A DNA stretch of 49,053 bases from Zoogloea sp. GTDB taxonomy: Bacteria; Pseudomonadota; Gammaproteobacteria; Burkholderiales; Rhodocyclaceae. Of this stretch, positions 1-49,053 are shown in pieces. A program made the translations under genes and the position numbers. The stretch is taken from positions 1 through 49,053 of the forward strand of contig NZ_JAFLDT010000024.1 in assembly GCF_017302315.1 (NCBI RefSeq), in the 5' to 3' direction. A model generated the notes under the pieces. The model was not told the DNA's origin. It did no database searches and saw only the letters and a list, made by a program, of their open reading frames with translations. Each line of letters opens with the position of its first letter. The first letter of the stretch is position 1.

Positions 1-294
1 CTGGGCTGCATCCCGCACGCCCAGGTACGCATCTTTCAGCCTTCCAGCCTCGACGCGCGCCTTTTGCAGCTCGGCCACCTGGGCCTTCGTCGGCGGGCCA
101 GCCTGGCCCAACGACTCAGCCAGGCCCTTTACCCGCGCCTGCGCCTCACCCCATGCCGCCTTCGCCCCCTCCACGCCCTCGCGCATGGCACCGTACGTGC
201 GCAGCATGGCCGCCCGGCTGAGCGCCAGGCTGGCCAACAAGCTGGCCGGGTCACCGGTCAGCCGAAACGAGAGCTCAGAATTACGTGTGGCCAT
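1..294 (-). CDS. Tail tape measure protein, N-terminal part
   Basis: This frame opens with ATG at 294 and runs without a stop through position 1, giving the first 98 residues of a longer protein. The visible part begins MATRNSELSFRLTGDP and is Ala/Leu/Lys-rich helix with likely coiled coil, typical of the start of a tape measure protein, which sets tail length and is assembled with the tail chaperone. Its place directly after the frameshifted chaperone supports the call. The rest lies outside the window, so length and domains cannot be judged. Confidence 0.72.
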   Translation of the reverse strand, partial: MATRNSELSFRLTGDPASLLASLALSRAAMLRTYGAMREGVEGAKAAWGEAQARVKGLAESLGQAGPPTKAQVAELQKARVEAGRLKDAYLGVRDAAQ

Positions 295-311
295 GGCGTG
301 GGCGGGGGTGG

Positions 312-760
312 TTATTTCTTCTTGGCGGCCTCTTGCATTGCTTGCTCAAAAGTCCGCCACGGGTAACGCCAGGCATCGGTATGCCCAGCCAGGCGGATCA
401 AGCTGGAGACTGCGCGCTCGAGGGCTCCGACTGGATCGCCGGAATCACGCTCAGCAGCCCGGCGCGCAGCGCGAAAAAATCCTCGTTGAGCTCCCGGGCG
501 GCAGCAACAACTTCACGCAGCTGGCTCGGCGCCAGCCCCTCCACCTGCTCGGCAGCCAGGCTGCTCATGCGCTGCACGTCCTGCAAGCTCACGTCGCGCA
601 GCAACATCACGTCGATTACATCCACCGAATCAGAGGCCTTCTGCACATCCGCCAGCCAGGCCCGGATCTCACCCACAGTCAGCTCGCGCACAGTCACAGC
701 GAGGGGGGCCTCGCCCCCCTCACCGATCACCACTGTGCGGGTCACGGCCAGGCCGCTCAC
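312..760 (-). CDS. Tail assembly chaperone, long -1 frameshift product (GT-like)
   Basis: If ribosomes slip back one base at T_TTT_TTC (473-479), the frame opened at 760 stays open past the zero-frame stop at 398 and ends at TAA 312-314, giving about 149 residues. The added tail includes RLAGHTDAWRYPWRTF and ends in QEAAKKK, which looks like genuine protein. In lambda and many long-tailed phages the G and GT proteins made this way chaperone the tape measure during tail assembly, and the tape measure gene starts just downstream here. The frame and slippery site are seen directly; use of the frameshift is inferred. Confidence 0.72.
398..760 (-). CDS. Tail assembly chaperone, short product (G-like)
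   Basis: This 120-residue acidic, helical protein starts with GTG at 760, overlapping the TGA of the tail tube gene (GTGA overlap), so the two are translationally coupled. Its position between tail tube and tape measure matches the G protein of lambda-type tail modules. The C-terminal third contains the slippery run that would produce the longer form. It probably binds the tape measure and is absent from the mature virion, as known for the family. Sequence similarity alone was not decisive; the call leans on order and the frameshift. Confidence 0.72.
   Translation of the reverse strand: MSGLAVTRTVVIGEGGEAPLAVTVRELTVGEIRAWLADVQKASDSVDVIDVMLLRDVSLQDVQRMSSLAAEQVEGLAPSQLREVVAAARELNEDFFALRAGLLSVIPAIQSEPSSAQSPA
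473..479 (-). other. Slippery heptamer TTTTTTC for -1 frameshifting
   Basis: Read on the minus strand the bases are T TTT TTC in the zero frame, which fits the X XXY YYZ rule for -1 slippage. It lies about 75 bases before the zero-frame stop of the chaperone gene, the usual placement in tail chaperone genes. No pseudoknot was modelled. Confidence 0.7.
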
Positions 761-1530
761 GCCGGCACGCCCAGGTACGTCATCCGGCCAAACTGGCCGA
801 ACTCCCCGTCCTCGGTCTTGCTCGTGTCAGCCAGCAGGCTGATCGTGACCTTGGGCTTGGCCACCTCATTGCCGATCAGATCCGTCTTGTCTGCGGCACT
901 AAACTTCGCGCGCCAGAACTCATACAAATAGCGCGCGTTGTTGGCCTTCGAGATCCCCTCGAAGCGCAGCACATACTCGTCATCGGCGGCAGTCAGCAGC
1001 GTGGCCCGCGACTGGGCGCCATAGCTGTAGTCGGCCTTGATGGGCGCCACAAACGGGCCGCCGGTAGTGACGTTGATCACATCCAGAGAGCCAAATGCGC
1101 CCCCGTCGCGCAGGTTGTAATTGACCCCGGCGGCCAGCGTCTTCGGGCTGGCAGTCGAGTCCTTGATCACAACACTGGTCGCCAGGCCACGGCGCAGCGT
1201 CAGGATGTCACCCACGGCGGGCAGATCAGCGGCAATCACCTCGGCCGTAGCAGTACTGGCCGCCACCTCGGTCACGCGCGCGCTGAACATCAGCTTGGCA
1301 TTGGCCTTGTTGATGTCCGACATCTCCGCTTCAATCGTGCCGCTCTTCTTATTGATCCAGGTCGCGTCCAGCAACGAGTTAACCGACTCACTCTCGTTGT
1401 GCTCGCCTTTTTCCGTCGCGAGCGCAAACGAAAAGCTCTCCAGGTTCGAGAGGGTCACAAATGCCCCCGGAACACCGTTTGTCAGCTTGGCAACCATGGC
1501 CCGGCCACGGCCGGCAATGTAGTCTTTCAT
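757..1530 (-). CDS. Major tail tube protein
   Basis: The protein has 257 residues and a good ribosome binding site (AAGGAGGCGAAGAG before ATG). It begins MKDYIAGRGRAMVAKL and is rich in beta-type segments with a middle Ig-like or variable stretch, as expected for a tail tube subunit of a long-tailed phage. It lies between the small linker gene and the tail chaperone, exactly where the tube gene sits in B3/D3112-like phages. No separate sheath gene is seen, which argues against a contractile tail. It would polymerise around the tape measure to form the tail shaft. Confidence 0.75.
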   Translation of the reverse strand: MKDYIAGRGRAMVAKLTNGVPGAFVTLSNLESFSFALATEKGEHNESESVNSLLDATWINKKSGTIEAEMSDINKANAKLMFSARVTEVAASTATAEVIAADLPAVGDILTLRRGLATSVVIKDSTASPKTLAAGVNYNLRDGGAFGSLDVINVTTGGPFVAPIKADYSYGAQSRATLLTAADDEYVLRFEGISKANNARYLYEFWRAKFSAADKTDLIGNEVAKPKVTISLLADTSKTEDGEFGQFGRMTYLGVPA

Positions 1531-1542
1531 CTCTTCGCCTCC

Positions 1543-1764
1543 TTATTCGGCCGCAGCCGGGGTGTGTTCCTCGGCCTTGCCCAGGCCGATCAGCCAGGCT
1601 GCCGAATCCAGATCGAGGCCGTGCAGCTCGAGATCGAGCACGGCACCGGCCGGGTAATCGCGGCCAGCGTGCTCATGGGGCGCCAGCAGTTTGATCGCCT
1701 TCAGCGGAGCCTTCGCGGCGGCATCCACGCTGGGCGCGTCAGCCGGGGTGTTCTTCGGGGGCAT
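1543..1764 (-). CDS. Small phage protein of unknown function in tail operon
   Basis: A 73-residue protein starting MPPKNTPADAPS with an Ala/Pro-rich N-terminus, then a short domain containing LLAPHEHAGRDYPAGAVLDL. The second half resembles the short domain found in the proteins at 5670-6071 and 3395-5656 (an LxxxHxxxGxxYxxGxxxxL-like pattern), a family often located next to capsid and tail genes in Mu relatives. It is tightly packed between the tail terminator-like and tail tube genes. Function is unknown; a minor structural or assembly role is inferred from position only. Confidence 0.6.
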   Translation of the reverse strand: MPPKNTPADAPSVDAAAKAPLKAIKLLAPHEHAGRDYPAGAVLDLELHGLDLDSAAWLIGLGKAEEHTPAAAE

Positions 1765-1779
1765 GTCATCCTCCAGGGG

Positions 1780-2205
1780 TTATGTCCAGGCTTCGGGCCT
1801 GGACGAGTAGAAACTCGTCAAAAAATCGTCCTGCCACCACTGCACCCCCGCCTCAAACTTCAGCAGGCGCCCACGGGCAAAGTGCAAGGGCTCCGCACCG
1901 TCGAAGGGCTCCCAGCCCACCAGGCGGTCGAACAGCAGTTTTCGGAACGCAACCAGGTCGGCCGCAGCGGCAGCCCCCGCGGCATCGCGCACATTGCGCA
2001 CGCACAGAATCACGCCGTACATCCGCGCCACCAACTGCGTGCCAGACGTGAACGGCTCTTTCGTGGCTGAGTCGTCGCCCAGGTGCAGCACAAACGCGCA
2101 CGGCGCAGGCGGCGCAGAGTCAGCCAGGGCGCCAAACTCAGCAGCCCCGCCCACTTGACGGAATGAGGGGTCGGCCAGGCGAGCAACCAGCGCAGCGGCA
2201 GACAT
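1780..2205 (-). CDS. Tail terminator / DUF1834-like protein (Mu gp37 position)
   Basis: A 141-residue protein whose ATG overlaps the stop of the upstream gp36-like gene (TGATG). It has a mixed alpha/beta composition, and the stretch GVQWWQDDFLTSF near the C-terminus is of the kind seen in DUF1834 or tail terminator proteins. In Mu the equivalent gene follows gp36 directly. It would cap the tail tube at the head end. The assignment rests on size, order and general resemblance; a different connector function cannot be excluded. Confidence 0.65.
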   Translation of the reverse strand: MSAAALVARLADPSFRQVGGAAEFGALADSAPPAPCAFVLHLGDDSATKEPFTSGTQLVARMYGVILCVRNVRDAAGAAAAADLVAFRKLLFDRLVGWEPFDGAEPLHFARGRLLKFEAGVQWWQDDFLTSFYSSRPEAWT

Positions 2206-2630
2206 CAGTAGTCCCCCAGCAGCTCGTCGCTGAAAAGCCGGTCACGGCTGCGGACTTTTACGGTCCCAGCCGCAGGCGTGACGGATGTCGGGTCGATGCC
2301 CAAGGAAAGCCGACCGGCGGCAATGTCCTTGAGCCGGGCAATGGCGTCTTCGTAGCGCTGGCGCACCACCTCCGGCACGGCATCGTCGTAGAGCCGATAG
2401 CGCGTGATGTCGCACGCGATGGGCACCAGCACCGGCGGCACTGGCTCAGGCAGAGGGAGGGAATAGCGGGAGCCCACATAACCATCGATCTCGCCCTCGG
2501 CGTCCGCGATGGCGCGATCCAGCACGGCATCGACCACCGCGCCGGTGTAGGGGGCGAACTTGTCGGTACGCTGGATCAGCTCGTCCAGTCCGTAGCGCTC
2601 TTCGAGAAGGGGGCGGGATGTGTAGGGCAT
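2205..2630 (-). CDS. DUF1320 head-tail connector (Mu gp36-like)
   Basis: The protein has 141 residues and begins MPYTSRPLLEERYGLDEL. The N-terminal LEERYG followed by a helical domain ending ITRYRLYD and the motif RYEDAIARLKDIAAG is typical of DUF1320 proteins, which act as neck or head-completion proteins in Mu-like phages. The frame is open further upstream to 2738, but the start at 2630 matches the family N-terminus. It is coupled to the downstream gene by overlap. Identification is fairly secure at family level. Confidence 0.82.
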   Translation of the reverse strand: MPYTSRPLLEERYGLDELIQRTDKFAPYTGAVVDAVLDRAIADAEGEIDGYVGSRYSLPLPEPVPPVLVPIACDITRYRLYDDAVPEVVRQRYEDAIARLKDIAAGRLSLGIDPTSVTPAAGTVKVRSRDRLFSDELLGDY

Positions 2631-2711
2631 GCCGCCATCTTCGCGCGCGCGCGACAGGCACGCCATGGAGGCACATGCCCCCAGGGCGTGGCGGGAACCA
2701 GTTGAACGCAG

Positions 2712-2728
2712 GCATGTACATGCGTACA
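2712..2728. promoter_or_regulatory. Palindromic operator candidate before the plus-strand cassette
   Basis: The 12-mer GCATGTACATGC at 2712-2723 is a perfect palindrome and overlaps TGTAC-N4-GTACA at 2715-2728. It ends 8 bases before the ATG at 2737 and also lies 82 bases upstream of the divergent gp36-like gene. This is where a repressor would act, possibly the HTH protein encoded at 3103-3354. Binding is untested. Confidence 0.4.
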
Positions 2729-2736
2729 GTCCACGC

Positions 2737-3063
2737 ATGAATCTCGTCGTAGATATCTATCTTGTGCGCCGGCTGGGCTGGGTGCTGCCGCGCTTCCGTG
2801 GCTGCATGTACCGCCCGAGCCGCGGCGTGCTGCTTGTGCGAGATCAGCACATCGTCGAGATGCGCCGTCACATCCGCGTCGCGACCCTGCAGCCCACCCC
2901 CGACTCGACCGAGCCCGCCCCCCCACCGCTGCACGACGTGCAACTGGTATGGGCCGACGGCCACGAGTTGATGCTCAACGGCTTTGAGCGAATCGAAGAA
3001 AGCCCCGGCCGCTGGATTGACTACGCGCAGAGCTGGGATGCACTTGTTGTACGCGCCGAGTGA
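2737..3063 (+). CDS. Cargo protein of unknown function, opposite strand to tail genes
   Basis: A 108-residue basic protein starting MNLVVDIYLVRRLGWVL. I do not recognise the family. It contains a beta-rich middle (GVLLVRDQHIVEM and HDVQLVWADGHELMLNGFER) and no membrane segment or catalytic motif I can name. It is followed 39 bases later by an HTH gene on the same strand, and both interrupt the minus-strand morphogenesis operon. The palindrome just upstream could control it. It is most likely an independently expressed phage cargo gene (moron). Confidence 0.6.
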   Translation: MNLVVDIYLVRRLGWVLPRFRGCMYRPSRGVLLVRDQHIVEMRRHIRVATLQPTPDSTEPAPPPLHDVQLVWADGHELMLNGFERIEESPGRWIDYAQSWDALVVRAE

Positions 3064-3071
3064 GATACATT
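3044..3071 (+). promoter_or_regulatory. Weak sigma-70-like promoter for the HTH gene
   Basis: TTGTTG (3044-3049) and TACATT (3066-3071) are 16 bases apart, 32 bases before the ATG of the HTH gene. The match to consensus is partial (about 7 of 12). Confidence 0.3.
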
Positions 3072-3102
3072 AGCGGGCGGCGAAACTCATACAAATCCGA
3101 TC

Positions 3103-3354
3103 ATGACCAAGCCCACACAGCCCAAGCGCCCCAAGCTCATCATCCGCTCAGGCGATCAGGCTCGAGCGATGCGCAAAAAGCTCGGCTTGAATCAAGCCGA
3201 GTTTTGGGGGCGAGTGGGCACCACACAATCCGGTGGATCACGCTATGAGAGCGGAAGAGACATTCCGGACGCGGTGTTGATGTTGCTGCAGATTGCCTAT
3301 GGGCCTGAACACCATGCATCGCTGCTACAAGAGTGGCTGAGATCGCGTCCCTGA
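3103..3354 (+). CDS. Small HTH (XRE-like) DNA-binding protein
   Basis: The 83-residue protein has a classic helix-turn-helix in residues about 20-55 (RAMRKKLGLNQAEFWGRVG followed by SRYESGRDIPDAVLML). The basic N-terminus (TKPTQPKRPK) could also contact DNA. It is encoded on the plus strand against the surrounding tail genes and shares a cassette with the unknown gene upstream. It may autoregulate through the palindrome at 2712-2728, in the manner of a toxin-antitoxin or moron repressor, but the upstream partner does not look like a known toxin. No clear Shine-Dalgarno sequence is seen. Confidence 0.75.
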   Translation: MTKPTQPKRPKLIIRSGDQARAMRKKLGLNQAEFWGRVGTTQSGGSRYESGRDIPDAVLMLLQIAYGPEHHASLLQEWLRSRP

Positions 3355-3383
3355 AGGGTCGGGGCTAAAGCCCCAGACCCTTC
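3353..3383. terminator. Strong hairpin between convergent genes
   Basis: The arms GAAGGGTC+GGGGCT and AGCCCC+GACCCTTC pair with a two-base loop and one bulged A. The hairpin begins in the stop codon of the HTH gene and ends 12 bases before the stop of the convergent fibre gene. No U-run follows on either strand, so termination efficiency is uncertain. Confidence 0.55.
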
Positions 3384-3394
3384 GGGGATTGCAG

Positions 3395-5656
3395 TTAAGC
3401 GGCTGCGGACACGGCGAGCATCTCTGGGTAAGTGCGAGCCTTACCGACGATCTTGATCCGGCCGACGCGTTTTTGCGTCAGCGGCGTACTGTTGCCGGTC
3501 GATCCGAGGTAAAACACAGCCCCATTTGGCATCACATCGACGATGTTCTTGCCATTCGAGTCGACGGCCCCGGCTACGCGACCGACAGACAGTCGCATGT
3601 TGCCCGTTCCGCCCTCGACAGCCTCTTTGGCTAGGCTGTATTGCCAGGTCTGCGGCTGGAAAGCGCGCACAGGGTTATCCACGTTTGCAACGCTGAAGAC
3701 TTCCTGCTTGATAGATCCGTCGCCGTTGTAAATCGTGCGCCCCCAGTAGAAGTCGCTCGTGACTCCTGCAATGACATCCTCGACAACTCCACCGCCAAAC
3801 GGGCCCGGCCTGCGGCACATGCCAAAACGATGGTCATTGTCAATTTTGCAGTAGAGCACTCCGTCCCAACCCTTGAGTGTCATGCAGACGGACTTTCCGT
3901 TGAACGTCACAACGCATTGCTGCGTGATGCCGTTTCCGACCACTAGGTCGGTCTGAGAAAACCAAGATTTCGCATCGCCTGCGCTCGGTGCTGTCTGTCC
4001 TCCGGTCACTCCGTCCCCGACGTCCCCGACGTAGAGAATACGCTGCTGCGCACGCTGGAAAGAGCGTGCAGCAACCCACAATCCACGGGAGGTATCGCCC
4101 GCAAAACTGGGCGTATTGGCCGCCGCGCAGACGCCAATCCCTCCCCTCAGGGTTGATGCTCCTGACGCAGTCGGGACAGTCAGGGAGACCCAAATCAAAT
4201 CAGTTCCGGGCAGGTAGTCGCACTCCGCCATGTAGGCGTTGTAGTTCTGCCCATCCACGGGATTAAGCGCTACCGGAGCATTGACGATGGACGTCATGAC
4301 CAGCTTTTTCAAATCAAAATAGGCGCGCCGCTCGGTCCCTGACTTGTCGAAGATATAGAGGTAGCAGTAATCACGATCCCGTTTGACGAACATGCAGTAC
4401 GTAATTGAATCGTTGTCGGACGGGATCGTGCCAAACCAGGGTTCATCGATCTTGTGCTCCGCATTGACCGCGGTCTCCACCAGCTTCTGAAGCGCCCCGC
4501 CGCCGAGGTACGGCGAATCGGCATAGGCTCCCGCCGTGACGTTTGTAGCCGTGATTGCGCCAGCTGTAATGCCTGCACCTGGATCTGCGGTATAGCGCAG
4601 GCGATTGATGTGCGACGGGTGCGTATCGATGCATTGCAGCTGCTCGGACGGAATCTGCACTTTCGGAAATCCCTCGACGCACAAGCCCGTCGTCGCATCG
4701 ATGGTCCAACTGTTGTAGGTGTCGAAACACTGAGTGCCATCGACGTTGCATCCCTGATAAGGCCAGACGTCACCAGCATATCCGCGGGAAACATAGTCGT
4801 TCGGTGCCCCGCTTTGGTTCTGCGTTTTTTCGAGTTGCGGATCGGCGCACCAATAGCTGAACGAATTGATCGGACCGTGCAGCTCGAATCGGAACGTTGA
4901 TGTTGTGTTTGTGGGCGTTCCGAAAACACCGAAACGGAAAAACTTCCCTGCCGGAGGGGTAAAAGTCCGGCTTTCGAGAACGGCCGAATCAGACCCTCTC
5001 ACAAATTTGAGAATGAACTCGGTTGATCCGTCGCCCATGTACCACTCGGAGAACGTGAGCTGACGTCGATCGTATGTCGCGGAGTTTGTGCGCCATAGTT
5101 CCGTGGTGCCGGTGTTCGTGCAGTCGCACCGATAGACGCTCTTGCGCTGGCCGTTTGGGCTGAGCATTTCCGCCTCCAGCACCTGCGTCACCCGCGCGGT
5201 CTTGGACATCCCGATGGATCGGTCGGGCGCCTGGATCAGGTTCTCGACGCGGCGCGCCCCCCAGAACCCAGGATCATTGCTGCGATTGATATACCTGATC
5301 ACGCCGTAGCAGTCGATCATTGAGCTGACGCCGGTGCGGGTGTAGTTATGCACCGATCCGTCTGGGTTGATGAGGCTGTGTGTAAGGGGTATCTCTTGCA
5401 GCACAACATCCCCAGATTGCACCCCGACTACCGCACCGCCCGACAAAAGTCCAATCCCCGACCCCGAGGGGCTTGCCATTACAGGCACGGCAGGCCCCGG
5501 CGGCATTGAGGGGAGCGCGCCAGCTTGCTCCGCCAAGGTACCCACTGCAACGAGCTTTGTCCCTTCGGCCTCAGGCAGCGCAACCGGGGTACCGGTAGCA
5601 AACTTGTTGCCGTCCCGGCGGAGCGGAGACAGTGTCACGTAGCGGCGATCAGCCAT
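3395..5656 (-). CDS. Large putative head fibre/spike protein
   Basis: A 753-residue protein inserted between the small gp35-like gene and the connector genes. Residues about 5-45 (LSPLRRDGNKFATGTPV...GTLA) resemble the short capsid-associated domain of the neighbouring gene at 5670-6071. The rest looks like two carbohydrate-binding or jelly-roll repeats: residues about 140-300 contain NLIQAP, LTFSEWYMGDG and YWCADPQLEKT, the pattern of phage head-spike/fibre domains, and a second such module follows at about 390-520. Its G+C is visibly lower than in the flanking genes. A fibre displayed on the capsid is inferred; it could be a tail-associated lectin instead. Confidence 0.6.
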   Translation of the reverse strand: MADRRYVTLSPLRRDGNKFATGTPVALPEAEGTKLVAVGTLAEQAGALPSMPPGPAVPVMASPSGSGIGLLSGGAVVGVQSGDVVLQEIPLTHSLINPDGSVHNYTRTGVSSMIDCYGVIRYINRSNDPGFWGARRVENLIQAPDRSIGMSKTARVTQVLEAEMLSPNGQRKSVYRCDCTNTGTTELWRTNSATYDRRQLTFSEWYMGDGSTEFILKFVRGSDSAVLESRTFTPPAGKFFRFGVFGTPTNTTSTFRFELHGPINSFSYWCADPQLEKTQNQSGAPNDYVSRGYAGDVWPYQGCNVDGTQCFDTYNSWTIDATTGLCVEGFPKVQIPSEQLQCIDTHPSHINRLRYTADPGAGITAGAITATNVTAGAYADSPYLGGGALQKLVETAVNAEHKIDEPWFGTIPSDNDSITYCMFVKRDRDYCYLYIFDKSGTERRAYFDLKKLVMTSIVNAPVALNPVDGQNYNAYMAECDYLPGTDLIWVSLTVPTASGASTLRGGIGVCAAANTPSFAGDTSRGLWVAARSFQRAQQRILYVGDVGDGVTGGQTAPSAGDAKSWFSQTDLVVGNGITQQCVVTFNGKSVCMTLKGWDGVLYCKIDNDHRFGMCRRPGPFGGGVVEDVIAGVTSDFYWGRTIYNGDGSIKQEVFSVANVDNPVRAFQPQTWQYSLAKEAVEGGTGNMRLSVGRVAGAVDSNGKNIVDVMPNGAVFYLGSTGNSTPLTQKRVGRIKIVGKARTYPEMLAVSAAA

Positions 5657-5669
5657 ATTGGTCTCCCGC

Positions 5670-6071
5670 TCAGTCGGTCAGCGCAACAGCGCCCGCGGCC
5701 TGCAGCACTGCAACCTCGGCTGCATCCAGCTCCAGCGACTCCCCTTCCGGCTGGCCCGGGCCGTACAGCTTGCGGTTGCGGCGCAGGCGATGCAGCACAC
5801 GCACATTCACACGCGCTGGGGCAGTGGGCGCATCAATCGCGGCCTGGGCATCAACAGCACCAGGCGCATCATCAAGCACCGGATACGTCGCCGGAGGCGC
5901 CTCGGCGGCGATGGCTGCAGCGGCGGCTGCCAGGGCAGCATCCTGCTCGGCGTGGAGGGTGGCAGTGGCTTCAGTGCGCACCTGGTCAGCAGCGTTCTTA
6001 TCCGCAACCACCTGGTGCTGCTGCTCATCACCCGGCGGCACGGCCGGGGCTTTCTGGGTCTTCGGGGGCAT
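5670..6071 (-). CDS. Small capsid-associated protein (Mu gp35 position)
   Basis: A 133-residue protein with a good ribosome binding site (GAAGGAGAGACACAG). The first 80 residues are Ala/Pro/Asp-rich and probably disordered. The last 45 (NVRVLHRLRRNRKLYGPG... to AAGAVALTD) form a short domain seen in proteins located next to the capsid gene of Mu relatives (HI1506/gp35 or DUF7210-like). The same pattern opens the large protein downstream. Function is unknown; a head-completion or anchoring role is inferred from position. Confidence 0.65.
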   Translation of the reverse strand: MPPKTQKAPAVPPGDEQQHQVVADKNAADQVRTEATATLHAEQDAALAAAAAAIAAEAPPATYPVLDDAPGAVDAQAAIDAPTAPARVNVRVLHRLRRNRKLYGPGQPEGESLELDAAEVAVLQAAGAVALTD

Positions 6072-6089
6072 CTGTGTCTCTCCTTCGCA

Positions 6090-6113
6090 CCCCGCCAGGC
6101 AACCCTGGCGGGG
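6090..6113 (-). terminator. Perfect hairpin just after the major capsid gene
   Basis: CCCCGCCAGG, loop CAAC, CCTGGCGGGG: a 10-bp perfect stem in the 70-base gap between the capsid stop and the gp35-like start. There is no U-run, so it is more likely an attenuator or RNA-stability element that raises capsid mRNA relative to downstream genes. Confidence 0.55.
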
Positions 6114-6141
6114 CGGAGCGTGCTACATCGCGGGGGGGGTA

Positions 6142-7077
6142 TTAAGCGGCGGACTTGATCAGGAAGCCCGCACTGGCGCCGGCAATCACGGGCATCAGCT
6201 CGTCCGTCACGGGGTAGATCCAGCTCTTGCTGGAGCGGTCGTAGTACGGCTGCTCCACGATGGGGTAGTTGGAGAGGCGGTAGGTGTAGCCGTAGCTCGG
6301 CTTGCCGCGCTCGGCGACCGAGCCCACCTCGGTGTACGCCACCACCACGTCACCGCCCCAGCAGTCCTGCATCACGCCGGATGCGTCCTCGTAGATCGAC
6401 TCACCCACCGCCACACGCTGCACACCCCACAGGGCGGCCAGCAGATCGGTGGTCACGGTGTCGCGGCCCGTGTACTTGATGCGGTCGATGATCGAGGGGT
6501 TTTCCTGGGCGGCGTCGAAGGCCTTGGCGCTGAGCACCACGGTGTTCGGCCGGCGACCAATGGCTGCGCGCACCGCGGCCTTGGCTTCCTGGATGTCCTG
6601 GGTCGGCTTGCTGGCCGGGTCGGTCCACTTGTCGGTGCCGCCCAGCGTCACCTTGTTGGTCGCGGGGTAGTTGGCCAGGTTGGTGGCCAGGCCGGCGGCA
6701 AACTGCTCGGTGCGCAGCTCGATGATGTCCTGCACCGTGCTCGCGGTGGCGCTGCCCATGTCCACGCCCGGCAGGCTGGCCGTGGCCTCTTCATTGATCT
6801 CCATCGGCAGCATGCCTTCCAGCGCATGCTGCTCAAGCACGTAGGGCGCCCCGTCGTGGCCGAGCTGAATGCGACGGGTGTTCTGGCCCGGCGAGCGTGC
6901 GGTGTTGTAGATCCGGAAGCTCTCACGGCCAAAGGTCAGGATCTTGCCGCCGCGCTGCGACACCGGCACGAGCGGAAACAGCACCTGATACACCATCGCA
7001 GCATTGCGATAGCCCTGGGCAGCGGTGGAGAGGACGGCATCGACTACGCGAGCCTGGGCGGGGTTCATTTGCGGCAT
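6142..7077 (-). CDS. Major capsid protein (HK97-fold, Mu-like)
   Basis: The 311-residue protein has a good ribosome binding site (CAGGAGTAATCC). Segments such as FPLVPVSQRGGKILTFGRESF, a central helical region with IELRTEQFAAGLATNLANYP, and the C-terminal YGYTYRLSNYPIVEQPYYD match major capsid proteins of B3/D3112-like phages and many Mu-like prophages. It lies after protease/scaffold and decoration genes in the standard order. It forms the icosahedral shell. No separate N-terminal delta domain is seen, in keeping with a scaffold supplied by the protease gene. Confidence 0.87.
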   Translation of the reverse strand: MPQMNPAQARVVDAVLSTAAQGYRNAAMVYQVLFPLVPVSQRGGKILTFGRESFRIYNTARSPGQNTRRIQLGHDGAPYVLEQHALEGMLPMEINEEATASLPGVDMGSATASTVQDIIELRTEQFAAGLATNLANYPATNKVTLGGTDKWTDPASKPTQDIQEAKAAVRAAIGRRPNTVVLSAKAFDAAQENPSIIDRIKYTGRDTVTTDLLAALWGVQRVAVGESIYEDASGVMQDCWGGDVVVAYTEVGSVAERGKPSYGYTYRLSNYPIVEQPYYDRSSKSWIYPVTDELMPVIAGASAGFLIKSAA

Positions 7078-7144
7078 GGATTACTCCTGGTGATCGGGGT
7101 AGAGCGCCCCGCAGGGCGCAATGGGGGGCGTGGCGGGGGCCGCG

Positions 7145-7495
7145 TCAGGCGGTAGCCGGCAGCAGCAGCACTTCCACAAACTGTCCGGCGGCGGTGGCCA
7201 CCTCGCCCGGGGCCAGCCGGCCCAGGGTTACGCCGGCCGCCTTGGTGATCGCCCGGCCGCTCGCGTCCGTCTGCACGAAGGCGCCTTCGGCAATCGCGGC
7301 ACCGGCCTCGACCACGGCAGTGCCCAGCACATCAACGGTCTGCCGGGCACCGATGGCCACGGTGCTGCGGCCCACACCGTAGGCCGAGGCCCCGGCGGCC
7401 GGCACAGCGCCGGCAATGGTCACAAAGCGGTCGGCCGTGAGCGCCGCAGTGGCGATCACAGACTGGGTGAGGATGGGGGTGGATTGACGGCCCAT
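7145..7495 (-). CDS. Capsid decoration protein (DUF2190-like)
   Basis: A 116-residue, Ala/Val/Gly-rich, all-beta-looking protein with the pattern TADRFVTIAGAVPAAG and a C-terminal beta strand FVEVLLLPATA, typical of DUF2190 capsid cement proteins. It lies between protease and capsid genes. It probably binds the outside of the expanded capsid as a trimer, as known for the family. A short hairpin GCGCCC-CGCAG-GGCGC-like (7104-7119) sits between it and the capsid gene. Confidence 0.75.
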   Translation of the reverse strand: MGRQSTPILTQSVIATAALTADRFVTIAGAVPAAGASAYGVGRSTVAIGARQTVDVLGTAVVEAGAAIAEGAFVQTDASGRAITKAAGVTLGRLAPGEVATAAGQFVEVLLLPATA

Positions 7496-7530
7496 GGCGG
7501 AGGAGTCCTATAGAGATAGAGAGGGGAAGG

Positions 7531-8685
7531 TCAGGCGTTCGAGACAGCAGTCACCGCCGTCACAAAATCCACACCCGGGTGGGTGGCCTGGTAATCCAGG
7601 GCGCGGGCACGCAGCGCGGCGGATTCGCCGTCCACGTGATAGCCGCGAGGGGCCGCAAAACTCACAGTGCCGGAGTCACCCCCGGCCGCCCGGGCGTTGG
7701 TGGCCACCTCCTCGGCAAACTCCGGCGCCACCGGCGCAGCCTGCAAGTAGCCGCGCACAGCATCAAGCAGCGGCGCCCTGGCATCGCCCTCGCCAAACTC
7801 CACGGGCTCAGCCTGGCTGGCGATGCAATCCAGCGTGGCCACCACCACATCACGATGGGCGGGCGGCAGCCGGCCGGCCGTCACCAGGCCATCGGCAAAC
7901 GCCACGTTGGCGGCATGGCGCTCGGCAGCGGCACGGGTGCGCGCCTCGGCGTCAGACGCAGCTACACGAGCACGCAGCGCAGCGTTCTCCGCCTCAAGGG
8001 CGGCTTTTTCTTCAGGGGTCACAGGGGTCTCCGGAGAGGACGGGTCAGAGAAGGCCGCCGCCGTGGGCGTGGCCGTGGGGGAATCTTCAGCAAGCTCTTC
8101 GTCGATCTCGCGCTGAGCCGCCCGCTCCAGGCCCTCGACGAGATACGAGGGCACAACCTGGTCGGCTTCATCCACGCCAAACTTGCCCAGCACCCACTCA
8201 CGCAGCCGGCGCCACAGGCCGGCGTTGTCGGCATCGTCCCAGGCCGAGAACTCGACAATGCCCGCATCGTCGGCAGCAAACTCCGGCGTGCGCAGGCCCT
8301 TCAGGGCCGGGGGCTGGGCACCCAGAAAGCCGACATGGCGCAGGTAATAGGCGCCGGGGACGGGGTTGGCAGGAGCATCCGGCGCCCAGAAGCTGGCGCT
8401 GATGTGCGCGAAGCGCTTGTTGTTTACGAGCTCGGCAAACTCGGGCTCCACATCAGCCGGGGTGGCCTCAATACCGATGGCCGAAAACGTGATGCCATCC
8501 ACCCAGCCGTAGGCCGGGGCATCGACGCGGGGGTGCCCCACAACGAGCGGTGCTCGCCACTTGGCCGGGTCGTACGCCAGGCAGGTGGCCTGCAGGTCGG
8601 ATTCAGAAAACGAGATCGCCGCGCCCGACATCGCCGTGTGGCGGCCGGGGCGGAAGATGTGGAGGGGTTTGGCGGTGGAGTGCAT
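7531..8685 (-). CDS. Prohead protease/scaffold (Mu gpI-like)
   Basis: The 384-residue protein has an N-terminal protease domain (residues about 20-175, with APLVVGHPRVDAPAYGWVDG and FAHISASFWAP, giving the expected His and Ser-containing segments) and a C-terminal scaffold region with coiled coil at about 225-285 (EEKAALEAENAALRARVAA). Mu protein I and its relatives have the same layout. It cleaves itself and scaffold during prohead maturation. No gpG gene lies upstream as it would in Mu; instead a 195-base gap and a cargo gene are found. No obvious Shine-Dalgarno precedes the ATG at 8685, and the Met 18 residues in is a possible alternative. Confidence 0.85.
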   Translation of the reverse strand: MHSTAKPLHIFRPGRHTAMSGAAISFSESDLQATCLAYDPAKWRAPLVVGHPRVDAPAYGWVDGITFSAIGIEATPADVEPEFAELVNNKRFAHISASFWAPDAPANPVPGAYYLRHVGFLGAQPPALKGLRTPEFAADDAGIVEFSAWDDADNAGLWRRLREWVLGKFGVDEADQVVPSYLVEGLERAAQREIDEELAEDSPTATPTAAAFSDPSSPETPVTPEEKAALEAENAALRARVAASDAEARTRAAAERHAANVAFADGLVTAGRLPPAHRDVVVATLDCIASQAEPVEFGEGDARAPLLDAVRGYLQAAPVAPEFAEEVATNARAAGGDSGTVSFAAPRGYHVDGESAALRARALDYQATHPGVDFVTAVTAVSNA

Positions 8686-8791
8686 GCCCGCAGTTTCGCG
8701 GGCGCGCGGGGCGATTCGGAGGGGGGAGGGTGCCCCCAGTGCCGGGGGGGGGGAACTAGAGGGGGACGAGCGGGGCGGAAAGGCTCGGCGA

Positions 8792-8807
8792 GCGGTTTAT
8801 AAACCGC
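8792..8807. promoter_or_regulatory. 16-bp perfect palindrome upstream of the head operon
   Basis: GCGGTTTATAAACCGC is perfectly symmetrical and lies in the 195-base gap between the protease gene and the upstream cargo gene. It has an AT-rich centre in a GC-rich gap and could be an operator. A run of ten G residues (8744-8753) and other G-runs lie between it and the protease start. Confidence 0.4.
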
Positions 8808-8880
8808 GTGGCGGGCCCGTAGCAGGCTCGCCCAGGGAAGCGCGGGCGTCAGTGGTGGAAAAACGCGCCCCGGGCGTCAG

Positions 8881-9774
8881 TTACTTGATCACACTCCTTA
8901 GCATGATGTGATGGGGAATCAACTTCACTCCATCCTTGTCAAGGGCATAGTAAATAGATATGTCAGCTCGGACCTTGAGTTTTCCCGCCACGTCGATAGG
9001 GCTTACTCCATCCGCCAACTCAAGCTTGATACGGCGGTCGATCTTTCCCGGCAACAGCGCTGCCCAGCCGCTTCTTGCGCTATCAAGGTTTGTCGCCCGA
9101 ATTTCCAAGTCGACATCCAGCATGTGCTCAACCTTCTGCTGAACCTCGATCTCCACAGTCTTTGGCGTGGCCTTGACGACATCTGGTGGAAACACGAGCC
9201 CACTGCTTTCATCGAATGTAATGCTGGCTTGACTATCCAACCGGGCTGGTTTCAACACTTTCACAGCACTATTTGCCAGCGCTTTCTTATCAACTACCGC
9301 AGCCTCGACGATCGCCTTGAAAGCCTCTGGCGTCAAATCCACCTGTCCAGCCCCAAGGTTGATGATCACGTTATTGTTCGCAGTGATCGTTGTTGTGGCA
9401 GCCCCTTTCTGAGCCGTTGCAGCCAAATAGGCACCGTAACCTACCAAGGCAGTCAAGACCGATCCGATCAAAATATTGCGCGCCATAGGCTTCTCCAACT
9501 TGCCTCGTACCTTGTCCAGAAAGGCGTTCAAATCATCTTCGGACTTGAAAAACAGCTTGATCAGCACGGTCTCCATCAAGCTACCGGTCTCTAGGTGCTC
9601 GACAAAGATCTCCACGCGATCAATCTCGACTCCCGTGAGCCCATGCAATACCCGTGGGCTCATCCGGATCACCTGTTCAAGGCCCAATAGGGAATCTACG
9701 ATCTCCCGGATAGGGACAGGCTCGCGGTTCGAATAATAGACTTGGTGAGTAGTCGAAAAAACAAAACTGGTCAT
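8881..9774 (-). CDS. Low-GC membrane-anchored cargo protein of unknown function
   Basis: A 297-residue protein I cannot assign. Residues 1-95 form a mixed alpha/beta domain. A single membrane segment spans about 100-120 (ILIGSVLTALVGYGAYLAAT). It is followed by NNNVIINLGAGQVDLTPEAF and a C-terminal beta-rich domain to 297. G+C is much lower (near 50%) than in neighbouring phage genes, a sign of separate acquisition. It sits at the junction between the regulatory genes and the head operon. Superinfection exclusion or another lysogenic-conversion role is possible but is only inference from location. Confidence 0.7.
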   Translation of the reverse strand: MTSFVFSTTHQVYYSNREPVPIREIVDSLLGLEQVIRMSPRVLHGLTGVEIDRVEIFVEHLETGSLMETVLIKLFFKSEDDLNAFLDKVRGKLEKPMARNILIGSVLTALVGYGAYLAATAQKGAATTTITANNNVIINLGAGQVDLTPEAFKAIVEAAVVDKKALANSAVKVLKPARLDSQASITFDESSGLVFPPDVVKATPKTVEIEVQQKVEHMLDVDLEIRATNLDSARSGWAALLPGKIDRRIKLELADGVSPIDVAGKLKVRADISIYYALDKDGVKLIPHHIMLRSVIK

Positions 9775-9844
9775 GCGGATCTAGGCTTTCACTTGATTTC
9801 TGGAGAACGGGCGGCATAACAGCGCTCGCCCAGGGTAGATACAC

Positions 9845-10282
9845 TCACTTCGAGAAGCACTCTGAAAAGTGCTGCGCCTCGTACTCCTTCTTGCGCCTGT
9901 CGGCATCGTCGCGGTAGCGCTGCGTCACGTACAGCTCGCGCTCATGATCTGCCGCCTTGGCCCGGGCCTGGTAGCCCGAGCACTTCGACTCGTGGCGGGC
10001 TTCTGCCGCCGCCCGCTGCGATCGCTCGACCCGTCGTTCCATTTCCAACTGGGCGTGCTCCCGGTCAATCTCGGCCACGCCGCGGCGATCTGCCTGCGCG
10101 CGCCGTTGGGCTTCCAGCCGATCACGGCGGCTGGGCTGATGCACGTTGAGCTCAACGACCCTGGTCTTGTCCCCGCACGGCACTTCCGAATAGGTGGTCA
10201 CACCGCCGGTTATGCACTTGAACACCTGGGCGCCGGCAGGCGTGGCGCTGGCCAGCAGGATCATCGACAACAGCACGCGCAT
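9845..10282 (-). CDS. DUF4124-like exported protein
   Basis: A 145-residue protein with a signal peptide (MRVLLSMILLASATPAGA, cleavage after GA) and then VFKCITGGVTTYSEVPC, the DUF4124 pattern with two cysteines likely forming a disulfide. The remainder is a highly charged Arg/Glu/Ala helix (about 60-145), probably coiled coil. Its ATG overlaps the stop of the upstream gene (TGATG), so the two are coupled. DUF4124 proteins are mostly bacterial periplasmic proteins of unknown role, so this looks like a host-derived gene within the phage. Confidence 0.75.
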   Translation of the reverse strand: MRVLLSMILLASATPAGAQVFKCITGGVTTYSEVPCGDKTRVVELNVHQPSRRDRLEAQRRAQADRRGVAEIDREHAQLEMERRVERSQRAAAEARHESKCSGYQARAKAADHERELYVTQRYRDDADRRKKEYEAQHFSECFSK

Positions 10283-10653
10283 CAGCGCCCTCCCAGGATC
10301 ACATTCACAACCCTGGGGTTTGGCATCAGTGCCACCCCCAGGATCAGGGCAATCACGCTCCATATGACCACGGTGATCGCCACCACGCCGCCGGCCATCA
10401 CTATTACAGCGATCAGCCTGCCAAGCCATCCGTAGTACCCGGCCCAAGCCCATGCGCGGTCGAGCAGCCCTGTCCAGGTTGAGTGAAGGCGCCGCTCCAG
10501 GTGCAGCCGACTTTCGGCCACTACCCGCAGCTCTTCGCGCCGGGCCCGAACGGACGGGTCAAATTTGTCATAGATCAGATGGCACCTGGGGCATACCCCG
10601 GCGGGGCCGGCATCCCGGGCTTGCCGGGTGTAGCTGCATTGCGGGCACTGCAT
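10282..10653 (-). CDS. Zinc-ribbon membrane protein
   Basis: A 123-residue protein beginning MQCPQCSYTRQ, with CPQC at 3-6 and CPRC at 22-25, so a four-Cys zinc ribbon. A basic helical linker follows, then hydrophobic segments at about 80-108 (LIAVIVMAGGVVAITVVIWSVIALILGVAL) that could cross the membrane once or twice. It starts directly after the TAG of the 58-residue gene and overlaps the DUF4124 gene, so the three form one transcription unit behind the repressor. Function is unknown. Confidence 0.7.
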   Translation of the reverse strand: MQCPQCSYTRQARDAGPAGVCPRCHLIYDKFDPSVRARREELRVVAESRLHLERRLHSTWTGLLDRAWAWAGYYGWLGRLIAVIVMAGGVVAITVVIWSVIALILGVALMPNPRVVNVILGGR

Positions 10654-10830
10654 CTACTCCCCCCTCCATGGCACATCCACGGTAACCCTATCGGCGCTCA
10701 CAGACAGCCCCTCGAAGCGAAACCGCAAAACAGGACCAGCATCCCCCTCAGCAAGCAAGGCGTCGTCAAGGCCCTTGAGCGCATCAGCAAGTACGCGAAC
10801 CAGCACCTCAGACACATCATCCCGCTTCAT
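10654..10830 (-). CDS. 58-residue protein, first gene of the leftward unit
   Basis: An excellent ribosome binding site (GGAGGATGCT) precedes ATG at 10830. The product begins MKRDDVSEVLVRVLADALKG and ends TVDVPWRGE, with an amphipathic N-terminal helix and beta-like C-terminus. The stop codon abuts the start of the zinc-ribbon gene. I do not recognise the family. Start signal, tight packing and natural composition support a real gene. Confidence 0.65.
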   Translation of the reverse strand: MKRDDVSEVLVRVLADALKGLDDALLAEGDAGPVLRFRFEGLSVSADRVTVDVPWRGE

Positions 10831-10880
10831 AGCATCCTCCGTGAGCTGCGCCTGATGCTATGCAAATTTCAGAAAAATCG

Positions 10881-10898
10881 AAGTGAATCAGTTCACTT
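10881..10898. promoter_or_regulatory. Palindromic operator at the repressor gene stop
   Basis: AAGTGAATCAGTTCACTT has 7-base arms around TCAG and spans the repressor stop codon, 51 bases upstream of the 58-residue gene. Its core GTGAA-N4-TTCAC resembles GTGGAC-TAAA-GTTCAC upstream of the repressor, so both may be repressor sites. A weak minus-strand promoter (TTCACT, 17-base gap, TGCATA) overlaps it. Confidence 0.5.
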
Positions 10899-11549
10899 GA
10901 CCTGACGCAACTGGTCCTGGACTGCGGAATTCGTCACACCTATGCCCGCCCGCTGCCAGGCCATGACGGCCTCGACAACGGCAAACACCTTTGCCGCCGG
11001 CAGCGTGCGCCCTGCTGTGTGCAGCGCATCCAGCACGATGGCAAGCACCTCTTGCTGAGTCAGCCCCGCATGCTCGTTTGTGGGCAGGGGCACCACCGTG
11101 CCTTGAGAGTACCGGATCTGCCCCTGGGAAGATGTCATCGCTGACTGAGCACTCTCGGCACGCCAAGACTGCTGGAGTGCATCTGCAAGCACTTTGGCAT
11201 CCACCACTGGATCACCCATCAAGCACAGCTTCACCCCCTCACGCTCCTGCTCGGGCAGCGGGAGCGCATCGACCAGGCGTGCGGTGGCAGTGATGGCCTG
11301 CATGCGGGCAGCGAACTGATCCTGGGACTCTGCCTGGTGCAGATCACGCACGCCGGTCAGCACGTAGACCACGTCAATCTCAGGCCTCTCAGCAGCCAAC
11401 GCTCGCAGCTCCTTCTCGGGAAAGGAGCCCCTTTTCTTGCGCTCCGAGAACGCCGTCTTGCTCATTCCAAGCGCGACAGCGACCTCTCCGTCCTTGCTGA
11501 CCCGAAGCTCATGCTTAAGACGGTCGAGCGAATCTGAAAAAAAATCCAT
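10893..11549 (-). CDS. Immunity repressor (CI-like)
   Basis: A 218-residue protein with an N-terminal helix-turn-helix of the phage CI type (residues about 10-65: KDGEVAVALGMSKTAFSERKKRG...DVVYVLTG). The C-terminal half is helical and lacks an obvious Ser-Lys LexA-type peptidase motif. It is divergent from the early operon with about 100 bases between, and operator-like palindromes lie at both ends of the gene. It would hold the lysogenic state by blocking the early promoter. In Mu the equivalent gene c lies at the left end; here other phage genes continue beyond it. Confidence 0.85.
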   Translation of the reverse strand: MDFFSDSLDRLKHELRVSKDGEVAVALGMSKTAFSERKKRGSFPEKELRALAAERPEIDVVYVLTGVRDLHQAESQDQFAARMQAITATARLVDALPLPEQEREGVKLCLMGDPVVDAKVLADALQQSWRAESAQSAMTSSQGQIRYSQGTVVPLPTNEHAGLTQQEVLAIVLDALHTAGRTLPAAKVFAVVEAVMAWQRAGIGVTNSAVQDQLRQVK

Positions 11550-11574
11550 ACATCCCTTGCCTGTTCATATAAAT

Positions 11575-11590
11575 GTGGACTAAAGTTCAC
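11575..11590. promoter_or_regulatory. Operator candidate in the divergent control region
   Basis: GTGGACTAAAGTTCAC is a near-perfect inverted repeat 26 bases upstream of the repressor start and 58 bases upstream of the first early gene. AT-rich sequence beside it (CATATAAATG) would suit overlapping divergent promoters. It resembles the palindrome at 10881-10898. The short repeats GCGATCACA and GCGATTCACA follow at about 11615-11632. Confidence 0.5.
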
Positions 11591-11647
11591 ATCACACAAC
11601 GCACCTTGCGTTGCGATCACAGCGATTCACAAACCGGAGCCCTTCCC

Positions 11648-11848
11648 ATGAGCACCCCCAATGCCAACCAGATCAAGCATGCCCTGCGTCAGCAGGGCCA
11701 CACGCTCAAGTCGTGGTCCGAAGCCAACGGCTTCAAGTATCGCGACGTGTCCGAAACCATCCGCGGCATCCGCCGTGGCCACTACGGCGTTGGCCGCGAG
11801 ATCCGCATGAAGCTCGGCCTGCCCCTCGACGAACAACTCGCCGCCTGA
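11648..11848 (+). CDS. Ner-like small DNA-binding regulator
   Basis: A 66-residue protein starting MSTPNANQIKHALRQQGHTL. The segment TLKSWSEANGFKYRDVSETIRG is a helix-turn-helix. Small DNA-binding proteins of this size (Ner in Mu) lie divergent from the repressor as the first early gene and shut down both repressor and early transcription. The longer in-frame opening from 11573 would cross the operator region, so the ATG at 11648 is preferred. GGAGCCCTTCCC upstream provides a reasonable ribosome binding site. Confidence 0.75.
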   Translation: MSTPNANQIKHALRQQGHTLKSWSEANGFKYRDVSETIRGIRRGHYGVGREIRMKLGLPLDEQLAA

Positions 11849-11856
11849 GGCCCGCC

Positions 11857-11985
11857 ATGCAAACCCTCCGCCAGCAAACCAGCATCGACCTGGACGACCT
11901 CAGCATCGGATTTCGCCTTGAGGCCATCAGCGTTTGGTACGAGTTCGACATCGATGCCGCGGACTGTTACGCACTGGGGGCCTGA
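11857..11985 (+). CDS. 42-residue early protein
   Basis: ATG at 11857 lies 8 bases after the stop of the Ner-like gene. The acidic product starts MQTLRQQTSIDLDDLSIGF and contains VWYEFDIDAADCYALGA at its end. I do not recognise it. Packing and composition are in favour, but its short length leaves doubt. Confidence 0.45.
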   Translation: MQTLRQQTSIDLDDLSIGFRLEAISVWYEFDIDAADCYALGA

Positions 11986-12001
11986 ACCCTCACGCCCCGA
12001 A

Positions 12002-12042
12002 GTTTAGCCACACAAAACGCCATTTAGCCCAATCGAAACGGG
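12002..12042 (+). repeat. Tandem TTTAGCC...AAACG direct repeats in the early control region
   Basis: Two copies, GTTTAGCC-N5-AAACG (from 12002) and ATTTAGCC-N6-AAACG (from 12022), sit 20 bases apart in the 93-base gap before the CII-like gene. The same GTTTAGCC-N5-AAAC occurs at 31151 near the likely prophage end. They could be transposase or regulator binding sites. Confidence 0.45.
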
Positions 12043-12078
12043 AATTTGTTCAGAAACCCACCACACCACGCCCTTCCA

Positions 12079-12540
12079 ATGACCACCCGCCATTCACCCC
12101 CCGTGCCAACCAGCCTGCGCCAGGCCTTCGATATGGACAAGGCGCATGCCAACAAGCGCTACCGCCTGACCATTGAGCGCCTGGCCGAGCTGATGAACAC
12201 CACCCCGGCCACGCTCTACAAGTGGATCGAAACCGACAGCATGCCCGCCCGCGCCTTGCTGGCCTGGCAGCACCTTACCGGCGCCAACAACGTGGCCCGC
12301 TACCTGGCCTCGGCCGAGGGCGGTGTGCTCATCAAGATCCCGACCGGCAAGGCGCCGACTGCCGACGACGTGCACATCCTGCAAGCCACGCTCAACGGTG
12401 CCATCGGCGCACTGCTGGGCTTCATCAGCGGCGAGACGGACCAGGCCACCACCCTCGGCAAGCTGGGCGCAGGGCTCGAATCCCTGGCCTGGCACCGGGC
12501 CAACGTCGCCAAGGCCGAACAGCCCGAACTGGAGTTCTGA
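12079..12540 (+). CDS. Phage regulatory protein, CII/CP76-like
   Basis: A 153-residue protein with a helix-turn-helix near residues 28-55 (LTIERLAELMNTTPATLYKWIE) followed by ALLAWQHLTGANNVARYLA and a helical C-terminus (VHILQATLNGAIGALLGF). This layout is that of the phage regulatory CP76/CII-type family, which controls early or replication genes. It lies in the early operon 4 bases before the next HTH gene. The start at 12079 fits a domain beginning RHSPPVPTSLRQAF; an in-frame upstream ATG at 12046 lacks support. Confidence 0.75.
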   Translation: MTTRHSPPVPTSLRQAFDMDKAHANKRYRLTIERLAELMNTTPATLYKWIETDSMPARALLAWQHLTGANNVARYLASAEGGVLIKIPTGKAPTADDVHILQATLNGAIGALLGFISGETDQATTLGKLGAGLESLAWHRANVAKAEQPELEF

Positions 12541-12543
12541 GCC

Positions 12544-12852
12544 ATGGCCAACCCCGCCTACGACAACGCCAGCCAGCAACGAATCCTGCGCCTGCTGCTG
12601 ATCCTCTCGGGCCACGAACAGCACGGCCTGGCCCCGAAAGACCTCTCCGAATCGCTCGACGTCTCTGCCGGAACCATCACCCGGGATCTGCACAACCTGC
12701 GCGAGATGGGCCTGGCGGAAGTGATCCAGGAGACCGGCCGCGTGCGCCTGGGCCCCAAGGTTGTCCAGGTGGCCATTGCCCACATGACCGCCATGGATAG
12801 GGCCACCTCGCAGCTCAACGACATCAAGAACCGCTACTCCAGGGAGCCCTGA
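12544..12852 (+). CDS. Winged-helix regulator (IclR N-domain-like)
   Basis: A 102-residue protein made almost entirely of a winged helix: SQQRILRLLLILSGHEQHGL, then LAPKDLSESLDVSAGTITRDLHNLREMGLAEV and a wing GRVRLGPKVVQVA. Such single-domain proteins are common in the early operons of B3-like phages. The C-terminus is a short helix (MDRATSQLNDIKNRY). It starts 4 bases after the preceding gene and ends 2 bases before the next. The DNA target is not known. Confidence 0.8.
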   Translation: MANPAYDNASQQRILRLLLILSGHEQHGLAPKDLSESLDVSAGTITRDLHNLREMGLAEVIQETGRVRLGPKVVQVAIAHMTAMDRATSQLNDIKNRYSREP

Positions 12853-12853
12853 C

Positions 12854-13885
12854 ATGGGACGCACACCCACACCTCGCACCAACACTGAACCCGCCGTCAT
12901 CGTGAATGATGAGGCCGTGGCCGAGGGCCATGCTGCACTGACAGAGCTGGCTACCATCGAACGGGATCACGAGGCCGCTGTGCGCCAACTGGCCCTCCGG
13001 GTTGGCTACATGCTGCCCGCAGACTGTACCGATCCGGATCTGATTCAGCGCGATATCGCGGCAAACATGCGCCGGTCTGTGGAGTCGTGCTTCGAAGTCG
13101 GCCGCGGCTTGGCAGTACTCAAGCAAGCCTGCGAGCACGGCCAGTTCCTTCCCCGCCTTGAGGATCTTGGAATAGATCACAGCGTTGCGAAGCGCTTCAT
13201 GCAGGCTGCTTTCAAGTTCTCAAATGGTGCGACGTCGCACCATTTGACCAAGGCAATAGGCTCCCAATCCAAGCTCTTCGAGCTGCTCGTCCTCGACGAT
13301 GACCAAACCGAAGAGCTTGAACAGACGGGCCAGACCGGCAGCCTGACCCTTGACGATGTGGCCAGCATGTCGGTGAAGGAGCTCCGTGCCGCCCTGCGTA
13401 AGGAACGCGACACCCGCAAGGCCGAGAAAGACAAGCTCGACGCCACCCACAAAGCCGACCTGCAGGCCAAGGACCGCTTGATGGCCAGCGTGCGCGAACG
13501 TGCCAACAAGGCCGAGGAGAAGCTCGCCCAGCTCGAAACCCACGGCGTCCCCGCTGACGCGCGCCTCAACGAACTCACCGGTGACATCCACAGCCTGGGC
13601 AAGAAGGCCGATGACGCCCTGATCCTGGTCGAACGCATTCTCGAAGCCATCGACCAGGTGGTCACCGACATCTTCGACCGGCCGGAGCACGACCGCCCCG
13701 ACACCAAAGGTGCGGTCGCCCTGGTGCAGCGCGCCCGTGACCAAGGCTTCCGCCTGGCCTCCACGGTGGGCCGCATCCAGGCCATCGTCGATAACTGCCT
13801 GCTGCCGCAGATCGAAGCGCGGGAGATGTACCAGCCCTACACGGCCGAAGACGGCCGCGTGCTGGGCGATGAGGTTGTGGGCTGA
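12854..13885 (+). CDS. DUF3102-like coiled-coil protein
   Basis: The 343-residue protein has an N-terminal helical domain (residues about 30-150) with CFEVGRGLAVLKQACEHGQF and LGIDHSVAKRFMQAAFKFSN, then SQSKLFELLVLDDDQ, as in DUF3102 proteins of Mu-like phages and plasmids. A long charged coiled coil follows (about 180-235, RKERDTRKAEKDKLDATHK), then a helical tail. Function is unproven; relatives are sometimes linked to partition or replication. The gene contains the 28-bp perfect palindrome at 13220-13247. It directly precedes the transposase gene. Confidence 0.75.
   Translation: MGRTPTPRTNTEPAVIVNDEAVAEGHAALTELATIERDHEAAVRQLALRVGYMLPADCTDPDLIQRDIAANMRRSVESCFEVGRGLAVLKQACEHGQFLPRLEDLGIDHSVAKRFMQAAFKFSNGATSHHLTKAIGSQSKLFELLVLDDDQTEELEQTGQTGSLTLDDVASMSVKELRAALRKERDTRKAEKDKLDATHKADLQAKDRLMASVRERANKAEEKLAQLETHGVPADARLNELTGDIHSLGKKADDALILVERILEAIDQVVTDIFDRPEHDRPDTKGAVALVQRARDQGFRLASTVGRIQAIVDNCLLPQIEAREMYQPYTAEDGRVLGDEVVG
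13220..13247. repeat. 28-bp perfect palindrome inside a coding region
   Basis: Each 14-base half (first half TCAAATGGTGCGAC) is the exact reverse complement of the other, with no spacer; the centre is between 13233 and 13234. It codes for SNGATSHHLT in the DUF3102-like gene. Chance occurrence of such a site in 49 kb is unlikely. It could be a binding site for that protein or another regulator. Confidence 0.85.
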
Positions 13886-13895
13886 GGAGCGCGCC

Positions 13896-15662
13896 ATGGG
13901 ATCCCTGCAACCCTGCTCCATGGAAGCCATGCGCGACCTGGCCCGCCGCCTGGAGGACGCCGGCCACGGCGACCGCACGGCGCTGATCTCCGACGCGGCC
14001 GGCCACTACGGCATCAGCCGTCAAACCCTCTACCGCAAGCTCAGCGAAGTGGGCTGGACGAGCGGCCGCAAGGCCCGCGCCGACAAGGGCACCACCAGCG
14101 TGAGCGAGAGCGCCCTGGTGGCCCTGGCTGGCATGCAGAAGGTGGCCGTGCGCGACAACGCCAAGCAGACCCTGCATACCCCGCTGGCCGTGAGCCTGGC
14201 AGACACCAGCGGCATCGAAGTCCCCGTGGGCGCGACTCAGGTCAACCGGCTGCTGCGCGCCCGGCGGATGGATGTGAAGAGCCAACGCATGGAGCGGCCG
14301 GTTACCGATCTGCGGGCTCCGCACCCCAACCACACGCACCAGGTAGATCCGAGCCTGTGCCTGGTGTACTACCTGCGTGGCCACCAATACATCATGGACG
14401 AGCGCAAGTTCTACAAGAACAAGCTCGAGAACTTTGCCAAGGTGAAGCTCAAGGTGTGGCGCTACACCGGCTACGAGAAGGCCAGCGGCATCATCGGTGC
14501 GCGTTACTACGAGGCCGCCGGGGAGAACCAGCGCAACCTCTTCGACTTTCTCACCTGGTTGTGGAGCAAGAAGCCCGGCATCAGCTGGTGGGGCGTACCC
14601 AAGGTGTTGCTGTGGGACAAGGGCAGCGCCAACTCTGCCGGCGCCATCCAGAACTTTCTGCAGGCCCTGGAAGTAACTGCCATTGCCCACGAGGCCGGCA
14701 ATGCGCGCGCCAAGGGTGGCGTGGAGAACGCCAACAACCTGGTGGAAACCCAGTTTGAAAGCCGGCTGCGCTTCTCGCCCGTCGATACCGTTGAGGAACT
14801 CAATGCCGCAGCGGAGCTGTGGCAAGAGGCCTACAACGCCAACAGCCTGCCCAAGCTGGATACCCGCATCCGGCGGGATGGCATCCCGCCCTCAGTGCGG
14901 TACGCCCTGTGGCAAAAGATCCGCGCCGAGCAGCTCCGCGAGCTGCCAGACATCGAGCTCTGCCGGGCCTACCTGCTGGGCAAGGAAGACACGCGCAAGG
15001 TCCGCCCGAACCTCACCATCAGCTACCGCCACCCGCAGGCGGACGCGGTGCACAAGTACGACGTGGATGCCCTGCCTGGCGTAGTGGCGGGCTGCGAAGT
15101 GGAGGTGCGCCCCCTGGTGTTCGGCCACCTGGCCATCCAGATCACCGTGCCCCGGTACGACGGCGAGGCGCTGCACTACCGCCTGGAGCCCACCCGCGAA
15201 TACGACGAGTTCGGGCAAGTGCTCACCGCCCCGATCCCCGGCGAGTCCTACGCCAGCAAAGCCCACACCGACATCGAACGCGCCGCGCGCGCCATCGACC
15301 TTGCCACCTGGGGCACTGCCAACCGGGAAGAGGCCAAAAAAGCCAAGGACAGGGGCGACACGCCCTTTGCCACCACCACGCCCATCAACAGCCTGGCGCA
15401 CCTGGCAGACATCCCCCGCGCCAACTGGATGCCGCGCAAGGGCACACCCATCGAGCTGGCTCACCGGCTGGTGGAGGAGCAGCCCCTGGGCGTGGCCGAG
15501 GCCTGCAAGGCGCTGATTGCCCGGGGCGTGGCCGGTGACGGCCTTTACCCCCGCATTGCCCAACGCTACCCGGAAGGTGTGCCCCCGGGCGACCTGGATG
15601 CCCTGGTGGCCGAGCTGCTTGGAAAGACTGCCACACCGCTACGCGCTGTAGCGGGTGGCTGA
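13896..15662 (+). CDS. MuA-type DDE transposase
   Basis: The 588-residue protein begins MGSLQPCSMEAM after GAGGAG. Residues 1-60 hold a helix-turn-helix (AAGHYGISRQTLYRKLSEVGW) that would contact the phage ends. The integrase core (about 145-300) has candidate catalytic acids D151 (HQVDPSLCLV), D241 (VLLWDKGSAN) and E277 (KGGVENANNLVET), with 35 residues between the last two. A beta-barrel-like domain (about 380-460) and a MuB-interacting C-terminal tail follow, as in MuA. It catalyses end cleavage and strand transfer for both integration and replicative transposition. It is slightly shorter than MuA (663 residues). Confidence 0.93.
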   Translation: MGSLQPCSMEAMRDLARRLEDAGHGDRTALISDAAGHYGISRQTLYRKLSEVGWTSGRKARADKGTTSVSESALVALAGMQKVAVRDNAKQTLHTPLAVSLADTSGIEVPVGATQVNRLLRARRMDVKSQRMERPVTDLRAPHPNHTHQVDPSLCLVYYLRGHQYIMDERKFYKNKLENFAKVKLKVWRYTGYEKASGIIGARYYEAAGENQRNLFDFLTWLWSKKPGISWWGVPKVLLWDKGSANSAGAIQNFLQALEVTAIAHEAGNARAKGGVENANNLVETQFESRLRFSPVDTVEELNAAAELWQEAYNANSLPKLDTRIRRDGIPPSVRYALWQKIRAEQLRELPDIELCRAYLLGKEDTRKVRPNLTISYRHPQADAVHKYDVDALPGVVAGCEVEVRPLVFGHLAIQITVPRYDGEALHYRLEPTREYDEFGQVLTAPIPGESYASKAHTDIERAARAIDLATWGTANREEAKKAKDRGDTPFATTTPINSLAHLADIPRANWMPRKGTPIELAHRLVEEQPLGVAEACKALIARGVAGDGLYPRIAQRYPEGVPPGDLDALVAELLGKTATPLRAVAGG

Positions 15663-15669
15663 AGAAGGT

Positions 15670-15717
15670 GGGCCGCCCGGCTGGCACCGGACGGCCCGAT
15701 TGGAGGGTTACCCCTCC
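15670..15717 (+). promoter_or_regulatory. Two tandem hairpins between transposase and MuB genes
   Basis: GGGCCG-C-CCGG (loop CTGGCA) CCGG-A-CGGCCC at 15670-15697 is followed by GGAGGG-TTAC-CCCTCC at 15702-15717. Neither is followed by a U-run. They could attenuate transcription or stabilise separate mRNAs, tuning the ratio of the two transposition proteins. Confidence 0.5.
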
Positions 15718-15740
15718 GGTACATGCAAGGAGAAGTCTAC

Positions 15741-17009
15741 ATGAACCGCAATCACGGGAACACGGCCTTGGCTTGTGACGCCCCCCACGACCCCAGAAGG
15801 ACCACGTACATGCCGCTGCGTTTGAAATCGATCCTGGTGGAACACGACCTGCGCCAGACCGACATGTGCGAGGCCGTCAGCCAGTTCAACGGCCGGCCGC
15901 TCAGCAAAGCCGCTGCCGGCCTGCTGGCCAACTGGGGCACCTGGCCCAAGCAGACCCCGCGCCACTCGATCGTGGAGCAGACCGTTGCGTGGCTGATCCG
16001 CCAGGGCGTGCCCCCGGCCAAGGCCGCCATGGCGTTTGAGATTGATGACGAGCAGGCCGAGCGCGGCAGCCCCGTTATCGGCGCCCCCCACCGCACCACC
16101 GAAGTGCCCGAAGAAAAAGACCCCACCCATATCGAGCCCGAAATGCTGACCGCCCAAGCCAAACGCGCCTTCTCCCTGTTCCGCGACCCCTTCATCGACG
16201 ACGTGCAGGGCCCGGATGACCTCTACCTCTCCGCCGACCAGCGCTATGTGCGTGAGGCCATGTTTCAGGCGGCACGCCAGGGTGGGTGGCTGATGGCGGT
16301 GGTGGGCGAGTCGGGCAGCGGCAAGAGCACCCTGCGCCGCGAGACGCTGGACCGCATCAACCGGGAGAGCCAGCCGGTGGTGGTCATCCAGCCCCGCAAC
16401 TTCGACAAGACCACGCTCAACGCACGCCACATCTGCGAGGCCATCCTGAGTGACCTCAACCCCTCGGCCAAGTCCGCCCGCAGCCTGGAAGGCATCGCCC
16501 GCCAGGTGGAGCGCAGCCTGATCGACAGCGGCCGTGCCGGCCAAAGCCATGTGCTCATCATCGAAGAGGCCCACGACCTCTCCATCCAGACCTTGAAGTA
16601 CTTAAAGCGCTTCTGGGAGCTGGAGGACGGCTTCAAGCGCCTGCTCTCCATCGTGCTGATCGGCCAGCCCGAGCTCCGCAACAAGCTGGACGAACGCCGC
16701 TACCCAGACGCCCGCGAGCTGATCCGCCGCTGCGAAGTCGTCGAGCTGCTGCCCCTCGACAGCAACCTGGGCGAATACCTGACCCTCAAGTTCAAGCGCA
16801 TCGGCCGCGACGTGTCCGAGCTGCTCGAGCAGGACGCCATTGACGCCATGCGCGAACGCTTGCGCATCGTCGGCCAGGGCTCCCACCGGGGCGAGTCCAT
16901 CTCGACGTGCTACCCACTGGTTGTGAACAACCTGATGACGCGCTGCCTCAACGTGGCCGCACGCATGGGCGCCACGAGCGTCAACGCCGACATCGTCAAA
17001 GGGGCCTGA
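15741..17009 (+). CDS. MuB-type transposition ATPase (target selector)
   Basis: The 422-residue AAA+ protein starts after AAGGAGAAGTCTAC. An N-terminal DNA-binding region (about 25-85, LVEHDLRQTDMCEAV...LANWGTW) is followed by the ATPase: Walker A GESGSGKST at 189-197 and Walker B VLIIEEAH at 271-278, then IVLIGQPELRNKL (sensor 1 region). It resembles ExeA/MuB-like proteins. It binds DNA with ATP, delivers target DNA to the transposase and gives target immunity. It is longer than Mu B (312 residues), with a linker at 100-145. Confidence 0.9.
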   Translation: MNRNHGNTALACDAPHDPRRTTYMPLRLKSILVEHDLRQTDMCEAVSQFNGRPLSKAAAGLLANWGTWPKQTPRHSIVEQTVAWLIRQGVPPAKAAMAFEIDDEQAERGSPVIGAPHRTTEVPEEKDPTHIEPEMLTAQAKRAFSLFRDPFIDDVQGPDDLYLSADQRYVREAMFQAARQGGWLMAVVGESGSGKSTLRRETLDRINRESQPVVVIQPRNFDKTTLNARHICEAILSDLNPSAKSARSLEGIARQVERSLIDSGRAGQSHVLIIEEAHDLSIQTLKYLKRFWELEDGFKRLLSIVLIGQPELRNKLDERRYPDARELIRRCEVVELLPLDSNLGEYLTLKFKRIGRDVSELLEQDAIDAMRERLRIVGQGSHRGESISTCYPLVVNNLMTRCLNVAARMGATSVNADIVKGA

Positions 17010-17011
17010 CC

Positions 17012-17434
17012 ATGCAACTCACCACCCACCGCCCCACCCGTGCCGGCTGGTACTGGGCCCAGATCCCCGGAAACCGGCCCCTGCAGCCCGTGCTGGTGTT
17101 TGAAGGGGGAGAAGGCTTCGGCCTGCTCTACACCTGGGACGCCATCGACCAGGACCACAGCGACGCCGACCGCGACGGCCTGCCCGTCGATCTCTCGGCC
17201 CCGTCCATGCTCTGGAGCGAGGCCCCCATCCCCGCACCCACCAGCCGGGCCGGCATGGCCCCGGCGCAGCGCGCCGTGCTGGGCATCGTCATGGCCTTTG
17301 GCCTGGGCGTGCTCGTCACCCTCGACCGGGCCGAGGCCGACACCGCCGCCCGCGTCACCGCTGTCATGCAGTCCTGCGCCGACCCGCTCCCTGCGGGCCG
17401 GGCCCTCATCGCCGCCCAAGGAGCCGAGCAATGA
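17012..17434 (+). CDS. Early protein with possible C-terminal membrane segment
   Basis: A 140-residue protein starting MQLTTHRPTRAGWYWAQIPG. The PTRAGWYWA opening and tryptophan-rich first 70 residues look like small phage-borne domains that begin T-x-x-G-W-Y-W. Residues about 84-103 (QRAVLGIVMAFGLGVLVTL) may span the membrane. The stop overlaps the next gene (ATGA). No function is known. Confidence 0.6.
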   Translation: MQLTTHRPTRAGWYWAQIPGNRPLQPVLVFEGGEGFGLLYTWDAIDQDHSDADRDGLPVDLSAPSMLWSEAPIPAPTSRAGMAPAQRAVLGIVMAFGLGVLVTLDRAEADTAARVTAVMQSCADPLPAGRALIAAQGAEQ

Positions 17435-17868
17435 ACGCCCCGCACCCCACGCCCCTGCGCCGCGACCGCAACGCCGACCGCGCCGAGGCCGAACGCCTGG
17501 TGGGCGAGCTGTACAAGCAGGTCACCCTTGTGAATGAGGCCGCCGAGCGCGAGACGAGCACCCTCGCCCTGGCAGAGCTCGTGCGCCTGAGCACCGATCT
17601 GCGCTTTGCCGCCGACCTGCTGTATGCCTACCAGGCCGGCCTGGCCGTGGCCGAGCCCGACCCGGTGACGGGCTGCTACCTCGTCGAGCGCATCGCCGTG
17701 GCCACTGCCCTGCCGGAGGTTTTCGAATGGGTGCTCGTCTGGTCAGATTGCGACCCCCACTCGCCGGCCTGGCTGGGCCTCTTTGACGGTCTGCAGTGGT
17801 GGTACGTAGATTCGGAGCCCGCCCTGGGCGTCACGCACTGGGCCTGGCGGCCGGGGGTGGAAGCATGA
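17431..17868 (+). CDS. Early phage protein of unknown function
   Basis: A 145-residue protein. The first half is helical and charged (RAEAERLVGELYKQVTLVNEAAERE); the second half has several tryptophans (FEWVLVWSDCDPHSPAWLGLFDGLQWWYVD). It overlaps both neighbours by 4 bases, so it is part of the early operon. I do not recognise a family. Confidence 0.65.
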   Translation: MNAPHPTPLRRDRNADRAEAERLVGELYKQVTLVNEAAERETSTLALAELVRLSTDLRFAADLLYAYQAGLAVAEPDPVTGCYLVERIAVATALPEVFEWVLVWSDCDPHSPAWLGLFDGLQWWYVDSEPALGVTHWAWRPGVEA

Positions 17869-18584
17869 GCACCGACTTCCTGCCGCACTACACGCCGGAC
17901 GAAATCCGCGCTGCGAAGGACATCGCAGTCTGGGCCGCGGCCACGTGCCGTAGCACCAATGCGCTGGCCCGCATGATCGGGGGCAGCCAGGGCACCCTGC
18001 GCGCTGTGCTCCGCGGCGCCTATAAGTACCCGCCCCGCCCCATCCTGGCGCGGCTGCTGCACGCCGCCGGGCAGCGCCTTCCCAAAGGCTGGGATGCGCT
18101 GCTGCCCGACTCGGCTGCACCGGATACCGCCGTGCCGGACACACAGATTTATGTGCCCGACACACAGAAATCTGTACCCGCACCAAAGCAGATCTGCTCG
18201 CGGGGTGCCGCAGATCGTCCGGCAATGACTTCCTGGGAGCCCGGCGCGAGCATTGCCTCGGCATCAGCGGAGCGCGTGGCCATCCTCAAGGCACTCAGCA
18301 AGAGCTGCAGCCAGGCGCCCATGCCCGAAGCAGATCTGCTTACCCGGGTGGGCAACACCCAGCGGGTCAAGGGCGCCCTTGAAGCACTGATTGCAGAGCG
18401 CGAAGTCATGGATGCAGTTGTGATCGTGGGTGGTAAGCGCACAACAGTGCTTTACCCCGTGGGGCGCCTGCCCGTTGCGCGCCCGGGGCCGAAAGTCGGC
18501 GCCAAGAAGAAGGGCCGGGGCGCAGCCATCAGCATCCCGCCCAGCACCCGGGCCGGCGGCGGCAAAGGGAGCCCGCAACCATGA
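17865..18584 (+). CDS. Early DNA-binding-like protein with two helix-turn-helix regions
   Basis: The 239-residue protein starts MSTDFLPHYTPDEIRAAKD. Residues about 30-65 (STNALARMIGGSQGTLRAVLRG) look like an HTH, a Pro/Ala-rich linker follows (about 85-130), and residues about 145-205 look like a winged helix (RVAILKALSKS, LLTRVGNTQRVKGALEALIAE). The basic tail (GPKVGAKKKGRG) may bind DNA. The gene contains an inverted repeat ACAGATTT...AAATCTGT (18143-18175) and two copies of the palindrome AGCAGATCTGCT in different frames. A regulatory role is inferred. Confidence 0.6.
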   Translation: MSTDFLPHYTPDEIRAAKDIAVWAAATCRSTNALARMIGGSQGTLRAVLRGAYKYPPRPILARLLHAAGQRLPKGWDALLPDSAAPDTAVPDTQIYVPDTQKSVPAPKQICSRGAADRPAMTSWEPGASIASASAERVAILKALSKSCSQAPMPEADLLTRVGNTQRVKGALEALIAEREVMDAVVIVGGKRTTVLYPVGRLPVARPGPKVGAKKKGRGAAISIPPSTRAGGGKGSPQP

Positions 18585-18898
18585 GCCGCCTCCGCAATAT
18601 CGAGTCCGACATCGACGCCCTGCGCACCGCCGTGGCCGAATTGCGCGCAGCCGGCGCCGAGATCCTCTCAGCACGGGTGGTGCACGACGGCCCGCCCGAG
18701 ATCCATCTCTACCGCGCCCCCACGCTCTTCAATTCCGGCGGCCCGATCTACGTCAAATCCGAATCCGGCGACTGCACCCACCGCGCCATGCAGTACCGCG
18801 GCTGTGAGCTCGTCTGGATCACCCCCATCCCCATGCCCGGCCAGGCGCCGCGGCAGTTTCCTCCTCTCAACAACATCAGGACGCCCCACCATGGCTGA
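18581..18898 (+). CDS. Small early phage protein
   Basis: A 105-residue protein starting MSRLRNIESDIDALRTAVAE, with an N-terminal coiled-coil helix and then a beta-rich part (EIHLYRAPTLFNSGGPIYVK). The ATG overlaps the previous stop and the end overlaps the DUF3164 gene. Function is unknown. Confidence 0.6.
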   Translation: MSRLRNIESDIDALRTAVAELRAAGAEILSARVVHDGPPEIHLYRAPTLFNSGGPIYVKSESGDCTHRAMQYRGCELVWITPIPMPGQAPRQFPPLNNIRTPHHG

Positions 18899-19508
18899 CA
18901 CCGCAATCCCCGAAGGCTACCTCCTCAACCCCGCCGGTCACCTCGTGCCCCGCGAGCAAGTGCGCGAGCAGGATCTGCTGCGCGACCAGGTTGCCACCGA
19001 GCTGGCCGACCGCGCCCTCAACATCCACCATCAGCTCAAAGCCTTCAAGGCCCGCGCCCTGGCCGACATTGCCGACCTGGTGTCGGTGTCCGCTGAAAAG
19101 TACAAGGTGGCGATCGGCGGCGAGAAGGGCAACGTCACCATCACCACCTTTGACGGCAAGTACAAAGTGGTACGGGCCTACGCCGAGCGCATCACTTTCA
19201 CCGAAGAGATCGAGGCCGCCAAGGCCCTGATCAACGCCTGCATCATCCGCTGGAGCGAGGGCGCCAACGACAACATCCGGGCCCTTGTCGACAGAGCTTT
19301 TCGCACAGACAGCAAGGGCCAGATCAAAACAGCCGCCGTGCTCGAGCTGCTGCGCCTGGAGATCACCGACGACGAGTGGGAGCGGGCCATGGACGCCATC
19401 CGCGACAGCATCCAGAGCACCGGCACTTCGGTGTATGTGCGCGTGTATCAGCGTATCGATGGCACCGACCAATACCGCGCCATCTCCCTCGACCTGGCAA
19501 CCGCGTGA
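18891..19508 (+). CDS. DUF3164 protein
   Basis: The 205-residue protein begins MADTAIPEGYLLNPAGHLVP. The opening GYLLNPAGHLVPREQV, the central KVAIGGEKGNVTITTFDGKYKV and the following ITFTEEIEAAKALI are characteristic of DUF3164 proteins, which occur in the early operon of nearly all Mu-like phages, just before GemA. The role is unknown; a replication or host-takeover function is suggested only by the location. It starts inside the end of the preceding gene. Confidence 0.88.
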   Translation: MADTAIPEGYLLNPAGHLVPREQVREQDLLRDQVATELADRALNIHHQLKAFKARALADIADLVSVSAEKYKVAIGGEKGNVTITTFDGKYKVVRAYAERITFTEEIEAAKALINACIIRWSEGANDNIRALVDRAFRTDSKGQIKTAAVLELLRLEITDDEWERAMDAIRDSIQSTGTSVYVRVYQRIDGTDQYRAISLDLATA

Positions 19509-19516
19509 GGCCCGAC

Positions 19517-19942
19517 ATGGATACCAACTGGAAATCCGTACCCACAAAGATGACGCCAGAGATGCGCGCGGCCGCTGCGGCTGCAGGCCGGGAGTACATG
19601 GAGGAAACCGGGGGCAACAACATCGATGTGATGTGGGCCGCAGCCCTCGAAGCCGCTCCGGCGCAGAGCGTTTCCCATGAAGTCGAAGTCATTGTGCGAG
19701 ACGCAAACGCTACGTACCGTGCCGCGCCCAAAGCCACCCCCGCCGCCGAAGCCGCGGGCCTCAGGGGCATATCCACGACCTGCACCATGGGCTCCAGGCA
19801 GGCAGTCATAGCCCTGCTCAAAAAATCCACTCGACCGCTCGACGTCACCGGCGCCCAGATCACGGCCATGCTGCCCGAGGCCGGCGACCGGTACGGTGTC
19901 AGCCGCTTCCACGTCATCGTCAACGAGGAGCCCCGCAAATGA
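19517..19942 (+). CDS. Early phage protein of unknown function
   Basis: A 141-residue protein starting MDTNWKSVPTKMTPEMRAAA. Residues about 95-135 (SRQAVIALLKKSTRPLDVTGAQI...YGVSRFHVIVN) could form a small helix-turn-helix-like domain. An Ala-rich helix lies at 15-30. It overlaps the next gene by 4 bases (ATGA). I do not recognise a family. Confidence 0.55.
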   Translation: MDTNWKSVPTKMTPEMRAAAAAAGREYMEETGGNNIDVMWAAALEAAPAQSVSHEVEVIVRDANATYRAAPKATPAAEAAGLRGISTTCTMGSRQAVIALLKKSTRPLDVTGAQITAMLPEAGDRYGVSRFHVIVNEEPRK

Positions 19943-20181
19943 CTCCTACCCATCTCAAGCTCGCCATCCTCAATCGCGGTCGCGTGATGATCATCGATGA
20001 GCCCATCCCCAACCAGCCGCAAGCCATCGCCGACGTCGCATCGGGGTGCGCGCTGCTCCACAACAGCTCCCGCCGCGCCATCCACTTCCAGCTCCGCCAC
20101 CCCGACGATGGCCGCGTGGTGATGGTCATGGAGCACGGCGCAAAAACGTTTCAGACAGCCCAGGGGTATCGCCATGGCTGA
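19939..20181 (+). CDS. Small early protein
   Basis: An 80-residue beta-rich protein starting MTPTHLKLAILNRGRVMIID. No motif is recognised. Overlaps with both neighbours place it in the early operon. Confidence 0.55.
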   Translation: MTPTHLKLAILNRGRVMIIDEPIPNQPQAIADVASGCALLHNSSRRAIHFQLRHPDDGRVVMVMEHGAKTFQTAQGYRHG

Positions 20182-20404
20182 CGACAAAGACATGAACATC
20201 GGGGATCACCTTTCCGTCGGCCATGCACTACACCAGGAGACCGGCGAGCACGCTGTATTCATCCATATACGTGATGGCGAGGAGACGATTGCGAAGTCCA
20301 TGATGTCCCCCACCACCGCCAGAGCCATCGCCGAAGATCTGCTTTACTTTGCTGCCGCCGTTGATGCTGCCCAGGAGGCTGACAATGCCATCCATCGCCA
20401 CTGA
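20174..20404 (+). CDS. Small acidic early protein
   Basis: A 76-residue acidic protein starting MADDKDMNIGDHLSVGH, with HAVFIHIRDGEETIAKS and a C-terminal helix. It overlaps the genes on each side, and its end overlaps the GemA-like start by 20 bases. No function is known. Confidence 0.55.
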   Translation: MADDKDMNIGDHLSVGHALHQETGEHAVFIHIRDGEETIAKSMMSPTTARAIAEDLLYFAAAVDAAQEADNAIHRH

Positions 20405-21005
20405 ACACATCCGCGCCAGCAAGATCCGCATGATCCAGGTCGCCAAGCGCCAACTGGCCATTGAGGATGCCGACTACCGCGCCGCAATCGGCCGGGCCGT
20501 GAAGGGCAAGTCGAGCTGCTCAGACTGCACCACACTGCAGCTCGACCGGGTGATTGACGAGCTCAAGCGCCTGGGCTTCAGGCCCCGCAAGCCGGCCAAC
20601 GCAAAGCCCAAGCCAGAGCGCCGGCCCCTCGACACCTCGGCCGATGCGTCGAAAGCGCGGGCCGTTTGGCTACTGCTTGCCGAACTCGGCGCCTTGCGCG
20701 ACCCATCCGAAGCAGCTCTCAATGCTTACGTGTGCCGCCAGACCGGGGTAGATGACCTGGCCTGGGTGCGCGACATGGCCCCCGTGACAGAAGGCCTCAA
20801 GGCGTGGGCTGCCCGCTTGCTGCCCGCGGCCCTGCAAATCCGGCTGGATGCGCTCAAGGCGGCAAAACTGTTGGTGCCCGGCGATACGGTGGCTGACGTC
20901 ATCCAACGCGCGGCCCCAACCCGCCGGCCCGACACCTTCGATGCGCTGTGGTCCGCTTGGGAGCGCCTGGCCATTATCGCCAGCGCACAGGTGGGCGAAA
21001 AATGA
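20385..21005 (+). CDS. gemA: GemA / Mu gp16-like protein (DUF1018)
   Basis: The 206-residue protein has a good ribosome binding site (CCAGGAGGCTGACA). The opening KIRMIQVAKRQLAIEDADYRAAIGR followed by QLDRVIDELKRLGFRPRK is the signature of the DUF1018/GemA family. The C-terminal part (LAWVRDMAPVTEGLKAWAARLL) fits too. In Mu, GemA modulates host gene expression and DNA topology, as known from that system. It is coupled to the Mor-like gene by overlap, the usual order in Mu-like phages. Confidence 0.85.
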   Translation: MPSIATEHIRASKIRMIQVAKRQLAIEDADYRAAIGRAVKGKSSCSDCTTLQLDRVIDELKRLGFRPRKPANAKPKPERRPLDTSADASKARAVWLLLAELGALRDPSEAALNAYVCRQTGVDDLAWVRDMAPVTEGLKAWAARLLPAALQIRLDALKAAKLLVPGDTVADVIQRAAPTRRPDTFDALWSAWERLAIIASAQVGEK

Positions 21006-21436
21006 ACCTGCCCCCGGTGATCCGCGATCTGGCGGCCCTGATTGGCATCGAGAACGTCATGGTGCTGCTGGACCACCACATGCTCGGCTGCGACTGGCGC
21101 ATTAGCAAGACTCGCGACAGCGAGTGGTACAGGGAGTGGTCAGACGTGCTGGGCGAGGGCCCGACCGACGTGGTGATGCGGGCTTGGGGTGGAGAGGTGG
21201 TCTACTTCGCGAACTGCGCAAAAGTCATCCAGCAAGAGCGCGATCGCGCGATGGTCGCCCAGTACGACGCCCTGATTGCCGATGGCCTCTCTACCCGCGC
21301 CGCCCGGCGGACCCTGTGCCGCAAGTTTCGGCTGTCGGACAAACGGGTACGCCTCATCGTCAACGGCGCACCGCCACCGGTTACTCAAGGCCCGTCGATC
21401 CTGACGAACGAGCAGTTGGACATGTTTGGATTTTGA
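21002..21436 (+). CDS. mor: Mor-like middle operon activator
   Basis: The 144-residue protein has the Mor/C architecture: an N-terminal dimerisation region (LPPVIRDLAALIGIENVMVLLDHH), then WGGEVVYFANCAKVIQQERDRAM, and a C-terminal helix-turn-helix (DGLSTRAARRTLCRKFRLSDKRVRLIV). Mor turns on middle transcription in Mu. Here the next operon (from 22528) begins after a terminator at 22408-22433, a sensible target. The start at 21002 overlaps the GemA stop. Confidence 0.8.
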   Translation: MNLPPVIRDLAALIGIENVMVLLDHHMLGCDWRISKTRDSEWYREWSDVLGEGPTDVVMRAWGGEVVYFANCAKVIQQERDRAMVAQYDALIADGLSTRAARRTLCRKFRLSDKRVRLIVNGAPPPVTQGPSILTNEQLDMFGF

Positions 21437-21447
21437 TGGAGGCAACG

Positions 21448-21675
21448 ATGGGACAAGCAAAAAGAAGAGGCAACTACGAGCAACGAGTCGCGTCAGCGCT
21501 TGAACGTATCACCGCCGAACGCCATGCAGCTCGAGAGCGACATGAAGCCAAAAGGAAGCAGATGACGGTCGTGATTGATCAACGACAACAGCAACATCAA
21601 GAGCAACGCTCGAAGCATCACCGGATGATCACTGTTCAAATGATCGGGCTGATGCTTGGGATGAATATGAAATAA
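21448..21675 (+). CDS. Small charged protein, accessory
   Basis: A 75-residue protein starting MGQAKRRGNYEQRVASALERI with ribosome binding site GATGGAGGCAACG. It is mostly one long Arg/Glu/Gln-rich helix (RHAARERHEAKRKQ) with a C-terminal hydrophobic stretch (MITVQMIGLMLGMNMK). MGQAKRRG-type openings occur in many small phage proteins. G+C is near 50%, lower than neighbours, suggesting accessory origin. Confidence 0.6.
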   Translation: MGQAKRRGNYEQRVASALERITAERHAARERHEAKRKQMTVVIDQRQQQHQEQRSKHHRMITVQMIGLMLGMNMK

Positions 21676-21696
21676 GCGAAGAGCGAGGATTGAATC

Positions 21697-21960
21697 ATGA
21701 GAATCAACGTTTATAGCCAAGAGCTGACCCACGAAGTACTGCTGGTCGAGAAGCCCAGCAATACCGGTGTGACCTACCACGCGGCCCAACTGATTTTGCA
21801 CTCATCTGAGAGGCTACATCACCCCCCGGCTGACGATGATCGTAGTGCCGTGACCTTCTGGCTGCCTAAATCTCCAGGACGAAGAGAAGAAATGGCGCGG
21901 GCCTTCGAGCGCATTGCTGAGATTTTTAGGACCGCCCCGTCCGAAACCGGCCTGGATTGA
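21697..21960 (+). CDS. Small accessory phage protein
   Basis: An 87-residue protein starting MRINVYSQELTHEVLLVEKP, with TYHAAQLILHSSERLHH and VTFWLPKSPGRREEMARAF. It looks like a small alpha/beta domain of the kind widespread in phage accessory regions. It lies in a stretch of lower G+C between mor and the terminator. Function is unknown. Confidence 0.6.
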   Translation: MRINVYSQELTHEVLLVEKPSNTGVTYHAAQLILHSSERLHHPPADDDRSAVTFWLPKSPGRREEMARAFERIAEIFRTAPSETGLD

Positions 21961-21961
21961 A

Positions 21962-22384
21962 ATGAAAATGAAGCAAATCATGAGCGAGTTTTTCGACTCA
22001 GCCATTCGAATCGAACAGATCATCCATATCGGAACAATGTGCATGGATGATGCATGGCCCGACATCGCGAGCGAGGCGTTTGAATCTGACGCCGAAGACG
22101 TCTTTAAAGCCATAGGAATCTGTTGCCCCGATCAGGACGATACCGAAGAGTGGAGTCAGGCGCTGCGCGATGCGTGCAAGATGGGCTGGCTCGTTCAGTT
22201 CGCGACACCGGTACCAAGCAGGATTCTAAAAGACAGCTACTCCTTCTCCTGGGGCTACTATGCCACTTGCTGGATCTACGACGACGACTTTGGTAACGCG
22301 TGCACGAAGGCCCTAAAGTGGCATGAGGAATTCATCGCAGAGAAGAAGGCGAAAGCCAAGTCCATCCCGAACGACGAACAGTAA
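21962..22384 (+). CDS. Acidic accessory protein of unknown function
   Basis: A 140-residue acidic protein starting MKMKQIMSEFFDSAIRIEQII. It has a helical N-terminus, the segment ICCPDQDDTEEWSQALRDACK, and an aromatic-rich SFSWGYYATCWIYDDDFGN. It starts 1 base after the previous stop and is the last gene before a strong terminator. Its composition would suit a DNA-mimic or antagonist protein, but there is no direct evidence. No family is recognised. Confidence 0.55.
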   Translation: MKMKQIMSEFFDSAIRIEQIIHIGTMCMDDAWPDIASEAFESDAEDVFKAIGICCPDQDDTEEWSQALRDACKMGWLVQFATPVPSRILKDSYSFSWGYYATCWIYDDDFGNACTKALKWHEEFIAEKKAKAKSIPNDEQ

Positions 22385-22407
22385 AGCAATCCTTGTCAGT
22401 TCCCCCC

Positions 22408-22433
22408 AAAGCCCCGCCCTTGAGCGGGGCTTT
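22408..22433 (+). terminator. Rho-independent-type terminator ending the early/middle operon
   Basis: AAAGCCCCGC, loop CCTTGA, GCGGGGCTTT, followed by GTCATTC: a 10-bp stem whose outer A:U pairs supply the U-run. A second hairpin, CTGGGGG-CGCCTT-CCCCCAG (22440-22459), follows at once. The next gene starts at 22528, so the late/lysis promoter should lie between 22460 and 22527. Confidence 0.8.
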
Positions 22434-22527
22434 GTCATTCTGGGGGCGCCTTCCCCCAGGGCAAGCCCTCCGCGCGCACGCGAAGATGGGGCACAACGCA
22501 ATCAACACCCATCAGGAGCCGCCCAGA

Positions 22528-22965
22528 ATGAGCATCCGTTTTACCCTCAAGTTCACCGACGCTGGCCCGTGCGACGACGATCTGATCGTCAGCGCGCACC
22601 ACGTTGACACCACGGGCGGCTGGTTCGAGCACCCCATCCGCGATCACAAGCTGCGCGTCGACCATCCCGAGCACTTGCTCGCCCACGTCGCCCTGGGGTT
22701 TGTTGTGCATCGGGGCAATCGCAACATGCTCACGCTGTTGATATCCCACGACGATCCGGGCATGGCCCACGGCCTTGAGGTGGTTTGCATCAGCCCCGAG
22801 CCCGGTGAAGCCCTGCTGCCCGGCGCCGACGCCCCGGCCCCCGCAGCAGTTGTCGACCGCTTTGTGATCAAACCGGGTCGCCGGGACGTGCTCCCCGTGT
22901 TTTGCAGCCACGTGCGCATCCGCGAAGTGCTCATGAGCGAGGTGCCCCATGCCGAGGGCAACTAA
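22528..22965 (+). CDS. First gene of the lysis/late unit, unknown function
   Basis: The 145-residue protein starts MSIRFTLKFTDAGPCDDDL with ribosome binding site ATCAGGAGCC. It has a beta-rich N-terminal half and a C-terminal half with VVDRFVIKPGRRDVLPVF. It is located where Mu-like phages often have the C activator or endolysin, but it shows neither an HTH nor lysozyme, peptidase or transglycosylase motifs. Its end overlaps the holin-like gene. Confidence 0.6.
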   Translation: MSIRFTLKFTDAGPCDDDLIVSAHHVDTTGGWFEHPIRDHKLRVDHPEHLLAHVALGFVVHRGNRNMLTLLISHDDPGMAHGLEVVCISPEPGEALLPGADAPAPAAVVDRFVIKPGRRDVLPVFCSHVRIREVLMSEVPHAEGN

Positions 22966-23170
22966 ACAGGCCAGCAAGATCTGGTGGCGCAGCCGAACGC
23001 TCCAGGTCAATGCGCTGGCGGCAGGGCTGGTGGCCCTCGAAGCCGGCACGGGGCTGCTCCAGCCCCTGGTGGGTGATCGCTTTTATATGGCGGTTGCGGT
23101 GGGGTTGCCCGTCATTAACGCAATGCTGCGCGTGGTGACACGGCAGGCGCTCACCCGGCGGAGGGGCTGA
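22949..23170 (+). CDS. Holin-like membrane protein
   Basis: A 73-residue protein with a basic N-terminus (PRATKQASKIWWRSRTLQV) and two hydrophobic helices (NALAAGLVALEAGTGLLQPL and FYMAVAVGLPVINAMLRVV). The pattern K-x-WW-x-S-x-T-L...NAL...EAxxGLLQP...GLPxxNAxLR is that of a common phage holin-type family (DUF7940-like, from memory). It sits directly before an Rz-like gene, which supports a role in permeabilising the inner membrane. Confidence 0.75.
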   Translation: MPRATKQASKIWWRSRTLQVNALAAGLVALEAGTGLLQPLVGDRFYMAVAVGLPVINAMLRVVTRQALTRRRG

Positions 23171-23171
23171 T

Positions 23172-23426
23172 GTGCGCTACACCTGGCGCGCCGCCCTGGT
23201 TGCCGCTGCCCTTGTTCTGGCCCTGGCTGTGGGCCGGGGCTTGTACGACGGCATATATGAGAGCGGCCGGCGTGCGTGCGCCAATCAACACACCCAACTG
23301 GCGGACGCCGCTGCTCGCAGAGCATGTGCGGCGGCTGAAGCTCAGGCAACCCGAAACCTTGCGACCGCAAAAGCGCAAACAGCGGCGTGCCTCGCCCGCC
23401 TGACTCACCTCGATATCGCACCATGA
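23172..23426 (+). CDS. Rz-like i-spanin
   Basis: A short protein (84 residues) with a GTG start at 23172. It has one N-terminal membrane segment (AALVAAALVLALAVGRGLY) followed by a periplasmic helical domain rich in Ala, Arg and Gln (ADAAARRACAAAEAQAT), the general form of an Rz i-spanin but shorter than the lambda protein (153). A nested frame at 23170-23403 with LWAGAC near residue 24 might be an Rz1-type lipoprotein; that is weak. It overlaps the zinc finger gene by 4 bases. Confidence 0.6.
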   Translation: MRYTWRAALVAAALVLALAVGRGLYDGIYESGRRACANQHTQLADAAARRACAAAEAQATRNLATAKAQTAACLARLTHLDIAP

Positions 23427-23674
23427 CCGACACCGCCGACCGCGCCGCCCAGCGCGAAGCCGAATTCACCGGAGACGCCCTCGAGGCGCATCACAGACAC
23501 AACCCCACCGCGGGCAAGACGGTGGCAGACAGCGCACGCGAGTGCGACGGCTGCGGCTGCCAGATCCCCGAAGCGCGCCGCGCCGCGGTGCCGGGCGTGC
23601 GCCTGTGCACCGAGTGCCAGGAAGACGCCAACTGGATTGCCGATGCGGCACGGCGGAATGGGAGGCGGGGATGA
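23423..23674 (+). CDS. TraR/DksA-type zinc finger protein
   Basis: An 83-residue protein with a four-cysteine zinc finger: C41/C44 (CDGC) and C62/C65 (CTEC), separated by QIPEARRAAVPGVRL, which is the standard DksA/TraR C-terminal zinc finger (IPxxRxxAxPGxxxCxxCQ). The N-terminal half is a short helix. Such proteins bind RNA polymerase near its secondary channel and can shift host transcription. They are common between the lysis and terminase genes of Mu relatives. An extra Cys at 46 is not part of the motif. Confidence 0.85.
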   Translation: MTDTADRAAQREAEFTGDALEAHHRHNPTAGKTVADSARECDGCGCQIPEARRAAVPGVRLCTECQEDANWIADAARRNGRRG

Positions 23675-24048
23675 ACGTTGTGCAGCTGGATCTCTGGCAC
23701 CTCATCACGCTGCTGCTGGCTTTTTTCGGGGCAGTCGCGGGCTTCGGAAAGCTCTTGCTCGGCCAGGTCGAGAAACGCCTGGTTGAACGCTTTGCAGCCC
23801 AGGACGCGGCGCGAGAGGTGACGCAGAAACACTGGGACGACCAGTTCGACAAACTTGAACGGGCTTCCAAGGAAGAGTCGGGCCACTGGCTTCAGATCGA
23901 ACGGGATCTGATGAGCCTGAAAGCAGACCTGCCCGTGCAGTACGTGCGCCGCGAAGACTACGTGCGCAACCAGACCGTCCTCGAAGCCAAGCTCGACGCC
24001 GTGGCCGTCCGCATCGAAAACATCCAGCTCAGGAGCAACAACGCATGA
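23671..24048 (+). CDS. DUF2730-like membrane coiled-coil protein (Mu gp25 position)
   Basis: A 125-residue protein with an N-terminal membrane segment (LDLWHLITLLLAFFGAVAGFGKLLL) and a long coiled coil (about 35-125). The ATG overlaps the upstream TGA. Mu gp25 (DUF2730) has the same design and position before gp26 and the small terminase. Its role in the phage is not established; a spanin-like or assembly role has been considered for such proteins. Confidence 0.72.
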   Translation: MNVVQLDLWHLITLLLAFFGAVAGFGKLLLGQVEKRLVERFAAQDAAREVTQKHWDDQFDKLERASKEESGHWLQIERDLMSLKADLPVQYVRREDYVRNQTVLEAKLDAVAVRIENIQLRSNNA

Positions 24049-24359
24049 CGATTGATCAAGCCAAGGTCCGGCGCGAAGGCATGCGCTGGAACATCCTCAA
24101 CACGCTGGACAAGGCCCGGCCCTACACCACCAACGAGCAGTTTCTCGGCGACGTACTGCGCGCGATCTACCCGGACGTGACGCCCGACGAGACGCGCAAG
24201 CAGCTCGACTACCTGGCCGACCGCAAGCTGGTTGACCTGCGCAAGGAGCCCAGCGGAACCTGGTTCGCCGACCTGACACGCTACGGCGTGGACATCGTGG
24301 AATACACGGTGGATTGCCAGCCGGGCATTGCCCGCCCGGTCAAGTACTGGGCCGGCTGA
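24045..24359 (+). CDS. Mu gp26-like protein
   Basis: A 104-residue protein starting MTIDQAKVRREGMRWNILN. The segment LNTLDKARPYTTNEQFLGDVLRAIYPDVTP followed by LDYLADRKLVDLRKEP looks like a winged helix and is typical of the gp26-type gene in front of the small terminase. It overlaps the previous gene and is 1 base from the next. It may act in packaging initiation; this is inferred from place. Confidence 0.72.
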   Translation: MTIDQAKVRREGMRWNILNTLDKARPYTTNEQFLGDVLRAIYPDVTPDETRKQLDYLADRKLVDLRKEPSGTWFADLTRYGVDIVEYTVDCQPGIARPVKYWAG

Positions 24360-24360
24360 C

Positions 24361-24927
24361 ATGGCTCCCCGCGCCAAGATCGAGGGCCTGCCCGAAGACG
24401 TGCGCCGCTGGCTGGAGCGCGCGCTCACCGGCGGCGGCTTCTCCGGCTACGAAGCCCTGGAGGGCATGCTCCGCGACAAGGGCTACCAGATCAGCAAGAG
24501 CGCCATTCATCGCTACGGGCAGAAAATCGAACGGCGTTTTGCGGCCATCAAGGCCAGCACCGAGGCCGCCCGGATGCTCACCGAGGGCGCGGCAGATGAC
24601 CAGGATGCACGCTCGGAGGCAGTGATTGCCCTGGTGCAGACCGAGCTGTTCGACAGCATCATCAATCTGCAGGAGGCCAGCGAAGAAGATCTGCCCGCAG
24701 AGGATCGCATCGGCCTGCTCTCCGCTGCTGCGAAGAACATCGCCACGCTCACCCGGGCGTCGGTCAATCTCAAGAAATTCCAGTCCGAGATGCGCGCGCA
24801 GATCGCGAAGGAAGAGCGCGAGCGGCTGCTCGAAGAGCAGAAGGCCAAGCTCGACGCCATGGGCAGTAAGGGCGGCGTGACGGAAGAGACCAAGCGGGCG
24901 ATCCGCGAGGCACTGGGGATCGTGTAA
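24361..24927 (+). CDS. Small terminase subunit (DUF3486, Mu gp27-like)
   Basis: The 188-residue helical protein begins MAPRAKIEGLPEDVRRWLER. PEDVRRWLERALTGGGFSGYEALEGMLRDKGYQISKSAIHRYG is the DUF3486 N-terminal DNA-binding domain. A long central coiled coil follows and a C-terminal helix (TKRAIREALGIV). Small terminases recognise the phage DNA end and load the large subunit; Mu-type phages package host DNA flanking the prophage. The stop overlaps the large terminase start (TAATG). Confidence 0.87.
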   Translation: MAPRAKIEGLPEDVRRWLERALTGGGFSGYEALEGMLRDKGYQISKSAIHRYGQKIERRFAAIKASTEAARMLTEGAADDQDARSEAVIALVQTELFDSIINLQEASEEDLPAEDRIGLLSAAAKNIATLTRASVNLKKFQSEMRAQIAKEERERLLEEQKAKLDAMGSKGGVTEETKRAIREALGIV

Positions 24928-26351
24928 TGGCCAAGCTCAAGGGCCGCGCCAAGATCATCCCGGCCAACCCCGATGCCATCTTTCTGCCGTTTCAGTCCAA
25001 GTGGATCAAGGACACGTCGCGCATCAAGCTCATGGAGAAGTCGCGCCAGATCGGTATCAGCTGGTCTACGGCCTATGGATCCGACGAGCGCACGGCCGCA
25101 CAAGGGGCCCGCCACGATGAGTGGGTGAGCAGCCGTGACGACATTCAGGCGCGGCTCTTCATCGAGGACTGCAAGCTGTGGGCCGGCATCATGAACATGG
25201 CCGCCAAGGATCTCGGCGAAGTCGTCATTGATGCGGAGAAGAAGCTGAGTGCGTACGTGCTCCAGTTTGCGTCCGGCAAGCGCATCCACAGCATGTCAAG
25301 CAACCCCGACGCCCAGGCCGGCAAGCGCGGCAGCCGGATTCTGGACGAATTTGCCCTGCATGCTGATCAGCGAAAAATGTGGGCAATTGCCTACCCGGGT
25401 ATCACCTGGGGTGGCTGCATGGAGCTGGTGAGCACGCACCGCGGATCGAACAGCTTCTTCAACGGGCTGATCCGGGAGGTGCGCGAGAAGGGCAACCCCA
25501 AGCGCATCAGCCTGCACCGCGTGACCCTGCAGGACGCCCTCGACCAGGGTTTCCTCTACAAGCTCCAGCAAGCTCTCCCGGAGGATGCGGAGCAGCAGGA
25601 GATGGACGAAGCCGCCTACTTCGACTTCACCAGGTCCGGCGCCGCCGACGAAGAATCGTTTGATCAGGAATACATGTGCATTCCGGCGGACGACGATAGC
25701 AAGTTCATCGAGTACGAGCTGATCACAGGCTGCGAGTACTTGGCCGGAATGCCTTGGGAGCGGGATGTTTCCGACACCTTTGCCGGGCCGCTGTATTGCG
25801 GCGTGGACATCGGCCGAAAAAAGGATCTGACCGTTCTCTGGGTGGTGGAACGCCTGGGCGACGTGCTCCACACCCGCGCTGTCATCCCGATGGAGAAGAT
25901 GCGCAAGAGCGCACAGGAGGCGATCCTCTACCCCTGGTTTGCCCGCTGCGAGCGGATCTGCATTGACGCCACCGGCCTGGGCATCGGATGGGCGGATGAC
26001 GCCCAGGACAAGTTCGGCACCAGCCGCGTTGAGGCGGTAACCTTCTCCGCCCAGGTGAAGGAAGCACTCGCTTACCCGCTCAAGGGCGCGATGGAAGACC
26101 GCAAGCTCCGCATCCCTGACGACCCCCTGATCCGTGCTGATTTGCGCAAGGTCCAGAAGGTCACCACTGGCGCCGGGAACATCCGCTTCGTCGCAGAGAG
26201 CACGCCCGATGGCCACGCCGACCGCTTCTGGGCGTTGGCCCTGGCCATTGAAGCCGCCTCCACGGCATCCGGCCCCGTCCATGTCGGCAGCCATGCCACA
26301 AGCCACCCCCGCCACGCCTCCCACTCCCGCACCGACCTCTCGGGCTACTGA
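24927..26351 (+). CDS. Large terminase subunit (Mu gp28-like)
   Basis: The 474-residue protein contains the ATPase domain (Walker A-like EKSRQIGIS at 37-45, Walker B ILDEFA at 138-143) and an RNase H-like nuclease domain with candidate metal ligands D294 (CGVDIGRKKD), D347 (ICIDATGLG) and D432 (DGHADRFWALALA). The order and motifs match Mu-like large terminases. It drives DNA into the prohead and cuts it by headful. The Walker A lysine/GKS pattern is degenerate, as usual in this family. The portal gene follows after 2 bases. Confidence 0.93.
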   Translation: MAKLKGRAKIIPANPDAIFLPFQSKWIKDTSRIKLMEKSRQIGISWSTAYGSDERTAAQGARHDEWVSSRDDIQARLFIEDCKLWAGIMNMAAKDLGEVVIDAEKKLSAYVLQFASGKRIHSMSSNPDAQAGKRGSRILDEFALHADQRKMWAIAYPGITWGGCMELVSTHRGSNSFFNGLIREVREKGNPKRISLHRVTLQDALDQGFLYKLQQALPEDAEQQEMDEAAYFDFTRSGAADEESFDQEYMCIPADDDSKFIEYELITGCEYLAGMPWERDVSDTFAGPLYCGVDIGRKKDLTVLWVVERLGDVLHTRAVIPMEKMRKSAQEAILYPWFARCERICIDATGLGIGWADDAQDKFGTSRVEAVTFSAQVKEALAYPLKGAMEDRKLRIPDDPLIRADLRKVQKVTTGAGNIRFVAESTPDGHADRFWALALAIEAASTASGPVHVGSHATSHPRHASHSRTDLSGY

Positions 26352-26353
26352 CA

Positions 26354-27793
26354 ATGGCACGCCTACTCTCCGACGAAATCGCAACCCGCGCCCGGTCGCT
26401 GGACTTCACCTTCGGCAACATGCTGCTGCCCAACCCTGACCCGGTGCTGCGCGCCCGTGGCCAGCACATCCGCGTGTATCGCGATCTGCGTGTCGACGCC
26501 CACGTCGGCGGCTGCGTCCGGCGCCGCAAGAGCGCCGTCAAAGCGCTCCAGTGGGGGCTGGACCGCGGCCAGTCGCCGGCCCGCGTGCACAAGAGCATCG
26601 AGAGCCTGCTGGCCGACCTGCCCATGGACCAGATCATCGGCGAGGCGCTCAACGCCGTTTTGTACGGCTACCAGCCCATGGAGATCATGTGGCAGTCCCG
26701 CGGCGCCATGTGGGTGCCCGAGAACGTAGTGGGCAAGCCCCCGGAATGGTTCGGTTTCGACACAGACAACCAGCTGCGCTTCAAGACCCGCGACAACCAG
26801 CTGCAGGGCGAGCTGCTGCCCGATAGAAAGTTTTTGCTGCCCCGGCAGGACGCGACCTACGACAACCCCTACGGGTTTGCCGACCTATCCATGTGCTACT
26901 GGCCCATCGTGTTTAAGAAGGGCGGGCAGAAGTTCTGGCTGCGCTTCTCTGAAAAGTACGGCGGCACATTCATGGTCGGCAAGCTCCCCCGCACGGCCGA
27001 ACAGTCCGACCACGACAAGCTGCTCGAGCAGCTCGACGCGCTGATCCAGGACGGCGTGGGCACCATCCCCGACGACGGCAGCGTCGAGCCCCTGGAGTCC
27101 GGCTCCAAGGCCGCAAGCGCCGATCTGTACGAGCGCCTGGTGATGTTCTGCCGCAGCGAAGTATCCATCGCGCTCACCGGCACAAACCAGACCACCGAGG
27201 CCAACAGCAACAAGGCCAGCGCCAGCGCCGGGCTGGAAGTGGCCGATGACCTCCGCGACGGCGACGCCGAGGTGATCACCGAGGCGGTGAACACCCTGAT
27301 CAAGTGGGTGGTGGAGCGCAACTGGGCCAGCGCCCAGGCTCCGCGCTTCGAGATGTGGGATCAGGAAGCCAAGGACAAGCTGCAAGCCGACCGCGACGCC
27401 AGCAACGCCAAGGCCGGGGCCAAGTTCACAAACAAGTACTGGATGCGCGCCTACGGCTACGAAGAGGGCGACCTCGCCGAGTCCGCTCCGCCCGCAACCG
27501 CGCTTGCAGCACCGCCCCTCGCGCCGGTGTCATTCGCCGAATCCGGTACCGCAGACCCCACCCCGGTCACCCGCCTGGCGACCCAGCTCGCCGAGCAAGC
27601 CGGCCCCGCGTGGAATGCAGTACTCGACCAGGTGCGCACCCTGGTCGCCAGCGCCGACAGCCTGGCCGCGCTCGACCAGGCCCTGCTCAACGCGTTTTCC
27701 GAACTGCCCGGCGACCAGCTGGCGAGCGTGATGCAGACGGCCTACCAGGTGGCGGAGTTGGCGGGGCGGTTTGATGTGCAGAGCGAGGGTTGA
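26354..27793 (+). CDS. Portal protein (DUF935, Mu gp29-like)
   Basis: The 479-residue protein has the DUF935 signature: NPDPVLRARGQHIRVYRDLR near the start, VDAHVGGCVRRRKSAVKALQW, KFLLPRQDATYDNPYG and WPIVFKKGGQKFW. The dodecameric portal ring forms the DNA entry channel and tail attachment site. The last 100 residues are Ala/Pro-rich and helical, corresponding to a C-terminal barrel. Length is close to that of Mu gp29 (512). Confidence 0.92.
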   Translation: MARLLSDEIATRARSLDFTFGNMLLPNPDPVLRARGQHIRVYRDLRVDAHVGGCVRRRKSAVKALQWGLDRGQSPARVHKSIESLLADLPMDQIIGEALNAVLYGYQPMEIMWQSRGAMWVPENVVGKPPEWFGFDTDNQLRFKTRDNQLQGELLPDRKFLLPRQDATYDNPYGFADLSMCYWPIVFKKGGQKFWLRFSEKYGGTFMVGKLPRTAEQSDHDKLLEQLDALIQDGVGTIPDDGSVEPLESGSKAASADLYERLVMFCRSEVSIALTGTNQTTEANSNKASASAGLEVADDLRDGDAEVITEAVNTLIKWVVERNWASAQAPRFEMWDQEAKDKLQADRDASNAKAGAKFTNKYWMRAYGYEEGDLAESAPPATALAAPPLAPVSFAESGTADPTPVTRLATQLAEQAGPAWNAVLDQVRTLVASADSLAALDQALLNAFSELPGDQLASVMQTAYQVAELAGRFDVQSEG

Positions 27794-27796
27794 ATC

Positions 27797-28252
27797 ATGG
27801 CTGAACTTATCTTGACCGAAGAAGAGAAGGCCGCAGCGCTTTGGAGTGATCTGTCTGACGAAGCGCTGGGCAAACTGGTGAAGAAGAAAATTGCATTTCT
27901 TACTGCGGCGGCCGATCAGCTTGACCGCACAACCACCTTCGCTGCGGCGCTCCTGCTCTGCTGCAGCGCCGCCGAGAACAACAGTAAGTCGATGATGTTT
28001 GATATCGAGGGCGTGACGCAGGGGCATCGCGAATTTGGCGACTGGACGGTCAAGGTCGAAAAGCGAACTCACCCCCCAGAAATCAAGCCTGGTTCGTTAG
28101 TTGTGTACATGGGCGCCACCTATGAAGCCGTGGGCTACGGCGACATGCCCGGCACGTTCGACATCGTCCTGTACCCCGACTGTATGGCTGGAGACCGGTT
28201 TCGCAACGTGCCCGCCAGCGCCCTGAAACTCACATCGAAGAGCGGGGAATGA
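27797..28252 (+). CDS. Cargo protein inserted between portal and gpF
   Basis: A 151-residue protein starting MAELILTEEEKAAALWSDLS. The N-terminal half is helical with a hydrophobic stretch (TTFAAALLLCCSAAE); the second half is beta-rich (GSLVVYMGATYEAVGYGDMPGTFDIVLYP). In Mu the portal gene is followed directly by gpF, so this gene and the next are insertions. G+C is a little lower than the flanks. No function is recognised. Confidence 0.6.
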   Translation: MAELILTEEEKAAALWSDLSDEALGKLVKKKIAFLTAAADQLDRTTTFAAALLLCCSAAENNSKSMMFDIEGVTQGHREFGDWTVKVEKRTHPPEIKPGSLVVYMGATYEAVGYGDMPGTFDIVLYPDCMAGDRFRNVPASALKLTSKSGE

Positions 28253-28647
28253 TGAACACACAGATCGTCGGTGGCCACGTGGCCATCGTTCTCGCAATCG
28301 CCTTGCTGATCACGCTCGTAGCACTGCTGATCCATCGCTTCCGCGCCCGCCGCAAGGCCCGCCAAGCCCCCGCACCCGCGCCAGCGCGCCACAGCCGAAG
28401 CGGCCCCGTGGGGTCGAATTCATTCGACCACTCCGCCGGCCGCAGCACCTACCCGGCGTCATCGTCACCCGACGACAGCTTCCCAACACCGGCCATGCTC
28501 TGGTCCCGCACAAGCGCCCCGGAGCTCACCGGTGGCGGGGGCGAGTTCTCGGGCGCTGGCGCAAGCGGAAGCTGGGACAGCCCATCGTGCAGCAGCAGCT
28601 CCGACAGCAGCTCGTCGAGCAGCTGCAGCTCTTCATCGTCCGACTGA
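28249..28647 (+). CDS. Single-pass membrane protein with Ser-rich tail
   Basis: A 132-residue protein with one N-terminal membrane helix (HVAIVLAIALLITLVALLI), a basic stop-transfer segment (HRFRARRKARQ), then a low-complexity region ending GGGGEFSGAGASGSWDS and a run of serines (the last 25 residues are mostly Ser/Asp/Cys). It overlaps the preceding gene by 4 bases. Similar Gly/Ser tails occur on bacterial membrane proteins; function here is unknown. It may start at either of two adjacent ATGs (28249 or 28252). Confidence 0.6.
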   Translation: MMNTQIVGGHVAIVLAIALLITLVALLIHRFRARRKARQAPAPAPARHSRSGPVGSNSFDHSAGRSTYPASSSPDDSFPTPAMLWSRTSAPELTGGGGEFSGAGASGSWDSPSCSSSSDSSSSSSCSSSSSD

Positions 28648-28650
28648 TCC

Positions 28651-29475
28651 ATGACCCCCTCCGCCCGCATCGGCTTCAACCAGCCTTTCCCCGAGCAGCT
28701 CGCTTTCTTTTCCAAGAAGGTCAGCCTGCCCACGGATGCCTTGGACGCCATCACCAAGGCCCAGCACGATCACGCCTTCGTCGTGGCCGGCGCCATGCGG
28801 GCAGATCTGCTCAACGACCTGCATGAGGCCGTCACCCAGGCCATCGCCGAGGGCGGCACAATCGCTCAGTTCCGCACCCAGTTCGATGAGATCGTTTCCC
28901 GCCACGGCTGGGAAGGCTGGGTCGGGTCCGACAGCAAAGCCGGCCGCACCTGGCGCACCCGCGTCATCTACCAAACCAACATGGCCACCAGCTACAGCGC
29001 CGGCCGCTGGGCCCAGCTCAACGATCCGGATCTGCTCGCCGAGCGCCCCTACTGGCGCTACGTCCACGCCGATGGCGTCGCAAGCCCGCGGCCGCTGCAC
29101 CTGGCCTGGGGCCAATCCCGCCTCACGCTGCCCCACGACCACCCCTGGTGGAAAACCCACTACCCGCCCAACGGCTTCGGCTGCCACTGCTACGTGATCG
29201 CCGTCCGCGGCCCCAAGCCCGGCGATGCCACCCTACCGCCCATCGGCTGGGACGCACTCAACAGCCGCACCGGCGAGCTGCCCGGCATCGACAAGGGCTG
29301 GGGCTACGCCCCCGGCGCCACCGCCGCCGATCCGCTCGGCCTGGCGCGCGTCGTCGCAGACAAGTCCCGCAGCCTGCCCTTCGAGCTGGCCGCCGACTTT
29401 CTCGCCGAGGTGAAGGGTGGAGTAGAGCCAGGCCTGTGGGCCGAAGTCGAACGCTACTTGGCCAGCACCCGATGA
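28651..29475 (+). CDS. gpF-like minor head protein
   Basis: The 274-residue protein has the Phage_Mu_F/SPP1 gp7 pattern: FSKKVSLPTDALDAI, GWVGSDSKAGRTWRTRVIYQTNMATSYSAGR, then RYVHADGVASPRPLHLAWG and the Cys/His segment NGFGCHCYV. Proteins of this family enter the head with the portal and act in DNA ejection or morphogenesis. It ends overlapping gpG by 4 bases. At 274 residues it is shorter than Mu gpF (about 430), lacking part of the C-terminus. Confidence 0.87.
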   Translation: MTPSARIGFNQPFPEQLAFFSKKVSLPTDALDAITKAQHDHAFVVAGAMRADLLNDLHEAVTQAIAEGGTIAQFRTQFDEIVSRHGWEGWVGSDSKAGRTWRTRVIYQTNMATSYSAGRWAQLNDPDLLAERPYWRYVHADGVASPRPLHLAWGQSRLTLPHDHPWWKTHYPPNGFGCHCYVIAVRGPKPGDATLPPIGWDALNSRTGELPGIDKGWGYAPGATAADPLGLARVVADKSRSLPFELAADFLAEVKGGVEPGLWAEVERYLASTR

Positions 29476-29996
29476 CCGCCTTTGACGTCACCATCCGCGA
29501 CTCGGCCGCCCAGGCCGTCCTCGATCAGCTTGCACAGCGCGCAACCAACTTGCGCCCGGCGCTGCTCGAGATCGGCGAAGACATCCTGGCGATCACAAAG
29601 GGCGCCTTCGCCGCCAGCACAAGCCCCTGGGGCGAGCGCTGGGCCCCCAACACCGAGGCCACCATCCTGGCCCACCTGGCAAAGTTTTCGGGCAGCTACA
29701 GCAAGCGCACCGGCCGCATCACCGCCGCCGGCTCCCGCCGCACGATCAACAAAAAGCCCCTGATCGGCGAGACCCGCTCGCTCGTCGGCGAGATCTACAG
29801 CCGAGTAGACGGCAACACGCTCACGGTTGGCAGTCCCATGGTCTATGCCGCCATCCATCAATTCGGCGGCCGCGCCGGCAAGGGCAAAAAGGTCGAGATC
29901 CCCGCACGCCCCTTCCTGCCCGCCGAAGACACCGGCGGCCTCGCCCCGGTGGCTCAGGCGGCAGTGATGGACGTGCTGGAGCGCTGGCTGACATGA
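29472..29996 (+). CDS. gpG-like virion morphogenesis protein
   Basis: The 174-residue protein starts MTAFDVTIRDSAAQAVLDQL. PALLEIGEDILAITKGAFAASTSPWGERWAPN and, towards the end, GSPMVYAAIHQFGGRAG...IPARPFLP are the hallmarks of Mu protein G/tail-completion S-type proteins. It takes part in head-tail joining or tail completion. In Mu relatives the protease/scaffold gene (gpI) comes next; here a DUF5131 gene follows and the morphogenesis series stops. Confidence 0.9.
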   Translation: MTAFDVTIRDSAAQAVLDQLAQRATNLRPALLEIGEDILAITKGAFAASTSPWGERWAPNTEATILAHLAKFSGSYSKRTGRITAAGSRRTINKKPLIGETRSLVGEIYSRVDGNTLTVGSPMVYAAIHQFGGRAGKGKKVEIPARPFLPAEDTGGLAPVAQAAVMDVLERWLT

Positions 29997-30035
29997 GATT
30001 TGCGGCGTCAACGTCGCATAGACAATGGAGAAAAC

Positions 30036-31133
30036 ATGGCTGACAAGAGCAAGATCGAATGGACTGATGCCACCTGGAACCCTGTTACTGGATGCGCAAA
30101 GGTCAGCCAGGGCTGCAAGCACTGCTACGCCGAGAGGGAGTGGCCACGCATGACGAAACTGGTGCCTGCCTATGCTGGCCGCGATTTCACAGACGTTCGG
30201 ACCCATGGCGACCGGCTTGATCAGCCTATTCGCTGGGCGAAGCGTCGCATGATCTTCGTCAATAGCATGTCCGACCTATTCCACCCGGCGGTGTCGGATG
30301 ACTTCATTGACTGCGTAGTAGGTGTCATGTGGGCATGCCTGTATGGTCGCAACGAGCAGCCCGGCCACGTGTTCCAGGTACTGACGAAGCGCGCTGACCG
30401 CATGCGCGCCTACTTCAACTCCGACCGACGTGAAGCATGGGCACGTGCAGCAGTTAATTACGGCGGCGGGATCGATCCGGACAGCCTGTGGGATCAGATC
30501 ATGGACTTTGACGGGCCGCACCCGCGCATCTGGCTCGGTGTCAGCGTCGAAGACCAAGCGGCGGCAAACGAGCGCATTCCGCTGCTTTTGGACACCCCAG
30601 CCGCTGTGCGCTGGATCAGTGCTGAGCCACTTCTGGGTTCGGTCGATATTTTCTCGACAATGACCGGAGAGCTTCTACACACCAGCGGAAACGAGTTTGA
30701 CCCTGGGTGGCTGAACTGGATCGTCGTCGGCGGCGAGTCCGGCCCGAAAGCCCGGCCGATGCACCCTGCGTGGGCTCGCAGCTTGCGCGACCAGTGTGCT
30801 ACTGCTGGAGTGCCCATGCTGTTTAAGCAGTGGGGTGAGTGGGTTCCTCGGAGCGACTGCTATCACACGTTCGATGACGGGAAATCCCTGGCCGACATTG
30901 ACCCCGGCGCAACGCGCTGGCCGTGCATCCGACTGAATGAAAACGGCGGCGACGGGAATCGATTGGAGGATGAAGATGGGGGAGACAGCGCCTATATGCA
31001 GCGTGTTGGCAAGAAACTCGCTGGCCGCCTCCTCGACGGCGTGCAGCACGACGGATATCCCTTCGACCACTCAGGCTCCCGGATTCGAAACCCCGAGAGC
31101 GCATCCCCCGAAACTAGTGAGAATTTGCTCTGA
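30036..31133 (+). CDS. DUF5131 (phage Gp37/Gp68 family) protein
   Basis: The 365-residue protein begins MADKSKIEWTDATWNPVTGC. IEWTDATWNPVTGCAKVSQG is the family signature. Three cysteines, C20, C27 and C30 (C-x6-C-x2-C), look like a metal or iron-sulfur ligand set similar to radical SAM proteins. Later segments include WLGVSVEDQAAANERIP, VRWISAEPLLG and WIVVGGESGPKARPMHP. Phage and plasmid members are often paired with a three-Cys-motif partner (TcmP); none is seen here. A DNA or nucleotide modification role is possible by analogy with Mu mom at the phage end, but unproven. G+C is lower than in gpG. Confidence 0.85.
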   Translation: MADKSKIEWTDATWNPVTGCAKVSQGCKHCYAEREWPRMTKLVPAYAGRDFTDVRTHGDRLDQPIRWAKRRMIFVNSMSDLFHPAVSDDFIDCVVGVMWACLYGRNEQPGHVFQVLTKRADRMRAYFNSDRREAWARAAVNYGGGIDPDSLWDQIMDFDGPHPRIWLGVSVEDQAAANERIPLLLDTPAAVRWISAEPLLGSVDIFSTMTGELLHTSGNEFDPGWLNWIVVGGESGPKARPMHPAWARSLRDQCATAGVPMLFKQWGEWVPRSDCYHTFDDGKSLADIDPGATRWPCIRLNENGGDGNRLEDEDGGDSAYMQRVGKKLAGRLLDGVQHDGYPFDHSGSRIRNPESASPETSENLL

Positions 31134-31260
31134 ATCTAGATCGGCCCGCCGTTTAGCCCCGCTAAACATCGTTTCATGTTCGGTCCCTCGACGTCCCGCC
31201 TGATCCCGCCTCATCCCGGGTTTATCTCAGGATTCCCCGGTGACTTATCTCGTTCCCCTT
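31134..31260. other. Likely prophage end with repeats
   Basis: No gene lies here. GTTTAGC-CCC-GCTAAAC (31151-31167) contains the GTTTAGCC-N5-AAAC pattern also found at 12002. TCCCGCC/TCCCGCC/TCCCGGG recur every 10 bases at 31194, 31204 and 31214. TTATCTC recurs at 31222 and 31245. Closely spaced repeats are expected at transposase-bound phage ends. The exact last base and the 5-bp host duplication cannot be set without the other end. Confidence 0.45.
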
Positions 31261-31327
31261 CATACCCCGCTGTCGCGCCCCCTGCGGGGGTGCCCTCTTT
31301 CCGGGTCCGTCAGGCGGGGTCTGCGCA

Positions 31328-31739
31328 AACTCGCCCTGCGGGCTCAGACATGCGCAGCCCTTTTTCCGCCTGCCGAACCCTCCAGTCGGCGCGCCAGAGG
31401 GGAAAGAAGATGCAGGTGATCAACGGTCAGTGCCCGACTCAATTTCCGCAGGGGCTCGGTGTATCCGAAAAGCCCGTTCCGACCCGCCGAGCAGCGCACC
31501 AGCGGGCGGGGAAGTCCGGCGCGGCTGTCTGAGCCCGAAGGGCGAGTTCCGCGCCGGCCGCCTGCTGGGAGCAGCGCAGGGGAGTCATTCGCGCAGCGAA
31601 TGACCGGGGTGGCCGGGTCGCCTTCTTTGCTGACTTTCTTGGCGACGCAAGAAAGTCAGTCGCCCGCCGGGGGCGGAGGCGGGGTTTCGCGGAGCATGCT
31701 CCGCGCCGCCGTAGCCGGCCGGGTGTGCAAACCCGGCCG
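31328..31739. repeat. Hairpin-rich intergenic repeat element
   Basis: No gene is supported. A 23-base arm at 31328-31350 pairs with 31526-31548 (22 of 23). Local perfect hairpins follow: GTCATTCGC-GCA-GCGAATGAC (31584-31604), CTGACTTTCTTG-N6-CAAGAAAGTCAG (31630-31659), CGCGGAGCATGCTCCGCG (31688-31705) and CGGCCGGGT-N6-ACCCGGCCG (31716-31739). The CTTTCTT...AAGAAAG part resembles a repeat I recall from many beta- and gammaproteobacterial genomes. Confidence 0.7.
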
Positions 31740-31832
31740 TGGGAAGATCCCGGCCAACGATACGCCAAACACGGGAAATCCACGCAGCACAGGCCCATTG
31801 AATGCACTCGCCCCCACGGGGTGGGTCCATCC

Positions 31833-32267
31833 TCACCCCCGCAGTGCGGCCAGTCCCGCCTCGGCGCACTTTTCATCTTCCTCCACGCTGCCCCCCGACA
31901 CACCGATGGCGCCGATCACTTCGCCGTCCACGTCCACCGGAAACCCGCCGCCGAACACCACCAGGCGGGGGCGCTGGAGGATGTTGTGTTGGACGAGGGG
32001 CGGGTGGGGGGCGAGGGCGTCGGTCCATTGGGAGGTGGGCATGCGGGCGCTGGCGGCGGAGTAGGCCTTGTCCAAGGCCGTCTGGCTGGAGAACAGGGAG
32101 GCCTCGGGCATGCGCAGGAAGGCCATCAGGGTGCCGTGGCGGTCCACCACGGCAGCGTTCACGTGGATGCCCAGGCGCTCGGCTTCGTCGAGGGCGGCGG
32201 TGGCCAGGCGCAGGGCGGCGTGGCGGCTGATGTTGCGTTGGATGACGTGGGTTGGCGCGCTTTCCAT
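31833..32267 (-). CDS. GlcG/HbpS family protein
   Basis: The 144-residue protein starts MESAPTHVIQRNISRHAALR. ALRLATAALDEAERLGIHVNAAVVDRHGTLMAFLRM and the C-terminal GGGFPVDVDGEVIGAIGVSGGSVEEDEKCAEAGL are typical of the GlcG/HbpS (PF03928) fold. Members bind haem or act beside glycolate or cofactor pathways; the substrate here is unknown. It is separated from the DUF1329 operon by a terminator, so it is probably transcribed alone. A palindrome lies 17 bases upstream of its start. Confidence 0.85.
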   Translation of the reverse strand: MESAPTHVIQRNISRHAALRLATAALDEAERLGIHVNAAVVDRHGTLMAFLRMPEASLFSSQTALDKAYSAASARMPTSQWTDALAPHPPLVQHNILQRPRLVVFGGGFPVDVDGEVIGAIGVSGGSVEEDEKCAEAGLAALRG

Positions 32268-32283
32268 GGGGATGTCTCCGGTG

Positions 32284-32301
32284 GCGGCAGCCGGCTGCCG
32301 C
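32284..32301. promoter_or_regulatory. 18-bp perfect palindrome upstream of the GlcG-like gene
   Basis: GCGGCAGCC directly joins GGCTGCCGC with no spacer. It lies between the DUF1329 terminator and the GlcG-like start at 32267. It could be an operator or an RNA hairpin in the leader. Confidence 0.4.
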
Positions 32302-32305
32302 AGAC

Positions 32306-32344
32306 AAAAAAACGGGGCGCCTTCCGCTGAGGGATGGCGCCCCG
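32306..32344 (-). terminator. Strong Rho-independent terminator of the DUF1329 operon
   Basis: On the minus strand GGGGCGCC and GGCGCCCC form an 8-bp GC stem (32314-32321 with 32336-32343) followed by seven T residues (32306-32312). It lies 25 bases after the DUF1329 stop. Confidence 0.88.
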
Positions 32345-32368
32345 GTCAATGCAGACGGGTGGGAGGGA

Positions 32369-33634
32369 TCAGCGACCGGCGCCCTGCAGGGTCTGCAGCG
32401 AGACGTCGGACTCCTTCACCCCCGGCGGGTTGGTCTTCCAGGTGGCGGTGTCGATCAGGGACACCGTGGCGTGATTGCGCTGGAAGTCGATGATCGCGCC
32501 GGCGGCGGTGCGGATGTCCAGGAAGCCGTCCTCGGCCTTGCCCGGGAAGGAGTGCCATTCCATGAACTTCCAGAACTCGCCCTTGCGGTTGTAGGCCTCA
32601 CCGTAGTGGATGCGCGGGAACTGGGTGTCGATGTAGAGGATCTTCTTGCTGTAGGGGTGCTCGGACGGAGTGGTGGCCTCCACCACGTACACTTCCCGCG
32701 GCTCGAAGTTGTTGTTGTTCATGTTCCAGTAGGGTGGCTTGTTCTCAAGCACCGGGTACTTCTTCTCGAAGCCGTCGCCCTTGGAATTCCACAGGGGGTA
32801 CTTGCTGTGCATCACCGCCAGCACGTGGCGCTTGCCCAGCAGTTTGTAGCCCTTGTACCAGCAGGGGCGGGCGTTGAAGATCTCCAGATCATCCTGGAGC
32901 TGGTCGGAGGAGCCCACCGGGTCCATCCAGGCGCCGCCGGACAGGCGGCGCACGCGGCGTACGGCCGGCACGTAGGCCCACACGTCGTTCACCTTCACCG
33001 AGTCGTACTGGATGGTGAAGGTGCCGATGCCCTTCATGTCCGACGGGGCCTTGAAATACAGCAGCTGGCGCCCGCGCTGGGTGCCGTCGCCCTGGGTGGC
33101 TTCGCCGGACAGGCGGCCCTTCATGGCGTAGCGGGTGAATTCGGCGATGGGCTCGGCGTGCACACCCTTCTGACCGTCGATCAGCACCTGGGTGTAGAAG
33201 GGCACGATGGCCACGTCACCGACCAGCTGGCCCAGATGCCAGTTCCAGACGATCTTCTCGGCGGCCTGGGGGTCTTTCATGTCGATATTGGGGAAGGGCT
33301 GGCCGGCGCTCCAGCCGTCGATCTGGCAGCTTTCCGCATTGATCTTGGTCTTGCCCGCATTGGCTTCCGAGGCCTTCAGCCACTTGGGGTCGAGCTTGAC
33401 CTTCTGGGACTTGGCGAGCGGCAGCTTCCAGCCGTTGTTGCGGATGCGCCATTCCATCTTTTCCGTCAGCAGGCTGGCGATGGTGTGGCCTTCGAAGGTG
33501 TCGTTCTTGACCTTGTCGATGTTCTCGGCCGAGATGATGGTGCCCGGCGGGAGTTCTGCGGCAAAGGCGCTGCTGATGGAAAGGGCGAGCACCGTTGCGC
33601 AGGCGCCGAGCAGGGGATGTTTGCGTGTTGCCAT
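32369..33634 (-). CDS. DUF1329 outer-membrane-associated protein
   Basis: A protein of 421 residues with a signal peptide (MATRKHPLLGACATVLALSISSAFA). The mature part contains FPNIDMKDPQAAEKIVWNW, YVPAVRRVRRLSGGAWMDP and a C-terminal PRIHYGEAYNRKGEFWKF, all typical of DUF1329, a LolB/LolA-like fold that probably carries hydrophobic molecules in the periplasm. The start at 33634 gives GGAG the right spacing; 33640 is the alternative. It is the last gene of an operon with DUF1302, MMPL and YCF48-like proteins, which usually occur together. Confidence 0.88.
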   Translation of the reverse strand: MATRKHPLLGACATVLALSISSAFAAELPPGTIISAENIDKVKNDTFEGHTIASLLTEKMEWRIRNNGWKLPLAKSQKVKLDPKWLKASEANAGKTKINAESCQIDGWSAGQPFPNIDMKDPQAAEKIVWNWHLGQLVGDVAIVPFYTQVLIDGQKGVHAEPIAEFTRYAMKGRLSGEATQGDGTQRGRQLLYFKAPSDMKGIGTFTIQYDSVKVNDVWAYVPAVRRVRRLSGGAWMDPVGSSDQLQDDLEIFNARPCWYKGYKLLGKRHVLAVMHSKYPLWNSKGDGFEKKYPVLENKPPYWNMNNNNFEPREVYVVEATTPSEHPYSKKILYIDTQFPRIHYGEAYNRKGEFWKFMEWHSFPGKAEDGFLDIRTAAGAIIDFQRNHATVSLIDTATWKTNPPGVKESDVSLQTLQGAGR

Positions 33635-33655
33635 GGTCATAGCTCCGAATGGGGG

Positions 33656-35284
33656 TCAGAAGAGGTAGGTCAGGCTGGTGTAAAGCTGGTCGCGCTTGTG
33701 GAAGTAGCCGAAGAGGCTGGCGCTGTCGCAGACGGCCACGTTGCCCGCCGGGCACTTGTTCAGATCACGGTGTTCGTCGTTCCAGAACTTGTCGTACTCC
33801 ACTTTCCAGCGCCAGTTCTTGTTCAGTTCCATGGTCACCGAGGGCACGATGAAGCCGCCGGCATAGGTCAGGTCGGTGCCCACCACCAGGTTGGGCTTGA
33901 GCCGGCCGCTGTCGTAGGAGAGGTCGAAGATCGCGGTCAGCAGCAGGGAGTGCTCCTTGGTGAGCTGGCCGGCACCCACCGCGTTGAGCAGGCGCTCGCC
34001 CTTGTCGTAGTCCATCAGCCACTTGTCGAACAACTGGACGGAGAAGAACATGGGTTTCTCCGTGCCCAGCCATTCCTGGGTGGCGGCGATGTTCTTGTCC
34101 ATGCGCACCATCCAGGCCACCAGATCCTTGCGCTTGATGCCGTCAAAGCCCGGCGCCACGGCCTGGGACAGGGGGCCGGCCAGCGCGCCGTTCTGGAACT
34201 GGTAGGGGGCGTCCTTGATGAAGGCCACTTCGGTGCTGAACACGGCATCGGCCCAGGCGGCATAGCCGCTGGCGGTGGCGCCGAAGACATCCACGGTGGG
34301 GTAGATCAGGTCGCCGGCTACGCCCAGGCTGTCGGGCCGCCCGACGGTGGTCACGCCCGACGATACGCCCGGCAGGCCGAACAGCTTGAGGGTGCTGGCC
34401 GCGTTGAGCAGGGGGTTGTTCCAGTAGGTCTTCAGGTAGGAGACGGAGTAGTTGACGTCCTTGGCCAGGCCGGTCCAGCGCACGCCGCCGGTCACCTTCC
34501 GGGAGTCGCCCTTGGGGTTGCGGAAGTCGTAGGGGTCGATGTTGCGGAAGTCCACGCCCACCACCGACTGGCTGGACCAGCGCCCGCCATACACGTCGAG
34601 CTCGTTGCCGATATCCGACTTGCGGTCCCAGCCGGGGCGCACGAACATCTCCACGCCGCCATCCAGCTCGGGCACATCCACATTCATCTTGGCGATGATG
34701 CTGGCCTTGCGCAGCTCCTCGTTGGCGGGCTCCAGGAAGGAGCGCCAGGTGTAGTCAAAGCCGTGCACCAGGTCGTTGGCGGCGAAGAAGTCGGTCTCGC
34801 CCCACACCACCTGCTGCTTGCCCAGGCGCAGGCGGACGCGCTCGCTCACCGGGAAATCCACGTACATCTCGCGGATCACGTCGCTGATGTCGTTCTTGTT
34901 GTAGAGGGCCATGATGTCGCCACGCCCGCTGGTCGAGCCGTAGTTGTAGGCGCCCATCTTCTCCAGGTGGTTCAGGAAGGACGTCTTTGCTTCACCCACC
35001 GCCCGCAGCTTGGTGACCACCGACACGTCCCGCACCGGCGTCCAGTCGATGTTGATGCGGGCCGTCGAGCGGGCCATGGAGAGCTTGCCCCGGTCGTTGT
35101 AGTTGGGGGTGTCCTTCCAGTTGGCGGTGTTCCACGAGAACTCCTGGCGCAGGAAGCCATCGAGTTTGACCTCGCCCGGCTCCCCGGCATTGGCGGTCTG
35201 GACGGCCGCTGCGAGCAACAGGCTTGCCGCCACGCATTGAGGCCTGCAGACATGCTGCTTGTTGCCTGTGTTTCCAATTGTCAT
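33656..35284 (-). CDS. DUF1302 outer membrane beta-barrel-like protein
   Basis: A protein of 542 residues with ribosome binding site CAGGAGAAGAGC and a signal peptide (CVAASLLLAAAVQTANA). The mature protein opens VKLDGFLRQEFSWNTANW and is made of alternating aromatic beta strands with a C-terminal strand DQLYTSLTYLF ending in Phe, as expected for an outer membrane barrel. DUF1302 and DUF1329 are nearly always neighbours. A channel for hydrophobic compounds, acting with the MMPL transporter, is the working model; the substrate is unknown. Confidence 0.87.
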   Translation of the reverse strand: MTIGNTGNKQHVCRPQCVAASLLLAAAVQTANAGEPGEVKLDGFLRQEFSWNTANWKDTPNYNDRGKLSMARSTARINIDWTPVRDVSVVTKLRAVGEAKTSFLNHLEKMGAYNYGSTSGRGDIMALYNKNDISDVIREMYVDFPVSERVRLRLGKQQVVWGETDFFAANDLVHGFDYTWRSFLEPANEELRKASIIAKMNVDVPELDGGVEMFVRPGWDRKSDIGNELDVYGGRWSSQSVVGVDFRNIDPYDFRNPKGDSRKVTGGVRWTGLAKDVNYSVSYLKTYWNNPLLNAASTLKLFGLPGVSSGVTTVGRPDSLGVAGDLIYPTVDVFGATASGYAAWADAVFSTEVAFIKDAPYQFQNGALAGPLSQAVAPGFDGIKRKDLVAWMVRMDKNIAATQEWLGTEKPMFFSVQLFDKWLMDYDKGERLLNAVGAGQLTKEHSLLLTAIFDLSYDSGRLKPNLVVGTDLTYAGGFIVPSVTMELNKNWRWKVEYDKFWNDEHRDLNKCPAGNVAVCDSASLFGYFHKRDQLYTSLTYLF

Positions 35285-35375
35285 GCTCTTCTCCTGGGTT
35301 GCTGGGGGTGGCGCCGGAGATCCGGCGGATTGGGGGGGCGGCGGGCGCACGCTGGCGGCCCGCCGGGAACCGGGC

Positions 35376-37742
35376 TCAGTGCGCTTGGCTGAGGACCTTG
35401 GCCAGGACGGGCTTGTCCTTGCGTCCGAAGATGAAATCGGGACGGAACACGTAGATCACCGAGGGCATCACGAACAGCGCCGACATCGCCGAGATGCCGA
35501 GCCAGATGGCCATCAGCAGGCCCATCTCGGCCTGGAAGCGCAGGGACGAGGCCCACCACAGCAGGGTGCTGAGGATCAGCACGCTGGCGGTGACCAGCAC
35601 GCCCATGCCGGCCGAGTGGAGGGCGGTGCGGATGGCGTTCTCGGGGCTGGTGCCGATGGCGATCTCTTCCTTGATGCGGTCGGCGATGTAGAAGGCGTAA
35701 TCCACCCCCAGCCCGATGCCCAGGGCGGCCACCGGCACGGTGTTGATGCTCATGCCGATGTCCTTCCAGGCCATGAAGGCGAAGGTGAGGGTGTTGGAGA
35801 TGATCACCGGCACCATGAAGAGCATGCCGGCCACGGTGGAGCGATAGACCACGGTGCAGATGATCATCAGCACCAGCAGGGCCAGGGCCACACCCTCGAT
35901 CTGGCTGGCCAGGATCACCTCGTTCATGGCCGCGGTGATGCCGATCAGCCCGCCCGCAAGTTGCCATTCGCCGGCCTGCAGCGGATTGCGCTCGATGAAC
36001 TCCTTGATGCGGGCCATGGCCGTGCGGATCGTCTCGCCCTGGCGGTCCCGGAACATCAGGGTGATGGCGCCGTTGGCGGCCGGCCCATCCACGAAGCGGT
36101 CCATGTCGCCCGGCTCCGAGACGGATTCGAGAATGGCCAGCAGGCTGCCGTTGATGGCTGCCGTGGCCCCCAGCTCCTCGTAGCGGGGGTTGCCTTCGCG
36201 CAGGGTGCTGTTGAGCACCGGCACCACGTCGGCGATGGAAATGGAGCCGCCGATCTCGGGCTGCACTTCCATGAAGCGCTGGAAGCGGTTCATGGCCTGC
36301 AGGATCTCATTGCTCTTGACCAGCCCGTCCTTGCCGTCTTCACCGACCACCACGAACATCCGGTCCACCCCATCAAAGCGCTGATTGATGGCGGTGGAGT
36401 CCTGGTTGTAGGTGGCTTCGGGCCACAGGATCGGCGAGCCCGGGTTGGCATCGCCGACCTTGAGCTTGAGGGCGTAGAAGCCGGAGCTGAGCAGCACCAC
36501 CACGCTGCAGCCGATGACCACATAGCGGAAGCGCGACAGGGCCATCCACAGGCCGAAGTCCAGCACCTTGCGCAGCAGCGGGGCCAGATCGACACCGTGG
36601 GCCGTGCCCTGGGGCTTGCGGATCCACGACAGCAGCACGGGGGTCAGGATCACCGCGCTGATGGTCAGGGTCATCACCCACACCACCGACAGCAGGGTCA
36701 GCTTCTGCAGCATGGGGATCGGGCTGAGGGCAACCACCGCCATGCACGCCGCGTCGGCAATCACCCCCACCATGCCGGGGCGGAACAGATCCACCAGGGC
36801 GATGTGGGCCGCCTGGCGCGAGGTTTCGCTGCCGTCGGCGATGTGCTCCAGCTCGTCATCGAAGCGATTGACGATCTGCACCGAGTGGGACACCGCCCGG
36901 GAGGTGATGAGCATGGCCACCACGATGACCAGGGGTTCGAAGTGGATGCCCAGCAGATTGCAGATGCCCAGGGCCCAGGTGGCGCTCACCGCGCCGGCCA
37001 GCAGGGGCAGGATCACCCCGCGCCAGGTGCGCAGCAGCAGGAAGAGCATGGCCAGGGTCAGGGCCAGGGCGGTGGCCACCAGCTTCAGCGTCTCGGGCAG
37101 GTAGTGCTCCACCCAGCCGTAGAGGATGGGCGCGCCCACCACCCGCACGCCGACCCGGTCGCTCTCCACCTTCTTCACCAGGGCGCCGATCTCCTCGAAG
37201 ACCTTGGTGTAGTCCACCTCCCGGTCGATGAAGTCCACGGTGATCAGCGTGGCCTGGAGATCCTTGGAGACGAAGGGGCCATACACCAGCGGATTGCGCA
37301 GCACCGCCTGCTTGAGGGCGGCCAACTCTTCGGCGTTGGCCGGCAGCTCGGGCCACATCAGCGGCCGTGTCTCGATGCCGTCGGTGGAGGCGCGGACTTC
37401 CTTGAGCTTCTTCGACGCCAGGGAGGTGATCTGGAAGGGATTGACCGCCGAGACTTCCCGCAGCCCCAGGGTCAGGGTGCGGACCTTCTCCAGCACCTCC
37501 ATGTCGAAGATGTCGCCCTTGTCCACCTCGAGCATGATCGTGACCATGTTCGAGCCGCCGAAGGTGTCCTTGAACTTCTGGTGGGTCTGCACGTACTCGT
37601 GGCGGGACGGGAGCATGTCCTCGAACACGGTGCGCACTTCGATGCGCAGGGCAAACCAGCTCAGCGCAACGGTCAGGAAGGCAATCACGCCTGCCACCAG
37701 TGCGCGCCGACGCATGCAGAATGCGGCGATTCTTTCAATCAT
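35376..37742 (-). CDS. MMPL/RND-family transporter
   Basis: The 788-residue protein has two MMPL-type halves, each with one membrane helix, a large periplasmic loop (first loop about 35-210 with MLPSRHEYVQTHQKFKDTFG) and a five-helix bundle. Other typical segments are LLAGAVSATWALGICNLLGI and, near the end, ALGIGLGVDYAFYIADR with its conserved Gly-Asp. Such transporters move lipids or sterol-like molecules across the inner membrane by proton drive. It lies between the YCF48-like and DUF1302 genes. About 12 membrane segments are expected, the usual number. Confidence 0.9.
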   Translation of the reverse strand: MIERIAAFCMRRRALVAGVIAFLTVALSWFALRIEVRTVFEDMLPSRHEYVQTHQKFKDTFGGSNMVTIMLEVDKGDIFDMEVLEKVRTLTLGLREVSAVNPFQITSLASKKLKEVRASTDGIETRPLMWPELPANAEELAALKQAVLRNPLVYGPFVSKDLQATLITVDFIDREVDYTKVFEEIGALVKKVESDRVGVRVVGAPILYGWVEHYLPETLKLVATALALTLAMLFLLLRTWRGVILPLLAGAVSATWALGICNLLGIHFEPLVIVVAMLITSRAVSHSVQIVNRFDDELEHIADGSETSRQAAHIALVDLFRPGMVGVIADAACMAVVALSPIPMLQKLTLLSVVWVMTLTISAVILTPVLLSWIRKPQGTAHGVDLAPLLRKVLDFGLWMALSRFRYVVIGCSVVVLLSSGFYALKLKVGDANPGSPILWPEATYNQDSTAINQRFDGVDRMFVVVGEDGKDGLVKSNEILQAMNRFQRFMEVQPEIGGSISIADVVPVLNSTLREGNPRYEELGATAAINGSLLAILESVSEPGDMDRFVDGPAANGAITLMFRDRQGETIRTAMARIKEFIERNPLQAGEWQLAGGLIGITAAMNEVILASQIEGVALALLVLMIICTVVYRSTVAGMLFMVPVIISNTLTFAFMAWKDIGMSINTVPVAALGIGLGVDYAFYIADRIKEEIAIGTSPENAIRTALHSAGMGVLVTASVLILSTLLWWASSLRFQAEMGLLMAIWLGISAMSALFVMPSVIYVFRPDFIFGRKDKPVLAKVLSQAH

Positions 37743-37799
37743 GATGGTGTATCCCGGACAGGTGATGAAAGGTGGGGGAAGGGGGCGGCGTCGCGGGGC

Positions 37800-38855
37800 T
37801 CAGCGGCCGATGGGCTGCCAGCGCTGGCCATCCCAGCGGCCGATGTTGGCGCCGGCGAGCCAGGCCTCCCCGCCGACGGGCAGGATGCGGGTGTGCCAGG
37901 CCAGATCCCGCTCGTCCAGACGGCCACCCTGCCAGTCAATGGCGGGCGCAGCGGCCTTTACCCAGGCGCCGAGGGCACCCACCCCCAGCCAGCGCTGCGT
38001 GGGCTCATCCCAGGCGATGTCAAAGAGGTGGGAATGGCTGTCCTGTTTCTGCCGTTGCCAGGTCCGGCCGCCGTCGGCGGTGCTCAGCACCACACCTTCC
38101 AGGCCCACGGCCACGCCGTCCCTGCCATTGCGGAAGGCAACGGCCATCAGGGAACTCGATACGGGAACCTCGGGCGTCAGCCAGGTGCTGCCCCCATCCG
38201 GGCTGACGAGGATGCGGCCGAATTCGCCCACCACCACCAGGCCACCGCCGGGCAGCAGCGCCGCGTCGTTCCAGGCCACGTCCTCCTCGTCACGCAGGCG
38301 GGTCCAGCTCGCCCCGTAGTCCTTGCTGTGGAGCAGGGCGCCCATCTCACCGGTGGCGACGGCCTTGCCCTCCGCCGAGACCCGGATGCGGGTGAGCTTG
38401 TTGGCCACCGTTGAACGGGGCACGCCCTCCACGCTCTTCCAGTGCTGGCCCCCATCGGCCGTGGTCAGGATCACCCCGTCGTTGCCCACCGCCACGCCAT
38501 GGCGCTCATCCCAGACCGCAATGTCCTGCAGCGTCTGGTCGGTCGGGATGGCCAGCACCCGGGCGTGTCCCTGGTCGTCGATGGCGACGATCTTGCCGCC
38601 CGTGCCGGCGACCCACACGCCGCCGCCGGGGGCTGGCGCAATGCCGTAGTAGTGATCGCGCCGTTCGAGGACGGGTGGCTGCACCGTGCCACCCACCGGT
38701 TGGGGCTTGATGAACAGGCCCGCCCACAGCAGCCCGCTGATGATCAGCCACGGCACACTCGATACCACGACCTTCACGGTGCCGCTCCGCAGGCGGGAGG
38801 GCCGGGTGTCCGGGGCTGCGAGCGCCGGCTCCACAGTTGATGAAATGCGATCCAT
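37800..38855 (-). CDS. YCF48/BNR-repeat beta-propeller protein
   Basis: A protein of 351 residues from MDRISSTVEPAL (a further upstream ATG at 38918 is possible). A membrane anchor (VVVSSVPWLIISGLLWAGLFI) near residue 30 is followed by repeated Asp-box/BNR units: HGVAVGNDGVILTTADGGQHW, DYGASWTRL, RILVSPDGGSTW and GVVLSTADGGRTWQ. The propeller should face the periplasm. Relatives include the PSII assembly factor Ycf48, and such proteins regularly accompany MMPL/DUF1302/DUF1329 operons, perhaps as assembly factors. It is the first gene of the operon. Confidence 0.85.
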   Translation of the reverse strand: MDRISSTVEPALAAPDTRPSRLRSGTVKVVVSSVPWLIISGLLWAGLFIKPQPVGGTVQPPVLERRDHYYGIAPAPGGGVWVAGTGGKIVAIDDQGHARVLAIPTDQTLQDIAVWDERHGVAVGNDGVILTTADGGQHWKSVEGVPRSTVANKLTRIRVSAEGKAVATGEMGALLHSKDYGASWTRLRDEEDVAWNDAALLPGGGLVVVGEFGRILVSPDGGSTWLTPEVPVSSSLMAVAFRNGRDGVAVGLEGVVLSTADGGRTWQRQKQDSHSHLFDIAWDEPTQRWLGVGALGAWVKAAAPAIDWQGGRLDERDLAWHTRILPVGGEAWLAGANIGRWDGQRWQPIGR

Positions 38856-39047
38856 AGGTCGTCTATCCAGTTTGGCGAAGGAAGCCCGCGGAATCGGGCC
38901 ACCAGAACATGGCGTCAATCTAAGGATCGGAGGGGGGGGTGACTATCCAGCAAGCGCAGGGACTGTCCACTGGACGCAGGGGATTTTCGGGGGAGGGTGC
39001 GAGGATGGGGCGCCGCTGAGCACGGCGGAATGCCGGGGGTGTGCCCA

Positions 39048-39073
39048 CCACCGGGGGAAGGCTCACCCGGTGG
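39048..39073 (-). terminator. Hairpin downstream of the CcdA-like gene
   Basis: CCACCGGG and CCCGGTGG form an 8-bp stem with a 10-base loop, 16 bases after the CcdA-like stop in the direction of transcription. No T-run follows, so it is a weak terminator candidate. Confidence 0.4.
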
Positions 39074-39088
39074 CGGTAAATGCCAGGT

Positions 39089-39835
39089 TCAGAACAGCGT
39101 CGTCAGATTCACCCAGCTATCGGGCAATACGCTCACCACCCGGGCCTCCAGCCACTTGTCGGCACCGCTTAGGATGGCGATGCCGGTGAGGCCGATGAGG
39201 ATGCCGAAGGCCTGCTTGACCGCTTCGACGCGCGCCATCACCCAGCCCCGGGCCTTGTTGAAGCCGCTGCGTGAGGCGTAGGCCACGGCCACCAGGGGGA
39301 TCGCCGCGCCGGTGCCGAACAGGCCCAGGATCAGGGCACCGCGGCCGGCACCGCCGTCGCTGGCCACCAGGGTCAGGGCCGAGGCCAGCAGGGGGCCGGA
39401 GCAGGGGCTCCATACCAGGCCGAGGAGGCCGCCGAGCAGGAAGGCGCCGCCTAGGGAGCCGCTGTCCAGACGGCTGGAGGCGTTGTTGGCCGAGCTGGCG
39501 ATGGGCAGCATCAGTTCGGTGAAGCGCCGGCTCAGGGCGGGAATCAGCATGACCGCGGCAAAGGCCACCAGCATGATGCCGCCGAAGCTGCGCACGCTGT
39601 CCCCATCGATGCCCAGGGCCGGGCCGGCGGCACCCAGCAGCAGGCCGATCAGGGCGAAGGACGCGGCCATGCCGACGCCCATCGCCGTCGGGGCCAGGCG
39701 GTTGGTCTGCACCGCACCGCCGACGACCAGGGGCAGGATGGGAAACACGCAGGGTGACAGGGTGGTGAGGCTGCCGGCCAGCAGGCTGAGGCCCAGGTGC
39801 GAGAGGGAGAGGGAGGCGCTGAGAGGGTCGCTCAT
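39089..39835 (-). CDS. CcdA/DsbD-like thiol electron transporter
   Basis: The 248-residue protein has about six membrane helices and the two CcdA-type motifs: SPCVFP (C29) and SPCSGP (C145), the cysteines that pass electrons across the inner membrane. It lacks the N- and C-terminal soluble domains of DsbD. The next gene (39847-40230, transcribed first) encodes a secreted thioredoxin, a likely partner receiving electrons. The pair could serve cytochrome c maturation or disulfide isomerisation. The distance between the two genes is 11 bases. Confidence 0.88.
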   Translation of the reverse strand: MSDPLSASLSLSHLGLSLLAGSLTTLSPCVFPILPLVVGGAVQTNRLAPTAMGVGMAASFALIGLLLGAAGPALGIDGDSVRSFGGIMLVAFAAVMLIPALSRRFTELMLPIASSANNASSRLDSGSLGGAFLLGGLLGLVWSPCSGPLLASALTLVASDGGAGRGALILGLFGTGAAIPLVAVAYASRSGFNKARGWVMARVEAVKQAFGILIGLTGIAILSGADKWLEARVVSVLPDSWVNLTTLF

Positions 39836-39846
39836 GGCGGCGGCGC

Positions 39847-40230
39847 TCAGAGAGCGCTCTTGAGGGCGGCGCGCAGGCTGGTTTCGTCGGTGTCGCCGGC
39901 GAGGCGGGCGGTTTCTTTTTCACCCCGATAGACGATCAGCGTGGACTGGGTGCGCACCTTGAGGCTTTGCTTGAGGGCGCGTTCCTTGTCGTAGTCCACC
40001 ACCAGCAGGGACAGATCCAGGCTGGTGTCGGGCTTGAGGCGGTTGAAGACCTTCTCTTGGGCACGGCAGGTGGGGCACCAGTCTGCATGGAAGTGCAGGG
40101 CGACGGGTTTGCCGGCCTTCTGGGCAGTGGCGAGGGCCTGGGCGCTGTAGGGCTGGATGTCGAGGGCGCTGGCGGCAGTGGCGGCGAGGCCCAGGGCGAG
40201 GCCGGCAAGCAGGCGGGTCAGGGTGGTCAT
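39847..40230 (-). CDS. Periplasmic thioredoxin-family protein
   Basis: A protein of 127 residues with a signal peptide (MTTLTRLLAGLALGLAATAASA) and a thioredoxin fold: KPVALHFHADWCPTCRAQ with active-site C52 and C55, and a cis-Pro region (RTQSTLIVYRGEKETARL) that lacks the usual T-P. The start at 40230 places the signal peptide at the N-terminus. It is transcribed just ahead of the CcdA-like gene and would be kept reduced by it. Confidence 0.88.
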   Translation of the reverse strand: MTTLTRLLAGLALGLAATAASALDIQPYSAQALATAQKAGKPVALHFHADWCPTCRAQEKVFNRLKPDTSLDLSLLVVDYDKERALKQSLKVRTQSTLIVYRGEKETARLAGDTDETSLRAALKSAL

Positions 40231-40385
40231 GGGGGGCTCCCGGTTGAGGTGGCAGGGGGTGGGGCCCCGGCGGGGGCCAGGGCTGCGACGCTCCAATGGC
40301 ATCTGCTCCTTTGTCGGGCGGGGGGCGCCTTTCTTACACCGAAGGGAAAAATGCTGTTCGCTGGTGGGGGTACGCGGGTGTGAGG

Positions 40386-41108
40386 TCAGGGCTGCGCCGG
40401 TGTCGGTGCCCGCGCGGTGGGTGGGGGAAACAGGGCTTCGCCGCGCCAGTGCAGGCTGCCATCGGCGAGATGAAAATCGGCAAGGATGGCCAGCGGGCCG
40501 CCGATCTCGGCGGCGGCGTAGCTCATCAGGCTGACCCGCTCGATCCGGCAGCGTAGCGGGGGAGCGTCCGCCAGGCTGTCGAGACGTGCCAGCACTTCGG
40601 TTGTAGGCCACTCGCCCCCGTACAGGCCCACGGTGACATGGGGTGTGTAGGGGCCGCCCGGGTGCATGCCGCCCAGGGCCTGATGCAGGCGCCGGATGCC
40701 GCCTTCTTCATCGCCAACGGTGAGGAAGGGGGCCGAGGTGAAGCTGGCCATGCCGCCGATATCGATCTCGAAGGGGGCGGGTGCCAGGGCGCGCAGTGCC
40801 GCCAGGTGGGTGTCGAATGCCGCGGGGCCGTAGTCGTCCGGGTGGGTGGGTGCTGGGGAAGGAAAACCGCCCAGGGCCAGGGTGATGTGGGGCTGGCGGG
40901 CGTAGCCGTCGAGCAGCAGGCCATTCAGGTGGTGGGCTGCGCGGGCCACGGCCCGGTCAACCGGTGGCGTCGCCACGTCCATCGCCCACAGGGCATAGCG
41001 GGGGCGCCCCAGGTGCCATTCGGGAAAGTCGCGGCGCAGGTTCTGCAGGGTGCGGTCGGCCTGGCGGAAGGCGGCCCGGGCCAGATCAAGGGCGGTGTCG
41101 GGGGGCAT
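40386..41108 (-). CDS. 2'-5' RNA ligase / cyclic phosphodiesterase-like protein
   Basis: The 240-residue protein has the two HxT motifs of the 2H phosphoesterase superfamily, H74-I-T76 (QPHITLAL) and H157-V-T159 (TPHVTVGL), about 80 residues apart as usual. The fold follows that of ThpR-type 2'-5' RNA ligases, which act on 2',3'-cyclic phosphate RNA ends. The start at 41108 (MPPDTALDLARAAF) is preferred over the Pro/Arg-rich upstream extension. No operon partner is obvious. Confidence 0.83.
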   Translation of the reverse strand: MPPDTALDLARAAFRQADRTLQNLRRDFPEWHLGRPRYALWAMDVATPPVDRAVARAAHHLNGLLLDGYARQPHITLALGGFPSPAPTHPDDYGPAAFDTHLAALRALAPAPFEIDIGGMASFTSAPFLTVGDEEGGIRRLHQALGGMHPGGPYTPHVTVGLYGGEWPTTEVLARLDSLADAPPLRCRIERVSLMSYAAAEIGGPLAILADFHLADGSLHWRGEALFPPPTARAPTPAQP

Positions 41109-41314
41109 CGGGCGATGGGCGTCGGTGCGCCGGGTCCGGTGAGGGGCGAAGGCCGCATTTTGCCGGCAATGGGGGGCGCGTGGTGCCCGTGGGGTTGGGG
41201 GGCGTCCATGCCGCGGCATAGTGTCGCAGGGGGCGGTTTCCAGGCCTGGATCAAGCTTCTTTGCCCGAGGCCCTTGCTACAGTCCGGCCCCATTGCCGAC
41301 GACAAGGAACTGCC

Positions 41315-43348
41315 ATGAACCTGCTTCTTCCCGCGCTCCGCCCAACCCCCGTGGCCCTCGCCCTGGCCATGGCCCTGGGTGCATCCGCCTTTGCCCGGGC
41401 ATCCGATGGGGACACCGCCCTGACCCTTGGCCAGGTGGTGGTCAGCGGTACGGCGGGTGGGCCGCTGGAGGCGCGCCGGGTGCTCACCTCGGTGGACATC
41501 CTGCCCACCGAACGTATCGAGAGCCAGGTGGTGAACAACAACTGGGAGCTCTTCGGCCAGGTGCCCGGGGTCATGCTGACCCAGTTCGGCCAGGGGACCA
41601 CCTCCGGCAAGTTCTCCATGCGCGCCTTCAACGGCGAAGGCGAGATCAATGCGGTCAAGCTGCTGATCGACGGCTTGCCGTCCAACAGCAACGACGGCAA
41701 CATGCCCTACATCGACCTGGCGCCGCGCCTGGACATCGAATCCATCGAAGTGGTGCGGGGCACCAACGATCCGCGCTACGGCCTGCACAACATCGCCGGC
41801 AATGCCAACATCAGCACCAAGAGCGGTGGCAACTACCTGCTTGGGCGGGCCACCGTGGGCAGCTTTGCCACCCGCGAACTTCAGGCCGCCGCCGGGATCG
41901 AGAAGGATGGCCTGGCCCAGAACTATGCGATTTCGCTCAACCGCACCGATGGCTACCGGGACCACGCCAACGCCGAGAGCGGCAGCTTCTCCGGCAAGTG
42001 GTTTTTCACGCCCACCGGCGGCACCAGCCGGTTTGGCGTGATCGCCCGCCACTACACGGCCACGGCGGACGAGGCCGGCTACCTGACCCGCGCCCAGGCC
42101 CGCGCCAACCCGGACCAGTCGCCGGCCCACAACGCCACCGACGAGGACCGCCGCCAGGTGAGCCAGTTCGCCCTGCAAGGCGAGTCCGAGCTGGCCGAGC
42201 GCCTGTTTTGGACCGGGCAGGTGTACCTCAACAACCTGGATGACCGGCGTTTCGTCAAGTTCTCGGCCGGCGCCTCCCAGCAGGAGCGTCTGGTGGCCGA
42301 GACCCACACCGGCGCCTCCACCACCCTGACCTGGAGGGCCGGCAAGACCGTGATCGGCGATGTGTCGGTGATGGGCGGTGTGGACATGGAGCGCCAGGAC
42401 AACCGCAGCCAGCGCTTCAATACCATCGCCCAGGTGCGCCAGAGCCAGACCCGCAACCAGCAGTTCGACTTCGACACCACCGGCGCCTTCGTGCAGGCCG
42501 TCATCAAGCCTCTTGCCGGCCTGACCCTGACCCCGGCCTTCCGTGCCGACCGGGTGACCGGCAGCTACACCAATCAGCTCAACGGCCGCGTCTATGACGT
42601 GAACGACTACGGCACCATCAAGCAGCCCAAGTTCTCGGCGGTGTATGCGGTGTCGGAGGCCCTGTCGGTGTATGGCAACTGGGGGCGCAGCTTCCAGGTG
42701 GGCGTGGGCACGGCCTCCTACAAGGTGAACCAGACGGCCGACCTGTCGCCCTCCATCAATGAGGGCTGGGAGGCGGGCGTCAAGTTCCGCCCCCTGAGCT
42801 GGCTCGACGGGCGGCTCTCCGCCTGGCGTCAGACGGCCTCCAACGAGGCCCGTCGCAAGCTCAACGACCCGGCCAACGACGCCGAGAACATCGGCCAGAC
42901 CCGCCGTCAGGGCATCGACCTGCAGCTCAATGCCCGGCCCACCCGCCAGCTCGGGCTGTGGATGTCCACCGCCATCCAGCGCTCGAAGATCCTGCAGGCC
43001 GATGCCTCGTCAGCCGCCAGCATGGGCAAGGAGATCGACCACGTACCGCACCTGCTGTACACCGCCGGTGCCGACTACCAGGCCAGCGACGCCCTGCGCC
43101 TGTCCGCCTGGGTCAATGGACAGACCAGCTACTACCTGGAGCGCACCAACGCCACCGGCAAGTTCGGCGGCTATACCCACGCCAACCTGTCCGCCGCCTA
43201 CCGGGTGACGCCGGCGGTAAGCGTGGAGCTGCAGGTGCGCAACCTCTTCGACCGCTACAGCGAGTACGTGTGGTGGGACGGCGCCCAGTCCCTGCATGCG
43301 CCCGGCACCCCGCGCAGCGTGTATGGCAGCGTGGCCGTGAAGTTCTGA
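41315..43348 (+). CDS. TonB-dependent outer membrane receptor
   Basis: The 677-residue protein has ribosome binding site AAGGAACTGCC and a signal peptide (VALALAMALGASAFARA). The plug domain (about 45-170) has VVNNNWELFGQVPGVML, the NPRYG-like DPRYGLHNIAGNANI, and GEINAVKLLIDG; the barrel continues to a C-terminal Phe (GSVAVKF). The architecture is that of a siderophore or metal-chelate receptor. The substrate cannot be read from sequence, and no Fur box or transport operon was identified nearby. Confidence 0.9.
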   Translation: MNLLLPALRPTPVALALAMALGASAFARASDGDTALTLGQVVVSGTAGGPLEARRVLTSVDILPTERIESQVVNNNWELFGQVPGVMLTQFGQGTTSGKFSMRAFNGEGEINAVKLLIDGLPSNSNDGNMPYIDLAPRLDIESIEVVRGTNDPRYGLHNIAGNANISTKSGGNYLLGRATVGSFATRELQAAAGIEKDGLAQNYAISLNRTDGYRDHANAESGSFSGKWFFTPTGGTSRFGVIARHYTATADEAGYLTRAQARANPDQSPAHNATDEDRRQVSQFALQGESELAERLFWTGQVYLNNLDDRRFVKFSAGASQQERLVAETHTGASTTLTWRAGKTVIGDVSVMGGVDMERQDNRSQRFNTIAQVRQSQTRNQQFDFDTTGAFVQAVIKPLAGLTLTPAFRADRVTGSYTNQLNGRVYDVNDYGTIKQPKFSAVYAVSEALSVYGNWGRSFQVGVGTASYKVNQTADLSPSINEGWEAGVKFRPLSWLDGRLSAWRQTASNEARRKLNDPANDAENIGQTRRQGIDLQLNARPTRQLGLWMSTAIQRSKILQADASSAASMGKEIDHVPHLLYTAGADYQASDALRLSAWVNGQTSYYLERTNATGKFGGYTHANLSAAYRVTPAVSVELQVRNLFDRYSEYVWWDGAQSLHAPGTPRSVYGSVAVKF

Positions 43349-43412
43349 GCCATCGCCCCGGGCGGGGAAGGTGATCGATGCGCCCCCCGCCCACCGCCCC
43401 AGATGCCGCCAC

Positions 43413-44447
43413 TCATTCGCTGGTCAAGCCCGTGACCGCTTGGCCCTTGCGTTCGCGTTTGGCGGCATACATGGCCTGGTCGGCCACCTCCAGCAGGCCA
43501 TTGATGTCCCTGGCGTCGTCCGGGTACAGGGCTGCGCCGAAGCTGCCACCGAGATGGACCCGTTGCCCGTCCACCACGAGGGGGCCCTGGACCTGTCGGA
43601 TCAGCCGCTCGGTGCTGGCGCGCAGTCCATCCGTGCTGGCGGTCGGGCGGAGTACCACGCCGAACTCGTCTCCACCCAGACGTGCCACGGTGTCCGAGCG
43701 TCGCGCCCCGCTGGACAGGCGCTGGGCGAACTCGCGGATTGCCATGTCGCCCACCCGATGGCCGTGGCTGTCGTTGATCCGCTTCAGTTCGTCCATGTCC
43801 ACCATCAGCACTCCCGCCTGACTGTGCTCCCGATCCGCCTGCAACAAGGCGTTGCGCAGGCGATCCAGAAAGAGGGCGCGGTTGGCCAGGCCGGTGAGCA
43901 GATCATGGGTTGCCTGGTGGAAGAGCGCATCCCGGCCGCAACGGGTGGCGAAGTACATGGACGCGGCAAGCAGATCCGCCATGAGTTTGATGATCTCGAC
44001 CTGACGGGGGCCGAAAGCCGCTTGCCTGGACGACAATACCTTGAGGACGCCCACGTTCTCGACGTCATGACACAAGGGCACCACGGCCATGGACCGCAGG
44101 CCGATCTGATGGCAGGAGGTCAAGTCGACCCGCGGGTCGCCTTCGACATTGTCACTGGTCAGGGCTGTCCCGCTGCGCAGGCACAGGCCGGAAAGGCTGT
44201 GTTCCGCATCAATGCTCCGGCCGACCTGCGCAGCGGCCAATCCCGCTGTGGCCCGATAGACCAGTAGCGGCCCTTCGGCAATCTCCACTGCAGCGCCGTC
44301 GGCGCCGGTGAGCTTCATGCTGGCCTCCGCAGCCAGCGCCATGACGGCATCCAGGTCGAGCCCCAGGCGGGCGATCTCGGTTTGCACGCGAATGATGGAC
44401 AGCAGATCGTCGGTGCCGGGAAGCTGGGGGCCGGATGGATGTGTCAT
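43413..44447 (-). CDS. GAF-GGDEF diguanylate cyclase
   Basis: The 344-residue protein has a GAF-type sensor (about 25-165, with LSIIRVQTEIARLGLDLDAVMALAAEA and SGLCLRSG...RSMAVVPL) and a GGDEF domain (about 175-335) with intact active-site LGGDEFGVVL and, five residues upstream, RRSD, an RxxD inhibitory site. The GAF start resembles sensors that take a small ligand. It makes c-di-GMP and is feedback-controlled in the family. It is divergent from the RND efflux genes, sharing a 245-base region with a CRP-type palindrome. Confidence 0.9.
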   Translation of the reverse strand: MTHPSGPQLPGTDDLLSIIRVQTEIARLGLDLDAVMALAAEASMKLTGADGAAVEIAEGPLLVYRATAGLAAAQVGRSIDAEHSLSGLCLRSGTALTSDNVEGDPRVDLTSCHQIGLRSMAVVPLCHDVENVGVLKVLSSRQAAFGPRQVEIIKLMADLLAASMYFATRCGRDALFHQATHDLLTGLANRALFLDRLRNALLQADREHSQAGVLMVDMDELKRINDSHGHRVGDMAIREFAQRLSSGARRSDTVARLGGDEFGVVLRPTASTDGLRASTERLIRQVQGPLVVDGQRVHLGGSFGAALYPDDARDINGLLEVADQAMYAAKRERKGQAVTGLTSE

Positions 44448-44483
44448 GGGGGCTCCAGTGTGTGATCCGTTTCGCGTGTTCAG

Positions 44484-44499
44484 TGTGATTCAATTCACA
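44484..44499. promoter_or_regulatory. Perfect CRP-type palindrome
   Basis: TGTGATTCAATTCACA matches TGTGA-N6-TCACA exactly. It is 37 bases upstream of the GGDEF gene and 194 bases upstream of the efflux adaptor, a position able to control the cyclase directly or both genes. Binding by a CRP/Vfr-like regulator is inferred. Confidence 0.6.
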
Positions 44500-44692
44500 T
44501 AGGCTGGGGTGTGTCAGATGTTTAAAAAGTGTTACGTAAGCGGCTTTCCTTATTGGGGCGGGCTGATGCGTGTGAATGTCGGGATCGATTCCCGGTCTGC
44601 CGGGTCTATTGGGCAGTCTTCAAGTTTCATCGTGTAGCATTCGAGTCCTTCCCATCCGGCCGACGTGCCGGCGCTTCCGTGAAAGTCCATCC

Positions 44693-45940
44693 ATGTCCAG
44701 CCCGTCTTCCGCTGTGTCGCCGCAACGCTCCAAACGCTCCTATCTGCCCTGGATTCTCGGTCTCGCCGTGCTGGCCGGCGGCGGCGCCTGGTACGCGTAC
44801 CGGGGGGGCGCGGAGGAGGGGCGCGGCACGGAGGCCGCCGGTCCGCGCGGGGGCGGTCCGCGTGGTGATCGGCCGGTACCGGTCACCCTTGCCACCATCG
44901 GGACCGGGGAGGTCCGCGTCACCGTGCCGGCGCTCGGCAGCGTGGTGCCGCGCAACCTGGTCACGGTGCGCAGCCGGGTGGATGGCCCGCTGCTGGCGGT
45001 GAAGTTTGTCGAGGGCCAGCCGGTGAAGGCCGGCGAGGTGCTGGCGCTGATCGACCCCGAACCCTTCCGTGCGGCCCTGGAGCAGGCCCGCGGCCAGCTC
45101 GCCCGCGACCAGGCTCTGCTGAAGAACGCCCGCATCGACCTGGAGCGCTACCGCGGCCTGCTGGCCCAGGACTCCATCGCGAAGCAGCAGGTGGATACCC
45201 AGGAGGCGCTGGTGCGCCAGTACCAGGGTACCGTGCAGACCGACGAAGGCAACCTGCGCAGCGCCGAGCTGCAACTCTCCTACACCACCATCAAGGCGCC
45301 CATCAGCGGTCGGGTCGGCCTGCGGGCGGTGGACCCGGGCAACATCGTCAAGGCCTCCGATGCGGCCGGGCTGGTGACGATTGCCCAGGTGAGCCCGATC
45401 ACCGCGGTTTTCCCGGTGCCCGAGGAGCGCCTGCCGGCGATCATGAAGCGGGTACGCGAAGGGCGCGGGCTGAAGGTGGAGGCCTGGGACCGGGAGATGA
45501 AGACCCGCCTCGCCGAAGGCAGCCTGCTGGCGGTGGACGCCCAGATCGATTCGACCACCGGCACCGTTAAGCTCAAGGCCGACTTTGCCAACAAGGACGG
45601 CAGCCTGTTCCCCAATCAGTTCGTCAACGTGCGTCTGCTGCTGGACACCCTCCGCGGCGTGGTCACCGTGCCCACGGCGGCGCTGCAGCAGGGCAGCAAG
45701 GGCAGCTTTGTTTATCGCCTGACCGCCGACGGCAAGGTCGCCGCCGTGTCGGTGCGCCTGGGCCCCGTCGATGGAGGCAAGGCCGCGGTGGAGGAGGGCC
45801 TGGCGGCGGGCGACCGGGTGGTGGTGGACGGGCTTGACAAGCTCAAGGACGGGGCGAAGGTGGAGGCCATCGACCCGAAGGCCGTGGATGCCCCCGGCCG
45901 GGAGAGCCGGCGCAGTGGCGCAGGCCGGCCGGGGCATTGA
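44693..45940 (+). CDS. mdtA: RND efflux periplasmic adaptor (MdtA-like)
   Basis: The 415-residue protein has an N-terminal anchor (SYLPWILGLAVLAGGGAWYAY), then the barrel-sandwich hybrid (GSVVPRNLVTVRSRVDGPLLAVKFVEGQPVKAGEVLALID), an alpha hairpin (about 125-190, LARDQALLKNARIDLERY), LSYTTIKAPISGRVGLRAVDPGN and the beta-barrel and membrane-proximal domains. The motifs match MdtA of the MdtABC drug/bile salt pump. The Gly/Arg-rich linker GTEAAGPRGGG after the anchor is unusual. The permease gene follows after 61 bases. The weak ribosome binding site leaves the exact start less certain. Confidence 0.87.
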   Translation: MSSPSSAVSPQRSKRSYLPWILGLAVLAGGGAWYAYRGGAEEGRGTEAAGPRGGGPRGDRPVPVTLATIGTGEVRVTVPALGSVVPRNLVTVRSRVDGPLLAVKFVEGQPVKAGEVLALIDPEPFRAALEQARGQLARDQALLKNARIDLERYRGLLAQDSIAKQQVDTQEALVRQYQGTVQTDEGNLRSAELQLSYTTIKAPISGRVGLRAVDPGNIVKASDAAGLVTIAQVSPITAVFPVPEERLPAIMKRVREGRGLKVEAWDREMKTRLAEGSLLAVDAQIDSTTGTVKLKADFANKDGSLFPNQFVNVRLLLDTLRGVVTVPTAALQQGSKGSFVYRLTADGKVAAVSVRLGPVDGGKAAVEEGLAAGDRVVVDGLDKLKDGAKVEAIDPKAVDAPGRESRRSGAGRPGH

Positions 45941-46001
45941 CCGTGGCCGCAGCCTTCGCTGAAAGAGCCCGCGGGCATCGGTTTGCCACCGGGGGGCCGG
46001 C

Positions 46002-49000
46002 ATGAACCCGTCCCGCCTGTTCATCCTGCGGCCGGTGGCCACCTCGCTGCTGATGGTGGCCATCCTGCTGGTGGGCTTCGTGGCCTACCGTCTGCTGCCC
46101 ATCTCGGCCCTGCCCGAGGTGGATTACCCCACCATCCAGGTCAAAACCCTCTACCCCGGCGCCAGCCCGGACGTGATGACCTCCGCCGTCACCGCGCCCC
46201 TGGAGCGCCAGTTCGGGCAGATGCCCGGGCTGGACGAGATGTCGTCCACCAGTTCCGGCGGGGCCTCGGTGGTCACCCTGCGCTTCAGTCTGGCGATGGG
46301 GCTGGACGTGGCCGAGCAACAGGTCCAGGCGGCCATCAACGCCGCCTCCAGCCTGCTCCCCAGCGATCTGCCGGCGCCGCCCACCTACAGCAAGGTGAAC
46401 CCGGCCGACGCGCCCATTCTGACGTTGGCCATCTCGTCCCCCAGCCTGCCCATCACCCGCATCCACGACCTGGTGGAGAGCCGCCTGGCCATGAAGATCT
46501 CCCAGGTGGCCGGCGTCGGGCTGGTGAGCATTGCCGGCGGGCGCCGCCCGGCGGTGCGGGTGCAGGTCAACCCCACCACGGCGGCGGCCTATGGGCTGGG
46601 CCTGGAAGACCTGCGCACCGCCATCGCCAATGCCAACGTGACCCAGGCCAAGGGCAGCTTCGACGGCCCCCAGCGCGCCTCCACCCTCGACGCCAACGAC
46701 CAGCTGCGTTCCGCCGACGAATACCGCGGCCTCATCGTGGCCTATCGCAACGGCAGCCCGGTGCGCCTGTCCGACCTGGCCACCCTGGTGGATGACGCCG
46801 AGAACATTCGCCTCGCCGCCTGGGCCGACCGGGAGTCGGCGGTGATCATCAACGTGCAGCGCCAGCCCGGCGCCAACGTGATCGAGGTGGCCGACCGGGT
46901 GACGGCCCTGCTGCCCCAGATGACCGCCAGCCTGCCGGCCTCGGTGGACGTCCGGGTGCTCTCGGATCGCACCACCACCATCCGCGCCTCGGTGCGCGAC
47001 GTGCAGGTGGAGCTGATGCTGGCCGTGGCCCTGGTGGTGATGGTGATCTTCCTGTTCCTGCGCAGCGTGCCGGCCACGATCATTCCCAGCGTGGCGGTGC
47101 CCCTGTCCCTGGTGGGCACCTTCGGGGTCATGTATCTGGCCGGCTTCAGCCTCAACAACCTCACCCTGATGGCCCTCACCATCTCCACCGGCTTCGTGGT
47201 GGACGACGCCATCGTGATGATCGAGAACATCGCCCGCTACGTGGAGGAGGGCGAGTCGCCCATGCAGGCGGCGCTGAAGGGGGCGAAGCAGATCGGCTTC
47301 ACCATCATCTCCCTTACCGTCTCCCTGATCGCGGTGCTGATTCCGCTGCTGTTCATGGGGGACGTGGTGGGGCGCCTGTTCCGCGAGTTCGCCATCACCC
47401 TGGCCATCGCCATCCTGATCTCCGCCTTCGTCTCCCTGACCCTCACCCCGATGATGTGCGCGCGTCTGCTCAAGCACGTGCCGGAGGCGGAGCAGGGCCC
47501 CTTCTACCGGGTGACCGGCGACTTCTTCGACCGGGTCATCGCCCGCTACGGGGTGATGCTGGAGTGGGTGCTGCAGCGCCAGGGCCTGACCCTGCTGGTG
47601 GCGACAGGCACCCTGGCCCTCACCGTGCTGCTCTACATTCTGGTGCCCAAGGGCTTCTTCCCGGTGCAGGACACGGGCGCCATCCAGGGCGTCACCGAGG
47701 CCGGCCAGTCCATCTCCTTCCCGGCCATGTCCGAGCGCCAGCAGGCGGTGGCCGAGGTGGTGCTGAAAGACCCGGCGGTGGCCAGCCTGTCGTCCTTCAT
47801 CGGGGTGGATGGCACCAATGCCACCCTCAACAGCGGGCGCATGATGATCAGCCTGAAGCCCCTGGCCGAGCGCGACGCCAGCGCCAGCGAGGTGATCCGC
47901 CGCCTCGGCCCCGAGCTGCAGAAGGTGGCCGGCATCACCCTCTACATGCAGCCGGTGCAGGACCTCTCCATCGAAGACCGGGTGGCCCGCACCCAGTACC
48001 AGTTCTCCCTGCAGTCGCCCGATGGCGAGGCCCTGGCCGAATGGGTGCCGCGCCTGGTGGAGCGCCTCCAGGCGCTGCCGGAGCTGGCCGACGTGGCCAG
48101 CGACCTGCAGGACAAGGGTCTGCAGGCCTGGGTGGAAATCGACCGCAATGCCGCCAGCCGCCTGGGGGTGAGCACTGCCGCCATCGACAACGCGCTTTAC
48201 AACGCCTACGGCCAGCGTCTGATCTCCACCATCTTCACCCAGGCCACCCAGTACCGGGTGGTGTTGGAGGTGCAGCCCCAGTTCCGCAGCGGCCCGGCGG
48301 CCATGGCCAACCTGTATGTGCCCGGCACCGGCGGGGTGCAGGTGCCCCTGTCGGCGGTGGCCCGGGTGGTAGAGCGGCCGGCCATGCTGGCGGTCAATCA
48401 CATCGGTCAGTTTCCGGCGGTCACGGTGTCCTTCAACCTTGCTCCCGGGGTGGCCCTGGGCAACGCGGTGGAGGCGATCCATGCCGTGGAGGCCGACCTG
48501 GGCCTGCCGGCCAGCATCGAGACCCGCTTCCGCGGCGCGGCCCTGGCCTTCCAGGCCTCCCTCACCAACACCCTGCTGCTCATCCTGGCGGCGGTGGTGA
48601 CCATGTACATCGTGCTCGGCGTGCTCTACGAGAGCTACATCCACCCGGTCACCATCCTGTCCACCCTGCCGTCCGCCGGGGTGGGGGCGCTGCTGGCCCT
48701 GCTGCTGGCGCGTACCGAACTGGGCATTGTCGGCATCATCGGCATCGTGCTGCTGATCGGCATCGTCAAGAAGAACGCCATCATGATGATCGACTTCGCC
48801 CTGGACGCCGAGCGCAACCAGGGTCTGGCGCCCCGGGAGGCCATCTTCCAGGCCTGCCTGCTGCGCTTCCGGCCCATCCTGATGACCACCCTGGCCGCCC
48901 TGCTGGGGGCGCTGCCCCTGATGCTGGGCAGCGGTGTCGGCTCCGAGCTGCGCCAGCCCCTGGGCATCACCATGGTGGGTGGCCTGCTGGTGAGCCAGGT

Positions 49001-49053
49001 GCTGACGCTGTTCACCACCCCGGTGATCTACCTGGCCTTCGACCGCCTGCCCG
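46002..49053 (+). CDS. mdtB: RND efflux permease (MdtB-like), C-terminus cut by window end
   Basis: The visible part has 1017 residues of a family protein of about 1040. The opening [18 protein letters not shown], then [16 protein letters not shown], matches MdtB. The proton relay aspartates in TM4 are present ([15 protein letters not shown]401 and D402), and helix 11-12 segments ([21 protein letters not shown]) follow. It works as a proton-driven trimer with the adaptor encoded upstream and an outer membrane channel. In the MdtABC system a second permease, MdtC, follows; that region lies beyond the window. Confidence 0.93.

Follow-up and report, generated by a model that had tools for sequence, protein, structure and literature searches.

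Head genes divided between two divergent arms in an apparently complete Mu/B3-type prophage of Zoogloea sp.

In the transposable phage Mu all gene blocks read forward, and I, the protease gene, is the start of an independent late operon. In B3 the early block alone is reversed: the portal is on the same strand as the protease, 2.2 kb from it, and the transposase is on the opposite strand. In both maps gpG is followed by the protease on the same strand. According to the 2008 description of KS10, the capsid genes of this phage lie in two modules about 11 kb apart, an arrangement unique to the knowledge of its authors, and its first ~17 kb seem inverted relative to Mu (PMC2628397). For the transposable prophages of Leptospira, the 2021 report describes two divergent arms and variable positions of the head genes (PMC8705779); in its group TG1, by the published description, a TerS-TerL-portal block stands apart from the other structural genes, with the arms placed around regulatory genes (PMC8705779). 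Split head genes have been published already (KS10 in 2008, one Leptospira group in 2021), and the prophage described here is a further case.

The DNA analysed in this work (the window) is the entire contig C83, of 49,053 bases, from a Zoogloea sp. draft assembly of 165 contigs. The prophage extends from the contig start, where it is open on the left, to a right end at 31262, and thus beyond the range 7531..31133 given in the initial annotation. The genes for terminase, portal, gpF and gpG (24.3-30.0 kb) are read to the right, and those for protease, scaffold, capsid and tail to the left from 8685, with the repressor and the transposition genes sitting between these two halves. Unlike in Mu and B3, about 21 kb separate gpG, on the plus strand, from the protease, on the minus strand. 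Gene-family matches bear out what had been noticed from the letters alone, namely that gpG ends at 29996 on the plus strand and the protease starts at 8685 on the minus strand, with repressor, transposition and packaging genes in between.

The minus-strand head and tail arm, recognized by PHROG matches, occupies 1..8685 and continues on contig C6 (2641-11724). It comprises the protease (7531-8685; PHROG 976, E 4.5e-114, and no Pfam family), the scaffold (7145-7495), the capsid (6142-7077), the head-tail adaptor (2205-2738) and the major tail protein with an Ig-like domain (757-1530), all four likewise PHROG matches, and an open frame at the contig start (1-~400) that was judged by eye to be the start of the tape measure gene found on C6. 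Between capsid and adaptor, a 753-aa protein (3395-5656) matches nothing in Pfam, PHROG or PADLOC; its DNA has a lower GC content (0.57-0.58), and its first ~50 residues look, by eye, like the beginning of the protein encoded at this position in the related Zoogloea genome G094, whereas the rest differs. It may be a head fibre whose outer part can be exchanged. Three cargo genes, with no PADLOC match, occupy the minus strand between protease and repressor (8881..10653): a PHROG 4506 protein (8881-9774), a DUF4124 protein (9845-10453) and a small cysteine-motif protein (10282-10653). This slot is variable, as it holds a PIN-domain protein in Zoogloea ZOOG1 (L046:5333-6592) and a zinc-ribbon protein in G094; cargo placed beside the repressor might be expressed in lysogens. 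The CI-type repressor itself (10893-11549; PF07022, E 3.1e-6) is also on the minus strand.

The plus strand begins with a pair of early regulators matching PHROG 925 and HTH_11, a Ner-like HTH protein (11573-11848), homologous to the annotated Ner of phage Bise, and a second HTH protein (12544-12852). The transposition genes follow (12854..17009), with a PHROG 1748 protein, transposase A (frame 13710-15662, the true start not being fixed; PHROG 310, E 1.9e-68) and the ATPase B (15723-17009; PHROG 296, E 1.3e-55). The middle genes (17040..21436), assigned by family matches, include DUF3164, GemA (20349-21005) and a Mor-type activator (20948-21436). A probable lysis region (22393..24359) carries a lipoprotein of PHROG 462 (23542-24048); no endolysin could be named within it, and 22393-22965 has no Pfam match. 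The packaging arm (24328..29996), also assigned by family matches, consists of a Mu Gp27-type small terminase (TerS, 24328-24927), the large terminase (TerL, 24927-26351), the Mu portal (26354-27793), gpF (28651-29475) and gpG (about 29472-29996). The window thus holds the Mu/B3-type transposable-phage families transposase A, ATPase B, portal, gpG, GemA and Mor, and the frames of its named genes are uninterrupted. At the phage end lies a DUF5131 cargo gene on the plus strand (30000..31133; PF07505, E 3.5e-88), which matches the PADLOC candidates PDC-M41B and PDC-M30B. No match to it was found beside gpG in G094 or ZOOG1, and a homologue (51%) is present in the early region of another genome, G088.

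The ends of the element are those of a transposable phage. It begins with TG at position 2641 of C6 and ends with CA at 31262 of the window, and the 6-bp target duplication TACCCC flanks it on both sides (31263..31268, and 2635-2640 of C6). Six bases is also the length reported for B3-type duplications (PMC8705779). G094 and ZOOG1 share the right terminus (31147..31262, plus strand, ending in TTCA, with GAGATAA present twice on the complementary strand): the conservation extends over about 115 bases and stops at 31262, beyond which the three sequences diverge. The host DNA (31269..49053) starts in a dispersed repeat and continues with DUF1329, DUF1302, MMPL and other genes. The repeat, counted from 31263, matches 13 other sites of the genome at E <= 2.5e-6, 11 of them starting at 31263 and two at 31265. 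When the two flanks were joined with a single TACCCC, they matched all seven host repeat copies fetched, as an empty site would. Five of these matches cover 119-120 of the 120 bases (84-96%), and the other two cover 105 and 93. The prophage lies within one copy (31263-31382) of this dispersed host repeat, whose core is an inverted repeat; similar repeat letters flank the ZOOG1 prophage, and the repeat may be a preferred insertion target.

The tail arm on C6 was traced through the host flank genes. The right-flank host DNA can be aligned to five related genomes from 31824-31864 on, and in three of these (G266, G269 and G232) a gene beginning MGKRVKM lies to the left of the matching locus, directly adjoining it in G232. 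In the genome of the window this gene is on C6, followed by leftward-reading phage genes, the last of which, the tape measure gene, is cut by the contig end; the open frame at the first bases of the window is on the same strand. Extending the sequence leftward to the other phage end, as had been proposed, accordingly located the missing part of the tail arm. C6 holds host genes and the tail end of the phage, with no second head module, and the protease has a single match in the genome. As no overlap of 15-59 bases was found between C6 and C83, a small gap in the tape measure gene is possible, and the element measures about 40.3 kb (9,084 + 31,262 bases) plus this possible gap. Searches of the same genome with window positions 1-200 returned only the window itself, and those with a 60-aa piece of the Sulfuriferula tape measure protein and with the PhageMin_Tail family returned no matches. 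Together, the termini, the one 6-bp duplication, the empty-site match and the adjacency of the flanking host genes in related genomes show that the element went in as a single transposon whose gene order was the present one.

The same order was looked for, and found, in other prophages. In G094, of the same genus, gpG, gpF, portal, TerL, B and A share a strand, and repressor, protease, scaffold and capsid occupy the opposite one; protein identities to the window are 58% (gpG), 83% (gpF), 74% (portal), 82% (A) and 64% (protease). The G094 terminase, in contrast, is only 26-33% identical over two pieces, which indicates that modules have been exchanged. In G094 the host locus of the window is on a different contig from the phage, so this prophage sits at another site. 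Single contigs of Sulfuriferula multivorans TTN and of a Gallionella genome carry the complete order; a search for the Sulfuriferula target duplication gave 146 candidate pairs and no clear one. In ZOOG1 the two halves, gpG to B (gpG 85%) and A to capsid, are on two contigs whose directions agree. The ZOOG1 portal match (L220:13201-14067) is partial, and no terminase match was found between the portal and the lysis-region homologue; this copy may be deleted or misassembled there. A megablast of window positions 1-25000 against phage records gave no matches.

These comparisons bear on three other explanations. The first is that pieces of one or two collinear phages were misjoined during assembly, at 8.7-10.9 kb or at 29.9-31.2 kb. 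The assembly is a draft in 165 contigs, the prophage is broken within its tape measure gene and its right flank begins in a dispersed repeat, all of which would favour such an error; however, both junctions recur in the separately assembled G094, the order is also that of Sulfuriferula, Gallionella and phage Bise, and the conserved phage end and the target duplication stand at the right places. We therefore regard a chimera as very improbable, and the suspicion of faulty joins as unsupported. That the block of early and packaging genes was recently inverted within a collinear prophage, leaving it defective, appears equally remote. Most phages with a related protease are indeed collinear (120 of 160 loci, with 18 unclassed), but such an inversion would need one of its breakpoints at the phage end, whereas both ends and the duplication are intact, and the nearest phages keep the order at 58-83% identity (gpG, portal, gpF, protease) and at another site. 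Two partial prophages side by side, a packaging half and a protease-tail half, are the least credible reading of all: the cargo between the halves (8.9-10.7 kb) is variable and in part (DUF4124) not phage-like, but no named gene is duplicated between them, there is one pair of ends and one duplication, and, by eye, ZOOG1 carries a gene resembling the small cysteine-motif gene at this same position.

Of the two possibilities left by the initial annotation, a natural mosaic order or a rearrangement that made the prophage defective or split, the former is the one that agrees with the recurrence of the order in diverged phages at other sites and in Bise, and with the single target duplication enclosing the whole element; intact termini and an order common to the relatives leave the latter without support. 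The split head-gene order is the native order of this phage and not damage. We are highly confident that a B3/Mu-type transposable prophage, about 40.3 kb long and apparently complete, is divided between C6 and C83, and that its native map consists of two divergent arms.

One arm carries the early and packaging genes and the other the repressor with protease, capsid and tail genes. We infer a functional prophage with the following promoters and timing. The repressor would hold the divergent early promoter; upon induction, the early block would produce transposase A and B and the Mor-type activator, and the two structural arms would then be expressed from separate late promoters. The head genes are cut just before the protease gene, and their products would meet in trans. 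Such a cut may be tolerated because it coincides with the start of the independent late operon (I) of Mu, each half being expressible alone. A simple scan of 8.4-12.0 kb found no sigma-70-like promoters (0.9 expected by shuffling) and two terminator-like sites (2.8 by chance), and hence lends no support to the operon-boundary explanation.

The frequency of the arrangement was assessed at 160 loci collected with a protease profile, the best 80 of 151 from bacterial genomes and the best 80 of at least 589 from IMG/VR, some of which are one phage present twice. Packaging genes are beside the protease on the same strand at 120 loci. At 16, A and B face the protease and the interval showed no packaging genes; at six they run away from it, and 18 were unclassed. 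Four of the six (L045, L046, L051 and L091) have the packaging block as in the window. The remaining two, in Haemophilus quentini and an IMG/VR contig (L113 and L147), were first classed with the window and then not counted, as their packaging block was not located. Their proteases are very near those of collinear phages on the protease tree; with A and B facing away from such a protease, they are possibly recent rearrangements or neighbouring prophages. Among the 16 loci of the other orientation, nine resemble KS10, with the portal past the early block on the strand opposite the protease (for two of them assuming that contig numbers follow record numbers), and seven are without assignment.

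A quick protease tree of 139 rows omitted the 18 unclassed loci, four proteases shorter than 280 aa, and Bise and KS10, which were dropped because of their long branches in a first tree, that of Bise being very long. The label adjacent or split changes 12 times on this tree, with at least eight changes forced by well supported branches; keeping only the 14 confirmed split rows, it changes seven times, four of them forced. Shuffled labels gave means of 21.6 and 13.5 changes, and none of 500 shuffles was as low. The arrangement is thus inherited, as there are fewer changes than in the shuffles, yet it has changed several times. The tree does not distinguish gain from loss of the split order.

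Compared with the known phages, the window is closest in map to Bise (OR683401, deposited as a complete genome), whose block order and strands are exactly the same: gpG, gpF, portal, TerL, TerS, Mor, transposase and Ner on one strand, and CI repressor, protease, capsid and tail on the other, with packaging genes at one phage end and the tail at the other. The transposases are 41% identical and the tail-side ends share 18 of 24 bases, but Bise has tail sheath genes where the window has its Ig-like major tail protein, and a search with the window protease gave no match to that of Bise. Searches of open-licence papers turned up no description by name of this shared map, and no papers on phage Bise. 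Identities to B3 are 33% (transposase), 31% (portal) and 43% (protease). KS10 (NC_011216) resembles the window in that its gpF, portal and terminase genes are reversed, at one end and a long way from the protease and capsid genes; its early block, however, runs towards the protease, whereas that of the window runs with the packaging genes, and its gpG homologue is in the tail arm instead of the packaging arm, which shows that the cut need not fall precisely between gpG and protease. The Microcystis phage Mae-JY22 was given no map, as its record may be circularly permuted.

With the tail arm drawn rightward, four maps can be compared: all blocks forward (Mu), early block reversed (B3), packaging block reversed at the end while the early block is forward (KS10) and both reversed (Bise and the window). 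They differ in the orientation of blocks whose limits are the repressor/Ner switch, the site before the protease and the phage end, and flips of these blocks may be tolerated because they respect the pre-protease boundary. It is an evenly balanced proposition that this boundary and the repressor/Ner switch are two recurrent hinges, that flipping one or both yields four viable maps with several moves between adjacent and split orders, and that head assembly in this group does not need the head genes to be neighbours. The separation of gpG and protease is by itself no ground for calling such prophages rearranged or defective. The split held in 2008 to be unique to KS10, to the knowledge of its authors, recurs in several lineages, and the cut, which is a late-operon boundary in Mu, bears on the otherwise strong conservation of phage gene order.
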